A stretch of DNA of 64,000 nt, from the NCBI RefSeq assembly GCF_037975245.1, contig NC_092579.1, positions 6,881,001-6,945,000 of the forward strand, in the 5' to 3' direction. Positions 1 to 64,000 of the stretch are shown one piece after another. How positions within the stretch are numbered: the first letter of the stretch is position 1; every line of letters starts with the position of its first letter. This DNA comes from Apostichopus japonicus (Eukaryota; Echinodermata; Holothuroidea; Aspidochirotida; Stichopodidae). The notes below the pieces were generated by a model. That model saw nothing but the letters and a program-made list of their open reading frames with translations. It had not been told where the DNA came from and searched no databases. The position numbers were made by a program, and so were the translations under genes.

Positions 1-265
1 GAACAAATAAACTAAATAAATTGAAAGTGCTTGGCACTGTCATGTATTTCTGCTCGATCTGATGGTAACATTACATAAAGTTGCTTGTGAGTCTGGCCTA
101 TACATGTACTGGAATAAATGTAACATTATATGAAACCGCATGAAGATATTTATGCAATCGTTGCTTGATAGAATGATGACATAACAGGTGAGATGTCCTC
201 TTTAAATTGCAAAAAATATTACAAAAGGAACGAATTGATTACAAACCTTCCTCTATTAACACTAT

Positions 266-627
266 TTATAGGAAGTGAAGACTCGGGCACAAAGAAACGT
301 CTGATGCCGGTAATCTGACCAAGTTTCGAATGAGGTGTATCAAAAGTGTTAGACACTACCATCGATCCCAGAAATTACACACACAGCTTGCTACCATTGG
401 TAATTAGACATTAGTGTACAGTCAATACATACAGCTACGGTCAATACCCACAACACATTGTACATAGCAGCGTGGACATCTCAGGTCTAGATAAAAGATA
501 ACAAGGTATCACGATTCATTACTGTCTGCATATTGTAGGACAAGAAAAAAAGTTCACTTGCAAGCAACGGAAGTTTAACTTTTTCAAAGGGTGGCACGCG
601 GTTTGGGGTGAGTCTTCAATGCCTTTG
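266..627 (+). mobile_element. TTAA-type MITE, copy 1
   Basis: About 362 bp, sharing TGAAGACTCG...AAGAAACGTCTGATGC at the left and GAGTCTTCAATGCCTTT at the right with the copies at 11869, 24535 and 62295. The terminal TTAA is mutated (TTAT and TTGA). It lies in the intron before UBE2O exon 680. The first 679 bases hold no recognisable UBE2O exon. Confidence 0.75.
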
Positions 628-679
628 ACTGTTCATGGTCACCTGAGTTTGTTTTTTTTGTTTGTTTTTCTGTCGTCAG

Positions 680-1724
680 AGTCAAGCCACTCAAGTTCTT
701 CTCAGCAGACAAAGTACAGGTTGGAGACAAAGGCATCTACCAGATACAAGAGGGAGATGTGGTCTCACATGCAGCAGTACCCAAAGGCTCACACATGTGC
801 TATACAAGACCAGAAAATGCACACAAAGTGAAAAAATCTTCCACGCCCACCGGCACACCCCCTCTGGATAGGAAGAGAGATACCAAAGAGGGAACGAAAA
901 ATGCGACTTTGGACGAAGATCGCACAGAAGAGAAAACGTCCCTCAATCAGAAAGGAGAGACCTCTGAACTAACAGTAGGATCTGATGAAGATGACAAAGC
1001 TGCCAGTAAACAAGAGGCAGCGGGAAAGGCTTCATTATCTCGAAAGAAAAAATCCCACAGGAGCCGGGATGGGCAGATGCAAAGGGACCTCTTACGGGAG
1101 GTCAACGACAAAGAAGAATTAGTCGAAAAGGCTTATAAGGTCAAGTCCGATTTATCCAGAGATGTGGAGATGTTATGCGATCTGCACAAGGAGCTCTGCG
1201 AAGCATCGGACAGTATCGTGGAACTGACGAGGAGCTTCCAGCCGTTGGTGGCCAACTCGTCGGGAAAATCCGCAGAGGACGTGAAGCAGAGGATAAGAGG
1301 ATTGGAAGAGTCACACGCCAAACTCCAAGAACAGATATGCTTGACTCAGGACCTTCTCCGCGACAGCGAAAAGAGCCTCGGCGACTTGGAACTTGTGAAC
1401 TTACAGGCCGAGACGATACTAGACGACGCGAAGAAAGCGAGGCTTAAAGCCTTGCACAAGAGTGGGATATCGTTGCATCCCGGGAAATCCGAAAACTCCT
1501 GCGAAGGTCCGAGCGACGATAATAGGTACGAGAGCACTTCGGATGGTTCTTCTCACAGCTCTACGGAACACCAAGAGAAATCAAAGAGGACAGCCACCAG
1601 TCGTAGGAGAAAGAAGCAAGGACGTGGTGTCAACAGGAAGAGGGGCTCATCTCATCTGAAAGTCGGCAACAGGGAGTGTATCGAGGTAACCCACACTCAC
1701 ACGGTCGTGGATGTTGAATGGCAG
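680..1724 (+). CDS. UBE2O: UBE2O first visible exon: basic/acidic linker and predicted coiled coil
   Basis: This 1045-bp exon follows a pyrimidine tract and CAG acceptor and ends at CAG|GTCAGT. It begins [21 protein letters not shown] polar Lys/Glu/Ser region follows, then about 110 residues with heptad-like Leu/Val spacing (from [17 protein letters not shown] to [16 protein letters not shown]) that should form coiled coil. A Ser-rich and Arg/Lys-rich patch ([16 protein letters not shown], possible nuclear or nucleolar signal) comes next, and the exon ends [13 protein letters not shown], entering the next conserved region. The reading frame continues past the donor to a stop at 1889, but the in-frame junction to exon 2523 and the protein homology favour splicing at 1724. 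Confidence 0.85.
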
Positions 1725-4700
1725 GTCAGTGCTAACATTGTCACTCTGTATAGTTTATATGTCAATGGCCTAGAGACTTTTAGGCCTACAACCCAGGATT
1801 TTCCATTTAGTCTGAGGCACAACTCACCAGAGCCCCCCCCCCCCCCATTCATTCCTCTGAATATTTTTCTGCTGTATATATCTCTTTAATATCAGAAGTG
1901 AAGCTTAAAGCAACAGTCAGTGTACAGCTAGGCATCATATGTTATGCAAAGAAGCACGTCCAATAATGACAATATTATCAAACAGGGACAATGTTTCTGT
2001 GACACAGATTTTGCAACAATAAGTGGAAAAGGTTAAAGATGGTAGTTCATTCTAAGACATTACAGTGTGCTAGTATTATTGTTAGTTTTTGATGAACCAC
2101 CAAAATATCAGAAAGTGCTTATTTTCTAATTTTTCATCACAAGGAGGATCTCTGAATGCATAATAATGAGAATGTTAGATGACTGTCCCAGGAATCAGGG
2201 TACATGTATTGAATCTGAACATTACTGCCTCAAAAGAAAGGGTCGATTTAAGCCAAAGTTATGGTATGGTTCACATCATGGATAAGAATGGAAAAGACAG
2301 CCAATGAAAATGTATTGTAGGTTCTCTTAACTGAGATAAACTAACGTTAGCTCAACCCAAGTCATGTTGGGGTTTATCAAACAGCAAGGTAATGGTCTCA
2401 CTCGTTGGTTTTGAATGTGAAGAATAATGTCGCAAATGTAAAATGATATTGAAATGCAACCTGCATTTGACAGTTCTAATTGAGCAGTCTGTCACAAAGG
2501 GTTCTCTACCTTGTTGTCTCAGGATGGTTCTATGGGAATGAACATTGAAGCTGCAACACTGACACCTGTCGATCTGCTCGAAGACATGCATTTCTTTCCA
2601 GGAGATTTTGTAACCAAGGGCAACGGTGAATATGCATTTTGGTTTCTATAGTTTAACAACCAGTCAGATAATGAAGCTCCTGGTTGTGTTTGAAGTTAAC
2701 ACTTCCTGCAATCATGCAAATATGTTAGCACTTAGGCCACAGGTTTGAATCACACACTTTGCAAAAAACACTAGTTCTACCCTCATTTTACATATAACAC
2801 ATGGAGCAGAAGTTATCATTATCACTATTTAACACAACTGATTACCTTATTTTGAGCAAGAGCTGATTGGTGGTTAAATGTGTAACCAATAGCAACCGAT
2901 CGCTTACAGTATCTTTCTGTGACTTCAACAGATACGCAAGAGAATGTCTATGGCGTTGTAAGAAGTTTGGAATACAACCAAAGAACTTGTGTAGTCCGGT
3001 GGATCAGGAAACCAACTCAACAGAGTAATGTGTAAGTCATCATTTTGGCATTCTAATATCTCTTTTGGTTGTAAAAAACCAGTCATAAAAACAACATCTG
3101 GTTTAAGTGCTGCTTTCTACCATGTTTCACCCTATTATCCTTCCCTCATCCTCCCCCCCCCCCTCTCTTCTTTGGCCCCACTCATGTATATCCAGATCCA
3201 GAAGACCTCAAAAGCTGAACAACGATATAACTCACTGTCGATGTAGAACAGCAGGGAATAACAATAATTTCATGTTGGAATTTTGCATAGCAGTTTCGAT
3301 CAGGCACGTAGCCAAGGGGGGGGGGCGAGGGGGGCAGCCGCCCCCCCTTGAGCATATTTTTTAATTTTTTTTTAAATGTTTTTATGATATCGCTAGTATT
3401 TTCAAAAGAGAAAATGCTAAGATGCAACTTACAAGGCCTGGGAAGTGCCATTTCCAGCTATCTGGGAGGCATTTTCAGCCAAAATTTTCTTGTACGCTTC
3501 GCGCCAACCATGGTAGCGCTATGCCTAGATAGTTTGCAATGCCGAATCTACAGTTTCGCCCCTCCCTTGGCAAATTCCTGGCTACGCGCCTGGTTTCGAT
3601 GGCTATGAACTTTGTCTCTGATAAAATACTACATGGTTCCTGTGTACAAACACCTGCTATGCATCTTTACGCTTGTATAGCAATTTGCCCATTTTGTATA
3701 GCATGTTGTATTGGGGTACAGGATATATTATGCCCTGAACATGGCATTGTACATGACATTTTCATCTTTAGTTCTTTTGGAAATACCTTTCACTAACACT
3801 AGCACAACCTTTAAACAAATTTGTGTATTTGTTTTGCAGTATCGTATGTAATAAAAAAAAACTGCAAGACAAAAATAGAAAGTGTAAATATTTTTATCAT
3901 GGGAGGTTCCAAATAATTACTAATGCTTCATATCTTCTTTTGATCTTTGATTTTTATTTTGCTGTCATTTCGTTATCCAGCCCGGAGGTTATTGAAACTG
4001 AGGAAGTCAGTGTATACGATCTGCTCGCTCACCCTGATTTTCAAATCAACATCGGCGAGACGGTCGTGAGGATAGCCTACAGCACCGTTCCCGTGTCTGA
4101 AGGAGAGAGTGACGACGATGATAAGGAGCAACCTGTGGCAGGCCAGGTGTGTATTTATGTTATCATCATAACAAGTCTAATTCTACAATAGAACTGTCAC
4201 CTAAAATAGCTTGTTGCCTCGCACAACCATATTCCTCTTTTTAAGAGAGAAACTCTTTAAGTAGCATGACCATATTTTATCCAAGGAGGACAAACTGTTA
4301 CGGCCCCCCTCCCACTCTCTCACCTCCTCCCCCATCACTTCGTGGGGCAAAATTAACTTATCGCTGATATTTAAAATAGTACCAGATTTTAAGTTCAAAA
4401 GCAATAAGTCTTGTAAGATCATTCCAGTTGAAAGACTGTTACTATTGACAATCTGAGTAGCTGCATGGCTAAATCAAGAATGCTCAAATACCATCATATT
4501 TATTACAACTCTGTTGGAACTACTTAAAAATTTGAAAAGTCTTCCAGGGACAAAAAGAGTCGGAGGCACTCGGGACGTATGGTAAGCCTGCAAGCAACGT
4601 TCTGTACGGGTACAATGTATGTGAAGTTTTTAATCCAAACAGTCACAATCAGCTGTCGGTTAGTCTCAGCTGTTCGATACAACTACAACCACAAGAGCTC

Positions 4701-7700
4701 ATTACATGCTAAAGTAGCTACGCTAGTGTAGCTATAAAAGTAGCTATAAAATTGTGGTAGGTCTAGGTATAGTGATGATGGTTGGTTTGAAAAGCGATGG
4801 ACCCTGTCAAGACTTTGAACATGTTTTGGTATTAACAAGAATGAAGCAAGCTATTACAAAATAGTCCCATTCCAAGCATTACTTCATGGCGAGAGGTTTT
4901 ACGTTGCCTTCGAGACACATGACCAGCTTTCATCATATTTTTACTCATTCCTTGTAAAATTCAGCAATAGTGGCAGCCTCAACTTGCAGGGCGGCGTTTT
5001 TTTTTATACGTTTAACTTTTGGGCTCATTAGTTGTACTCGATATTCAATTTCAGCATTTATAATCAATTACACAATGTTGCTCTATGACATGTACAATGC
5101 CTGCGAACTACTCACAAATACTTTTCGTAGTCCTAGAATAAGTTTGATTAGTTATGATAGGTTTAGTTTAATATAAAGTAGATTGTAATCATTCAACTTT
5201 ATGTACTAAACGGATAAATTTATAATTAGTTTAAAGCTAACTTAATAAATTTGAAATTTTGTTTCTGCGATGTTCTTTCTACCTGAGGTGTGTGATAATG
5301 TTGTCATTTTCATGTGCAGGTCCGATGGGTTACGGAGGATGGAAAGGTATTGGTAGCCTGGGTGGATGGCTCAGAGTCAGCCGTGCACCCTCAGGACCTC
5401 TACTTGCTAGAAGGAGGAGTGAGTATTAGTCCTTTGTCACTGACCTATTATCTTGCTCGTTATTGCTGTGATGGTGGTATTATATTTATCTCTGTCTTAA
5501 TCCTACCTGATTCAAATTGATGTGGTTAGGCTGCTTGGTCTGTGGGTGGGGATGGTTGGTGTGGTTTGGATGTGGTAGAGTTGTAGCGTTGGTTGGATGC
5601 ATTGGTGTTGCAGTGTTGGCTGCTTGCTCTCTGGGTGTGGTGGGGGATAGTTGGTGTGGTTTGGATGTGGTAGAGTTGTAGTGTTGGTGGGATATGCTTT
5701 TGGTGTTATGGTGTTGGCTGCTTGTTCTCTGGGTGTGGTGGGGGATAGTTGGTGTGGTCTGGATGTGGTAGAGTTGTAGTGTTTGTGGGATATGCATTTG
5801 GTGTTGCGGTGTTGGCTGCTTGTTCTCCAGGTGTGGTGGCGGATGGTTGGTGTGGTTTGGACGTGGTAGAGTTGTAGTGTTGGTGGGATATGCATTTGGT
5901 GTTGCGGTGTTGGCTGCTTGCTCTCAGGGTGTGGTGGGGGATAGTTGGTGTGGTCTGGATGTGGTAGAGTTGTAGTGTTGGTTGGATATGCTTTTGGTGT
6001 TATGGTGTTGGCTGCTTGTTCTCTGGGTGTGGTGGGAATAGTTGGTGTTGTTTGGATGTGGTAGAGTTGTAGTGTTTGTGGGATATGCTTTTGGTGTTGC
6101 GGTGTTGGCTGCTTGTTCTCCAGGTGTGGTGGCGGATGGAGTTTGTGGTGTTGGATGTGGTAGAGTTGTGGTGTTGGTGGGATATGCATTTGGTGTTGCG
6201 GTGTTGGCTGCTTGCTCTCAGGGTGTGGTGGGGGATGGTTGGTGTGGTCTGGATGTGGTAGAGTTGCAGGTTGGTGGGATATGCATTTGGTGTTGTTTGC
6301 TTGTTCTCCGGGTGTGGTGGGGATTGTTAGGACACGGTAGAGTGGTAGCGATGATCAGATATGCATTGGAGTTTATGGAGTTGGATATGCATTGGAGTTT
6401 GTGGTGTTGGATGTGCATAGGAGTTTGTGGTCTTGGATGTGCATAGGAGTTTGTGGTGTTGGATGTGCATTGGAGTTTGTAGTGTTGGATGTGCATTGGA
6501 GTTTGTGGTGTTGGATGTGCATTGGAGTTTGTGGTGTTGGATGTGCATTGGAGTTTGTAGTGTTGGATGTGCATTGGAGTTTGTGGTGTTGGATGTGCAT
6601 TGGAGTTTGTGGTGTTGGATGTGCATTGAAATTTGTTGTGTTGCATGTGCATTGGAGTTTGTGGTGTTGGATGTGCATTGGAGTTTGTGGTGTTGGATGT
6701 GCATTGGAGTTTGTGGTGTTGGATGTGCATTGGAGTTTGTGGTGTTGGATGGGTTGGTGGTTGTAGCTGTTTTGGACTTTGATTTGATTGCTTGGTGCAG
6801 TGATGTGCAAAGGATTTCAAATTTCAAATTTCAAAAATTCAAAATTTTGCACTAGATGGAGGAAACAAAATTGAAAATGGGGTGTGTGGCTGTGTTTGTG
6901 ATGAATTAGATTTCCATGTAGGGGGTGTTGGGGTCTCCCCTTCCCTTGTTAGTTACGATGATGGTTATTGTGATTGGTGGGTTTTGAGTGTAGTAGTAGT
7001 AGGGCTGTGGCTGTGTATTATTATGTTGTTGTGGGCCCATGGCATTTTTGTAAGTGCTGCCATGTCTATCCAACACAGAGTCTGAGGGAGGGAAAATGGG
7101 AGAAGTAGTGAGATCTTAAAGTAACATGTTATTTAACATTTAATATTTAACTACACCAGGAGATCTAAAAGTAATATGTTATTAAACATTTAATATTTAA
7201 CAATACCAGGAGATCTTAAAATTAACATGTTATTAAACATTTAACTTCGGAATAAGTTTTTAAAATTTAGTCAAGTTGTAGTCTGCTTATTACATTTTTG
7301 TTTTCATCGTATTTGAAACTTAGTAAACTGAGTAACGGTTTTCTTTCACACAGAGCTCCATCTCCAGCAGTAGCGATGAAGATGAAGGCGACTGGATAGA
7401 TGAAGAATATCCGTTCCACCGGTCAGATTCGGACTCATCGTCGTCGTCCTCGGGCAGCTGGGAGACGGTGAGTGAACACTCAGTCTCGGAGAGAAGGAAA
7501 GATGGAAATCAGTCAGAGGTCAAAGGTGAAATCAAAGGTGTCACAAAGAAGGAAGAAGGGGTAGAAGAAGAAGGGGTAGAAGTTGAAGTAACTCAGGGGA
7601 GTGACACCAAGGATGCTCTCACAGAGGATGTCATTAACGATAATGATCTGAAGTCTAGTTCAAACTCAGAGGCCGATGTCTCCAATAAACAGAACCAGAT

Positions 7701-10700
7701 GCAAGGTGTGGCAAGCGGTAGTGATGGATTTGTGTGTGACAAGAGTAGCGGTGTCACAAATGGTGATGTCACACACGGCAGTAGTGTCACAAACGGTGAT
7801 GTCACACAGGACAGTGGTATCACAAATGGTGATGTCACACACGACAGTGGTGTCACAAACGGTGATGTCACACATCGTAGCGATGTCACAAATAGTCACA
7901 CAACCAATGACGTTTTAGAGAGTGACCGTTTGATTGATGATGGCTCCCCGAATCGAAATGTTGTGAAAGAAAGTGATGCAGAGAGCACGATTGAAATGAA
8001 TACTGTGACAGCTGTCACAAATTCAAATGAAACACAAAATGGTGATGTGACAGAAAGAGGTAGAAAGGAAGGATCTACTGCTGCTACAAATGAGGGAATG
8101 GAGAATGACAGAGGTACAGAGGAACTAAAAGATGCAATCATGAAAACTGAAATAGAAGATGAGAGTGCAATAAAGGGCAGTCCTGACAAGAAGTAAGAAA
8201 ACTTTTTCCCCATTTTTGTTAACTACTTTGTTCTAGACATTAACTTGATATCTTCATTTGGGTGTTATATTGTCTTCGGTGCAGATGGCATTCAAGCATA
8301 GATGCCGTCACTTTCCTCCGTTTTCTACAGAGCTGTCAAACTTAGGCGAAGCTCATTTCCCTGTTTGGTTGGCGATGTGAAGGTTTCATTTAGGGACAAA
8401 GCCAGCTTTTTAATTTTAAAAAGGTGATGTAGTTAGGGCACAACCAGCTGAATTGGTCCCTCCCACAATATAGGGGTAACAATGGGTGGCATAGTCTGCT
8501 TCCATTGATTGTTCATATTGCCCATAACTTTTGACCTTGATTTCAACTTTATTATATTCCCCGAAAGTGTAAATCCATACACGCAACCAAAGTATACATA
8601 GTGTGGATGGAAAAGTAAAAATAATTTAAAAAAAAATGATGGCTAACACATCAGAAATGTAAAATCCCTTTAAAATGAAACAAAGTAAAACTAAAATTTC
8701 ACACTAAAACAATTTTGAAATTTTTTAATACGCTGCCTGATAAATTTATGTTGATTTATGTTGATTGTAGCAGCATACAGTAGTTTTATCTGCATTTTGA
8801 GACCATTTTGTTTGTTCAAAAACTGAATTCACTCACTGTTGATACTGACTGAGAATATTGTGCACCCATGGATTAAATATGAAAGGAGATTATCCTCTTA
8901 ATCCATTTGGAAAGGTCTTCAGTAAAGTGGAACCATCCAAAATGAGTGCCTTTATCAAAAGACCTTTGCTTGATTAACAATAAATGGTTTTCTTTTGATG
9001 CAGAAATACAGAACTTGCTGACGTCATGGAATTATTGAATGATGTCGTCTCGGATTCGGAGAGAAAAGATCAAGTTGAAACTGCCACAGTGGCAACTGCC
9101 ACAGCAAATATGGAAGATGACTCACATGAAACTGAAGTAGAGTGCTGTGTGCCACCAGGAACGGAGTTGGAGACCAAAAGTGCCATTTCTTGCCAAGAAG
9201 ATTTTGCCAACTCAGAAACAAGTGAACCTAAAAATGATGCTGATAAGAAAAATATGCAAGATTTATCAATATGTCAACATGTTGATGAAGGAAAAGGTAA
9301 AAATGAGTTATTCGAAAAGAAAATATTGAATCATTTTGCCACTGGAGTAGCCCTTTTCAATAGGCAACGTGTGGTTTGATTGTTGCTAACAGACTTAGTG
9401 TTTTCTCTATGATTAGTAATGCATTGATAATTGTGATTTAGACAGAGACTCTCATAGACAGAACACAACTGCTACTACATACATGCACATTCAATCGAAT
9501 GTAAGTGAGGAAAAAATTAATCCATGAGCAATATGCTTACCACATTTTATTGTGATCTAAAAAATTTGAAATGACTTTACTTTTCTATAAATTTTGATAC
9601 TGTATTAAGTAATGGTTCTGAAGTCCTGAAGTAACCGTTCCATACTTTGCATACTCTGCTGTGAGGTTTCCAGCGGGAAAAGACAACATTTTGATTACAG
9701 GTAAGATAAACAAACGGTGTTCTAACTCCTAACATTGGTCATGAAATATTTGACATTTTTCTTAGGCACAAGAAGGTCTAGCTAATAAAGAACAAGAATT
9801 GAAATCCCCATCGTTCATTTGTAGGCCAATATAAATATGTTACTTAGCAACTGAATACATTTCCATAATTTCTTGCAGGGTTCTTCACGATGGTGGAATC
9901 GGCTCCTTCCAGTCATCGTTATTTCTCAACATCTGTGCAACCATCCGATCAGAGAAAATTTTCTTCCGCCCTGAAGAAAGAGGTACGTGTGAGTGAATTC
10001 ATCAAGTCAGCATTGGGTAAAGAGGATGTTAATTCACAGGTTCACGAAAAACATCGCAGCATAAATTTGTATCATTGAAATAATATACACACTCTAGTGA
10101 CTTTACTGTGATACTTTAAGATGCTTATTTGATGTTAATACTGTGATATGATACACTTTTGTATTTCTGTTATAGTCACCAGCAATGCTAATGATTTTAT
10201 TCGATTGTCCAAAGAGGAGGAGGAGGCTGGAAGGAATGAACATATCAAAAAAGTAATCTGTATATAAAAGGATCATTTAACTGACCTTCATTTGTGATAC
10301 TCAGGGGGTGGGGGTGGTTGGGGTGATTAACAGAGTGTGGGGGTGTTGTCCTACTTGTGTGTGCTTTTTAATATTGCTATAATATACTGCCATATTTCTT
10401 TCTAATACTTTAATTATATGGAGTAGGGCACTTCCTTCCAAGTCATGTCCCTTCTATGATTCTCTTCTTACCCTCTGATAATTGTAAATATTAATGCAAG
10501 ATGTGAGAAAACAAATAAATGAAATGGAATTTGTGTTGTTATATGTGTAACTTATGTCACAAGGCATAATAAGCTTGCCCCCAAACAATTTACCGTTGTA
10601 AGAGAGTATAGCATTCTGTTCATACTTGTAGCGTTAGTATTCATATTAGCACTGCTGTAAATTCCTACTCTTTACAGCTATTTGAGTGCTGCTAGCTGAG

Positions 10701-13700
10701 AAGACATAGAAAATTGCCGGCTAGTTATTAAGCTAGACAAACCCCTCTATGTGTGATACATTTCTCTTTTGGATTTTTGTTAGTTTGTCTATATTTGCTC
10801 GGGATGTGCTGATGCAACAACATTCATGTTACCCTCACTGCTTTGCCTGCCCTAAGAACGTGTATCGGTGTTCTCTAGCATTGCAAATCATCCAGAAATC
10901 ATTTTGTTTTATTTATACATGTATTTTATTGTTGTTTCTCAGATGCAGCTGTTAAAGACATCACTACCAAGTGGAATAAAAGTTAAAATGTTTGAAGATA
11001 AAATGGTAAACATTTGATGAAAAGAATATTTTGCAAGTTATATATGCAGTTTCATTTCCTTGATGGTTTCCGTAGTTGTTTCTAAGTGTAAATCTAGATG
11101 TGTGCTTTTGAAGAGAACTTGTCTGGTAATGGTTTATATATTTCAATTGCAATACAAATGCAGTCACAGGATTTTAGGGATGAATATTAACATGAGAGTT
11201 AGGATTTAGGTTTATATATATATGAAAGCTAGGCCTGACAAGGCAAGGGGTGATAAGGAGAGGTTACAGCTAGGTGGGCCTAGGGTCAATTACAGTAAGA
11301 ATTCAATCCTTTGTTGAAAATTTAGTTGGATCAACTCTCATAAAAATTGTTGGTATTGCACAAGAACTTCTTATGTCCAACTTTTCATATTTCTTTGTCT
11401 ACTTTGTGTGATTTAGTTGGTATCTTTGAGACATGCAGCTGTAAATATATCTTCATTAACATAGACAAAAAGAGATGTAGCAGTAAGGGGGTTGTGGGAT
11501 GTCATTGAGGGGCATTGGTGTGAGAGCATTGTTATTTATAACAATGTTATAGAAAGACTTCTTTATCCTTTCTCCATTAGCACCTGTTTTCAGCTCTGAT
11601 TGAAGGACCTCTCTCCACGCCATATGAGGACTGTCTGTTCTATTTTGATGGCTACCTACCGGACAGCTATCCACGGAAACCTCCAGTGGTCCACTTTCAC
11701 GCTTACTGCGCTGGCAAACTGAACCCTAACTTGTATAATGAGGGAAAGATATGTGTTAGTCTGCTTGATACATGGACTGGCAAGGTAAGCAGTGTTTGTG
11801 GCTGGGGGGGGGGGGGGGGGCAGAGGTTATCATAAAGTAACAGCAGACATTTACCATAGGTGCTACTGTTAAAGGCATTGAAGACTCGCCCCAAACCCTG
11901 TGCCGCCATCTGAAAAAGTTAACTTTCCGTTGCTTGCAAGTGAAGTTTTTTTTGTGTTGCTACAAAATTCAGACAGTAATGAAACGTGATACCTTGTTAT
12001 CAAGTTTATCTAGACCTGAGATGTCCATCGCTGCTATGCACACTGTGTTGTGGGTATTGACCCTAGCTGCATGTATTGACTGTGTACTATTGTCTTAATA
12101 CCGAAGGTAGCAAGCTGTGTGTGCATTTTGTGGGATCGATGGTGGTGTCTAACACTTCTGTTACACCTCATTCGAAACGAAGTCAGATTACCTGCATGAG
12201 ACGTTTCTTAATGCGCGAGTCTCCAATGCCTCTAATATATGGAAATAAAATCTTTGTGTGATCTAACACCTGCAGTAAAACCTTTGATAAAATAATTTCA
12301 TAAATCCACTATGTTCAAAACATGCAATATTCAAGTAAATGAAAAATTTGTTTGGTTTCAAACCGTGTTCAAGCAAAATTATTTCGTATCTGTCCCTTAT
12401 CTATCACACAACTGACAATTAGAAAAGCCCCGTTGTTCCAAGAGCTGAACAATGATATTTTTACAAAATTTAGGAAGTTTATTTTGAGAGAGAAACCAGG
12501 TATTGTAATGTTTACTTGGTCAGACAGACTTATAGAGATTCTGTACTGGTACTCTAGCAGAGTTGTATGAACTCACACTCATCTTCATGTTGTTTTTAGT
12601 TATATATCCATACTATAGTGCTCTGAGCCTTTTTGAAATCTAGTGTAGACTCTATTTACACTAGGGCAAGTTTAAGTACTGGTGCTTAGAGGCTTTCACT
12701 CATACTTGTACTCATACTTGTACTCATATGGGTACTCATAGTTGTACACAAACTTGTACACAAACTTGTACACAAACTTGTACACATACTTGTAATCATA
12801 CTGGTACTCATACTGGTACACATGTTGGTACTCATACATGAACACATACATGAACACATACTTGTACACATACTTGTACACATACTTGTACTCATACTTG
12901 TACTCATACTTGTACTTATATGGGTACTCATAGCTGTACACATACTTGTATACATACTGGTACACATGTTGGTACTCATACTTGTACACATACTTGTACT
13001 CATACTTGTACTCATATGGGTACTTATAGCTGTACACATAATTGTACACATACTTGTACTCATACTTGTACACATACTGATACTCATACTTGTACACATA
13101 TTTATACACATACTTCTACTTTTACTCATACAGATACTTATACTGGTACTCATACTTGTACACCTACTTGTTCTCATACTTGTACTCATACCAAGTTGTT
13201 CGGTACTTCTCCCCGACATAAGCTTTAACTGTATTTCAGGTTGCAGTGTATCATTGGGCTCATACCAAGAGGAAAGCAATATTTGCTCATAATAATGCTG
13301 TTGTACAGTAGTCAGTCTGATACTAACAGTCTGCAGTAAAACTGCTATGTATTCTTCTTTGGTGAAAATTTGATGATTTCATTTTCTTCATCGCAGGGTT
13401 CTGAGGTCTGGACTGGGAAGTCCAACCTCCTTCAGCTGTTGGTGTCGATTCAAGGTTTGATCCTGAACAGCGAACCTTACTTTAACGAGGCTGGTTATGA
13501 CAAGCACAGAGGTACAACTCATGGCACGGAAAGCAGCAGAATGTACAATGAAACTGTTTTAATTAAAGTCATGCAGGTAAGGAACCCTGTACCTTTAATT
13601 TGCTGGATTAATTATTAAAGTAACGTTCTGGTGGCTGAAGATGATTGCGTGACCAAAATGCTGTAACTTTTGATGCATCTTTCAGTTAAAACTGCATTCT

Positions 13701-16265
13701 CATAGTATTTTGTATGGCAAAGATACAATTTTTTTCAACTCAGATATGATATTTTTGCATCTGGCAAGAGCACAACAAATGATGTCATCACAGCAATGCA
13801 ACGGAAATGCCTTGTTCTTCTTTACAGTATCGAACTATCAAATACACACAGAGGGAGACATTCCTGTTTATGAAATTCTCAATACAGAGAAGGTCGACAG
13901 CTGAGCAAACATTCCAACTATATCAAATTTCAAGGATACCTCAGCTAGAAGATTAAATTAGCAAAGTAAAGCTTTTGAAGAGCATTTGTCACAATGACAT
14001 CACAAAACCCACCTACTGTGATGCACCTTGAAAGAATCAAGGGTTAAATAAGCCTGTCAAAATAGGTTACATTCAATCTACCATATTGTCCCCTGTTTCG
14101 TGTACTGACAAATGTTCAAAAACAAAAATACATCACGGTCCAAATCATTTCACTGATTTGCAACTGAAGTTTTTTATCACAAATAATATCTTTTCAAGCA
14201 AATCTCTAGTTTTAAGTTACAGACAACAAATTATATTTTATTTCCGTTCTAAATTGAAAGGATGTAGAAACAATTTAAGGGCATATAGATGTTTCAAAAA
14301 CATTGGTCACTACGTAAAACAAAATAAAATAATATGCATATTCGTCAGTACTCGAAACAAGGGACCATATCTCCAGTTAGGAACTAGGTTTTGAGATGGG
14401 CTTTTCAACTAACAGTGCGTAATATTTTGATCTTTAAGATCAGTGTTACGTTGTCTGTCACCAGAATATCTCCCTGTTAACTTTAGAGAAATACATAAAT
14501 TTAAATGAAGCTCATTAGTATTGTAGTGACTTGTGTAAAGAAAAATGATGTCATAGATTTGGTGCATTTTGGAAATTGAAGGTCAGCATTTGGGAGATAC
14601 ATTGTGTTTTAATTTAAGGTTGAATGGTTTTGTGTTAGTGATTTGTAGTTTGGGTTAACGTAGGTGATTGATTTTACCTCTAAGATCTTCTTTTGAGAGA
14701 TTTGTTTTGTTCTTAAAGTTTGGTGGAAACATCTTATTTCAATTGATGTTAAATGTGGTTATTTGAAATTCCACTTTGTAAATATTTGTTATTTACTCTC
14801 ATATCAAATAAATCTATAAAATAAAGGATTTTCTTCAGAAGCTAAATGAAACCAAAACAAACTAAGAACACTTTAAGTGACACAGGCGGATGGAGAGTTA
14901 AATTTGAGGACAAATGAGAGATAAGTGAAGATTGATGAGAGGATTAAGGGCTGAAGAGATAAACTCTCAGGGGGTGGGGGCAGCAGGGGGGTAAGTAATT
15001 AGTTATGGCGGTGAAAGGGAAGGAAAGTGGTTGGGAAGGAAAACCTATGAATCTCGATAGGAAAGATGAGAGAGGATGGAAGGGAGTGGGGGGGGGGTGG
15101 AGAAAGGAAAAGAGAGGGGGCGGTTTATTGTCGTTCCCTCCTTGGATGTTGAGACCATGTATGTGATCATTCTCGGCTGAGGCAAACTGTCTCGGTGCGG
15201 TTACCTAGAAATTCAATACCTTGAAGGATCATATCCGAGGTGACGTGGTTTAGGAAGGTCGAAAGGTCGCCCAACTGAGTGTTGACTGTGGATATGTGCC
15301 ATAGAAATGTTACTTGAGAACTGTTGGTCACACCTACATGTTAAATTCAAATGTAATGATCAAAAGTAGAGTTTCATGTTCTCTTATTCAAATTGTTTCT
15401 GATTGTGATACTTGTAGACTTCCATTGTCATATGATATCTTCCCACCATCTATCTCTCTGGTTTACAGTCAGTTACCAACCTCATCATCAACCCCCCGGC
15501 AGTATTCAAAGAAGAGACTATAGATTTCTTCAGAGTCCACACACCAAGGTAAACCTACAGGCATCGAAAGTAATCATTTTTGCAAAGAGTTGTGCGGTTA
15601 TTTCCCTGGAAGTTGGCATGAAAGTTAATTTCAGATTACAAATGTAACATTAGGGCTGTATTGGGAGGCTGGTAGTAGCTTGTACGCAGAAAGGGTTATG
15701 AGAAAGTATCAAGTACTGAATTGCTGTTTGTGATTACACTTTGAAAGAGAGATAAGTGCACAAATTCCCAGCTTTTTTTAATGTTCTCTTCTGACCCTAT
15801 GAACTTCTCCAGTATATTTTCTTGTTCCCATGTTTGGGTAATGATTGTGAGCTTCTACAGGTTTGTGATGTTGAAATGCTGGCTCAACTTTTATTTTATA
15901 ATCTGGGAGAGGGAACATTTCTCTCCATTCTTTAACAGGCTTCAGCAGAGTTCAGCCACACTTTGTTAGCTTGAATCGCTGCTTACTAAGAAGTGGGTGG
16001 GTGGGTGGAATGAGAAACAATTATGTTGCAGGGTTAGAGAAATTAAGTTATTTGTTTCTTAACTTTCCTTAGATTGACATCTCGAGTCGCGGCTTGGTTG
16101 TCTCAAGAGGAGGGGAAAGATGATACATCATCATCATCATCAGGGAGTGGAATTGGGTACCCCCTTTTTCCGTTATCTCGTGGTTTCATCTTAAGTGCAC
16201 ATCAAGTCACCAGCAATCTCTCATCTAGATGGAGACAACAATTCCCTGCTGCCAGTAAAAGTTGA
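680..16265 (+). CDS. UBE2O: UBE2O-like E2/E3 hybrid ubiquitin-conjugating enzyme, 3' part in 13 exons
   Basis: UBE2O is a large E2/E3 hybrid that loads ubiquitin on its own UBC-domain cysteine and transfers it directly to substrates such as orphan ribosomal proteins. Visible coding exons are 680-1724, 2523-2625, 2932-3031, 3981-4146, 5320-5418, 7354-8192, 9004-9296, 9879-9982, 10943-11005, 11581-11784, 13397-13576, 15469-15548 and 16073-16265. All have AG/GT borders and join in one frame to give 1155 residues and a TGA stop. Diagnostic blocks are CR-type segments ([25 protein letters not shown]), the acidic [15 protein letters not shown] stretch, the UBC core ([38 protein letters not shown]) and the C-terminal [11 protein letters not shown] motif. 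The first exon opens in phase 2, so the N terminus lies upstream of the window; human UBE2O has about 1290 residues. The gene is convergent with USP22. Confidence 0.95.
1725..5319. other. UBE2O introns 1-4, mostly plain sequence
   Basis: Introns 1725-2522, 2626-2931, 3032-3980 and 4147-5319. Apart from a C run near 1835 and the hAT element at 3301-3592 I see nothing gene-like. Open frames at 2352-2591, 3823-3980 and 4201-4422 are chance or exon read-through. Confidence 0.7.
3301..3592. mobile_element. hAT-type MITE, family A copy 1
   Basis: A 292-bp element with inverted ends CAGGCACGTAGCCA / TGGCTACGCGCCTG, flanked by an exact 8-bp duplication GTTTCGAT (3293-3300 and 3593-3600). This is diagnostic of the hAT superfamily. 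There is no coding capacity. It lies in a UBE2O intron (3032-3980). Confidence 0.93.
5529..6340. repeat. 98-bp minisatellite in UBE2O intron 5
   Basis: The landmark TTGGCTGCTTG recurs at about 5616, 5714, 5812, 5910, 6008, 6105 and 6204, giving a 98-bp unit and roughly eight copies. It is G/T-rich on plus. Apparent long ORFs across it on both strands are repeat artefacts. Confidence 0.9.
6361..6750. repeat. 26-bp minisatellite in UBE2O intron 5
   Basis: Unit ATGTGCATTGGAGTTTGTGG plus TGTTGG, about 15 near-identical copies, immediately after the 98-bp array. Since 26 is not a multiple of three, all three frames read through it. Confidence 0.92.
7111..7246. repeat. 50-bp tandem repeat, about 2.7 copies
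   Basis: AGATCT[TA]AAA starts at 7111, 7161 and 7211, each followed by ATGTTATT.AACATTTAA and CCAGG. It lies about 110 bp before UBE2O exon 6. Confidence 0.8.
7354..8192 (+). CDS. UBE2O: UBE2O exon 6: acidic/Ser-rich linker with 11-residue tandem repeats
   Basis: The exon opens [20 protein letters not shown] and passes a serine run ending [10 protein letters not shown], which matches the acidic WEDDSDSWET region of vertebrate UBE2O. The remainder is a disordered, acidic Asn/Asp/Thr-rich linker. Residues coded by about 7750-7905 are four to five copies of an 11-residue unit with core VTNGDVTH (33-bp DNA period), with a decayed copy (GDVTERG) near 8041. It ends at AA|GTAAGA in phase 2, and a stop lies three bases beyond the donor in the same frame, so retention of the intron would end the protein immediately. 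Confidence 0.9.
7744..7912 (+). repeat. 33-bp coding tandem repeat in UBE2O exon 6
   Basis: The core GGTGTCACAAA[TC]GGTGATG repeats at 33-bp steps four to five times, translating to units with VTNGDVTH. The period keeps the frame. Unit differences include G/D, H/Q and R/D exchanges. Confidence 0.9.
8193..10942. other. UBE2O introns 6-8
   Basis: Introns 8193-9003, 9297-9878 and 9983-10942. The last holds the candidate cassette exon; otherwise AT-rich sequence without recognisable repeats or RNAs. Confidence 0.65.
9879..11005 (+). CDS. UBE2O: UBE2O exons 8-9: conserved segment leading into the UBC fold
   Basis: Exon 8 (9879-9982) encodes [20 protein letters not shown] followed by FSSALKKE. 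Exon 9 (10943-11005) encodes [20 protein letters not shown] plus a final Met. These align directly with the vertebrate UBE2O segment that starts the UBC fold (FSVLEFAPSNH, then KKFFSTVRKE, then LLATSLPEGIMVKTFEDRM). Exon 8 ends at GAG|GTACGT in phase 0 and exon 9 starts in phase 0, so the direct join gives the conserved protein. A second donor at 10017 and a small open segment at 10176-10252 lie between them and are described separately. Confidence 0.9.
10176..10252 (+). CDS. Candidate cassette exon in UBE2O (in-frame 37-codon insertion)
   Basis: The segment lies between a TATAG acceptor and a GTAATC donor and reads [20 protein letters not shown] then EHIKK in one frame. It needs to be entered in phase 1. 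A second donor for exon 8 at 10017 (TTGG|GTAAAG) supplies exactly phase 1 after adding [12 protein letters not shown]. Together the extension (34 nt) and cassette (77 nt) add 111 nt, so the frame into exon 9 is kept. The vertebrate protein has no such insertion at this site. Existence is inferred only from phase and splice-site fit. Confidence 0.3.
11581..11784 (+). CDS. UBE2O: UBE2O exon 10: UBC core with catalytic cysteine
   Basis: This exon holds 68 codons, phase 0 at both ends. It encodes [20 protein letters not shown], then the conserved YP..PP turn as SYPRKPP, then [19 protein letters not shown]. The Cys in GKICVSLL sits at the E2 active-site position, preceded by the Asn-rich NPN motif usual in E2 enzymes. 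A 17-G run begins 19 bases after the donor. Confidence 0.96.
11869..12235 (-). mobile_element. TTAA-type MITE, copy 2 (inverted)
   Basis: This copy has the same family in opposite orientation, starting TTAAAGGCATTGAAGACTCG and ending GCGCGAGTCTCCAATGCCTC then TAA. It lies in the UBE2O intron between exons 10 and 11, directly upstream of the 12-bp array. Confidence 0.75.
12697..13190. repeat. 12-bp minisatellite in UBE2O intron 10
   Basis: About 40 variants of TACTTGTACTCA / TACTTGTACACA. Because 12 is divisible by three, the array is open in several frames on both strands and yields spurious His/Thr/Cys-, Tyr/Lys- or Ser/Met-rich ORFs. Confidence 0.9.
13397..13576 (+). CDS. UBE2O: UBE2O exon 11: C-terminal half of UBC domain
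   Basis: This exon holds 60 codons in phase 0. It encodes [20 protein letters not shown] then [19 protein letters not shown] and [11 protein letters not shown]. This is the UBE2O-type helix region after the active site (vertebrate [20 protein letters not shown] and EPYYNEAGFD). The intron before it carries a TTAA-bounded element and a 12-bp tandem array. Confidence 0.95.
13577..16072. other. UBE2O introns 11-12
   Basis: Intron 13577-15468 and intron 15549-16072. A purine-rich G-run stretch at about 14965-15122 is the only notable feature. Nothing gene-like was seen. Confidence 0.6.
15469..16265 (+). CDS. UBE2O: UBE2O exons 12-13: C-terminal helices and GYPLFPLS tail
   Basis: Exon 12 (15469-15548) encodes [20 protein letters not shown] then FRVHTP. 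Exon 13 (16073-16265) encodes [20 protein letters not shown], a short Ser/Gly linker, [18 protein letters not shown] and a tail ending AASKS before TGA. Both parts are conserved in UBE2O, but the linker between the amphipathic SRVAAWL helix and GYPLFPLS is only about 15 residues here, against about 100 in human UBE2O. Confidence 0.92.
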
Positions 16266-16803
16266 CAACGGTTTTCAGCTTAGCTTAGGTTTTTGCCCAA
16301 TGTAGCAATTTTGTAGTGACATAAATACTTTATCATCTGCCTATGATTTCATAGATGTATTGTTTATACTCTCAACCATTAACTCTGTTTTCCTGGTCGG
16401 GGTTTTCTCAGTTACGAATTGAGTAATTATCTCTGCGTTGCAATTATTTGCATTTGTGTTGCTTCCAGGCGCTGGTTTATTGTCTAATGGTGTGTACGTG
16501 TATAGTTCAACAAATACTTAAAAGTCCATATTTGTTTGAGTACTCTTTTGTTAGGAGTACATATTTCTGCTTCTTGAATACTGTGTATATTCAAATGATG
16601 TACGTTAATAGTTTTACCACTAAAGAAGTTCTATGGGTCAAAGTTGCAATACGAAAAAACAAAAAAGGATTCACTGAGATTAGTCGAACGATAGATGGAA
16701 GAACCAAAACACGATACAGGTGTTTGGATTCTAGCAGAATGTCTTTCTGAAATATGAATGACCGTGACCAAACGTGTAATATTTACGCATGATTGGGTTA
16801 CTG

Positions 16804-16876
16804 CAGGGGGGGTAGGAAGCTTCCAAAAAGTGGAGGCACGTTCCCCCAGTTCTCCCCCCCGGCTACTACCCCCCTG
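16804..16876. mobile_element. 73-bp miniature hAT element
   Basis: The segment starts CAGGGGGGGTAG and ends CTACTACCCCCCTG. It is bounded by exact 8-bp GGTTACTG at 16796-16803 and 16877-16884. It lies about 540 bp past the UBE2O stop. Confidence 0.75.
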
Positions 16877-17621
16877 GGTTACTGTACTCTCAAGCTACTC
16901 AAGAGATCTATGTAGTTACAACTATCTGAGCGATGCTATTGAAGGACTTATTAAATTTCATCACTATGGGCCTCAAATTTGATCATTTCTAAACATTGCT
17001 AGAAATTTTCATTACTTTTTCAGTACTTCTCCTCTTGAGACTCTGATACTTTACATTGCTTGAACTTATTTGAAGATTTCTGAAATAGACAATGAAATAT
17101 CTCCAAATGGATAAGTACTCTTACTGTGGTGGTAACATGCTTGTTGAAGTTTCAGCAGGAGTGAGGGTGAGGGGGGGGGGAGGGATGATACTGATGTTGA
17201 CCAATTATTTCATTGCAGAATATTTCTTTGTTCCACAAAGGTAATGCAATGAACATTGTTTGGTGAGCAGACTAGGCTTATATCATAATGTCGTCAATGG
17301 GGGGGGGGGGGGGAGGGGGGGGGACAGAGTCTAAATATAAATAGACACATCTGTCATCTCCAAGTTTGAGGTGACTTAACTTTGCAATATTAGTACTTTT
17401 CATCAGTGATAACTTTATATTGGTCACAGGTATTAAGTAAGATAAAAAAAAACTTTGTTTCTGTGAAAGGAAAGTTGGTTCACATTAAAAAAAAAATTCT
17501 GTGAAAAGTTATTAGTTTCATATCTATTCTGGCCGATTATTGTGCAATTCTGTTTCACTTAGGGTATTAAACCAAAACAACTTTTCTTAATCATTGTTGG
17601 TAATTCAGACGATTATATCAC

Positions 17622-18450
17622 AATGCTTGGTATTGAATGCTAGGTATTGAATGCTTGGCATTGACTGCTTGGTATTGAACGCTTGGTATTGAAAGCTTGG
17701 TATTGAAGGCTTTGTATTGAAGGCTTTGTATTTAATGCTTGATATTGAATGCTAGGTACTAAATGCTAGGTATTTAATGCTTTGTATTGAATGCTTGGTA
17801 TTGAATGTTAGGTATTGAATGCTTGGTATTGAATGCTTGGTCTTGAATGCTTGGTATTGAATGCTTTGTATTGAATGCTTGGTATTGAATGCTAGGTATT
17901 GAATGCTAGGTATTTAATTCTTGGTATTGATTGCTTGATATTGAATGCTTGGTATTGAATGCTTTGTATTGAATGCTTGGTATTGAATGCTAGGTATATA
18001 ATGCTAGGTATTTAATGCTTGGTAATGAATGCTTGGTATTGAATGCTTGGTCTTGAATGCTTGGTATTGAATGCTTTGTATTGAATGCTTGATATTGAAT
18101 GCTTGGTATTGAATGCTTGGTATTGAATGCTAGGTATATAATGCTAGGTATTTAATGCTTGGTAATGAATGCTAGGTATTGAATGCTAGGTATTTAATGC
18201 TTGGTATTAAATGCTTTGTATTGAATGCTTGGTATTGAATGCTAGGTATTGAATGCTTGGTATTGAATGCTAGGTATTTAATGCTAGGTATTTAATGCTT
18301 TGTATTTAATGCTTGGTATTGAATCCTTGGTATTGAATGCTTTGTATTGAATGCTTGGTATTAAATGCTTTGTATTGAATGCTTGGTATTGAATGCTAGT
18401 TATATAATGCTAGGTATTTAATGCTTGGTATTGAATGCTTGGTATTGAAT
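17622..18450. repeat. 14-bp minisatellite after UBE2O
   Basis: Roughly 59 copies of TATTGAATGCTTGG with variants (CTAGG, CTTTG, TTTAATG). Variant units recur in blocks, so there is some higher-order structure. Confidence 0.92.
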
Positions 18451-19413
18451 TTTTTGAGGGACAAACAATATATATATAATGAAGCCGATTTACACTTAGT
18501 GCATTTGAAGTAACTATGTGAGACTTATTTTAGTGCAAGTTTATTCGGAAAAGAAGATCCTTATCACTCTGTAATGCAAGATTATTAAAAAAAAACAAAT
18601 ACAAAAACATAGACAATATGAACTTTGTTCAGTGTACTTTTTATTTCTGCTTTATTATTTTTATGTGTCAAAAAGAAGAAATATCTCTGCGAAGCAGAAG
18701 AGCAAATAGTTTGAAACAACTTATTGATTCCAATTCCAACTAATAATACTGGTTGTTTTTATTTTTATTTTGCAGAAAGGAAATATTCCTAAACATTGAT
18801 ACCTACAAACACAATCACAAACACACACAAACACATACAGAGAGAAAAGTGCAACTTGTTTGTTTGTAAAGACAAACAGAGAATGAAATTAAATTTGTCT
18901 TTGGTATCAATATTCCGTTTACAGGTATAGCCTAAATTACACATTGCAGAATTACTCACTGTTTTTCATTACACATTCCAAAAATGTTCTATATGACGAC
19001 TTAATAATATTTGGCCCTGAACTTTTAATTCATTGTAATAGAGCAGTGGATATCTAACAAGTACAACTAATTGTGCATATTAACATATCACATTCATATA
19101 CAATTACACACACAAAATATTGTGTAATAATAAGTGACAATCCTCATTAACATACACACAATCTCAAGTAAATAAATGACTAGGGGATAGAATATATGAA
19201 CACACCCCTCACCCAATGAACTAATACACTTACCATCTGGCATAATAGTTTAGCTTGCCATCAACAAACACCGAATATGGTAATGGGTACACAAACACAG
19301 AGTGTGTTCTGTGAAAGAACGAATAACATTGCAACAAGATGCCCCCACCTTTGAAAATGAAGCACAGGTGGACTCCTGCATTTGGGCCAAGGATATTTTC
19401 TTCTCACCCTCAA

Positions 19414-19439
19414 CCCCCCCCCCCCCCCCCCCCCCCCCC
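19414..19439. repeat. 26-base poly-C tract
   Basis: Uninterrupted C run preceded by CACCCTCAA. A similar G run (15 G, A, 9 G) is at 17299-17323 in the same intergenic region. Confidence 0.9.
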
Positions 19440-22400
19440 GCCTACACTCCTCATATTGCCAAGCATCGCTAATCTTGAAAATCCCATCACACCTTATTTG
19501 ATATTAACCTTAGTTTGAAGTATTAATCCCCTTAGTCTTCTCGCACTGTTGCCAGCTTGCTATACGGTTACATAAACCATACTTGATTTTAGACTTATTT
19601 TCATTTCATTCTTGATCATCCCCAGCGACTCTTTCTATTGACTAACACAAACTTAAGTTTGACAGAGTGTTGTTGTTGTTCCCAAAATTCTAACTCCTTA
19701 CGCTTCATGCTAAATGCAACACAGTGCTATAAGTTAGCATCTTTGGAAACGATGTTTGGATTTTCAACCGTTTCATGTTATATTTGTCTGGTAAGCTAGG
19801 AATATTTGGGGAATATTCTGTCTGTCAGAGGGGCTGATTTTATGCTCGGGGTAGGGAGGGGCTGAAGCCCCTTAGTAATATATATGGTTGTGCCCCTGTT
19901 TTAAAACTCAACCATCATGAAGGCAGCTGGTGTATTTATCCTGATAGCTATTCTTTTGCTTTCTCTACAAAACTTTTCCCTTCCCTGTAACATTTGACAA
20001 ACCATCACAGTAATCAGAAACAAATTATTTACACCCAATACATTTTATTTTGTTGATACTGTTTTTTGCTTTGCTTTTTCCTTCCCCCACACAACCAGTT
20101 AGTTTACCTGTAAAATGGCTTATATAACCAAACACAAATTTGTAGAATTTAACCAGTATTGAATGTAATATTAACCATATTGATGAAAATTAATATGAAA
20201 AATATTATAAGAATTAGTGAGTGATGTGAATTCATTAATGTTCACAAAAATAAATGCAACTTAAACTTTTCTTGACCATAAAATCATTTTTGTATGCAAT
20301 GGTGCAATATGACAATATCTACAACCACATTGGAAAAAGCTACCTGTCATTGTAAGTCAAAATAATTTAGTAACTGTTGAATGAAAATTTACTTATCAAT
20401 TTTGTAATAGTTGCTTCAATGCAAACTTATGTGTTTTTTTAATTTTTTTTTTTTTCGTTTTTCATTTATAGTAATTGATCATTTTTGCCTTTCTAAGAAC
20501 ATAAGGAAGAAACCAAAGTACAAAAAAAAAAAATTAGAATCAGGAATTAACTAATTTGAGGTGGCTTTTCTCAGCTTTCTATAAATGAAAATATTGCATA
20601 GGTAAACGTAAAATAAACACAAAACTAGAGATGGGGGAAGGTGGGAGGGTAGGGGAGAAGGGGTAAAAAGTTATTACTTATCCATCACAGATTCTGAGGT
20701 CTCAAACATCGAATATTACATTAAGCTACGTCCCAACATAACATTGTTTTTTGTTTTGTTTAGTGTTTCCAATATTTGCTGAATTTATTTCAGAGAAAAG
20801 TAATGTAAACGGGTCATTAAGCAAAGTCATTTATACCTTACAAAATGGCTTCAGCAAATGTGTAGACATAACAAGTGTAAGCCCTCCATGTTATTGTAAA
20901 CTTATTAATATTCAAAACTTTCAATGTAAATATTCATGAGAATCAGATGCATCATATCATTAAAGAAACTTACTGATAATACCAGCAAATACTAGAGAAC
21001 TTCAACCCAATCTGCCTGCCATGTTTTTTTTCTTTTCTATTTTCTAATGTAACATTTTTTTAACCAAGTGTTCAACAAGCTTTCAAATAGTTTCATAACC
21101 AGAACACTATCACATAGTTCACCTCTTCCAAAATGGTTTGATCTGCTTTGGTATTGACCTACTAACTTGTTAAATAGAATGATGTTCACCTAGATCTAGT
21201 GTCATAAGCAAAATGTGGTTGCGTCTACGTTTCCTTTAGCATTAAAAGTGTTGATAGGCCTTGGTCTTCCATTAAAATGTTCACTTTGCTGAGAGGAACT
21301 AGACATCTTTTACCACCCAAAAGGTGCAAAAAGGGAAATAGACTAAGAATGAATTTTGTAAATTAGTGGTATACTTTGCTGTGGTTTGTGAAAACATTCA
21401 AGCACTTTACCTTTACATCAAGCATATTACATGTGAAATCATACATAGTGAGCTATTGAACAAGTGGTCTTTGGTCCACATTAATAACATAACTGTACTG
21501 ACAATCTCTATGCAACACTGTAACAACCTTCACATTAGTACATCAATAGAAAGACATGTGTGCAAAGATAACATTAATGTTGCAGGAAAAGATGATGACA
21601 TTTTATGCTAACTGCTGGTGAGATTAGTGGCATTTAAAATACATGACCAGCTGTCGCCAAGGCAACCAAATGACCTTGTGTGATCTGTGCGGTGATGTTA
21701 AAAACAAAACGATGGGTGAGACCACTCCCCAACTCAGATGTCATAATGTAGCTAAACAGAATTCCTCAATGACTATTTCCTTTACAGCAAACCCTGACAT
21801 TTAGGCTAGTTACCTACATTGCTGCAATGATATATCATTTATGTTAATTGTCAATAAGTTAGCATCACATCACACAGACACAGGATAACAGCTTCATTAT
21901 GAAACAACGTAGGGAATTTTTACAACATGGCTAAAAGAAGAACGCCTCCACCACCCGCCCCCCCCACCCCTCATGGCAATCCAATAACGCAAACTTAAGA
22001 ATGCAGCATTTAAAAGTATTTCACACACTGTCAATGAGAGAATAATGAAAATAAAAGTAATGGTTTGAGGAAAGTGAGTACAAAAAGTTAGGATGGTATT
22101 ACAACAATGGATGATATGATAGGCTACATCATTTCTGCAATTGTCTGGGTAAAATAAACAAGTAAAACTGGTGATTACATCACACCAGCACTCTACTGCA
22201 TGGCAATCATCCTTTGAATTAGAACAGAAAAAAAAGGGTTTTTTCGGACAACTTTCTGCTCAGCAGCTAGAGCAGACCACTGATAACATGGGGATAAAAG
22301 AGGTTGATATACCAGTCTATGGGAAATGTGTAATACCTCTGATACTGTTCTGCTAGTGAAATTTTGTTATTATTCATTAACAAAAAATACAAACTCTTGT

Positions 22401-22557
22401 TTTCTAAAGAGACCAAGAAAAACCCGCTCCCTGGAGCATTCCTCTGTACCTCTAATTTACATGATGACTTTAGAAAGTCTTGCAAACACATCAATCTCAT
22501 TCGAGGATGAAATGGCAAGGGGGAGGTGTGGTGCAAAACAAGTGGGAGGTGGAAGGA

Positions 22558-22630
22558 GGGGGCCCTCATGAAGAAAGGAGAGGGGCCCTCATGAAGAAAG
22601 GAGAGGGGCCCTCATGAAGAAAGGAGAGGG
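22558..22630. repeat. 23-bp tandem repeat, three copies
   Basis: GGCCCTCATGAAGAAAGGAG plus AGG starts at 22561, 22584 and 22607 with no differences, so the array is recent. It lies about 430 bp beyond the USP22 stop, in its possible 3' UTR. Confidence 0.85.
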
Positions 22631-23063
22631 GGATTAGTGTTTAATCTTTGTTATCATGTTATTAACAATTACTAAATTAATATTGCTAGTATGCATGTCA
22701 GAATATCAACTTACTTTTATGCCTACAGATATCTTATATCTACAGATAACTTATCCAGCTTAAACAGACAAAAAAGGGAAGGGAATGGGGAAGGAGGGGG
22801 GGACAAGGGTCCATGTCAATATGAACAGAAAAGAAATCATTAAATATAGACTGAGTGCAATGTCATAGATTCACTGACAAATGCATATGAACAGACACAT
22901 ATGATATGTGCCATTATGACATCATAGGTAGAAGTACGGCTTTTCTGATTGCACAGAAAGGCTATTTTATAGCCAGCATACATCCACAGCTCAAAAGCCC
23001 ATTGGCCCGCTGACTTCTTGGTGTGATGCCTTCTGGGAGAAAATCCACTGGACCTCACATTCT

Positions 23064-26000
23064 TCATTCATACTCCAAGATTCTCTTGTGATAGAAGAGT
23101 AGATATCTGTAATGATAAAGAGTATACAAAGATGGTTATTCATACACTGTAGCATGTCATTTAAGTACGATATATTGTAGATGAATCATGTCGGAGGCTC
23201 ATCCATGACAGAAGTATCTTTCTAACTGTCTCGAGTAAATATTCGCCAATATAAAGAAGCGTTCCATTTTAAATACATTGAGAATCCGATGTTTTCTAGA
23301 GCCTAACTGTATACTGTAACTGTATAGCATAGAGATCTGTAGCATAGAGATCATTGCATGTGTGAACTTCAGAGAGCGAACTGTAAATCTTGAAAAAGCT
23401 AAATGTAAATTTAAAGAACAGTATAAAAAAAACTCACTTCAAGGAATTCATATGACAGGGTTTCTCAATTAATTTTCTACGAGGGAAAAGCATTTGTTGT
23501 TTGCAGGAGGCCAGACAACAATCTCACTATACCTACAGATTAAATCTAAATTGTGGACAGATATTTTTTTTATTTGTGGGCCAGACTGAAATCTTTCGCA
23601 GGTTAGATTTGGTCCACAGCCCCACATGCCTCCTATTGACAATCCGTAATACACAATATCAGTAGTAGTACAGCCTAGCTATCAAATGAATGGCAGTGAA
23701 AGTGCTTGTCCAAGCTATCATAAACAAACAGTTCAAGGTTCACATAGAAAGGCTGTAATCTTTTCCCAACTTGTTTTGTAATTACAAATGCAAACCTGCC
23801 AGCTAACGACATTACACATCGTTACCGCAATCACTAACGAATCTCTGATCTGTATGATTAAACTATTCAGCCATTTAAATGCAGAATGAAATAGGATAAA
23901 TTTACCCTTCACTCTGGAGGACATCTTGTTTAGTTGCTCTGGTTATCATTGCATCATCGCATTTAAACCACTGGTCTCTGTGTTGGCGGACGTAACATGT
24001 GTAGTGACCGTGGTCTAGAGTACCTAGGTGATTAACCACCGCAAAGAGTGAATACCTGCAGAAGATATCAAGCGTAAAAACTCTCACATTATGGTCCTGT
24101 TTGTTAGAATTATGTACAGTCTGGAGAAGAAGGGCGGAAAAAAACAACAATCCAATTCCTCCAAATGTAACTTTACGAAACAAAACTGTACTCTTTAAGA
24201 AAAAAGGTATGCTCTATCGTTGTGTTTGCAAGACAAAATGGGCTCACATGATGCATGGTTGACAAGTAAAATGAAGTAATTACAGAAAATTGACTGTTTT
24301 AACAGGGTAAGTGTACAAAATATGAAAAGTTATATATCAAGTAATGAAAAAAAATCTGGAAGGAATGACACTGGAGTATAGGGGAGGGCAAAGCAGATAT
24401 AAAGGTGGGTGTAGAAGGGGGATTCTGCACATGAATAGTCACCAATGGACTAAACATGTGGCACTTCAAATCATTGTTCATCCATAGTCTATGGACCCCT
24501 TTATACCTTTCCCTACACACCATCTCATATGTCATTAAAGGGTGTGAAGACTTGCGCAAAAAGAAACGTCTAATGCTGGTAATCTGACCTAGTTTCGAAT
24601 GAGGTGTAACAGAAGTGTTAGACACCAATCACACCACCATCGATCCCAGAAAATACACACACAGCTTGCTACCATCGGTCATTAGACACTAGTGTACAGT
24701 CAGTAAATACAGCTGCGGTCAATACCCACAGCACAGTGTACAAACGATACAGCGATGGACATCTCAGGTCCAGCTAAAGATAACAAGGTATCACGTTTCA
24801 TTACTGTCTGCATTTTGTAGCGACACTAACAAAACGTCACTTGCAAGCAACGGAAAGTTAACTTTTTCAGAGCGCGGCACGCGGTTTGGGGTGAGTCTTC
24901 AATGCCTTTAAGATAGGGTGGAATGTGGGATAGATGATGGGATGTATTGACTTGAATTTTTTGTTTGGGATAAATGTGTCATGGTTTTCATGTTGACCCA
25001 CTCTTAGGAGCAATCTGCAATCACTCACCTGTTATCACTAAGATGTCTTCTATTGGACTGCACATTCTCCCGTAAACCACTAGCTCTCCGATGTGTGGAC
25101 ATGTACGGCGTCATGTCCAGCTCGTGAGGAAACGATATGAACGATGATATCTTCTTCCTCAGCTTTGAAGAATGTTCGAAACGCTGCGGAGAAATAAGAG
25201 TCAGTAGGTCAAATGAAAACCGAGAGCTACTCGTTACTTTGTAATTTCGACAGACGACATGAAACACTACATGCAAAAATTCTCCACTAGCTGATAGAGG
25301 GCAGCATTATGTTCAGGTTTGTACAACTACAGTCATGATAAAAAATTTTATGAAGACCTATGCAATGAACAACAAAGCTAAACAGAGACAAATACATCAT
25401 AACATCTTGACGTCGCACAGAGAAATGAATTTTGACTCTTATTCCTCTAGCGTGAAAACTAAACGAGGCTCCAAATAACCTTGTGTGCTTCAGTTGCAAG
25501 ATGTTTATTAAAGAAACACTCACCTTCAGGTGGAAGCAGGCAACCAGAGGCAATTTTTTCATTGTGAGTTGTTTTGTCGATTCTTGATAGCTCTGGCAAC
25601 TGCTGCACTTAATTTTGGCACTGCTACCGAGATATTCTGGACGTGTGAATCTTACATTGAGAACAAATACAAGAGAAGAGAAAATCAAAGATAAACTTGC
25701 ATTGAAAGTCAAACAATATTTACTATTTAGGGATCTTTTTTATTAAGGACTTAACTACCCTTTAAAAGAATATGTTTCATCGATGCACATTCTGCTATCT
25801 TCTGTAAATGGGACAAACAAGTACGTTAAAAGGAGAAATCAGATTGAGTGAGTAGCTGCATTCTTCTACATTCTCTCCTCAAGTTCTATTCTATATCGAT
25901 CTCGGCTTAGGGAATTACTTACAAATTCAATGGTTTATTAGAAAGCTTCCAGTGACAAGTTCATGTGAGAGGAGGCATGACAGTTAAACACTAACCCTCA

Positions 26001-29000
26001 ATATTGTAGAAACGCGAGTGCACTGTATCTATATTAAAAGTATGCTGAACAGGTTTTGATATCAATAAAATAAAATTTCTGCTTCGTTTTTGAGGCATAA
26101 TGATTCTTTCGCAATATTAGCACTAGAGATCTGGATGCACTAGTTAACCATGATGCTACCGCTGTGCATGCTTTCAAACAATGTCGCAAAAAAAACAAAC
26201 AACTACAACAACAACTTAAATATGATAAATGTTGATGTGTTGCATGAAATAGTAAAGCTACCTTCTAAGACAATCATCTAAGGAATGGGGGACATCTTCA
26301 AACCCTGGAGGTGACATGAGACCGGTCTCAACCTCCTGAGAACTGCTACTACTAGTACTACTTCCTGAAAAGAGAAAAGAAAAATTAAATATTGAAATGA
26401 ATTCATTTGGCATTCCATGTTGGAATCAATCAACAGAACTTGAGCATTGTGATTAATTGCAAGGTACATTGCCAACACTACATTGCCATCCATACGAACA
26501 GCTGAGCACAAAACACATAGTTGGATGTTTCACACTTGTTAGTTTTAAGACAGACTTAAATAGGGAATAATTGATGCATTATCGAATAGCAAATTACTAT
26601 GCAGAAACAGCAAACTTCTATACAAGTCCAAATCTGTGTAGCAGTGTTTTGTACCTTGGCCTAGTTTGATTTACATGGTGACTTTTGAACTCGATCAGAC
26701 CAAAATATAGTTTGACCTTTGACTTCCATCAGTTCTGTGTGCTCACCTCAAGGTGCCAAATTGGTTAACCTTAGTAACAGATTATGCAATTTCATGGTCC
26801 CTTCCCTTTTCAGTCTGTTATAGTTGCAACAAAATATTAGAAATTTATGACAAAATTGTCTTTGTGATTTCCTCCTGCATTAGTTTCATAGGTCTAGTCT
26901 TAACTTGCACATTTACCTGAGGAGTTGCTATCATTAAAATCTGGATGTGCTGATGGTGTGGACCCTGGAGCTGGTGTGTGTGTTCCTGTTGGGGTCACCT
27001 GTCCTCCAGATGGACCCAAGTCGAGTGATATGTCCCAGAATGGATCTACTGTTATAGAGACACCCCTGAAAAAAAGGAAACACTATAAATACAAACAAAT
27101 CAATGAAAAAAGAAAAAAAAAAAAAGAAAGAAAGCAAAAGTAGACGGGGACTGCAAAAACAAATTAAAAAGAATGCTATAATACTTGACATAAAACTTGG
27201 TAGTTTATGGAAATCTAATGGCAGTTTATAGTAAGATAATGCTGATCTTGTCAGCTGTCTAACTCCTAACACCAAAAGAACATTGCTCAATTTAAATTTA
27301 AAAATTTTAAATGATGGGCAACAAGGTCCAAATGTGATAAAGAATAATGGAGGTATTCAAGTGCACAGCAAATTTGTGGTTCCTATGCATTCAATTCCTG
27401 CTGGGTATCCAGAAATCCATGCTAAGGAGATGTTTGGGTGATGTTTGGGAAACTTTCAACCATTGACTATGCTCTTAATTAGGAGAGTCATAATATTGTT
27501 CTAATCTACTCTTAAGAGCAGGTTTTGGATTCTAATTTTTGTTGTTGACATGATTCATGTTGTTTCATTAATGTGACAAACAACGTTGGTATCTTTCCCC
27601 TTACTCTAGAAAATTGCTTTTGCAAACCAAATTAGTCAAGTTTTTGTATAATATTTGTTTTGATTTAAATTTACAAAATGGCAAGCAAAATATGGCACAA
27701 AACTATAAGAAGAATAAACGCTAAAGCACATCACTGCAAAAATGTCATTCACAAACTTAAACTACATGCATTATGTACTGATGATTACAACAGCAAACTA
27801 CAGTATAGAACTGGGGACTACAATACGCGGATTTCATCCATATCCTGTTAGACTCCAGTCGGTACCGATGTGTCCGGATAATACAGACGCTACCTGTACT
27901 CACTTGCAGACTTGACACATGACATCTGATTGTAGACCTCCCGTGAAAATCTGATCGATGATACAATTGCACCGATTTGGGTTATTTCCTGAGGTGCCGT
28001 TGTGACCTGTCAAAAAAACGAACGGGATATACTTGTAGTATTAAGAATAAAATGCACTCGAAGCAAACAGACACACCCTTGTATGTGAATGTGAAAGGAT
28101 GATTGTTAGAACAAACAACACTTAAACAATTTAGAATGAAAGCAAGGTGGATGGACAGAAGAGTAGCAGGACAAATGGCTACTGTACACTTTCAGTTTTC
28201 AGTTTCTTAATTCCAGTTTAAATAGCATAAAATACAATTTATAAATAGGAGAGTATAAAAAGTTATGATACATAATTGACAATAAAAAGGCATTTCAAAG
28301 GTTAGTAACACAATCAACAGTTTTCAAAAAGTAAGTCAACTAGGTATAATGAGGAAATATCAAGACTTCTAGAATGACAGCAGGTAGCAGCTACAGGTAA
28401 AGTAGCTACAATTAAATCTACAACATGGACACATGGGCAGCCAGGATTGAATCTATCAAAGACATTTTATCAATGTGTGTGGAAGACAGAGACTGATGTT
28501 TCAAGACATTGACAACAGACTCGCAGCAGGATGGACCACAAAAGGTGATGCACTGAGTGACTACAAAGGGTGACCCAGAAAATTTTGATCAAAATGATGG
28601 TATAGATACCTTTACAGTGTCTGTGTAGAACATCTAGAGCTGCAATAAAAAATTCATGAGCGTCTTGTTGTTCGTAGCCCGCCAGGTGACGAGCGTGCGT
28701 CCAGACAAGGTGAAGCAGCTTGTAAGGAATGTGGACAGAACGCAAACCCGAGTAGAACTGTAAAGGGAGAGGTCGAGTTTAGTTATGCATCATCGGTAAA
28801 CAATATTCATATCCTAGCACCAACAACTATACTTCAAATTACAAATTCATTCACAATAATCTTCAATATTTAATAAAGATCTTACTGTCTCCATTTTTAG
28901 GGCGTGGCTACTGGGGCCTTGACCCGTGCACCCCCCCCCCCACCTCACATTAAGGGGAGCTCCACATATTGACATTAAAAATCACTCTCTTGTAAAGAAG

Positions 29001-32000
29001 GGGCGATATATATCATATGCAATCGGCATTACAAGTCTCACAAGTACAAGGCTCAACCTGCTTTTACAATATATCATCTTGGACTAATATCTAGGCTATA
29101 AAGAAGGTTCCAAAATGACTGAGGGTTAGGACCCACAAGGATAGGTTAAGTAGAACTCAATGCAAACTATCTCTTTACTAGATTACACACTATGATGTGG
29201 TTTCCCTGTATCATAATTTAGCATAGCATAGCATAGCAACACTTGAACAAATCTACACACCTTTTCTTAACTCTCTTCAATGTATAGCAACTGCCTCATA
29301 TTAAAAGTAATTTACCAAGTTAATGAAGTCATTTACCTCTTGAAAAACTGTGGACATTTCACACACAAGGCACTGATCTTTAGGGTCTCCCTTACTCTGG
29401 TAACGGTGGCTACCTTCCTTTCTCTTGCACTGGTGCTTGTCGGACAGGAAGAAATCTCGTAGCAGTGGTGTATGAGTCAGAGCTTGCAGAATGCAGTTCA
29501 TGAAACAGGTATTACCTAGATTAATTAAGCCTCTTAAACCTTTCATTTGGCAAGAGGAGAAGGTGGGGGAGTGGGGAGGAGGTGGGGGGAAAGGTGAGGT
29601 AAGAAGAAAAGAAAACAAAGTATTAATGACAATGACCACAACCCAGCAAACTACTCCTCACAAAGTGAAAGAAAAAAAGGTTTAAATCTGTTCCATTAAC
29701 AAAGCAAGTTTTTTGTTTACACAAGGCGAGACAAGTGCTTCTATCCCATTTCATATTAACCTTTGGAATACTCAACTCAATTTTTATTGTTTGTATTGCA
29801 TAAATTATTGACACATTTTCTGGGCAGTGACTACAAAGAAGTCCTCTTTCAGTTTCAAGATGAAATCCTTGCAGTAGTTTATTCACCATTTCTTCAAGCT
29901 ATATTTAACAATCTTAACTATAGGGGCATAATTCTTAACACAGAACAAGTTTGTTCCATGAATATATTTAGCACCTCAAATATTTGTGAACATGGCAAAC
30001 ATTGGTTAAAGTACCTCATTGATGCAGGACGTAAAAAAGTACTGTCTGCTATTCATATTATTAAACTTGCTTCCTTCACAGAGAACTTCCCAATAAGTTT
30101 TCCATTTCTGCTTTTTTTTTTTGGTGCAAAAAGAAATTAGTGTTTTATTAACAGTTTTATTATTTTAGTATTCCAGTGCTATACACAATGATAAGTTTGC
30201 CATGCCACACTCATGAGGAGCTTTGATTAGATGTATAACAATAGTTAAATATTTAAACTGAATAACAAAGGTTTAATACCAATTCCATTAACATTGTTAC
30301 CATTGTCAGTCTCTATAATATTCCAAAATACATTTAATTTTTTGTACCTATTGTTGAATTGAAAGTAACCCTTCTTCTTCTTGGACTTCTTCTCAATAAA
30401 CTCACTTCAGCTCTTGAAGCCTCCCAGGGGGTAAACTCCCAGCCGTTACAACCTACAGAAAGCAAAACCATAGCATTCGTGAATTCATCCCTTTGTTTCT
30501 TGCATATGTTTTCCATATTTAAATATCACGTAGGATCCTTCACTTCAAGAGAGTCAAAGACACAACTATATGTGACATAAGCTGACCAAGAGAACCATCT
30601 TTTGTTTTCTTTTACTGGTCATCAGTAATATCCACAAATATGATAGAAAAGTCAACAAACAATTTACTGCCACTATTGTAGCTCATTCCGTCATTGAGAG
30701 TTTGTGTCGTTGTTAAATCCTGTTTTGCTTTCTTTCTTTCAAGTTTTTTCCTGTGCAATTGAAAGTCTTTAACAACATTGCATTTCAGTTTCAAAGGAAA
30801 CATACACACAGCTGTTTGCATGGCACAGTATTGCCGTGGTATGATTGCCACCCACATTTCTGCACTGTCTATCTCAGCAACGAAACATTGAATCAATCAG
30901 TGACTGTTATATCTTGATTTAATATTTTACTGAACTTGCTACTTCAGTTTCCGCTTTCAAATATTTACCTTGATATCAAACTTACCTAAAAATTTGGAAG
31001 CTTTTAACCTTTCTTCCTTGACAATTGCTTCAAAATCTTGATCATAAATGTAGTCGTTGCAAGCAAAGCAGAATACTGCACCATAGGAAAGATCCACAGC
31101 TGCAAAGATAACACTTTTATATATCATCATCCATTGATATTGTTATGCATATATGCAAATTACCAGATTATGAATAATCATGAAAACATTCCAAAATGTT
31201 GAACATTTCCAATTTGATTCCTGTATTAAGTGATAAACACTTTTAAGCAAGAGTGTTTTGGCCAAGAGATGTTTACAATCAAATCGACTGCAGGCCTCAC
31301 CAATAGTGGTGCATGTAATGCCAAAATCTAAGAGTCTGCCTTAGTTTGATAAACTGCCATCTTAATTTTAATAACATTGGAAGTTTGATGAACAATCACA
31401 AAAAAGTGGTAATTTGCTTTCAATCCCACAAGTGTGACTTGTGGCTTATTGTGCAATTTATCCATTGTCTGCTGTCAACATTTGCAAAGAAAAGTAACAC
31501 AGAAGACACATGGAGTTAGCCATTTCAACATGGGACTGGATTCACATTTTTGATAATTAGTTTGTTCATTTATTCAATCTTTGCAGCTATTGTGTACATT
31601 TACACTAAAAAATAATGTCCTCTGGTTCTATCTTTGAAAATTTTAAAACCAAATATCCTTGACCATCGAGTTGAAACTGTAAATGCAAGTGAACCAACCT
31701 CTAGCCCAGCATATGTTCCATTTCAAACCGCAAATAGTAAATTGAGCTTGTTTTGTCATAACATTGATCACTTGTACTTAGCAAAACGAATGGAGTAGGT
31801 TGATATGGCAACGTTTTGAAAACTTGACACCCAGCCAACATAATTTCTTTGTTACTGGTAGAAGATTAGACGAAATAACGCAGAGATGCCAAACTTGAAG
31901 AATACCTTGGCAAGTGCACTCCTGGGAGAAAAAGAAGGGGTTCCAAAGAACCAAACAAGATCATTTCCTGTTTTTTTTTAGGAATATATGCAATTAATAT

Positions 32001-33556
32001 CAGCATTCACTGTACTATGAACTATCTATTTAGATTGTTCAGATTTAACAAAACAAATTTTGGTAAATTCCCTTTAACCATAGATAAAGCAATTGTGTTA
32101 TGGACAAAATATTTCCAAAAAGAATCTTATCAAACAAATATCTTTAAGAAAGGATTAATTCCCTAAAATAATTTCAAGACACCACTTTTTTTGGTCTCAA
32201 CAGGTCATAGGTTATCATACTGAAAACAGCATTGACAACTTATTCACAAAGTTTGCGGTATCATGTTACACAATTGTTCATAATGACAATCATTGGAGTA
32301 ATCATATTGAGGAGGAAGTAAGTTAAATATTATTCAGTCATTGACAACATTTCATACCCAAATAATGTTTGTTTGTTCTGAAATGATCGTGAATGTGACC
32401 AAGACTGTAACAACCAAAGAAAACACAGTGCAAACAAGAGTGTAGTCTTTGTTGATGTCTCCGACAGGTGTGGCAAACACTTCCTCTTGCCTGTTGAACA
32501 AAAATATAAATATTTGTTACTTTTATTAATTGAGAAATAAGAGCAGACTTATATTTGCTGCAGCAGTTGCCATTGGCTTAATGTCATTTCCTTGCAATCG
32601 TAAGTATTGTAACTTTATAATACAGATTATACTTCACATATTTACTAATTAATAACCTTATTAATTACTGTAGAAGTCTGAAACATGTCACAGAATACTA
32701 TGCTAGAAATTATCTTCTACTCAAAACATGTACATTTCTATCGATTAATCAGTGAATAGCACAAATTCATCAAGAGACGTTGGGCTATATTAGGCTTAAA
32801 GGTTGTATCCCTAAACATTGCACTGTGCATTATATGGCACTGTATAATTGATTGTTTATGTTGAACCTGAGATGAAGGCAGAAGTTGACAGGCATCAGTT
32901 CTTCAAAAAAAGTTCTCCTAGGTGTTACCAATCAGTCTTGCAACAATACTACAATGGCTGGCATTATATATATGAAAATTGAAACATTTACAAGGTACAA
33001 ACTAGTTTTACCATTCAAGTGATACTGTAGGTAAGCCTACAAACAATCACATGCACCCTTCTGTCCTAAACTAAACTGTTTTCATTGTTTCGAATGAGAT
33101 AGCTTTGCAGTTGGATGATCTGGCTATTATGCGACTAGTCTGTTGTAAGGGTAACGGTGATATTTCAAGGCAATACGTTAAACGTCAATGTCAGAATTTT
33201 CGGAATACTAGAAAATTATCGGTCACTCGTTCTGTTATTGTTAGAAACATTGTGGGCCTACTACTACTACTACTGACTACTAAGCTCTCCTAGCTTAATT
33301 CCTATTGCGTTGTTCTTCTTCAGCTCACCTTCCTTCGCACACTATCTTTGGAACTACACAAGACAAAACAGCTGATTATTAAACGATATGAACTTATTCC
33401 ATTCTCTTTCTTGAAAGAATCCGCATGAATGCAACCAGAATAGCTCATGACGGAAACGGGGAAGAAGGTTCCCTCGGAAAACTTGGGTCTGGAGCAAATT
33501 TCTAACATTCGTCTTTCTTCTTTGAAACACCGGGGCTCTCCCAAATCGTTCACCAT
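23064..33556 (-). CDS. USP22: USP22-like SAGA-complex ubiquitin carboxyl-terminal hydrolase, complete, 13 exons
   Basis: USP22 is the deubiquitinase of the nuclear SAGA coactivator, removing ubiquitin mainly from histone H2B. Exons in transcript order are 33329-33556, 32358-32490, 30986-31099, 30348-30452, 29337-29539, 28610-28757, 27904-28006, 26917-27065, 26262-26364, 25524-25650, 25029-25183, 23906-24055 and 23064-23106. Lengths sum to 1761 nt (586 aa plus TGA), with every phase consistent. Residues about 42-135 form the ZnF-UBP domain ([19 protein letters not shown]). The Cys box is [15 protein letters not shown] with Cys205, the His box [11 protein letters not shown] with His540, and the partner acidic pair is at WFKCDD (556-557). 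The protein ends YHKRILEYE. An in-frame stop abuts the first Met; Met37, just before SYSGC, is an alternative start. Human USP22 has 525 aa; the extra length lies in the N terminus and in a loop coded by 26917-27065 and 26262-26364. Confidence 0.96.
23906..24055 (-). CDS. USP22: USP22 exon 12: histidine box
   Basis: The exon encodes [20 protein letters not shown] followed by [20 protein letters not shown] and [15 protein letters not shown] carries the catalytic His and CDD the third triad position. The donor GTAAAT leaves two bases (GG) that are completed by the 43-bp last exon (23064-23106), encoding [14 protein letters not shown]. Confidence 0.95.
24535..24911 (+). mobile_element. TTAA-type MITE, copy 3
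   Basis: Intact borders: TTAAAGGGTGTGAAGACTTG on the left and GAGTCTTCAATGCCTTTAA on the right. The two ends are inverted repeats of about 18 bp, and both carry TTAA, the duplication left by piggyBac-type transposition. It lies in the USP22 intron between exons 11 and 12. Confidence 0.8.
28610..29539 (-). CDS. USP22: USP22 exons 5-6: catalytic cysteine box and QQDAHEF box
   Basis: Exon 5 (29337-29539) contains [20 protein letters not shown] with the nucleophile Cys, then a slightly expanded [18 protein letters not shown] loop before CLVCEMS. Exon 6 (28610-28757) contains [20 protein letters not shown] and [19 protein letters not shown], nearly identical to human USP22. The two are joined in phase 0. 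Confidence 0.95.
32358..33556 (-). CDS. USP22: USP22 exons 1-2: N terminus and most of ZnF-UBP
   Basis: Exon 1 (33329-33556) encodes a variable leader and then [20 protein letters not shown] and [15 protein letters not shown], giving the first Cys-x-His zinc pair. Exon 2 (32358-32490) encodes [20 protein letters not shown] and [17 protein letters not shown], with the remaining Cys/His ligands. In SAGA, this zinc finger is the part that binds the ATXN7/ATXN7L3/ENY2 module. The intervening intron is 838 bp. Confidence 0.92.
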
Positions 33557-33783
33557 TCAGCTCAATGATCACAGACAGGTACTAAAATTAGATGTTCCCG
33601 ATAAATCATTTATCTACAGTTTTCATATAAAATGAACAAAATGCAATCCTAATTATGTTTAATTAGAATAAACATATTTTTTAGAAAATAATTAAAACTT
33701 TTTATATGAAAAGCTATGTGATTAAATATTTCAAAATTAACCAATTCCTAGTTTGACATCTAAGGTGGTTTTCGAATTATTCC

Positions 33784-33826
33784 ATACGCATTGCACATGC
33801 GTATTGTCAAAACACGAAACTTCCGG
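33784..33826. promoter_or_regulatory. Possible USP22 promoter elements: NRF1-like inverted repeat and ETS site
   Basis: About 230-270 bp upstream of the first USP22 codon there is a perfect 8-bp inverted repeat ATACGCAT / ATGCGTAT separated by 5 bases, resembling a weak NRF1-type palindrome. An ACTTCCGG ETS/GABP core follows at 33819-33826. Such pairs are common in housekeeping TATA-less promoters. Function is inferred from motif and position only. Confidence 0.35.
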
Positions 33827-35009
33827 GTTATTTCAGACAGTCTCGATGGTAGTAATATGGACGGTGCACGTGTAGAAAGTAAACAATGGTGATCAGCTGA
33901 CATTCAGTCCCGACTGTAACGATTCGAAATACTCACCAACGTTACGACGAGATTGGAGCTGTTGCAGGAGGGGTGGCTTGACAACAAGTAAATATATCGA
34001 AACGAACTATTATACTTGTGGGTTGCATATTTTAAAGTGAATGAAAGAAGAAAAAAACATTCACAAGGTAGGAACGGTATGATGCTTGATCTGATCAAAT
34101 TTTGGGCTGACATTTGTTGACCGGTGGTTAAAACTAGTTTAGTAAATAATGCCTAGCCTAGTAGTAGTAGTAGTATGTAGCTTAGTCAGGCATCATAATA
34201 TTGGAAGGTGCTGCCAGTGACATAACTAGTCTATGCATAAGCTTATATTATGTACAAGATATGGTAGTACTACTACTAGTACATGGTAAGTAGCATATTT
34301 TGTAACTGAACCTAGGTATGGGGACATTAGTGGCATAGTGCAATGTAAGACACAGTTATCAATAATATTGGTTGTCAAGGTTAGGCTATGTTGCCTACTC
34401 CCTTTTCTTACGTTGTGGCTATTTACCCAATTGTCAGGTGGAAAATCATGGTGTTCATGGCTAGTCATCCCAACCACAATCTGTGAGCTGAGAGATTCCT
34501 CAAGCTAGAGAAGAATAAATTTGTGTGTATTCGCATCACATCTCAAATGTCGAAATGTGTTAAGATGAATTATATTATCTTAGTGTAATATCACTGTATA
34601 AAAGACTATGTAGCATATCCATAGAAATGTAAATAAACTTTGTCAAATATGCTTGTAAGCAGTGGCATGCACAGGATTATGGGGTCCTCCCAGATAAGAA
34701 TAAATAGACACGAAATGGTGCATTCTAAGGCATATTTAGGCTATAATTTTAATTTATACTTGTGTAACAATGAAGGTTGGGCTAATAACCACTTTAATTT
34801 TGTAATGTATTTTAGAGGAAAGAGTTGGAAAGGGGAGGGATGTGTACACCCACCTCCTTGATCCATTATCTCCCATCATTGCCCTAAATAAGCATTACAT
34901 CAGATACATTAAACCTCTATCAGGTAAATAAACATTCCTTATTTAACCAAAGATCGGGTAAAAAAGCGCAGTGCAACTAACGATGGCGTAAATAAGCACC
35001 AGAGCAACA

Positions 35010-35082
35010 CTTATCAAGCGCCATGAGCACCTTTGGGCAGATGCCGGCGCTATACAAAGTGTCCATTATTATTATTATTGAC
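35010..35082 (+). mobile_element. SINE 3' tail fragment
   Basis: AACACTTATCAAGCGCC ... GGCGCTATACAAAGTGTCCA followed by five ATT units. It shares the GCGCTATA[CT]A-A tail type with the SINE at 43058. The 5' tRNA-like part is absent. It lies in the USP22-DHRS7B intergenic region. Confidence 0.5.
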
Positions 35083-36424
35083 CCAATGATCCGGTAAATA
35101 AGTAAGGGTGCCATCCTTATTGAACTGTTAATTGAGAATAGCTCCCACAGTTTAATTTTTGTTGTTGATAAGTTTAGGCTAGGTTCCACCATGAAGAAAT
35201 TGTGCTTTTAAATTTTGATTTTCATTTTGTTAAAAATCCTGGCAAATCAGGAAGAAATTGATACAAATCCTTATTACAAAACAAACAAAGTAATTGCAGG
35301 AAAGTTACAGCCAATGAAACTGCTCAGTTGTAGTATAGGCCTAGGATGAAAACTGTAGAAACTAGTGACCAACAAAAATGTGTACAATAGTTTGCAAAGT
35401 TTCCAGCATCCTGAGCAACCCAAAGGAATTTCCCAACTCCTTTGTGATTGAAAAGATGCACTTTCCAAATTCATCCTCCAGTGATCAATTTCACATCCTC
35501 TCTCTCCTAAAGTATTGACTTGCCCAAGCTCTGTAGACCAAACCTGCCTAAATTTAGACCAAATTATCATCTTAAGAAGGTTGACTAATGAGAAATATCA
35601 GTTTTGGTGTTTGATGTCACTTGACTTTGCTGTTATACGATTTGGCTGAAATTCTACCTACTGTAGTTGGGTGTCGATAGAATATAGAATTATAGAAACA
35701 AACCTAATTTTAAATTTGTGAACAGAGAGATAGCCTTCTGCTCATAAATCATTGTTAAAAGCAATAATAATAATTTAATAATCATCAGCTGTTATTTTTA
35801 CAACGCTTTTGAAGCTACCACAAATGTGGGAGAAATCCGCAAGGGCTTCTGGATTACAACTGACATGTCAAGTGGCTCCCAATTCAACATTTTAACTCAA
35901 ATTTGGAATCTTTACAATTTGGAAATCATTTCAAAAGCACATATATTACAATCTCCCTTTGAACCATGCAGCTACTGTACTAGCTTCAGATTATAGTACA
36001 GTAGTCTTGCAGTGGTAGAGATTATAAGCTCATGCTGGCAATTAAGCTCCATGTGTTTCAAAGTTGGGTTAGCAGCCATTAAGGGGACTGACCATGAGCT
36101 ATTATATCAACATATTACGTACCACATTGCTGGGAGTGCATGTGACAGTGCCTATAAAGTGAGTAGGACATAGACGCATGTATCACCAACCAAGTTGAGA
36201 ATGATGGAGGAGCAAACATAACCAGGGAATTTTTTTGTGTTGTTTTTCTGATGCAGAATTTATGTCAGGCCAAATTCAGGAGGGGAGGTAACACGGTTAG
36301 TACTGAACAAAGTTCACAAATTTATGGTAATTTAAGCATAATTAAGATATTACGTTGTGTATGTTGTAATTCTTTTGTTTTGTTGCATTGTACTTCTAAG
36401 ATATCCAGTTTGTAGAGATGCAGA

Positions 36425-39400
36425 ATGTTGTCTGTCCAACAACACCTCACCAGCACTCCATCGGTGTTGACGGCAGCAGTATTTGGTGGCCTGGGACTAC
36501 TATGGCTTTACCGTAGACTGACAAAGAGACAAGCAATAGCCTCATTGAAGGACAAGGTTGTGTTAATTACTGGTGCAAGTTCTGGAATTGGTGAAGGTAA
36601 AGTCGGTTTATATTGATTTAAATATAATGCAATATGGAACGATAACTGATGAATATTCATGAGTTACAGTAGTGGCAAGAAACAGGCAGTTTGGACAATT
36701 TTACAATGCTTTTTGCCACTATATGCTGTCCTCTAATATCATGCTTCAAAGCACTCATACTGACAGTATGAACAGTTCCTAACCTTTATCTGCCAGAAAT
36801 AGGATATTCATACTGCTTGTGCTGTCATTACAAGTGTTTTGAAGCATGATTGAGAGTACAGTATATAAAAACTTTTATTATTTAATTTTTTATTATTGTC
36901 ATCTTAAATGAGGGTAGTCCTGCTCAGTGCAAAAGCACTGCTTTCCAGAGGAGCCCTCAATTGGGTGCAAGGAATTGCATTAAGTTATAAGATTATTCTC
37001 AATGATTTATTCTGTAAACTCTTGAAGACATTTGGTGCTAACCTAACCTGATACATTAACTAAAGGCTTTGATCTACAATCATTAAGAAATATGACACTG
37101 TTTTCAGAGATATTACTAACAATATTGCTTGTATCATAAAAAATAAAAAAACTTCAGTTACAAGCCAATATTTTCTTAGTTCTAAGTGAACACTCCCTTG
37201 TAACTTTAACACAAACCATAATATGAACAGCTATGCAAGAAAAGAAGTACATTCATATCATAGAGATAGAGAGGGAAGCAAGGCCCCTAGTATTGACGTT
37301 ATTAACATATATAGTAGTTCTGAGTAAACTATTTTCATGTTAGACTCAATATCCATAATCCAACTGTTACACCTATCTCCTACCCCATTCCCACTTATCC
37401 TCCCCACCCCACTTTCAAAATCCACCCCCAATTTCTATCTCCACCTCAACTTAATACCCCTGACTTACCTTTCCGAACCCCATCCTCTACTTAATACTTA
37501 CAATATATCTAAATATTTTGTTACTTCCAAGCAATTTCTGTGTCTTACTTTGACACTGTTAATTTTCTTCATCTTGGATAACTTTTCACTGGAACAGGTT
37601 TTCTAGAATTCATACATAATCTTGGTGTATACTTGGCTTTATCTTCCATACAGCTTGTGCTCATGCTTTCCATAAGGTCGGCTGCAGGGTAATTATCAGC
37701 GCAAGACGCTTGGAAGAACTGGAAAGAGTGAAAAAAGATGTAATATCAAGGACAGTTGTAAGTATTTTGGTATGTTTTCATTTTGAGACACTAAAGACTT
37801 TGATTGTGAACCTTCATGGTTCGGTTGGAGGATTTAACTATAGGTCCAGGGTCCAGGGTAAAAAGCAACAGGTATTCCAGGAATTGTAACTAGCACTAAT
37901 CTTTTACATACATGTATGATGTTCACCATGTTATTGTTTTTGGTAGGGATCAAAGGTCCACGGAGGTCTAAACTTAAAAGCACCAAGAATCAAAACTTGG
38001 CCAGGGATTTTACATGCATCATTGTTTTTCATATGTCCAATATCATTTCAGATCAACAGAGGTTAAAGCCTGAAAATCTTAATGTCCATAATGAGTTCAA
38101 GGTCCCTAGCTTTTAAAGAACAAACTTGATTCTTTCTTGACAGGTCGTTTCCCTGTGATGAGAAGAAAATTTTAATTTTTCCTTTAATAGTAACATCTAT
38201 TTGCCTAGATATAGTGATACTTGGTAGATCCTAATAAGACTATCATTACTGCTTCTTTAATGCATGGTGTTCCATTTTCTTACATGTCAAGCAACTGCTG
38301 AGAAAGTTATCACTCTCTATAAATGCAAGAAAAAGTGTCTTACAGTTGTCAAATTACAGGGGAAGGAGAATGTATGTCCAGTATTGCCTTGAGACCATAA
38401 ATGTTTCAGTATAGTGGCTTGATTGGTGTCATAATAGGACTATTCCTGAAAACATTTCAATAATGAAACAAGCTACTTTGTTTGTCTACTAGCTCTCTTG
38501 GGAGTAGTAGCCCAGCTAGCCTGTTCAGAAGTGAAGGCTTAATTTGACCCGATCACATGTTTTGTTCCATCTCTCAATTGTGCTCTTTGTGTCATCACAG
38601 GAAGGCCAATCTCACGAACCACAGGTCATACAGATGGACGTCTCAGACTTTGCCTCGATCCCAGATAAGATCCAGACAGCCCTCTCGTACCATGGTAGGA
38701 TAGACATCCTAATCAACAATGCGGGACTTTCTTACCGAGGCTCTGCCTTGGAAACCAAAATTGAAGTCTACCAGAAACTGATGCTTGTAAATTATTTTGG
38801 ATGTGTAGCTGTCACTTCTGGTAAATAAACATAAATAAATGTTGTGGATTTTAACTAAAACTTTCCGATATAGTCTGGGTTGAAATAACAAAGGATACCT
38901 AAAATGAAAAACAAAAACCTTCAGGCTGACTTTAATGGTCAATCATGCTTATAAATCCTCCAAGATAAGATATCAACTCATGGTGTCGAATTTGGTTATA
39001 AATTTTTAGATTCTTTGCACAACTGCTATGCCATTACAAAACACTCACATGACTAGATTTCTATTTTTGATAACTTTTCATTAATCAACCTTATACTTGA
39101 TTCATTGCTTGTGTTGGTAAGAATACTCTTGATAACATTACTACTTTCATTAATCAACCTAACACTTTATTCATTGCTTGTCTTGGTAAGAATACTCTTG
39201 ATAATACTGCTACAAACTATCTTAGGTAAGAGATGTTGGTAATCAGTCTGTTTGCAGCTGTGCAAAGACTTTTACAGTACCTTCGGAGAAACGAGTTAAC
39301 CATCCTAAAATTTCATTTTATTATAGTAAGACAAAATAATATCATTTATAATGTATTTGAGATGTTGCTTGTAAATTGCAGATCAACTGCCTGTCTCTTT

Positions 39401-41618
39401 AGTCACTCACTAGTGAGATGGGAGTAAACATAAAATTAGAAGGTCAATTGCAACGTTAATCTTTAATTGTTTGTTTCCTAGCTGTCTTGCCCTCTATGAT
39501 TGGAAACAAGGGAGGAAGTATAATAGCTGTCAGCAGTGTGCAGGGGAAGATAGGTCTCCCATACCGGACAGCGTGTAAGTAGAACAAGCTCCCATTTAAT
39601 TATGTATTATTATCATTATGTATGTATTATTAGTAACAGGTGTAAAGTACTGGAGATGCATATAATCAATGCAAAGACAACAGACCAAATAAGGCACAAC
39701 ACATTATGTGTGTAAACCTTGATCTAAGAGCTGAACTCAAAACTCATTTTTTATTTCTTTTACTAGTGTACATAAAGTTCATTGCACAGTTGGATGCACT
39801 TTATATAAAGCAACTGTTTATAGCAAACTGCATATTGACTTCCAAACAGCCAGTGTAAAAAAATATATTGAAGTTAGAGGGCCTGCGGCTTCTTCCTTAC
39901 ATGATTTCCTTTGGAGACCAACTAATTTGAACACATAGAGAAACAGGTTAAGTGGAGTGGAAACTACTCGTCCCACAGTTCAATGTTCCAATTTCCTTGA
40001 CTATGAGACCTATATTCGTCTCAGTTTACTATGATCAGAAATTGTTTTTTAATGGTTTCGTGTGTTAGAAAGCCGGAATGAAGAAACCGGAAGTGTTTGC
40101 CATTTTTCCGCTTCGGCAATAAATTTGTGGATTGTATGTTATCAATGGTTGTACTGTGTAAATTTGTTGAATTTGGGTCTAATGATTAGAATGTGGAAGA
40201 CCTATGACAACAGTGGTTGCTTTTGAAGTTTCTTTAAAGTATGTCAGAGTGGAGTTCAAAAACAAGTGAGCTTAAATTACTGCATGCATAACAGTAAACA
40301 ATTTCCACTTCTAGATGGCAAGTTCGTAATACACAAATCTGGTCTGCATCTGTTTAGGTTTACATCCTCAATGCTCTGGTTTTCACATATTTTTTACGTT
40401 TTATTCTTGTATGTTTACAGATTCAGCATCAAAGTTCGCTGTGCAATCATACTTTGACTGTCTACGAGCTGAAGTAGCGGAGCATAACATTCATATTGGA
40501 ATCATTAGTCCCAGCTACGTACAGACAAATCTCTCAATTAATGCAGTCTGTGCAGATAATAGTCAACATGGAAGTAAGTCAAATATTATCTTCTTCTTTT
40601 TTGCAAAAAAAATGCTATGTTGTATGTTAGTTACTAGTTTGAAGAATTGAGATTCTATGCGCCATTTGATAAGTTCCCCTTGAAAATTTAGGTTCCAATC
40701 CCCAATTAGGAACCTTTTTTCTGCAATCTTCTTTTGGGAATCCATGTACACAAATATGTTTGATTATGTGTTTCATTTTACAAATAGACCAACTCATACC
40801 CACTATGTTTGATTAAACAAATTCTTTTTATACACAGACAAACCTGTACACAAACATCCTGTCGACCTAAATCACCTACTTTCAGTACTGACATACATAT
40901 AGTATGCAGTCACATCATAAGTGTTTTATTGATTACAGTACAATCCATGATTGTGATTTACCAATTGCCCTTTCTTTGCAAATCGTTCTGAATGTCATTC
41001 AAATAGTGCACTGACAGACTGTACATACTGAATTAGTTCACCAAACTTTCTCCAAAGTCACTAACTATACATTACTGATCCTATAATCTCCCCTCAGTTT
41101 TGAAGATGGCTGTCTTTTGCACATAGTTGGAATACTGGTTATGTAGTCTAGAAATGCCAAACAAGTTACAACCGACATACTCTTTAGATACTTGGGAAAT
41201 GACCATTGAACTACCTCGTAGTCAAACCTCTATATCAATCCTAAATATTTGTTTGCAATCTGCAAATATTTTAACTGAATTGTTTGTAGTTTGAGTCTAA
41301 GTTTCGTTCCATTTCAACTTTTACAAAATCAATCTTTTCTCAACCAGTATTTTGTTCACCTGAAATGGTTCAACCATTCAAAGATAAATATCATAAATAT
41401 TTGTCTCCTCAACAGAACTAGATTCTACCACTGCCAAAGGGATGACACCTGAGTACCTTGCAGACAGGATTGTTCTCCAGACAGCTTTGGGTGAAGCCGA
41501 TGTCGTGGTTGGGCCATTTTTGCACTGTATTGGTGGTACAATTAATGCCCTTTTCCCAGCTTGGATCAGAATGGTAATGAGAAAGCGAGCAAAGATGGGC
41601 ATGACTGCAGAGGATTAG
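36425..41618 (+). CDS. DHRS7B: DHRS7B-like short-chain dehydrogenase/reductase, complete, 6 exons
   Basis: DHRS7B (PexRAP) is a membrane-anchored SDR at peroxisome/ER that reduces acyl- or alkyl-dihydroxyacetone phosphate in ether-lipid synthesis. Exons are 36425-36596, 37654-37757, 38601-38820, 39482-39574, 40421-40573 and 41416-41618; phases are consistent and the total is 945 nt (314 aa, TAG stop). Residues 12-31 form an N-terminal membrane anchor. The cofactor motif TGASSGIG is at 49-56, NNAG at 131-134, and the catalytic set is Asn156, Ser184, Tyr197 and Lys201 (YSASK). Exact family blocks are NNAGLSYRGSALET, NYFGCVAVT, VSSVQGKIGLPYRTA, FDCLRAEV, ISPSYVQTNLSINA and DSTTAKG. Human DHRS7B is 325 aa. 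The exon 4/5 junction splits the catalytic Tyr codon. The gene is divergent from USP22 (about 2.9 kb apart). Confidence 0.96.
36720..36867. mobile_element. TA-flanked foldback MITE in DHRS7B intron 1
   Basis: About 148 bp with inverted ends of about 34 bp. The left begins TATATGCTGTCC and contains CATGCTTCAAAGCACT; the right contains AGTGTTTTGAAGCATG and ends TACAGTATATA. TA at each edge fits a Tc1/mariner-type duplication. It has no coding capacity. Confidence 0.65.
39077..39212. repeat. 69-bp tandem duplication in DHRS7B intron 3
   Basis: TTAATCAACC at 39081 and 39150 opens two copies, each with TTCATTGCTTGT and GGTAAGAATACTCTTGATAA. Confidence 0.8.
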
Positions 41619-41932
41619 AAGCCATGTAAATATAATCCCCTCCCAGCAGGTGGAATTCATTACATGACAAGTCTCAGAAATATCTATTAGAAATTTCAGA
41701 TTCTTTGCTGTATATAGCATGTGTAACTTATCTGGTTTAATATTTGTTTCCAGCTTGAAAAGATGGAATCAGCTTTGGGGATTTATGGTGATGGCTTTTG
41801 AGTGAATTTCCTTGGAAATCTTGTGCTGTCAGGAAAAACATGAATGCTCTTGAATCGGCTTACAATGTATCTGTTATGCAAACCAAACATGAATGTTTCA
41901 AAGAAACTTTTGTAGTGCAATATTAGAAGAAG

Positions 41933-41938
41933 AATAAA
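41933..41938 (+). terminator. Candidate DHRS7B polyadenylation signal
   Basis: An AATAAA hexamer lies 315 bases after the DHRS7B stop codon. Further AATAAA hexamers occur downstream, including 43501-43506, so this choice is tentative. Confidence 0.4.
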
Positions 41939-43057
41939 GTATGTACTCAGGAGGTATACTTCTCCAAAAAGCCAACATTGGATAATTTCGTCAAGTTTGG
42001 GTGGAGTATAGTACAACGACCATATTTTTTTTCTGGGAATTCAATTTTTCCCTCTGGTTGACGTACATATAATCATGATAACAATAAGATATTCTTATTC
42101 CATCAAAATAAAAAGCACTTCACAATAAAGCATAAACTTAATACTGCTGTACATTAAATATCAGGGTAAATATCTACTTGTTATGTTTAAAAGGAGGATT
42201 GAAATGTTGGGCATCTCAGTGTTTGCCGGTGCTGTGTTTTAAAAGATGGCCAAATACAGATCTTTACTCTGTAATACTTCATCCAGTAGTAGTTTGTCTA
42301 TATTAAAAATCCAAGGCCAAAAGAATTTGAAGGTAACAGCAAGCCGTAGTTTTCATCATTACTATGCAAATTATGGGCTTGAAGATGAATTTAAATTCTG
42401 TGAAGTTGTTTTCATTGGGTTGCCTTTATATGTGAGTGTGAATGAACTTTGGGGATGTAACTTTGTCAACAATCATAAGTTAAGATGTACTGTTGTATCT
42501 ATGAAGGAAAAAGCCAAATAAGTCAAAATTTAAATTATTCTGGAGCTCTTAGCACAATTGAGGAACGTTCCAGGGACACTACTTATCTGGGGACCAGACT
42601 TATATTTAACCACCCATGAAAGCTCTCTTTGTCTCTGACTTGGGCCTTCGTGTCTATGGTGACTTAAAGACCACAAATTCATGGCCTGTAAACCCAATGT
42701 GATGAAATGAGGAGCACACATTTTGACAAGTGGACCATGTTATCACTCTCATCTAATGGGATGAACAGCTGTGTGAAATTTAAGAGGGTGGAGTGGGGTA
42801 TGGCGATAGACATGAAGTGCGGGGAATGGGTTCTTCCTTCTCAAAAACCTCTAACTCTCTCCTTCCCTCTGGTAAAAGGAGCCACAATTTTGTGACATAC
42901 TCATCCAATCATAACATCAAGAATATTTTTTCAACATAAGTAAAGCTTATCTTTGTATCAGTTCAGAAGAACAAGAACCGAGGGCCTAGTTGAAAGCATT
43001 TACGTTCTTGTTCTGGACCATACAATTGGTAAAAGCCTGATTTGAACTTTGTAGGGT

Positions 43058-43436
43058 AGGGCGTTGTGGTCAAGTGGTTAAGGCAGTGGACTTGTGATCT
43101 AAGGATTACAGGTTCGAGCCCTGGCCAAATCATTGCATGGTGTCCTTGGGCAAGGGCACTTTATCTCCATTGCCTCTCTTCACCCAGGTGTATAAATGGG
43201 GACTTGCGAGGTGACTTGTTAATATAGTTGCATGCGCCGGTTTGTTGCTGCACCCTATGGGAAGTCCCACAGGGGACACGTGGCTGTGGTGCACTCTGGT
43301 GCCCCAGGAGAGATTTTTGAATTGTGCACACTTTGGTGTGTAGGTGTGACAAGTTAACAGTAACTAGGGCTAAGTACAGCGCAGCGAGACTTTATTGTAA
43401 GTTGCGCTATATAAGAACTGTTAATTATGATTATTC
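43058..43436 (+). mobile_element. tRNA-derived SINE
   Basis: The 5' part has an RNA polymerase III A box (GTGGTCAAGTGGTTAAGGCA) and a B box (GGTTCGAGCCC) spaced as in a class II tRNA (Ser-like). The body includes a conserved-looking TGCGCCGG..GTTGCTGCACCC region, and the 3' tail GCGCTATATAAGAACTGTTA is typical of SINEs mobilised by LINE partners. It lies between DHRS7B and TMEM11. Confidence 0.75.
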
Positions 43437-43709
43437 TGTGAGAACCCTAAATTTTTTCTAGTGTGATGTGAAATCAGTGTCATTTGTAACTCATATTGAA
43501 AATAAAGATAGAAATACAAATCATCAAAATAAATTGTCTCTCTTTTATTTAATTTCCTTTCATGTCAATCAAACAAGCAATTCCATGGGAGAGTTACAGG
43601 TAACACTCAAATTTACATTTGTTATGAAACAAATTTAATTTCAAATCCGTGTAGTTGGAAACTTTCAATCTTTTTTGTGTAAACCCTGTGTGCATATTTA
43701 CGCATTTTA

Positions 43710-43917
43710 TTTTTTATTTAGGGACAAGTTATTTGATCCTGAAGCAGGTGCATCAACTATGGCATTAGTATATCCAGACTGGTTTTGTATTAGAATAAAT
43801 CAAGGTCTTTTTATTGGCAAAGTAGTAACAAAAACATTAAAAGATCTGAAAAAGTACAACCCTGTTAAAACACTTCCCAAAAATTTAGAAAAGATTGAAT
43901 TGTGCACAATTTAGCAT
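43710..43917 (+). CDS. Orphan open segment, possible exon
   Basis: After a TTTTTATTTAG acceptor-like tract an open frame reads RDKLFDPEAGASTMALVYPD, WFCIRINQGLFIGKVVTKTL and KDLKKYNPVKTLPKNLEKIE, ending LCTI and TAG. The composition looks protein-like (balanced charge, repeated Lys-Asp-Leu) and not repeat-derived, but I do not recognise it. It lies 2.1 kb after the DHRS7B stop on the same strand. It might be an alternative last exon, a gene fragment or chance. Confidence 0.2.
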
Positions 43918-44879
43918 TGATATGCCATAGTGTGTTCTAAAGTTATTCCAATTTCGAAGGTAATCCCCTTAGAAGTATTAATATTCGGAATACTCCTTTA
44001 AGATTCCATAGAAAACGAGTTCTTCAGCCCTAATCTAAGCGTTAGTCCATTGTATCAAAAATTTAAGTAAACAAAATTTGTTCTTTTAGCTTGAATCCAA
44101 CACCCATCAGAGCAAGTGGATGACACTAAAATCAGAAGCAAATTTGTGATCCAATGAAACATGTAACTTGAGACCTTAAAGTAACCTCTCTTTGGAGTCA
44201 ATTCTGTATTGCCTTTGAGATGTTGACTTATCAGTCTGTGTTTGGCCATTTGATGAGCCACTGATGGGTTTTTTGGAAATTTTATCAATATCTCAAGAAA
44301 TCAAATTGGAATAAAGCAGTACAAACTTGGACTGTTTACAGGCTTTTATCTGCCTAAATGTATCAAAATAAACTTTATACTTAAAGTAATTGATATTATG
44401 TGCTATAAATTGTAAACCTATTGTATACAATAAGGAGGGGAGGGTGGGGAGTGAAATTACATGGTAACACACACAAATGGGGGAGGGAGAAGCATGCACA
44501 ACAACAGTTGTGCACATGAAGGGCTGGGCATGCCCCTCCCTCCCCCCCCCCCCTCTATTCCACCATGTGTACAACTTCACAAGTGACAGACAATGCTCAC
44601 CTCTCATGTCAGAACATGAACCACAGGCAGTTCTTATATGTGTCATACAAAGTCTTCATGGCAAAACAGGATATTCTTTAATATTCTAATAAGTTTCCCA
44701 CATTGACTTCTCGGCTGTACAGTACGTGCTGTAGTCCGGATCTGATCAACCAAATCTCCAACAGGAGAACAGCACGTAAGTCTTGAAATCTTTGTTTCAG
44801 CTGAAATCAGTGAACTGGAAACATCATCTTCTACACAGTAGAAAAATTATCAGCTACTAATTAAAGCCAGTGCCAAATG

Positions 44880-45665
44880 CAAGCTTAACAAACCTGTTTT
44901 AAGAATTACTCAAAAATAAGATTGCTTCAAATCAACCTGTCCATCACATTCACTTATAAATGTTCACCACCTTTGGAACTCGCTGGGTAGTTTCCAAACT
45001 TTAACCAACTCTTTATGTGCTACATTAAGTTCATTAAGAATACACAAATCTCAACCTGATCAATCACCAAAAAGACTGTTGATTGAAGATCTGGTTGAGA
45101 TCTGCACGATACTGCAGAAATCCAACATAAAGGCTTTTGGCGACCATGACTCTTTTCACGGTTCACATCGTTCATACTGGTCAATCATTCATACCAATGA
45201 TCTACCCAGTCAGTGATTGGCCTCAAGTAGCCAAAAAAATCTGGCATCTTACTGTGTCCTGCAAAGGCTGGTGCCTTTAACAAACTCTAATTATGAAAGC
45301 AGCTGTTTGCATCTGGTCACCAATTTCTGTCTAACTTAACAAACCTGTTTCAACTTTCTTCAAATTCGATTGTTTGAAATCAGACTACGACTCCAGCATT
45401 CAAAGTTTTTCAACCAAGTGAAATTTTAATCAGCCTTCAAAATGAAACTTGATGAACTGGGATGGGCATGGAATTAACATTTACAAAATTTTACAAAATT
45501 GCTGTGTAAAACTTTTTTAATAATGCTTTAATTTAAAAGTTCATGAGGAATACACAAAATTTAAAATCTGATTAATCACCACAAAGAATGCTGATTACAA
45601 ATCTGGTTGGGTTCTGCAGAATATTGCAAAGTACCAAAACTGCCTTAAGTCTCTTTGTTGGTTCC
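44880..45665. repeat. Diverged tandem duplication, unit about 450-510 bp
   Basis: CTTAACAAACCTGTTT occurs near 44885 and 45336; AAGAATACACAAAT near 45036 and GAGGAATACACAAA near 45545; ATCTGGTTG[AG]G plus TCTGCA near 45091 and 45602. Spacing is uneven, so the copies have indels. Confidence 0.55.
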
Positions 45666-46177
45666 TATCATTGATGGTTCCCAAAGATATGTAGAGTCAA
45701 AGATTGTTCAAATGCCCAAACAAAGTTGTTTGGCAAAGGCAACTGCCATACAAAAAAACTTAGAATAATGTCAAACAATATTATCTGAATCCAGTGTCCA
45801 TAAGAAATTGCTATGTGCATAAATGTATGTGCCTGGCCTTGATAGCGGTTTTGACACTGAGTCTTGTCTGAATTTACAAACAATACTGTCCAATATTGTG
45901 AAAATGGAAGATTTTTAGTTCGGTTATAATATGATGCATGTTAAAGCAGAGGCAGGCCAATTTTACACAGTAGTTGTCAAAAATTGATAATAATACTGTC
46001 TGCACAGAGTCATCATGAAAGAACATAATATCGTCAAAAACTAGAAACCCTGGTCTGGTATCAAATCAGTTTGTTATTGCTAATATTTTAACATATGAAT
46101 ATTAACCTAGATGCATCCGATTTTGGAACCCAGTGCTATCATGATATTTCTAGTGTAGACAAAACATATGTACTCAT

Positions 46178-46183
46178 TTTATT
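46178..46183 (-). terminator. Candidate TMEM11 polyadenylation signal
   Basis: An AATAAA hexamer on the minus strand (TTTATT on plus) lies about 285 bases past the TMEM11 stop codon. Confidence 0.4.
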
Positions 46184-46467
46184 TTAATTGGCCTGCAGTG
46201 AATAAATACACAGAATACAGATTGTCTTTGTCTTTTACACACAGGGATACTCTTTTTTTTCCCTCACCTATCTTTGCCACAAAATTGCTAAAATCCCATT
46301 CAGTAAAACATTTCTTAAACTTCTCAAATTTGTACCAAAATCTATTTTTGCCTTTTTTTCAAATTTCACATAAGTCCATGCAAACCTTCCAGATAGAAAA
46401 CACTCTGCTTTTGGAAAATAAACTACTTTCCTCTGTGGACGTTTGTTGTTTCCGTTCATTCCTTTTT

Positions 46468-47629
46468 TCATTGATACATCCAGTGGTAGAACTTATGGCC
46501 CATGTACACCGCCGTCACTGCTGCTATCAAGTTGTGTAGAGCCTTTCTGTATTTGTCATCTTTGCGAACCAGGACCACAGGGGAGGACGTGCCCAACATC
46601 TGCATCGGTAGCTTGGTTAGAACCCCATAGTCATATTCCACTTGATACTTACAGCATGGATCAAACTGCCACGATACCCCATATATAGAAGCACATATGA
46701 TACTTAAAGTTCCCATAGGGATACTGACGAAATTGGCCAAGTCATTTTGAATTAGCATTGGGGCAGCTAAACAACTCACACCTGCAAGTACTGCAGTTTT
46801 GTGGAGACAGTTTCCTATAGTGATCCACTTCGCTGTTTCATCACCGAGTTTGGCAGGTTCGATAATAATTATACCTCTCCGAGCTTCTAGGGCTTGGTCT
46901 AGATCAATTTCAAACTGCTCTTGAGCGTTACCGTTATCATAGATTTCTTGAATAATTGCACAGTCAAGAGGCAGAGCCTCCCTAAGAAAACAAAAAAAGG
47001 AAAGGAAAAAGTACAAACAAGTGTTCTAACATCAAAGCGTTTTATGATATAATAGTATGTGGAACATTAATCTTCAAGAGGTTGTGGTTTCTGCAACTTC
47101 ATTGAATGATTACAAGGCAAAATTGGACAATCACTGGAATCTTAATAATGAGGAACTGTATTTGTTTTGTGAACTGTTGTATCTATTTTGCGCTGCAGTT
47201 AGGAGTGCCTAAAAGGACTTTCCTTTCTTGGAGCCCGTCAGAAATCAAGTAATATTAACAAACATAACTTTGACTATAGTATTATTTAGCAGAATGAGAA
47301 GCAGAACTATTTCATGTCTACTGTCTCCAATTAAGCTATTTTATACCTCTTCTAAATTCGTTGACATTATGGAAGAAAAAAGGCGATTGAGATTTATTTT
47401 AGCGCTCGCCTAGGTCTACCCCTTTGTGGATCTCATGATCCAGCAGTCTGTAGTAGTGCAGAGCTAACTCAAGCTTGGCCTAACTTAGTTGGATCATTTT
47501 ACCACATTTTTTTTAAAATAATAGGTAAATTAATATAGAACGTGCAAAAATAGTTGTTGAGGATTCCATTCAGGTCGATCATAACGATAAATATTAGCTT
47601 ACTTGCCTTAAGTATTACCTCTTTACCAT
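46468..47629 (-). CDS. TMEM11: TMEM11-like mitochondrial membrane protein, 2 exons (first tentative)
   Basis: TMEM11 (PMI in flies) is a mitochondrial membrane protein that controls mitochondrial shape and cristae. The main exon 46468-46981 follows a TTTTCTTAG acceptor in phase 2. It encodes EALPLDCAIIQEIYDNGNAQ, GDETAKWITIGNCLHKTAVL, SWQFDPCCKYQVEYDYGV, SSPVVLVRKDDKYRKALHN and a last hydrophobic segment ending HWMYQ before TGA. All match human TMEM11 blocks (GDETARWITVGNCLHKTAVL, WQFDPCCKYQVEYD, TPVVLVRKDD). Three hydrophobic segments are visible. A possible 11-nt coding part of exon 1 (47619-47629, MVK plus two bases, GTAATA donor) fits phase 2 and would give 174 aa against 192 in human. 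The main exon is certain; the start is not. Confidence 0.9.
47619..47629 (-). CDS. TMEM11: Tentative TMEM11 start exon
   Basis: ATG GTA AAG AG followed by GTAATAC gives phase 2, which matches the phase 2 acceptor of the main exon at 46981 and restores Arg-Glu-Ala. The vertebrate protein also has a short variable N terminus coded by its first exon. Other ATG/donor combinations upstream cannot be excluded. Confidence 0.35.
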
Positions 47630-48151
47630 GAATGTTAACCTTGGGCCTAACACGTTTGGGCTTCTATCACTCATGAGATTACGAAGATTCGCGCAACTGC
47701 CCCCTAGTATGACACACGGATCTTTTTGTTTACAACGAGCATTACTGGGTCTAGACAAGTAAAGAAATGAAAGAACTGGATTAGCCTACAACAACGTAAT
47801 AACGAGGACCTAGTGCAATTAACCTTTCAATGAAGCTTTCTTTGTGGAAATGTTTTTGCAAATTATCATAGGAACATACTTATCGTCAATAGCCATGTAC
47901 GTCTTTCAATGAATTTTACAGCAAAATAGGAGTACGAGACCAGTTTCCCTTTTCGGAGCGGCGAACACTTGAATGATATACCAGGATCATTACTGCGCTG
48001 CTGCGCATTATATATAATCATATCGGACAGTCAGTTGTAATAGAGGGCGGCTTTTATCTTATCTTATATGGTCATCTTCCAGCTCTTCTGCTCAAAACTC
48101 TGGCGTGTAAACTTGGTATATTATCCCTGTACGATGTCTCTTAGTTTCCTT

Positions 48152-48708
48152 CAGTAGAGTCGCCAGACATCTCAAGCAATTACAAGCAGGTACAGCAATT
48201 AATTAGGGGGCATAATGTTTATTTGTGAATGCCGTCCTGGAGGAGGGGTCTATAAGGGGACGGGGTTTCCCTTTCATTATTTTGATTAATTATGGGTCCT
48301 CAGATGCAATCTGGTGCTATATTTTGCAACTTGAAGCAGCTTTACGTTCAAGAATTTCAGGCTTTAGTATGTCCGACATTTATGGTTTTAATTGAGGCGG
48401 ATGAAAAAGTTATACAAAAAATGGAAATTAACCTTTTTGCTTTGATAATGATTTTAAATAAGAGTGTTGAAATTGAAATTCATGCAGGGTAGTATTGAAG
48501 TTTCAGCACTAGCGGTTCACGCCGGGGCCTCTGTGACATTGTTAGTGAGAAAACAACTGGTTATTGTGATGCACGGTCGATGGAAGAAGTTTTACTGATG
48601 AACATAATACGTTTCGTCCTTTGTAAACAATTTTTTGGGGAGCATGATTTTTTTGGGGAGGGCACGTGCCCCGCCCCCCCCCCAGGCCACCCCTTGGCTA
48701 TGCGACTG
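48152..48708. mobile_element. Diverged hAT-type element
   Basis: A 557-bp segment that starts CAGTAGAGTCGCCA and ends TGGCTATGCGACTG. Reverse-complementing the right end gives 10 of 14 matches to the left. It is flanked by exact 8-bp GTTTCCTT at 48144-48151 and 48709-48716. No transposase is coded. Confidence 0.65.
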
Positions 48709-48729
48709 GTTTCCTTGAGAAGGTAGGTG

Positions 48730-49230
48730 CAGTGTTTTAAAATAAAAGTGTTGAAATGTTGATATGAAAACGTCGAAATTAAGAAGATAAAACGAAACAC
48801 TTTCCCAGATGAAATTCAAAATTTGAGGTAAACGCCGAAAGTTCCACATAAAGTATGATAAACCTCGATTTTGGCACGATTAGATCAGAAATCAAGATTT
48901 TCTAATCAAATGTCAACATAGTTGGATGTATTGAGATGAAGCATCGGAACTTCGACTCGAATTCTGTAATTAAACGAAAAACTGCGAGGTAAAACGTCAA
49001 CTTTTCGACATTGAGAACGTCGCAGTTTTCAGTCCAAATTTTCAAATTTTGCAATGAAAACAAAGAAATTGCTAAATAAAACATGATAAGGGAAAGGAAA
49101 AGAGACGCAATTGTTCAAATGTGGATTAAAACATCGACATTTTGACAAAAGTTCAAAATACTCCTTCAAAACATCATGTTCTCGACATATACGTCAATAT
49201 TTTGTAATTAGTATCTTTTGCGACGAAGAG
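48730..49230. repeat. Degenerate AT-rich repeat with recurring AAAACGTCGA-type words
   Basis: Words such as GAAAACGTCGAAATT, GAGGTAAACGCCGAAA, GAGGTAAAACGTCAAC, TTTTCGACATTGAGAACGTC and AAAACATCGACATTTTG recur at irregular 30-60 bp intervals. No coding frame is convincing. Confidence 0.35.
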
Positions 49231-49314
49231 GAAATCGGCACGATCGGCAACACGAACTTAGCGGATCACTGGTTCAGAGCAGAAAAAAACGGTAGGGCAT
49301 TATACGGGAACCAT

Positions 49315-49663
49315 CAACTTGGGCGTAGGAACCGGGGGCTGGGGGCGCCAGCCCCCCAGTGAAAAATATGGGGGCGGAAGTATCATTCCGCCCCCCCCCC
49401 CCGCTTCGCAAGTAAAAAACAACCCTTTTTCATTTCCAAATGAGAAAAAAAATCTCATTTGGAGCACCAAATTGCATCTAAGGCCAGGTGAAAATGCAAA
49501 ATTATAGTGTGCTATATTGCACCAAATAGCATTTGAGGCCACCTGGAAATGCAAACAAAATTCCAAAGGGGAGGGGGACACCCCCTCCCCTTAAACCCCT
49601 CCCCCAGGTCGGCCATCAGTCTTCAGCCCCCCCCCCACTCAAAAGAACCTTCCTACGCCACTG
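49315..49663. mobile_element. hAT-type MITE, family B
   Basis: A 349-bp element with left end CAACTTGGGCGTAGGAACC and right end TTCCTACGCCACTG, flanked by exact 8-bp GGAACCAT at 49307-49314 and 49664-49671. The interior has G- and C-runs near both ends and no coding capacity. Confidence 0.88.
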
Positions 49664-50237
49664 GGAACCATCGCCGGGATCAAAGAATGGCAAGACAACT
49701 CGACAGAAGAAGAAAGATACAGTCATACAGGCATAGATGTACAAATACATTTTCAACGTTTCTTCAAATCTACATGGTTTTGGTTGCTAGGAAATTGTAA
49801 TCACTATAAGACTGAATTTGTCAAAGTAAAAAGATAATGAGACTTAATTAAAGTAAGTCAGAAGTATTGTGTCGAATTCAGAATAGACAATCCACACCCT
49901 GTTCTTGTTATGTCGTTTCAAACGCAGGTTGCGAGTGTCGCTGAATCCAGGATGGAATCTAATATCTGTCAAATGAGTCATACTTGTTCCTGTTTGCAAA
50001 CAGCGACATAGTTATATACAGGCCTATATACACGGCCTCCTGCTATTTGCACATACCTAGCCATAAATTATAGTAGTGATGAAATTTTCAATTTCCGAAG
50101 GCAAAACTTGACCTGACTGGAAATCGGGTTACAAAAAATGTGGGACAGTGACAAAACTTATACTGCAGGAATGATTCTCCAGTGTATGAACAGATAATAA
50201 GAAGCAAATAATCCGACTGCTTACAAAGCTTGTTGAT

Positions 50238-50281
50238 CAACTTGTTAAAAAACTCCATCGATGGAGTTTTTTAAGAAGTTG
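50238..50281. repeat. 44-bp near-perfect palindrome
   Basis: The centre CCATCGATGG is extended by ACT/AGT and A6/T6 to a perfect 30-bp palindrome (50245-50274). With one mismatch it continues to CAACTT / AAGTTG, 44 bp in total. It can extrude as a loopless hairpin. Confidence 0.9.
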
Positions 50282-50697
50282 TAATTAACTGATTTAACTA
50301 CAAATAGAAGGTGGTAAACGGGTATACGTACGGAGGTTGTGGTGACTTGCAATCATTACAGCGTCCGACATTCATTTTTTTTTAATCGGCAGATTAACCA
50401 CATGACCAGGGCGAAGGTTCAGGAAACTTTATATTTCCATCGCAATAGCCTACTATACTGGGATGTCCCACTTTTTAATTTTGTATTTATATAGTGCCAT
50501 TTTGTTGCAAAATTACATTCAAATTAATAATATAGTGCTTAAAAGGGATCTGTTATTGAAAATATTGTATGAATTAACATTCTGGATTTGTGGTCACGGA
50601 ATGCACAGTCTGGCTCCAATTTGTCGAAACATTAAGTAATTATGTGTACTGTGCCCTCAAATCAAAGTCACATGATCCATCATTCACTCGAAGTTTG

Positions 50698-50832
50698 TTC
50701 TCAGCTCCTCTTTCCCTCTCCTTCTCCCTCCTCCTCCTCTTCCTCCTCGATCCCACTCCTTCCTTCTCCCCATCCTTATTCTCCCTCTCCCTTCTCCTGC
50801 TCCTCTCCCTTTCCCTTCTCTCCCTCCTCCCC
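50698..50832. promoter_or_regulatory. Polypyrimidine/polypurine tract upstream of TMEM184
   Basis: A 135-bp almost pure C/T strand (CTCCTC, TTCCCTCTCC and similar runs) ends about 350 bases before the TMEM184 start codon. Such tracts can form triplex (H-DNA) and are common near animal promoters. A regulatory role here is only an inference. Confidence 0.35.
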
Positions 50833-51181
50833 ATAACTACCCCCTGTTTGAACCCACGTTCTCGACACCCATGCGTAGTAATAACAATCCTTACTGTTGC
50901 AGTGACTGCGCAACCTTGAGATTTCTTGCTTCTCTCATTCTGATATTCTGCCTCTCATAACATAAATTCTCCTCTCTGGAACGCATGCGTGTCAATGACG
51001 ATGTCGCGCAGTATAGTACGAGTTATCATATCTAGGAATATTATGCGCGATAAAACTTGAAATCACAAAATCGTAACATTTCTCGATAACGGACCCATTT
51101 TCCCTTGTTTCTTGGTGGACTATATTTCAGAGCTACACTATTATCTTGCCTTTTAATATCGTGTTGGAAAGGAGGCTGTAA

Positions 51182-51445
51182 ATGGCTGCGCTTAGCGCGA
51201 TTTCGACCTCACTAGCAATCAATTCAACCAGTGAGTCAGGTTTGTTGTCAACTGAGGTTACTTCTGTAATGACTAACAGTACACATTCTGTAATGGCTAC
51301 TTCACAGTCACACATTGCTGTCGAAACAACGGCCGTTCCTTCTTCAGAGTTACCGCCGCCTGAATTAATATTTTTGCAGACTCCTGTCGGAAGAGGCTTG
51401 GCAGGCATATTCGCTTGGGCAGCGTTCATTATAACATGTCACCAG
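51182..51445 (+). CDS. TMEM184B: First coding exon of a TMEM184A/B-like seven-helix membrane protein
   Basis: TMEM184 proteins belong to the Ost-alpha/TMEM184 multipass family. The exon encodes 88 residues from MAALSAISTSLAINSTSESG. This Ser/Thr-rich N-terminal tail has Asn-Ser-Thr sequons and would be extracellular. It runs into the first transmembrane helix, QTPVGRGLAGIFAWAAFIIT, followed by CHQ at a CAG|GTAATT donor. The helix and ITCHQ motif match human TMEM184B (FFVWTALLITCHQIYMHLR). The protein must continue with an IYxHLR-type segment, but no such exon was found between 51446 and 64000, so the first intron is more than 12.5 kb or the gene is broken. The A/B paralogue cannot be fixed from one exon. 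Confidence 0.75.
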
Positions 51446-53589
51446 GTAATTTAATTAGATTTGTTTTCGAATTTATGAGAGTCAATGTTGGCCTAAGCGA
51501 AATCGTTTACGTTATCAGCTAACGAGTAACGGTAGTAGTTACTCAGTTACTGTATACTAAGTTTCACTGCTGTGCCGTACCCACGTACTACTTGTTGGTG
51601 AGCACTGTCTGCTACTGTACTGTACAAAGATCATATAGTAATGAGTAAGGGAAGGATTGATTTGATGTTATTTGCGGCGACAGACAATCCCAAAGGATTG
51701 CAACAGTAACAAGAAAGATGCCATTCAGTTCATTGTAATTTTTAGTAAGATAATTGGCGTTTTTAAGAATGTAAGTGTCAATTGTTCCAAACTGAAACGA
51801 AAAAGTGGACTGTCACTGTCAGACAGTTCTTGAACTTGAAAATATTATAGGCTATGCTTGTGCCATGGACAAGGATAGCCTTCAAGACTTGAACTGGCAA
51901 AGTTATCCACCCATTGAACTCACTAAGTTCTTCTCTGTCATTTAAGCCTAGTATATAATTTCCTCTAATTAGCATACACATCTACCAGCTGCAGTGTACT
52001 GTACTTTGGGCCAGTGGTTTGCTAGACATTACAAGTGCATGATGGTGTATGGGATGAGGATCGATTACACACTGAGAGCAACATTTTGGGAGTGGAGACC
52101 AAGTTTGAGAGTAATGCAACGGTTGCCAGTGCGAGCGCGACGCCATATCGAAATGGGATCCAGAGGCCTCCCATAGAGTCCAGGTGCCTGCCATATAGGG
52201 CCCAGGTGTCTGCCATTGGGCCCTGCATGTTAGGGTCAAGGGTGGGAGGCTGAATTTCCATAGTTTCCATATATAGCAGCTTCAATTAGGCAGAATTTTG
52301 TAGGTAGGTGTAAGTAAAATTATAGACAGTAGAGTCAAAATGTTATTTTTCTACCAGCTGAAGATTTATTTTTGTATGGCAAATTTCATTTTTGAGGGTG
52401 GGGGGGTGGGAAGGCACCCAAAGGAAAGAATGCTGGCCCCAGGGCTCACCATACATTTGAGATGGCACTTGCCACCCATTTTGCCTCTTTGGTGGTGCCA
52501 TTGATAGGCCTTGGGGCCTTTATTCTGATGAAACTTTCCTTGTGTAACACATATTACACATAGTCACAAGTGGAACCAATGTGTAAATTTAGTATAAATG
52601 CTGGATGTTAGTCCAGAAAATCAGAAATGTATTTCAATGAGTTGATGTTTTTGAAATACATGAAGAGAGGACCATAAACCTTTGTTAGAGACTGTATTGT
52701 ATGCATATTGTTAGTGCTAACTTGTGCTGTGTAAATAATTGAAGTAACAAGCCAAGTACTATTGTAACTCTGAATGAAGAGCATCTTAAAGCCAATTCTA
52801 AGAAAAGATTTTTGTATTAACTTTAGCAGTTTCCACAAAGACTGATAACCTATATGGTAGGTATACTTGTCGTGTAATTTCGGCCGGTGTTTGGCTTTGT
52901 CAGTAATGATAATACTAAAAGACTAAACACGTGATGAGCAAATGTAAAGACAGTTGAGTTCCTTTTTATCAAAACCTAATGAATACTTCCTTGTAACAAA
53001 GCTCACTAAAAACCAATCATAACTCCACATACAGTAAACAACATCCAGCGTTAACTTAATCAACACAAAACCTGTGCCTCTCCTTTCCTTCTGCCGCCCT
53101 TCTCTGCCCTTCTCGCTGCTACCTCTTCGCTCCAAACATTTAACTTCTAAAGGTACTATTAAGTAATGAATTTAACTAAACACAAACGTACACTCGGTAA
53201 CAATGAATTGAAATGAATTGAGAGAAGCGCAACTAACAACACTACCAGCAACACTACATGACACTTTCTCCTTATGACTGTGTCAGTCATACAGAAGGAA
53301 AATATTTATATAAGTTACGGTACATAATACATATATATATTTTTTTTCTTAATTTATAAAGGGAAAAATTTACATAAAACATATGTATGAACATTTTCAA
53401 ATATACTCTTCATGATATACAATATCTTTCAAAAATTTTCCGTACATGAAATCACAACATTTACATTAAGAAATATTATGAAGTGTCAACAAAATGTTAG
53501 AAATACTAATTACTTTGACTTCATGCCCTGCATTCCCATTTACACAACTTCTTCTATAATTAATATCAAACGTATATTATTGTGAGGCC

Positions 53590-54040
53590 AGAAACTAGCT
53601 CTAGTGGAACTTATCGAATGTGCTCACCACTTGAATAATGCTTGATGATCAGTAACAATGTTAAACCTGTACCCGTGGAGATAATACTTTAACTTATTCA
53701 CCGCCCACACATTTGCAAGTCATTTCTTCTCTGGTACACTGTAATTCTCCTCTCGAGCCAACTGCTTACGACTCAAATTCACAATCCGGTGCTCTTTGCC
53801 ATCCGACCCGTCTTGACTAAGATGCCATAATTAGAAGCATGTAGTAGCCTGTAAGGCCCAAGAAGACCCTCGCGTTCCTTTTTGTGACAGTGCATGAAAA
53901 TTCCCAAACCGCTTGAATCTTGTCATACATGGGCGTTATACTCCCATTACCTATCACATGCCCTGAATAAGCTACTTTATTCATTGTAACCTTACATTTA
54001 CTGGGTTTACATTTACATACAGTAGGTCTTTCAGACATAA
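53590..54040 (-). pseudogene. Decayed Ty3/gypsy retrotransposon pol fragment (RT end and RNase H)
   Basis: On the minus strand, 54038-53817 shows the end of a gypsy reverse transcriptase palm/connection (KVTMNKVAYSGHVIGNGSI, RVFLGLTGYY). Further 3' in shifted frame, 53810-53600 shows RNase H motifs (NLSRKQLAREENYSV, ANVWAVNKLKYYLHGYRF, VTDHQALFKW). In-frame stops interrupt both parts and no protease, integrase or LTR was found nearby. This is a dead fragment inside the presumed TMEM184 intron. Confidence 0.75.
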
Positions 54041-55241
54041 TTCATGTATTAGAAACATGTACAGTATTAACTTAATTATATAATTGTTTGTATTTGGAAG
54101 TTGGAATCAGTAACTGTTTCGACATGAATGGATCATTAAATATATAAAACCAAAATTCTTCTGCAATTTTGAGATATGTCTATGACTTACTGGCAGCCAT
54201 ATGGAATTTCAGTCACAATTAATAATCCAGTTTGTTTGTTGATGAACTGGAAAAGCTGTTGAAGTGCAATACAGTACATAAGAGCACTCACTAACACACA
54301 TTGAGTTGCAGGTGCTGTTCAGAGACAGGTTAAACTTTAAAAACAAAAAATCACACACACACAAATACAAAAACACAGGCACTTAAAAATATGAAGTTAA
54401 CACTTCAATTTGAAGTGATTTTAAAAGCAATTGTGAGATTGATCTAAAATTTCTAACATATAACAGAACTTTACAAATTTACAAGTGGTTTACTTTACAA
54501 GTTTTCACCTTTGTTATATCCTACAAAGTATGGATACTGTTAAGTGGGTCAAGTACAGTATGTGGTACGGTGTAGTAAAACAAATATAGAAGTCCAAGGT
54601 GAACTGATTAATGTACAAAGGGACATTTTGCATTCTGCATATTCCTCACATTCTCTGCAATTTGCCATTTAAGACTATCAACATGGGTCGGTTTTCTTCT
54701 GCCTCTTGTCAAACACAATGACTGTAATGCACCAAATACTTGAGCCACCGCTAACTGAACCGAAATCAGAGCCCAGTAAATTCTGTGATGAAATTTCATC
54801 CTCAACTCTTGGTAAAAGGTTCTTCCTATTGGTCGTACTGTTTTTTTGTGGAATGTGGTTGCTATGAATTATTTAATTGAAAATCAATTTCTTCTATTAC
54901 TATTTATACCTTTTGTATTATGCCTTAGTTATTGACTCTAAAACTTGCATCCTGTACCATACTGTAGTAGACAAATTGTTAATATTTGCAGGTCTGTTAT
55001 TGGTAGCACAGTACACTGTAAACTTTGAATAAAATAGCTCTATATTATACCACAACATCTGTCATATGTTGACACTTTAAATTAAATTTTTTTTCTGGCA
55101 TCTCCATTGAAACAGAATAGGGCCTATTGTTAAATCCCTGGTGTGTAAGTATATTTCTGCTTCTCTCAAATGAAGTGTTCTTTCTTGTCAATCTCATAAA
55201 GGTGTTACTGTTAAGCATATTCCTGTTACAACATTGTGTTG

Positions 55242-55532
55242 CAGGCGCGTAGCCAAGGGGGGGGGGGCGAAGGGGGCAGCCGCCCCCCTTGAGCATATTT
55301 TTAATTTTTTTTTTTAATGTTTTTATGATATCGCTAGTATTTTCAAAAGAGAAAATGCTAAAATGCAACTTACAAGGCCTGGGAAGTGCCTTTTCCAGTG
55401 ATCTGGGAGGCATTTTCAGCCAAAATTTTCTTGTACGCTTCGCGCAACCATGGTGGCGCTACGCTTAGATAGTTTGCAATGCCATATCTACAGTTTCGCC
55501 CCTCCCTTTGCAAATTCCTGGCTATGCGCCTG
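55242..55532. mobile_element. hAT-type MITE, family A copy 2
   Basis: A 291-bp element nearly identical to the copy at 3301, with ends CAGGCGCGTAGCCA / TGGCTATGCGCCTG and an exact 8-bp duplication TTGTGTTG (55234-55241 and 55533-55540). Confidence 0.93.
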
Positions 55533-55724
55533 TTGTGTTGTTATGTCTGAGTATCTCTGTACACTAGACACTTCAGTCCTGATGTATAAATTATGTACTG
55601 TTACTAAGTAATGTGAAAAACATGCAAGTGAATTGAAAATGAGTTGTATGAACAGTACAGACAACACTCTACTTTAATACTACAGTGCTACATGTAATTA
55701 TTATTGTACAGTTTGTAAGTGCAA

Positions 55725-55825
55725 TTTGCAGTCACACAGTACAGTGTGTTAACTCATTTGCAGTCACACAGTACAGTGTGCACATGTCATTTGCAGTCAC
55801 ACAGTACAGTGTGCAATTGTGCATA
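55725..55825. repeat. 33-bp tandem repeat, three copies
   Basis: TTGCAGTCACACAGTACAGT begins at 55725, 55758 and 55791. A 24-bp core is unchanged, while the 9-bp spacer varies. Confidence 0.85.
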
Positions 55826-57384
55826 AATGCTTACAGTGTGTGTGCAAACATGTACACTATGGAGTAAACCTCAGCAGTTACAGAAGTTCACAGAAAGATG
55901 TTTGTTTCCTTCCCAAGTCTTCTGCAGCTCAGGTCATTTCAAATTTGATATTCTGACGATTCCTAGACTCACTCAGTGTTATTCTCGTATGTAGTCTGCC
56001 TTTCATTATATATGGGACCAAGCAGTAATTAAGACATTGCATACATGCAAACTTATAAGGTGCTGTAGGAGGTTGTTTGTAAATTTCATGAAATTGGTGG
56101 CTTCTCAAGTCATTCATACATTACGTTTTGCATTTGAAATCTAATATTGACCTGTCCACAGTCCACTATATTGTAGTATTGTGATAAGGATTTTGATACC
56201 TCAATGTCTACCCAAACCTCAACCTGAAACTCAGCCCCAACCTCAGTCCAGCCCAAACCTCAATCGAAGCCAACCTCAAACCCAGTCCCAACCTCAGCTA
56301 CCAGCCCAGTCTCACTCATCCTCTCCATTTCCAGCACACCCCATGGGCCTCATGTATGAGCACTTTAATAAAATCCATTTGGTTGTATTGTGCACTGAGC
56401 ACTCTAATATAATCCATACAGTTGTATTGTGCAACACTTGATTGTACATAGATACAGTTCTGAATAATCTGCTGTATACTGTACATGGTAGTGACAGTGT
56501 ATAAGTTGTTTGCACTTTCTCACTCACTGACTAACAGAACATATAGATTTTCATATTCATGTGGATCTAACTTCTGTACCCAAACTAGGTTTCCATAATG
56601 TTTGATTATAGTATACACGTATGTATCTCTGGTTAGAATGTGGCAAAGTACATACTCAACCTAAACCATCATCATTGGCTGTGGCATTTCTAATTTGTAA
56701 ATTACTGGTAATCACCTGTTTCTGGCAGAATGTTTACACAATTTCACATGCCTGCAGTATCATAATTCCTCTAATTTTGACAGTATTTTAGGTATAATGT
56801 AACTTTAGCCATCACTTGTAGGAACATGTCTTTTCAAATTAAGGCTTTTCTTCCTTCCTTGCACACTCATCTTTATCACTAATTGCTATTTAGAGTCGTA
56901 TTTTATACCATCCGTCAATTTTTGAGCTGAGAGTTTTGCATGTGATTATTGACACAGTATTGATTTTTAAATTTTCTTATGGACAATAAATCAAAAATAA
57001 CTTCTTTCTTGTCTTCACTTTCTGCCAAATTTATTCAAAGAAAAAATTAAGTACTGGAGGTAGTTTTTACTGTTCGTACAACTGGATCGTCTGGATGATA
57101 ATTATGAGATTGCTACATCATCCATCATAAATGGCAAATTTAAAGGTTTAAAAAAAAAAACAGGAAAAGGAAGGAAGATAAGACTCCATAGACATAAAAC
57201 ATTAAACTTTCTTTAATGACTTCTTAAAGACTTCTTTAAAGACTTTCTTTACAAGATTAAAATTGGTTTTGGAAAGGTTGAATTCTGAAGTGCTCATAAT
57301 ATTACACCTTGCACTTTTCACCCTTACTAGTTCAATTTAAGGGGAAAGAACTTAGTCTATTAGGTAAGCTGTTTATCTGAAGGT

Positions 57385-57785
57385 CCTGCCTCTCCAACCA
57401 CAACCTTTCGGAGAAAAACAAAACAAGCAATACTAAAAAGAAACAAAGTACTTTTAAAGAAGGAGATGAACAACAAATGGAGAAAAGATGAGCTTAGTTA
57501 AATAGGGTTTGTAGTGTTAAATACAATACAGAGAAAACAAGATACATGTGCCTCATAGAAAACTGAACTGCAGCATACAGACCTGCCTCCCCAACCAGGA
57601 CCTTCCAGAGAAAAATAAAACAAACAAAACAAGCAACACAAAGTACATTGAAAGAGGAGATATAAGCAACAAATAATGGAGAAAAGATGAGCTTAGTTAA
57701 ATAGGGTTTGTAGTGTTAAATACAATACAGAGAAAACAAGACATGCCTCATAGAAACTGACCTGCAGGCTGCAGCATACAGACTT
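57385..57785. repeat. 197-bp tandem duplication
   Basis: CCTGCCTC[TC]CCAACCA occurs at 57385 and 57582, and both copies share GGAGAAAAGATGAGCTTAG and TTAAATAGGGTTTGTAGTG with small indels. Confidence 0.85.
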
Positions 57786-58628
57786 GGATAGTACTTACAG
57801 TAAGCAGAACTAACAACAGATGTGACTTTATGTTCCTTCTTGGTTATTGATTTTAGAGGCCTTGGTTAAATTTTAGAATCATAACAAGTTAGATAGATAG
57901 ATACTATATATAGATAAACCTAAGTACTTGATTGTTCTCCCTAAAGGGTACCCCTATGCTTATTATAAATAGTTTCTGAGGGACATAGCATCACTGTGTG
58001 GAGTACATGCCCTGATAATGTGAGAACAACGTGTGTATAGTTATACAGGCGTGAATGTTTGGGCATTTCATTTGTTGATAAATGGAGTAATGGCATTTGG
58101 ACTATGATCAAGCAACATGATCAATTATCATTAAGACTTATTATAGTGCTGGATTGTTGCCAAAACTGAAAACTTTAAAATTAAGAATAAGCTGTGAGTC
58201 TGTGACGATCGCAAAGTTTGCTGAAAGTTTGATCATTGCCACTGTATGATACTGGACTGGACTTGATTACACTGTAAGCTAGGCTGTCCAAGAAACAACA
58301 CATGATGGAAGGTACTTTCAATGGAAGTAAACTGGTCGCTAGGTGATGTGGACATCCTCTACGTATGGTAATAGATTTTTATTTACTTCATTCCTCTCTT
58401 GCCTAACTCCAATACACTACATGCTCTCTACACACTCTGACCTACCTAGCTGACTACAATTAATATTTTTGCCCATTGACCCCGCCGACCTTTCCAGGTC
58501 AATGTCCTCTTCCTTCTAAATCTACCATTCTGAAGCTTGCAATGTAATGCTGATTCTTGCTAATAAGGTATTCCATCCTCTTTGAGTCTTAGTTCTATCT
58601 TTATATTCCTGAAGTTTACAAAGGAAGA

Positions 58629-58706
58629 CTACAGTAAGTCTGCAGTAAGTCTACAGTAAGTCTCAGTAAGTCTACAGTAAGTCTACAGTAAGTCTACAAT
58701 AAGTCT
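58629..58706. repeat. 11-bp tandem repeat
   Basis: About seven units of TACAGTAAGTC, with one shortened and one TACAATAAGTC variant. Confidence 0.85.
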
Positions 58707-59991
58707 TTCAGATTTGTGTATTATCCCTAAGTACTACAAAATGCCACTGTATAATTATAAATTTGGTTCACAATTGGGCCTGGTTCCTTACTCTCCTTTG
58801 TATATTTCTTACTCTATAGCTACAGCTATAGTGTGCTTATCATCATATTTCTTCCTTATCAGCCCCTGGAATGATAATCTCTCCACTCTAGTAATTATGT
58901 GTATTATTTTCTTTTATAGTTGACAATGTATACACTATAGAGATGTTAAACCTTCTATATCCTTCTGTACGTTTTATTTACATGCAGTACAGCTTTCAGC
59001 CTAAGCTTAAACCCTTTTTTTGTGTGCATATTTACACTGTTTGTTTCAAATGTGAGACATTTTGGTGGCCAAGAAAAGGATGGAAATTAACCGAGCCGTC
59101 AACTTGCCTAGGGCTGAGAGCCATCAAGGATTTTATCGAATATATACAGTGAGAAAAATGTCAGTAACTTCCATGGTTTTATAAGTTCTTTGACAGGTAG
59201 CATATATAAGTCTATGCCCTTGAAATCGTGTGCTGAATTGATCGGGGAGATGTTTTCTATCGTTCCTTACCTTCCTCCTTATTGCAGACTTAATTAGTAT
59301 TCTCACACAGCATTGCCTCTGTGGATGCATGTGGGTCAAAAAATTGCTAAATGCATGCAAACGAGGGTAAGCGTAATAGGCACGTGAATAAACAAGGATA
59401 AAATCAGGTTAAAGAATTTGACAAGCTCACTGGAAGGTGCCGAATGAGAGGGCTATAGCTCCCCTATGAGGATTACGAATTTTCCTCCATTTTCGTAAAG
59501 TGGCTTGGAGCACTTGAAGCAAACTGTCTCTATGTTGGAAAATGGAAATGTATAGTCCATATAGATGAGATCCATTTACGAAGATCAGCTCTTTTGCATC
59601 TTATGAAGGTAGCTCTTCAACTTAGGCATTTCTTCATTTAAGTTAGAAATCTCAGAGTGCTCTCCTAGGTTATGAAATGTAGGAGCTGAGTTCATTAGAA
59701 ATTATTTAGTGCAGTCATGCAACTTAATCCCCCAATTGCTCTGATTGGAATATGTGTTGTAGATGACTGATACAGTGTGCCTTGTGTGATGAATTACCCA
59801 AAATCAGACAAAGACACTGTACTGTGTGCACCCTGTAGCCATCTACTGTAACAAATATTAGTATTGAAGTTTGTGTCCTTGGCATGATGGTATTGAGAAT
59901 AAGTAAGTTTATTCATTGAATCTGAACATCTTTCTGTTGTATCCCGTAATCCCTGCATAGAATTTTTTTTTATCCCTTTCTTTATGTGTAC

Positions 59992-60053
59992 GGGAGTTCC
60001 TCCAAAAAACAGCTGACTATTACCATATATACATGTACTGGAGGAGCTCCCGG
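59992..60053. repeat. Snap-back inverted repeat
   Basis: CGGGAGTTCCTCCA and TGGAGGAGCTCCCG are inverted (13 of 14) around a loop of about 34 bases. No target duplication was identified. Confidence 0.6.
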
Positions 60054-62294
60054 TTAACGGGCACTGGGTTCAACCTGACCTCAGTGTGAACAGTTTAGAA
60101 CTGAACATTGTTTAATGTGTTTTGTGGTCATTATAGGATTGTAGAGGATAGTTTTTGCATATATTGCGTCACCTAATCATAGTAGTTTGTGACAAACTGG
60201 CGTCTTCCTCAGGAAAAAAGAAACAAGCAAAAAGTACAGCAATTTAATACTTGAAGAAAGTGTCTCAATTACTGACTGGTCAGGACAGCGGGGAGCAGAA
60301 CATCGATTTAGGAGCATAGTAATGACTGCAAAGCTGTAACAAAGCTGTTCCCATGTAAGACAAAGAACTGCGCAACTGAACAATATTGTGAATCAGAGGC
60401 GTATTGATTCTGAGGACGATATTTCTCTAGCTACATTACAGTACTAGGTAGGGTGTTGTATGCACATACTGTAGGCCCAACGACCTACCACACAAGTATA
60501 ACTGGGACTAGTCCTAATGTTCCACAAGTTTACTGCAGATGGGGCAGTGCCTAGTATAGCTTGGGAGCCTTGGGACAAGAATGATTCAGATAATTGATGT
60601 AGATAATAATAAGGAAGTAGCACTTGATATTGACTCAGACAGTGATAATGAAAGACACCTAGCTGAAATGAGATTTGAAATACAGACCCTGTGGCATCAG
60701 TAATGGAAGGATTGAGATTCAGCACTGTGTACAGCCATGCAAGTTTCCTTACTAATAAGTGAAGATTTGTTGTTACTATTCTGCTTGAATCATTGATCTG
60801 GAAGGGCCAAATGTGAATTTATGCCCCATACATAAGTTAAAAATGTACATGGGAACATGTATGGGCCTGTAAGATGGTGTGATCATAATTATATGAACAA
60901 TAATACAGTCGATACGAGTTAGGTAAATTTTGATAAAAATGTTGCAAACTAGTGACAAATATACACAGTACTGCTCGTAGTGAACACCACCTGATGTCAG
61001 TATATTGTACTACTGTAAGCATTCTCGCTTTGGTTTGTATTTCTGGTCTTTGCTTGACATACTGTAGTCCACCATAGTCTTCATAGATATAAACGCCAGA
61101 CTTTAAATCCGCGGATCCATCTCTCGGTCGCCGCATAAAATCCGGGAAAAGATGTACATTACCACAGTTTCAATACAGGACTACCTCCCTACAGCATCTG
61201 TCACAGCTGCATATCATGAACACCTAACATTTCTTGATACCTTCTGAATTAATTAGCCTCTCTGTTTACCAAATCAGAGTCTGATCTTATCTACCAAGTA
61301 CACAGCTTTACTAATGTTAAAGTAAATTTGAAATCCTGTTATCATTCCTTCTTCAAATTTGCTTTTCACTCCCGTAGCTGATAATATCTCACTGTACATA
61401 TCCCCCGGAAAAAAAAGAAAAAGAATAATATTGGAATGATTGCACAGCCTTCGTGTTTCACCGTTAGCTATAGGTTATGAATACTCAAGCACTGATAAAA
61501 AAAAAAAATCAGAAAAAATCTGTTCTGTAGTTTTCAAATTAGTAATTCACTCGGATGGAAGTGCAAACTGTTGCCCGTCGCTATTTTTCTTCTTTACGGA
61601 AATGTGCGTGCAAGGCTGATGTATTCAATTAGACTACAGTACCTTGATCTCAACATAACGACAACGGTCTCTGTGTCTATTGGCCAGCGTGTCGGCAGGA
61701 GAAAATTATGAACCTTCTGGCTGTGTGTGAGGAGGTTATACCGAGGTCTTTGTAAATCTTTGCACATCTGTCAGATTTAAGTCGGTTGCCACTTGTAGTA
61801 TTCAGACGTTTGCATTATAAATGTGTTATAAATTAAATGGGTTCCAATTTGCAGCATTGTTATAAACCGCAATGAATTTTTTTTTGGAAGTTCTGAATTA
61901 TGAATAGTGGTCAGATTTATGGGAATAACCATTTGAAATTCAACTCTCCAGAACTGATAATCTCCAAGGCTGTTAGGCTATTCTTCTTCATGTCTCAGTT
62001 CCACTAAATGTCCAATGTTTTCTTTTTTAAGGAGGAACTTTAGGCACAGAATGAATTTTCATATTTCACAAGAGCATTGAAAAAATAACAGTGCTATCAG
62101 TCCAAGTTTCATTTTTTTTCCTACCAAATTTTAATTGTTGAGAAAATTACCAGGCAACACAAAAGTAACTCAATAGGAAAACATTTAAGCTTTTATGGCC
62201 TCAAATAACAAGTTTATGCAATTTAATGTATTGCAAATGCATCAAGCAAAAATGGTGTTGAATGTCATCCAAGGGTGCTGTGTTGTACACAAAG

Positions 62295-62685
62295 TTAAAG
62301 GGAGTGAAGACTCGCGCACAAAGAAACGTCTGATGCAGGTAATCTGACCTACTTTCGAATGAGGTGTAACAGAAGTGTTAGACACCACCATCGATCCCAG
62401 AAAATACACACACAGCTTGCTACCGTCGGTAATTAGACACTAGTGTACAGTCAATACATGCAGGAACGGTCAATACCCACAACATAGCAGCGATGGACAT
62501 CTCGATCAGCAGGGAGTTGTTATAGAACTCCCTGATCTTAGGTCCAGATAAAAGATAACAATGTATCACGTTTCATTACTGTGAGCATTTTGTAGCGACA
62601 AGAAGAAAACTTCATTTGCAAGCAACTTTAAGTTAACTTTTTCCGAGGGTGGCACACGGTTTGGGCGAGTCTTCAATGCCTTTAA
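62295..62685 (+). mobile_element. TTAA-type MITE, copy 4, with foldback insertion
   Basis: Intact borders: TTAAAGGGAGTGAAGACTCG and GAGTCTTCAATGCCTTTAA. It is longer than the other copies because an extra segment of about 37 bp capable of forming a hairpin is present near 62503-62540. Confidence 0.8.
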
Positions 62686-62863
62686 GAGAGCGTATTTTGG
62701 AGTTATTAGAATTGATAAAAGAATAGATGTAGGCTTGCACTGAGAAGCCATCTTGTCATCATTATTCATTAATTTAGTCTTTATAGGAGTATTCCAGAGG
62801 TGTAGCTCACGTTATAAAAAGTGAATATCTAATCTGGTTAGATCGAGAGGTGTCTTCTGTAAG

Positions 62864-63050
62864 AATGCAGCTCGTATCACTCTTTTATTATTCTTTAATA
62901 ATTATTCTAGTCATAATTATCTGTGGTGTATACATGGTCTTATTGTGTCACATGCTGGATGGGAACAACTTCAAACACGAGGACAAGGAGTCTGGACAGC
63001 ATCATAAAACATGCACGAAGGATCATCGGGGAGAACTTGCCGTCGTTTGA
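62864..63050 (+). CDS. Hypothetical small single-pass membrane protein
   Basis: The ORF begins MQLVSLFYYSLIIILVIIIC and continues GVYMVLLCHMLDGNNFKHED and a polar His/Lys-rich tail, ending TAA-free at TGA (62 codons). It would place one hydrophobic helix of about 25 residues at its N terminus. No family is recognised, and the start could also be the upstream Met at 62850. It may be a short gene, the 5' exon of the following segment, or chance in AT-rich DNA. Confidence 0.2.
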
Positions 63051-63124
63051 TTTGATCTACAAATGTCGCATGCATGCCAAGTAGCGGTACTTGTGGTGTG
63101 ACACACATCATGTATGTATGTTAG

Positions 63125-63330
63125 AACCTCCTGCAAGCAGGAACTCGCGAAGAAGCCATCATTGGCTTATCAAAGCCGCAAGCCGACCGAAGTCAGTCTC
63201 TTAGATTCATATTTAACGTCCATGATGATGAACTCTGTAAAACTGGACGACATACATTAATCTTGGAGTGACTCGAACTCGGGACCTTGGGATCATCCAA
63301 GTACATGGCCAAGTTGTTGCTGCGCAGAAG
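63125..63330 (-). mobile_element. Possible tRNA-related SINE, minus strand
   Basis: On the minus strand, GAGTTCGAGTC fits a Pol III B box, preceded by TTGGCCATGTACTTGGATG as a weak A-box-like region and followed by about 170 bp of body. No second copy is in the window to confirm it. Confidence 0.35.
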
Positions 63331-63477
63331 TAGACTGGAGGCACTGATGGTGTATTCGAACATATATCCCTTCATTTTCCTTAGATGTAGAGTAGATTAT
63401 GATGCAATCATTAGTTTTACCAAACTTTAGCAGCAGGCGCTAGCTATTCTCATAGACAACGTCTTTTGTTGTTTGTA

Positions 63478-63747
63478 GAATGCTGCGTTATCACAAAAGA
63501 AGTTTCAGAAGACCTGGGGAATAGTTTCCTCGGTGTGGTGAAAAATTTGAAGTTTCAAAATAAACGGAAGATTGAGATGGCCTCTGAAGAATCTAATCAA
63601 GTAATTGAAATCAATAAGACAAACAACGATTGGAACTCGCTAATGACAGCTTCAAGCTACGATGGAAGGTCAATCACAAGTCACTGTATCCAAGAGGAAG
63701 GGATGTTTGTTTACCATGACGATGTAAATATTCTGTCCTTAACTTGA
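63478..63747 (+). CDS. Hypothetical last exon or short gene
   Basis: An acceptor-like TTGTTGTTTGTAG precedes an open frame reading ECCVITKEVSEDLGNSFLGV, VKNLKFQNKRKIEMASEESN, QVIEINKTNNDWNSLMTASS and MFVYHDDVNILSLT before TGA. Codon content is protein-like and the region is not a repeat seen elsewhere in the window. No family is recognised. It could be the 3' exon of a gene containing 62864-63050, but that pairing was not established. Confidence 0.25.
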   Translation, partial: ECCVITKEVSEDLGNSFLGVVKNLKFQNKRKIEMASEESNQVIEINKTNNDWNSLMTASSYDGRSITSHCIQEEGMFVYHDDVNILSLT

Positions 63748-64000
63748 AGTTTATGTACAATCCTCATTGGACTCGACAATACAGTACTTCAATTTTGTTA
63801 AGTGTTTGTTATTACATACTGTACTTTCTATAATATATTTTTTGTTGAAATTTATTTGTCATTCCTGAATCCATGGAGTGCATATTTTTCTTAAATACTT
63901 CATGCTAAAAACAGAAAAGAAAAATCCCTTGATTTTGAAATTTGAAGATTCTTTATACAAACACGTTCTGTGTTGCGATATGTGTGGCAACATGACTCTA

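Follow-up and report, generated by a model that had tools for sequence, protein, structure and literature searches.

Gene order around USP22 in vertebrates

Small sets of unrelated genes which have long remained adjacent to each other are described as microsyntenic blocks of metazoan genomes (Irimia 2012, Simakov 2013; relevant section of PMC8851819), and the genes USP22, DHRS7B and TMEM11 very likely form a set of this kind. In pig, the order USP22, lncRNA, DHRS7B, TMEM11, NATD1, MAP2K3 is described, with COPS3, FLCN, PLD6 and MPRIP on the USP22 side (PMC11240794). The corresponding human region is 17p11.2 (Smith-Magenis region), for which one table contains all three genes (PMC3422354). Further, a human amplicon of 461 kb includes USP22, DHRS7B, TMEM11 and MAP2K3, the section describing it giving no order (PMC5132233). 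Human chimeric reads composed of DHRS7B and TMEM11 match opposite strands, which their authors interpreted as a possible inversion; the same observation fits opposite strands of the two genes in the human genome (excerpt of PMC5861515). In axolotl, physical linkage joins dhrs7b, tmem11 and natd1 with map2k3 and kcnj12, and usp22 does not appear in the main text of that paper (PMC6473073). Our search of the literature on the trio and on DHRS7B together with TMEM11 revealed no title devoted to the synteny; the vertebrate comparison made here covers human, pig, mouse and axolotl.

The situation in mouse is different. The relevant part of a study of chromosome 11 B2 lists the expression-profiled loci Dhrs7b, Tmem11, Gtlf3b, Gtlf3a, Map2k3, Kcnj12, Tnfrsf13b and Usp22, and this list is probably positional, its ends being the anchor genes Cops3 and Zfp179 (PMC2990707). 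No other paper found in our search contains Tnfrsf13b, Usp22, Kcnj12 and Map2k3 together. Accordingly listed, Dhrs7b and Tmem11 are adjacent, while six genes (Tmem11 to Tnfrsf13b) stand between Dhrs7b and Usp22. Inversion of the segment from DHRS7B to KCNJ12 turns the order in pig and human, as far as it is given in these sources, into most of the mouse order. A single inversion as the explanation for the entire mouse order was nevertheless dropped, since it does not account for Tnfrsf13b between Kcnj12 and Usp22, and the history of the mouse locus must have been more complex. We infer that the mouse order was derived by at least one rearrangement.

The USP22-DHRS7B-TMEM11 trio in Apostichopus japonicus

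We analysed a stretch of 64 kb of the Apostichopus japonicus genome (the window; G+C content 37.5%). Exons were picked from the open reading frames, guided by human sequences, and exon joins were accepted only where GT/AG sites left both frames open. This resulted in complete splice models for USP22 (minus strand), a DHRS7B-like gene (plus strand) and TMEM11 (minus strand), which together span approximately 25 kb and have introns of 340 to 1,258 bases according to the exon table. The gene identities, strands and order in the window are thereby established, the identity of DHRS7B being less firm than that of the other two. The adjacency of the three genes and their strands were claimed in the original prediction; both are confirmed by the splice models, and the domain matches fit the names.

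The products of the three genes are unrelated in function: USP22 is the histone deubiquitinase of SAGA, DHRS7B is a membrane short-chain reductase and TMEM11 is a mitochondrial membrane protein which shapes cristae. Thus, operon-like logic is not needed for their proximity. The start codons of USP22 and of the DHRS7B-like gene are 2,976 bp apart and the two genes are in divergent orientation, while the DHRS7B-like gene and TMEM11 are arranged tail to tail with a distance of 4,849 bp between their stop codons. Human USP22 is located on the minus strand. For human DHRS7B and TMEM11, the chimeric reads point to apparently opposite strands (PMC5861515).

The USP22 coding region (23064..33448, minus strand) consists of 13 exons encoding 548 aa, joined at GT/AG sites without internal stops. 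Exons 1 to 7 correspond to positions 33448-33329, 32490-32358, 31099-30986, 30452-30348, 29539-29337, 28757-28616 and 28006-27904, and exons 8 to 13 to positions 27065-26917, 26364-26262, 25650-25524, 25183-25029, 24055-23906 and 23106-23064. Where several junctions were possible, the one fitting human USP22 was chosen. The stop codon is TGA at 23066-23064, so that position 23064 is its final base. The protein contains the Pfam domains zf-UBP (2.7e-12) and UCH (1.9e-66). Among the best 60 of its 109 matches to solved structures, the top relative is 6tbm_Q (‘Ubiquitin carboxyl-terminal hydrolase’, 8.3e-69), followed by 4fip_A (‘Ubiquitin carboxyl-terminal hydrolase 8’, 2.5e-54), while USP15 trails at 9.5e-41. 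We take 6tbm and 4fip to be the SAGA-type Ubp8 enzymes of yeasts. With both domains present and with chains of the Ubp8 type as the nearest solved USPs among these 60 matches, the gene fits an orthologue of USP22. When viral contigs were scanned with USP22, five stretches matched the pattern and none of them encodes a relative.

TMEM11 (46468..47674, minus strand) has two exons, 47674 (or 47629)-47619 and 46981-46468. Two in-frame ATGs are present, one at 47629 and an upstream one at 47674, which adds 15 residues; either may be the start, resulting in a protein of 174 or 189 aa. The Pfam family PF14972 (Mito_morph_reg) matches with 6.5e-70 residues 25-183 of the 189, that is nearly the full length. 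A phmmer comparison with solved chains up to E 1 yielded only two matches, the better of which (0.019) is labelled as a LysR-family regulator, and in prokaryote genomes scanned with TMEM11 there were 20 stretches which matched the pattern and none encoding a relative.

The DHRS7B-like gene (36425..41618, plus strand) has six exons (36425-36596, 37654-37757, 38601-38820, 39482-39574, 40421-40573 and 41416-41618) encoding 314 aa. The protein matches the Pfam family adh_short with 1.1e-51, and its translation contains the motifs TGASSGIG, NNAG and YSASK. This corresponds to the TGxxxGxG, NNAG and YxxxK signature of the SDR fold, with intact cofactor and catalytic motifs. No name of the DHRS7 family appears among the best 60 of the 623 solved matches to this protein. 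In alignments with provisional versions of the human sequences, the score was highest with DHRS7B (601), followed by DHRS7C (455) and DHRS7 (385); the identities lie close together, at 118/295 (40.0%), 83/219 (37.9%) and 102/280 (36.4%), respectively. Since the human sequences are provisional, we treat this comparison of paralogues as a lead and not as a test; it suggests that the reductase may be nearer to DHRS7B than to DHRS7C or DHRS7.

Besides protein-coding genes, we looked for RNA families and tRNA genes in the window; a single stretch resembling a tRNA scored barely over the cut-off, and ARAGORN found no tRNAs.

Genes flanking the trio

The 3’ part of UBE2O (1..16265, plus strand) is located on the USP22 side, its 5’ end lying beyond the window. 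The exons of its UBC core lie within about 10.9-13.6 kb, and the best solved matches of this core are chains named ‘(E3-independent) E2 ubiquitin-conjugating enzyme’ (5.7e-58), while chains named UBE2O match with 4.2e-41 and BIRC6 with 4.4e-38. Moreover, SH3-B_UBE2O (8.1e-08 at 2886-3032) and SH3-C_UBE2O (9.7e-09 at 5299-5517) were both detected over the Pfam cut-offs. A UBC core of the UBE2O type together with these SH3-B and SH3-C domains identifies the gene as UBE2O. Its last exon, which presumably is the C-terminal one and was placed solely by likeness to the human sequence, ends at approximately 16.26 kb, about 7 kb from the USP22 stop codon. Human UBE2O is located at 17q25, on the other arm of the chromosome that carries 17p11.2. 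That UBE2O is next to the trio was correctly predicted. The idea that its location on human chromosome 17 supports the block was rejected, since 17q25 is far from 17p11.2 and speaks at most for linkage at the level of the whole chromosome; we estimate that a random gene would share this linkage about one time in 17, and the shared chromosome is weak evidence.

On the TMEM11 side, at 51182..51445 on the plus strand, lies an exon which may open the coding region of a TMEM184-type gene. It was assigned with low confidence, based on likeness to TMEM184B and on the CAG|GTAATT donor at its end. No Pfam family scored over the cut-off in 51182-51445, and a search with TMEM184 motifs at 50-64 kb revealed no convincing further exons. 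No human member of this family is known to lie on chromosome 17. MAP2K motifs had no match in the whole window, and NATD1 motifs had one loose four-letter match at 41-64 kb (59459-59638), which was dismissed. With NATD1 and MAP2K3 not recognised by these motifs, the block seemingly does not extend on this side.

The locus thus differs from its pig counterpart in its surroundings: in pig, USP22 and DHRS7B have an lncRNA between them, with NATD1 and MAP2K3 next after TMEM11 (relevant section of PMC11240794), while in A. japonicus UBE2O is found before USP22 and the TMEM184-like exon beyond TMEM11. The scale may also be compared, the trio comprising approximately 25 kb here, while the human trio lies with MAP2K3 inside the amplicon of 461 kb (PMC5132233). 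In mouse, Dhrs7b and Tmem11 are neighbours in the list, as they are here, and the genes listed between Dhrs7b and Usp22 distinguish the mouse from A. japonicus (PMC2990707, relevant part).

The region between USP22 and DHRS7B

The CpG observed/expected ratio, determined in intervals of 600 bases, has a mean of 0.41 in the window and reaches 1.15 at 33.0-34.3 kb. This CpG-rich stretch (33001..34300), a candidate promoter, covers the start of USP22 and is located between the divergent genes. We infer that it is the promoter of USP22, and it is possible that in this animal it serves as a promoter shared by USP22 and DHRS7B. Around the DHRS7B ATG, in intervals starting at 36.0-37.2 kb, the ratio is 0.06-0.33. 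With a threshold of 0.75, which was our own choice, there are 12 CpG-rich stretches covering 21.7% of the window, and several of them are repeats or exons. Three of the four gene starts (those of USP22, TMEM11 and the TMEM184-like exon) are within such stretches and the DHRS7B ATG is outside, the nearest upstream stretch being the one which adjoins USP22, at a distance of 2.1 kb.

Inside this stretch, an NRF1-like motif at 33793 (plus strand), the ETS motif CCGGAAGT at 33826 (minus strand) and an E-box CACGTG at 33867 are clustered within 80 bases (33793..33872). In the whole window the NRF1-like motif occurs once, CCGGAAGT twice and CACGTG five times. In random sequences, ETS and CACGTG occurred within 100 bp of each other in 0 of 3000 island-like and in 1 of 150 window-sized sequences, the NRF1, ETS and E-box motifs having been picked post hoc, after the stretch had been read. 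A scan of the USP22-DHRS7B intergenic stretch for bacterial promoters was uninformative, as it is for animal DNA.

If DHRS7B were transcribed from this stretch, splice sites should link it to the coding exons. Donors in or just past the stretch scored 8.2 (33987), 7.2 (34067) and 9.7 (34285), the range of the training sites being 3.9-11.5. Acceptors before the DHRS7B ATG scored at most 0.5 within 36,380-36,470 and 4.5 at 36257, below the minimum of 5.1 among the 18 training sites. A better acceptor (34438, score 7.0) is located 2 kb upstream of the ATG.

Why the block persists

The same order as in human 17p11.2 had been claimed originally. The pig order is identical, as far as the relevant section goes, and the human gene set fits, the human order itself not being stated in the sections consulted. 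Comparison of the window with pig, supported by the human gene set, reveals three orthologous genes adjacent in distant lineages. Since this adjacency is far beyond chance (by our estimate, three particular genes would fall into one particular order by chance with a probability of about 1e-6 to 1e-8), USP22-DHRS7B-TMEM11 is very likely an inherited block, and its adjacency appears to be ancestral. Taken as an outgroup, the window would make the separation of Usp22 and Dhrs7b in mouse a derived state.

We consider it highly probable that the block stems from the common ancestor of A. japonicus and vertebrates and was kept mainly by the rarity of breakpoints, with the promoter perhaps adding to this. 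The arrangement USP22(-) DHRS7B(+) TMEM11(-) would have been inherited from that ancestor, and breakpoints would be rare within so short a stretch in slowly rearranging lineages; the head-to-head promoter region of USP22 and DHRS7B may contribute some constraint. Among the possible main causes, slow rearrangement is the simplest. It was proposed originally that either slow rearrangement or shared elements explain the retention. This is partly supported: the inherited block holds, and the mouse list, in which Dhrs7b and Usp22 are apart, speaks against a strict constraint by shared regulation (PMC2990707, relevant part); the pair is separable and its pairing dispensable in at least one mammal.

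A stronger role of the promoter would require that selection kept USP22 and DHRS7B together because both start in the stretch at 33.0-34.3 kb, DHRS7B with a non-coding first exon there. The distribution of the CpG-rich stretches relative to the gene starts would agree with this, yet rotating the 12 stretches captures all three other starts in 4.5% of positions, which is weak support, and the threshold was self-chosen. The motif cluster is of the type expected, GABP/ETS, NRF1 and MYC motifs being reportedly enriched in bidirectional promoters; however, the strict GABP site includes a final base which the ETS site found here does not have (PMC10887517, excerpt), and the rarity of the ETS and CACGTG combination in random sequences is set against the post hoc choice of the motifs. 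Similarly, the fair donors at 33987, 34067 and 34285 stand against poor acceptors near the DHRS7B ATG, and the distance between the ATGs exceeds the approximately 1 kb between starts of the usual definition of a bidirectional promoter. The stretch may also serve USP22 alone, and in a study of the promoter of human USP22 the words ‘bidirectional’ and ‘ETS’ do not appear (PMC3530469). In amphioxus, bidirectional promoters comprise 25% of neighbouring genes (3,950/15,884), and vertebrates have lost most of 372 which are putatively ancestral, according to the relevant section (PMC6292497). This would fit a shared promoter. The separation of the pair in the mouse list (PMC2990707) and the lncRNA between the two genes in pig (PMC11240794) argue against it. 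Altogether, we regard this explanation as possible and rather doubtful. An extended version of it, in which an ancestral ETS/NRF1/E-box bidirectional promoter at 33.7-34.0 kb would have held the pair up to early vertebrates and would have been disentangled towards mammals, freeing the breakpoint between rodent Usp22 and Dhrs7b, seems unlikely to us. For DHRS7B and TMEM11, tail to tail at their distance, a shared promoter cannot be what holds them together.

It could also be imagined that enhancers of one gene in the introns of its neighbour prevent cutting, as in a genomic regulatory block. None of USP22, DHRS7B and TMEM11 is known as one of the developmental regulators typical of such blocks. 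The principle is known from other animal blocks (PMC8851819, relevant section), and for Usp22 and Dhrs7b their separation in mouse speaks against it (PMC2990707, relevant part), so we consider it very unlikely here. Finally, the genes could have been joined independently, or the reductase could be a relative of DHRS7C or DHRS7. The DHRS7 family has several members, with close identities to the provisional human sequences; the top alignment score is the one with DHRS7B, and coincidence is opposed by the pig order, which agrees for all three genes in the section available. Chance is negligible by our estimate. Such an origin is hardly to be expected.

Significance

As a feature, the conserved block is of an ordinary kind, and the twist is the separation in mouse. 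The preferred reading, an ancestral block kept mainly by rare breakpoints, points to the pig arrangement, with USP22 beside DHRS7B, as the older condition and to the mouse order as the derived one. For a part of human 17p11.2 relevant to disease, the window supplies a gene order from an outside lineage, which helps to judge the ancestral mammalian order. Moreover, with the pair joined in A. japonicus and in pig and apart in mouse, as far as the mammalian sources describe it, the locus is a natural experiment on the mutual dependence of divergent neighbours.

Repetitive elements and CpG-rich stretches around the genes

Sequence comparison revealed a dispersed repeat of ~0.38 kb, which is present in four copies in the window (266-632, 11865-12236, 24534-24919 and 62295-62693; the copy at 11865-12236 is inverted) with pairwise identities of 80.6-86.3%. 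One copy is located in an intron of the deubiquitinase gene USP22. A second element of 0.29 kb was found twice, at 3301-3592 and 55242-55532, with 93.5% identity between the copies, and the long open frames overlying them look spurious.

Further, there are long tandem arrays in three places. Two of these apparently lie in introns of UBE2O: 5541-6751, with 98- and 26-base units, and 12698-13191 (12-base unit, ~42 copies), which has UBC core exons on both sides. The third (17622-18450; 14-base unit, ~59 copies) is intergenic between UBE2O and USP22.

In intron 1 of the SDR gene DHRS7B, ~150 bases (36720-36867) match their own reverse complement at 73%; they are perhaps a hairpin-type element. 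Between the 3' ends of DHRS7B and TMEM11, the stretch at 43060-43132 is tRNA-like according to Rfam (tRNA, 29.4 bits; cut-off 29); ARAGORN detected no tRNA gene there. It is possibly the head of a SINE.

The minus-strand peptide encoded at 53820-54041, for which a Pfam search gave no match, resembles a piece of a retrotransposon reverse transcriptase. The plus-strand open frame at 60560-60700 has a weak SSRP1-like match (E 0.0046), short of the cut-off.

Finally, two long CpG-rich stretches in 47301-51900, with CpG observed/expected maxima of 1.57 and 1.13, cover the starts of TMEM11 and of the possible TMEM184-like first coding exon.
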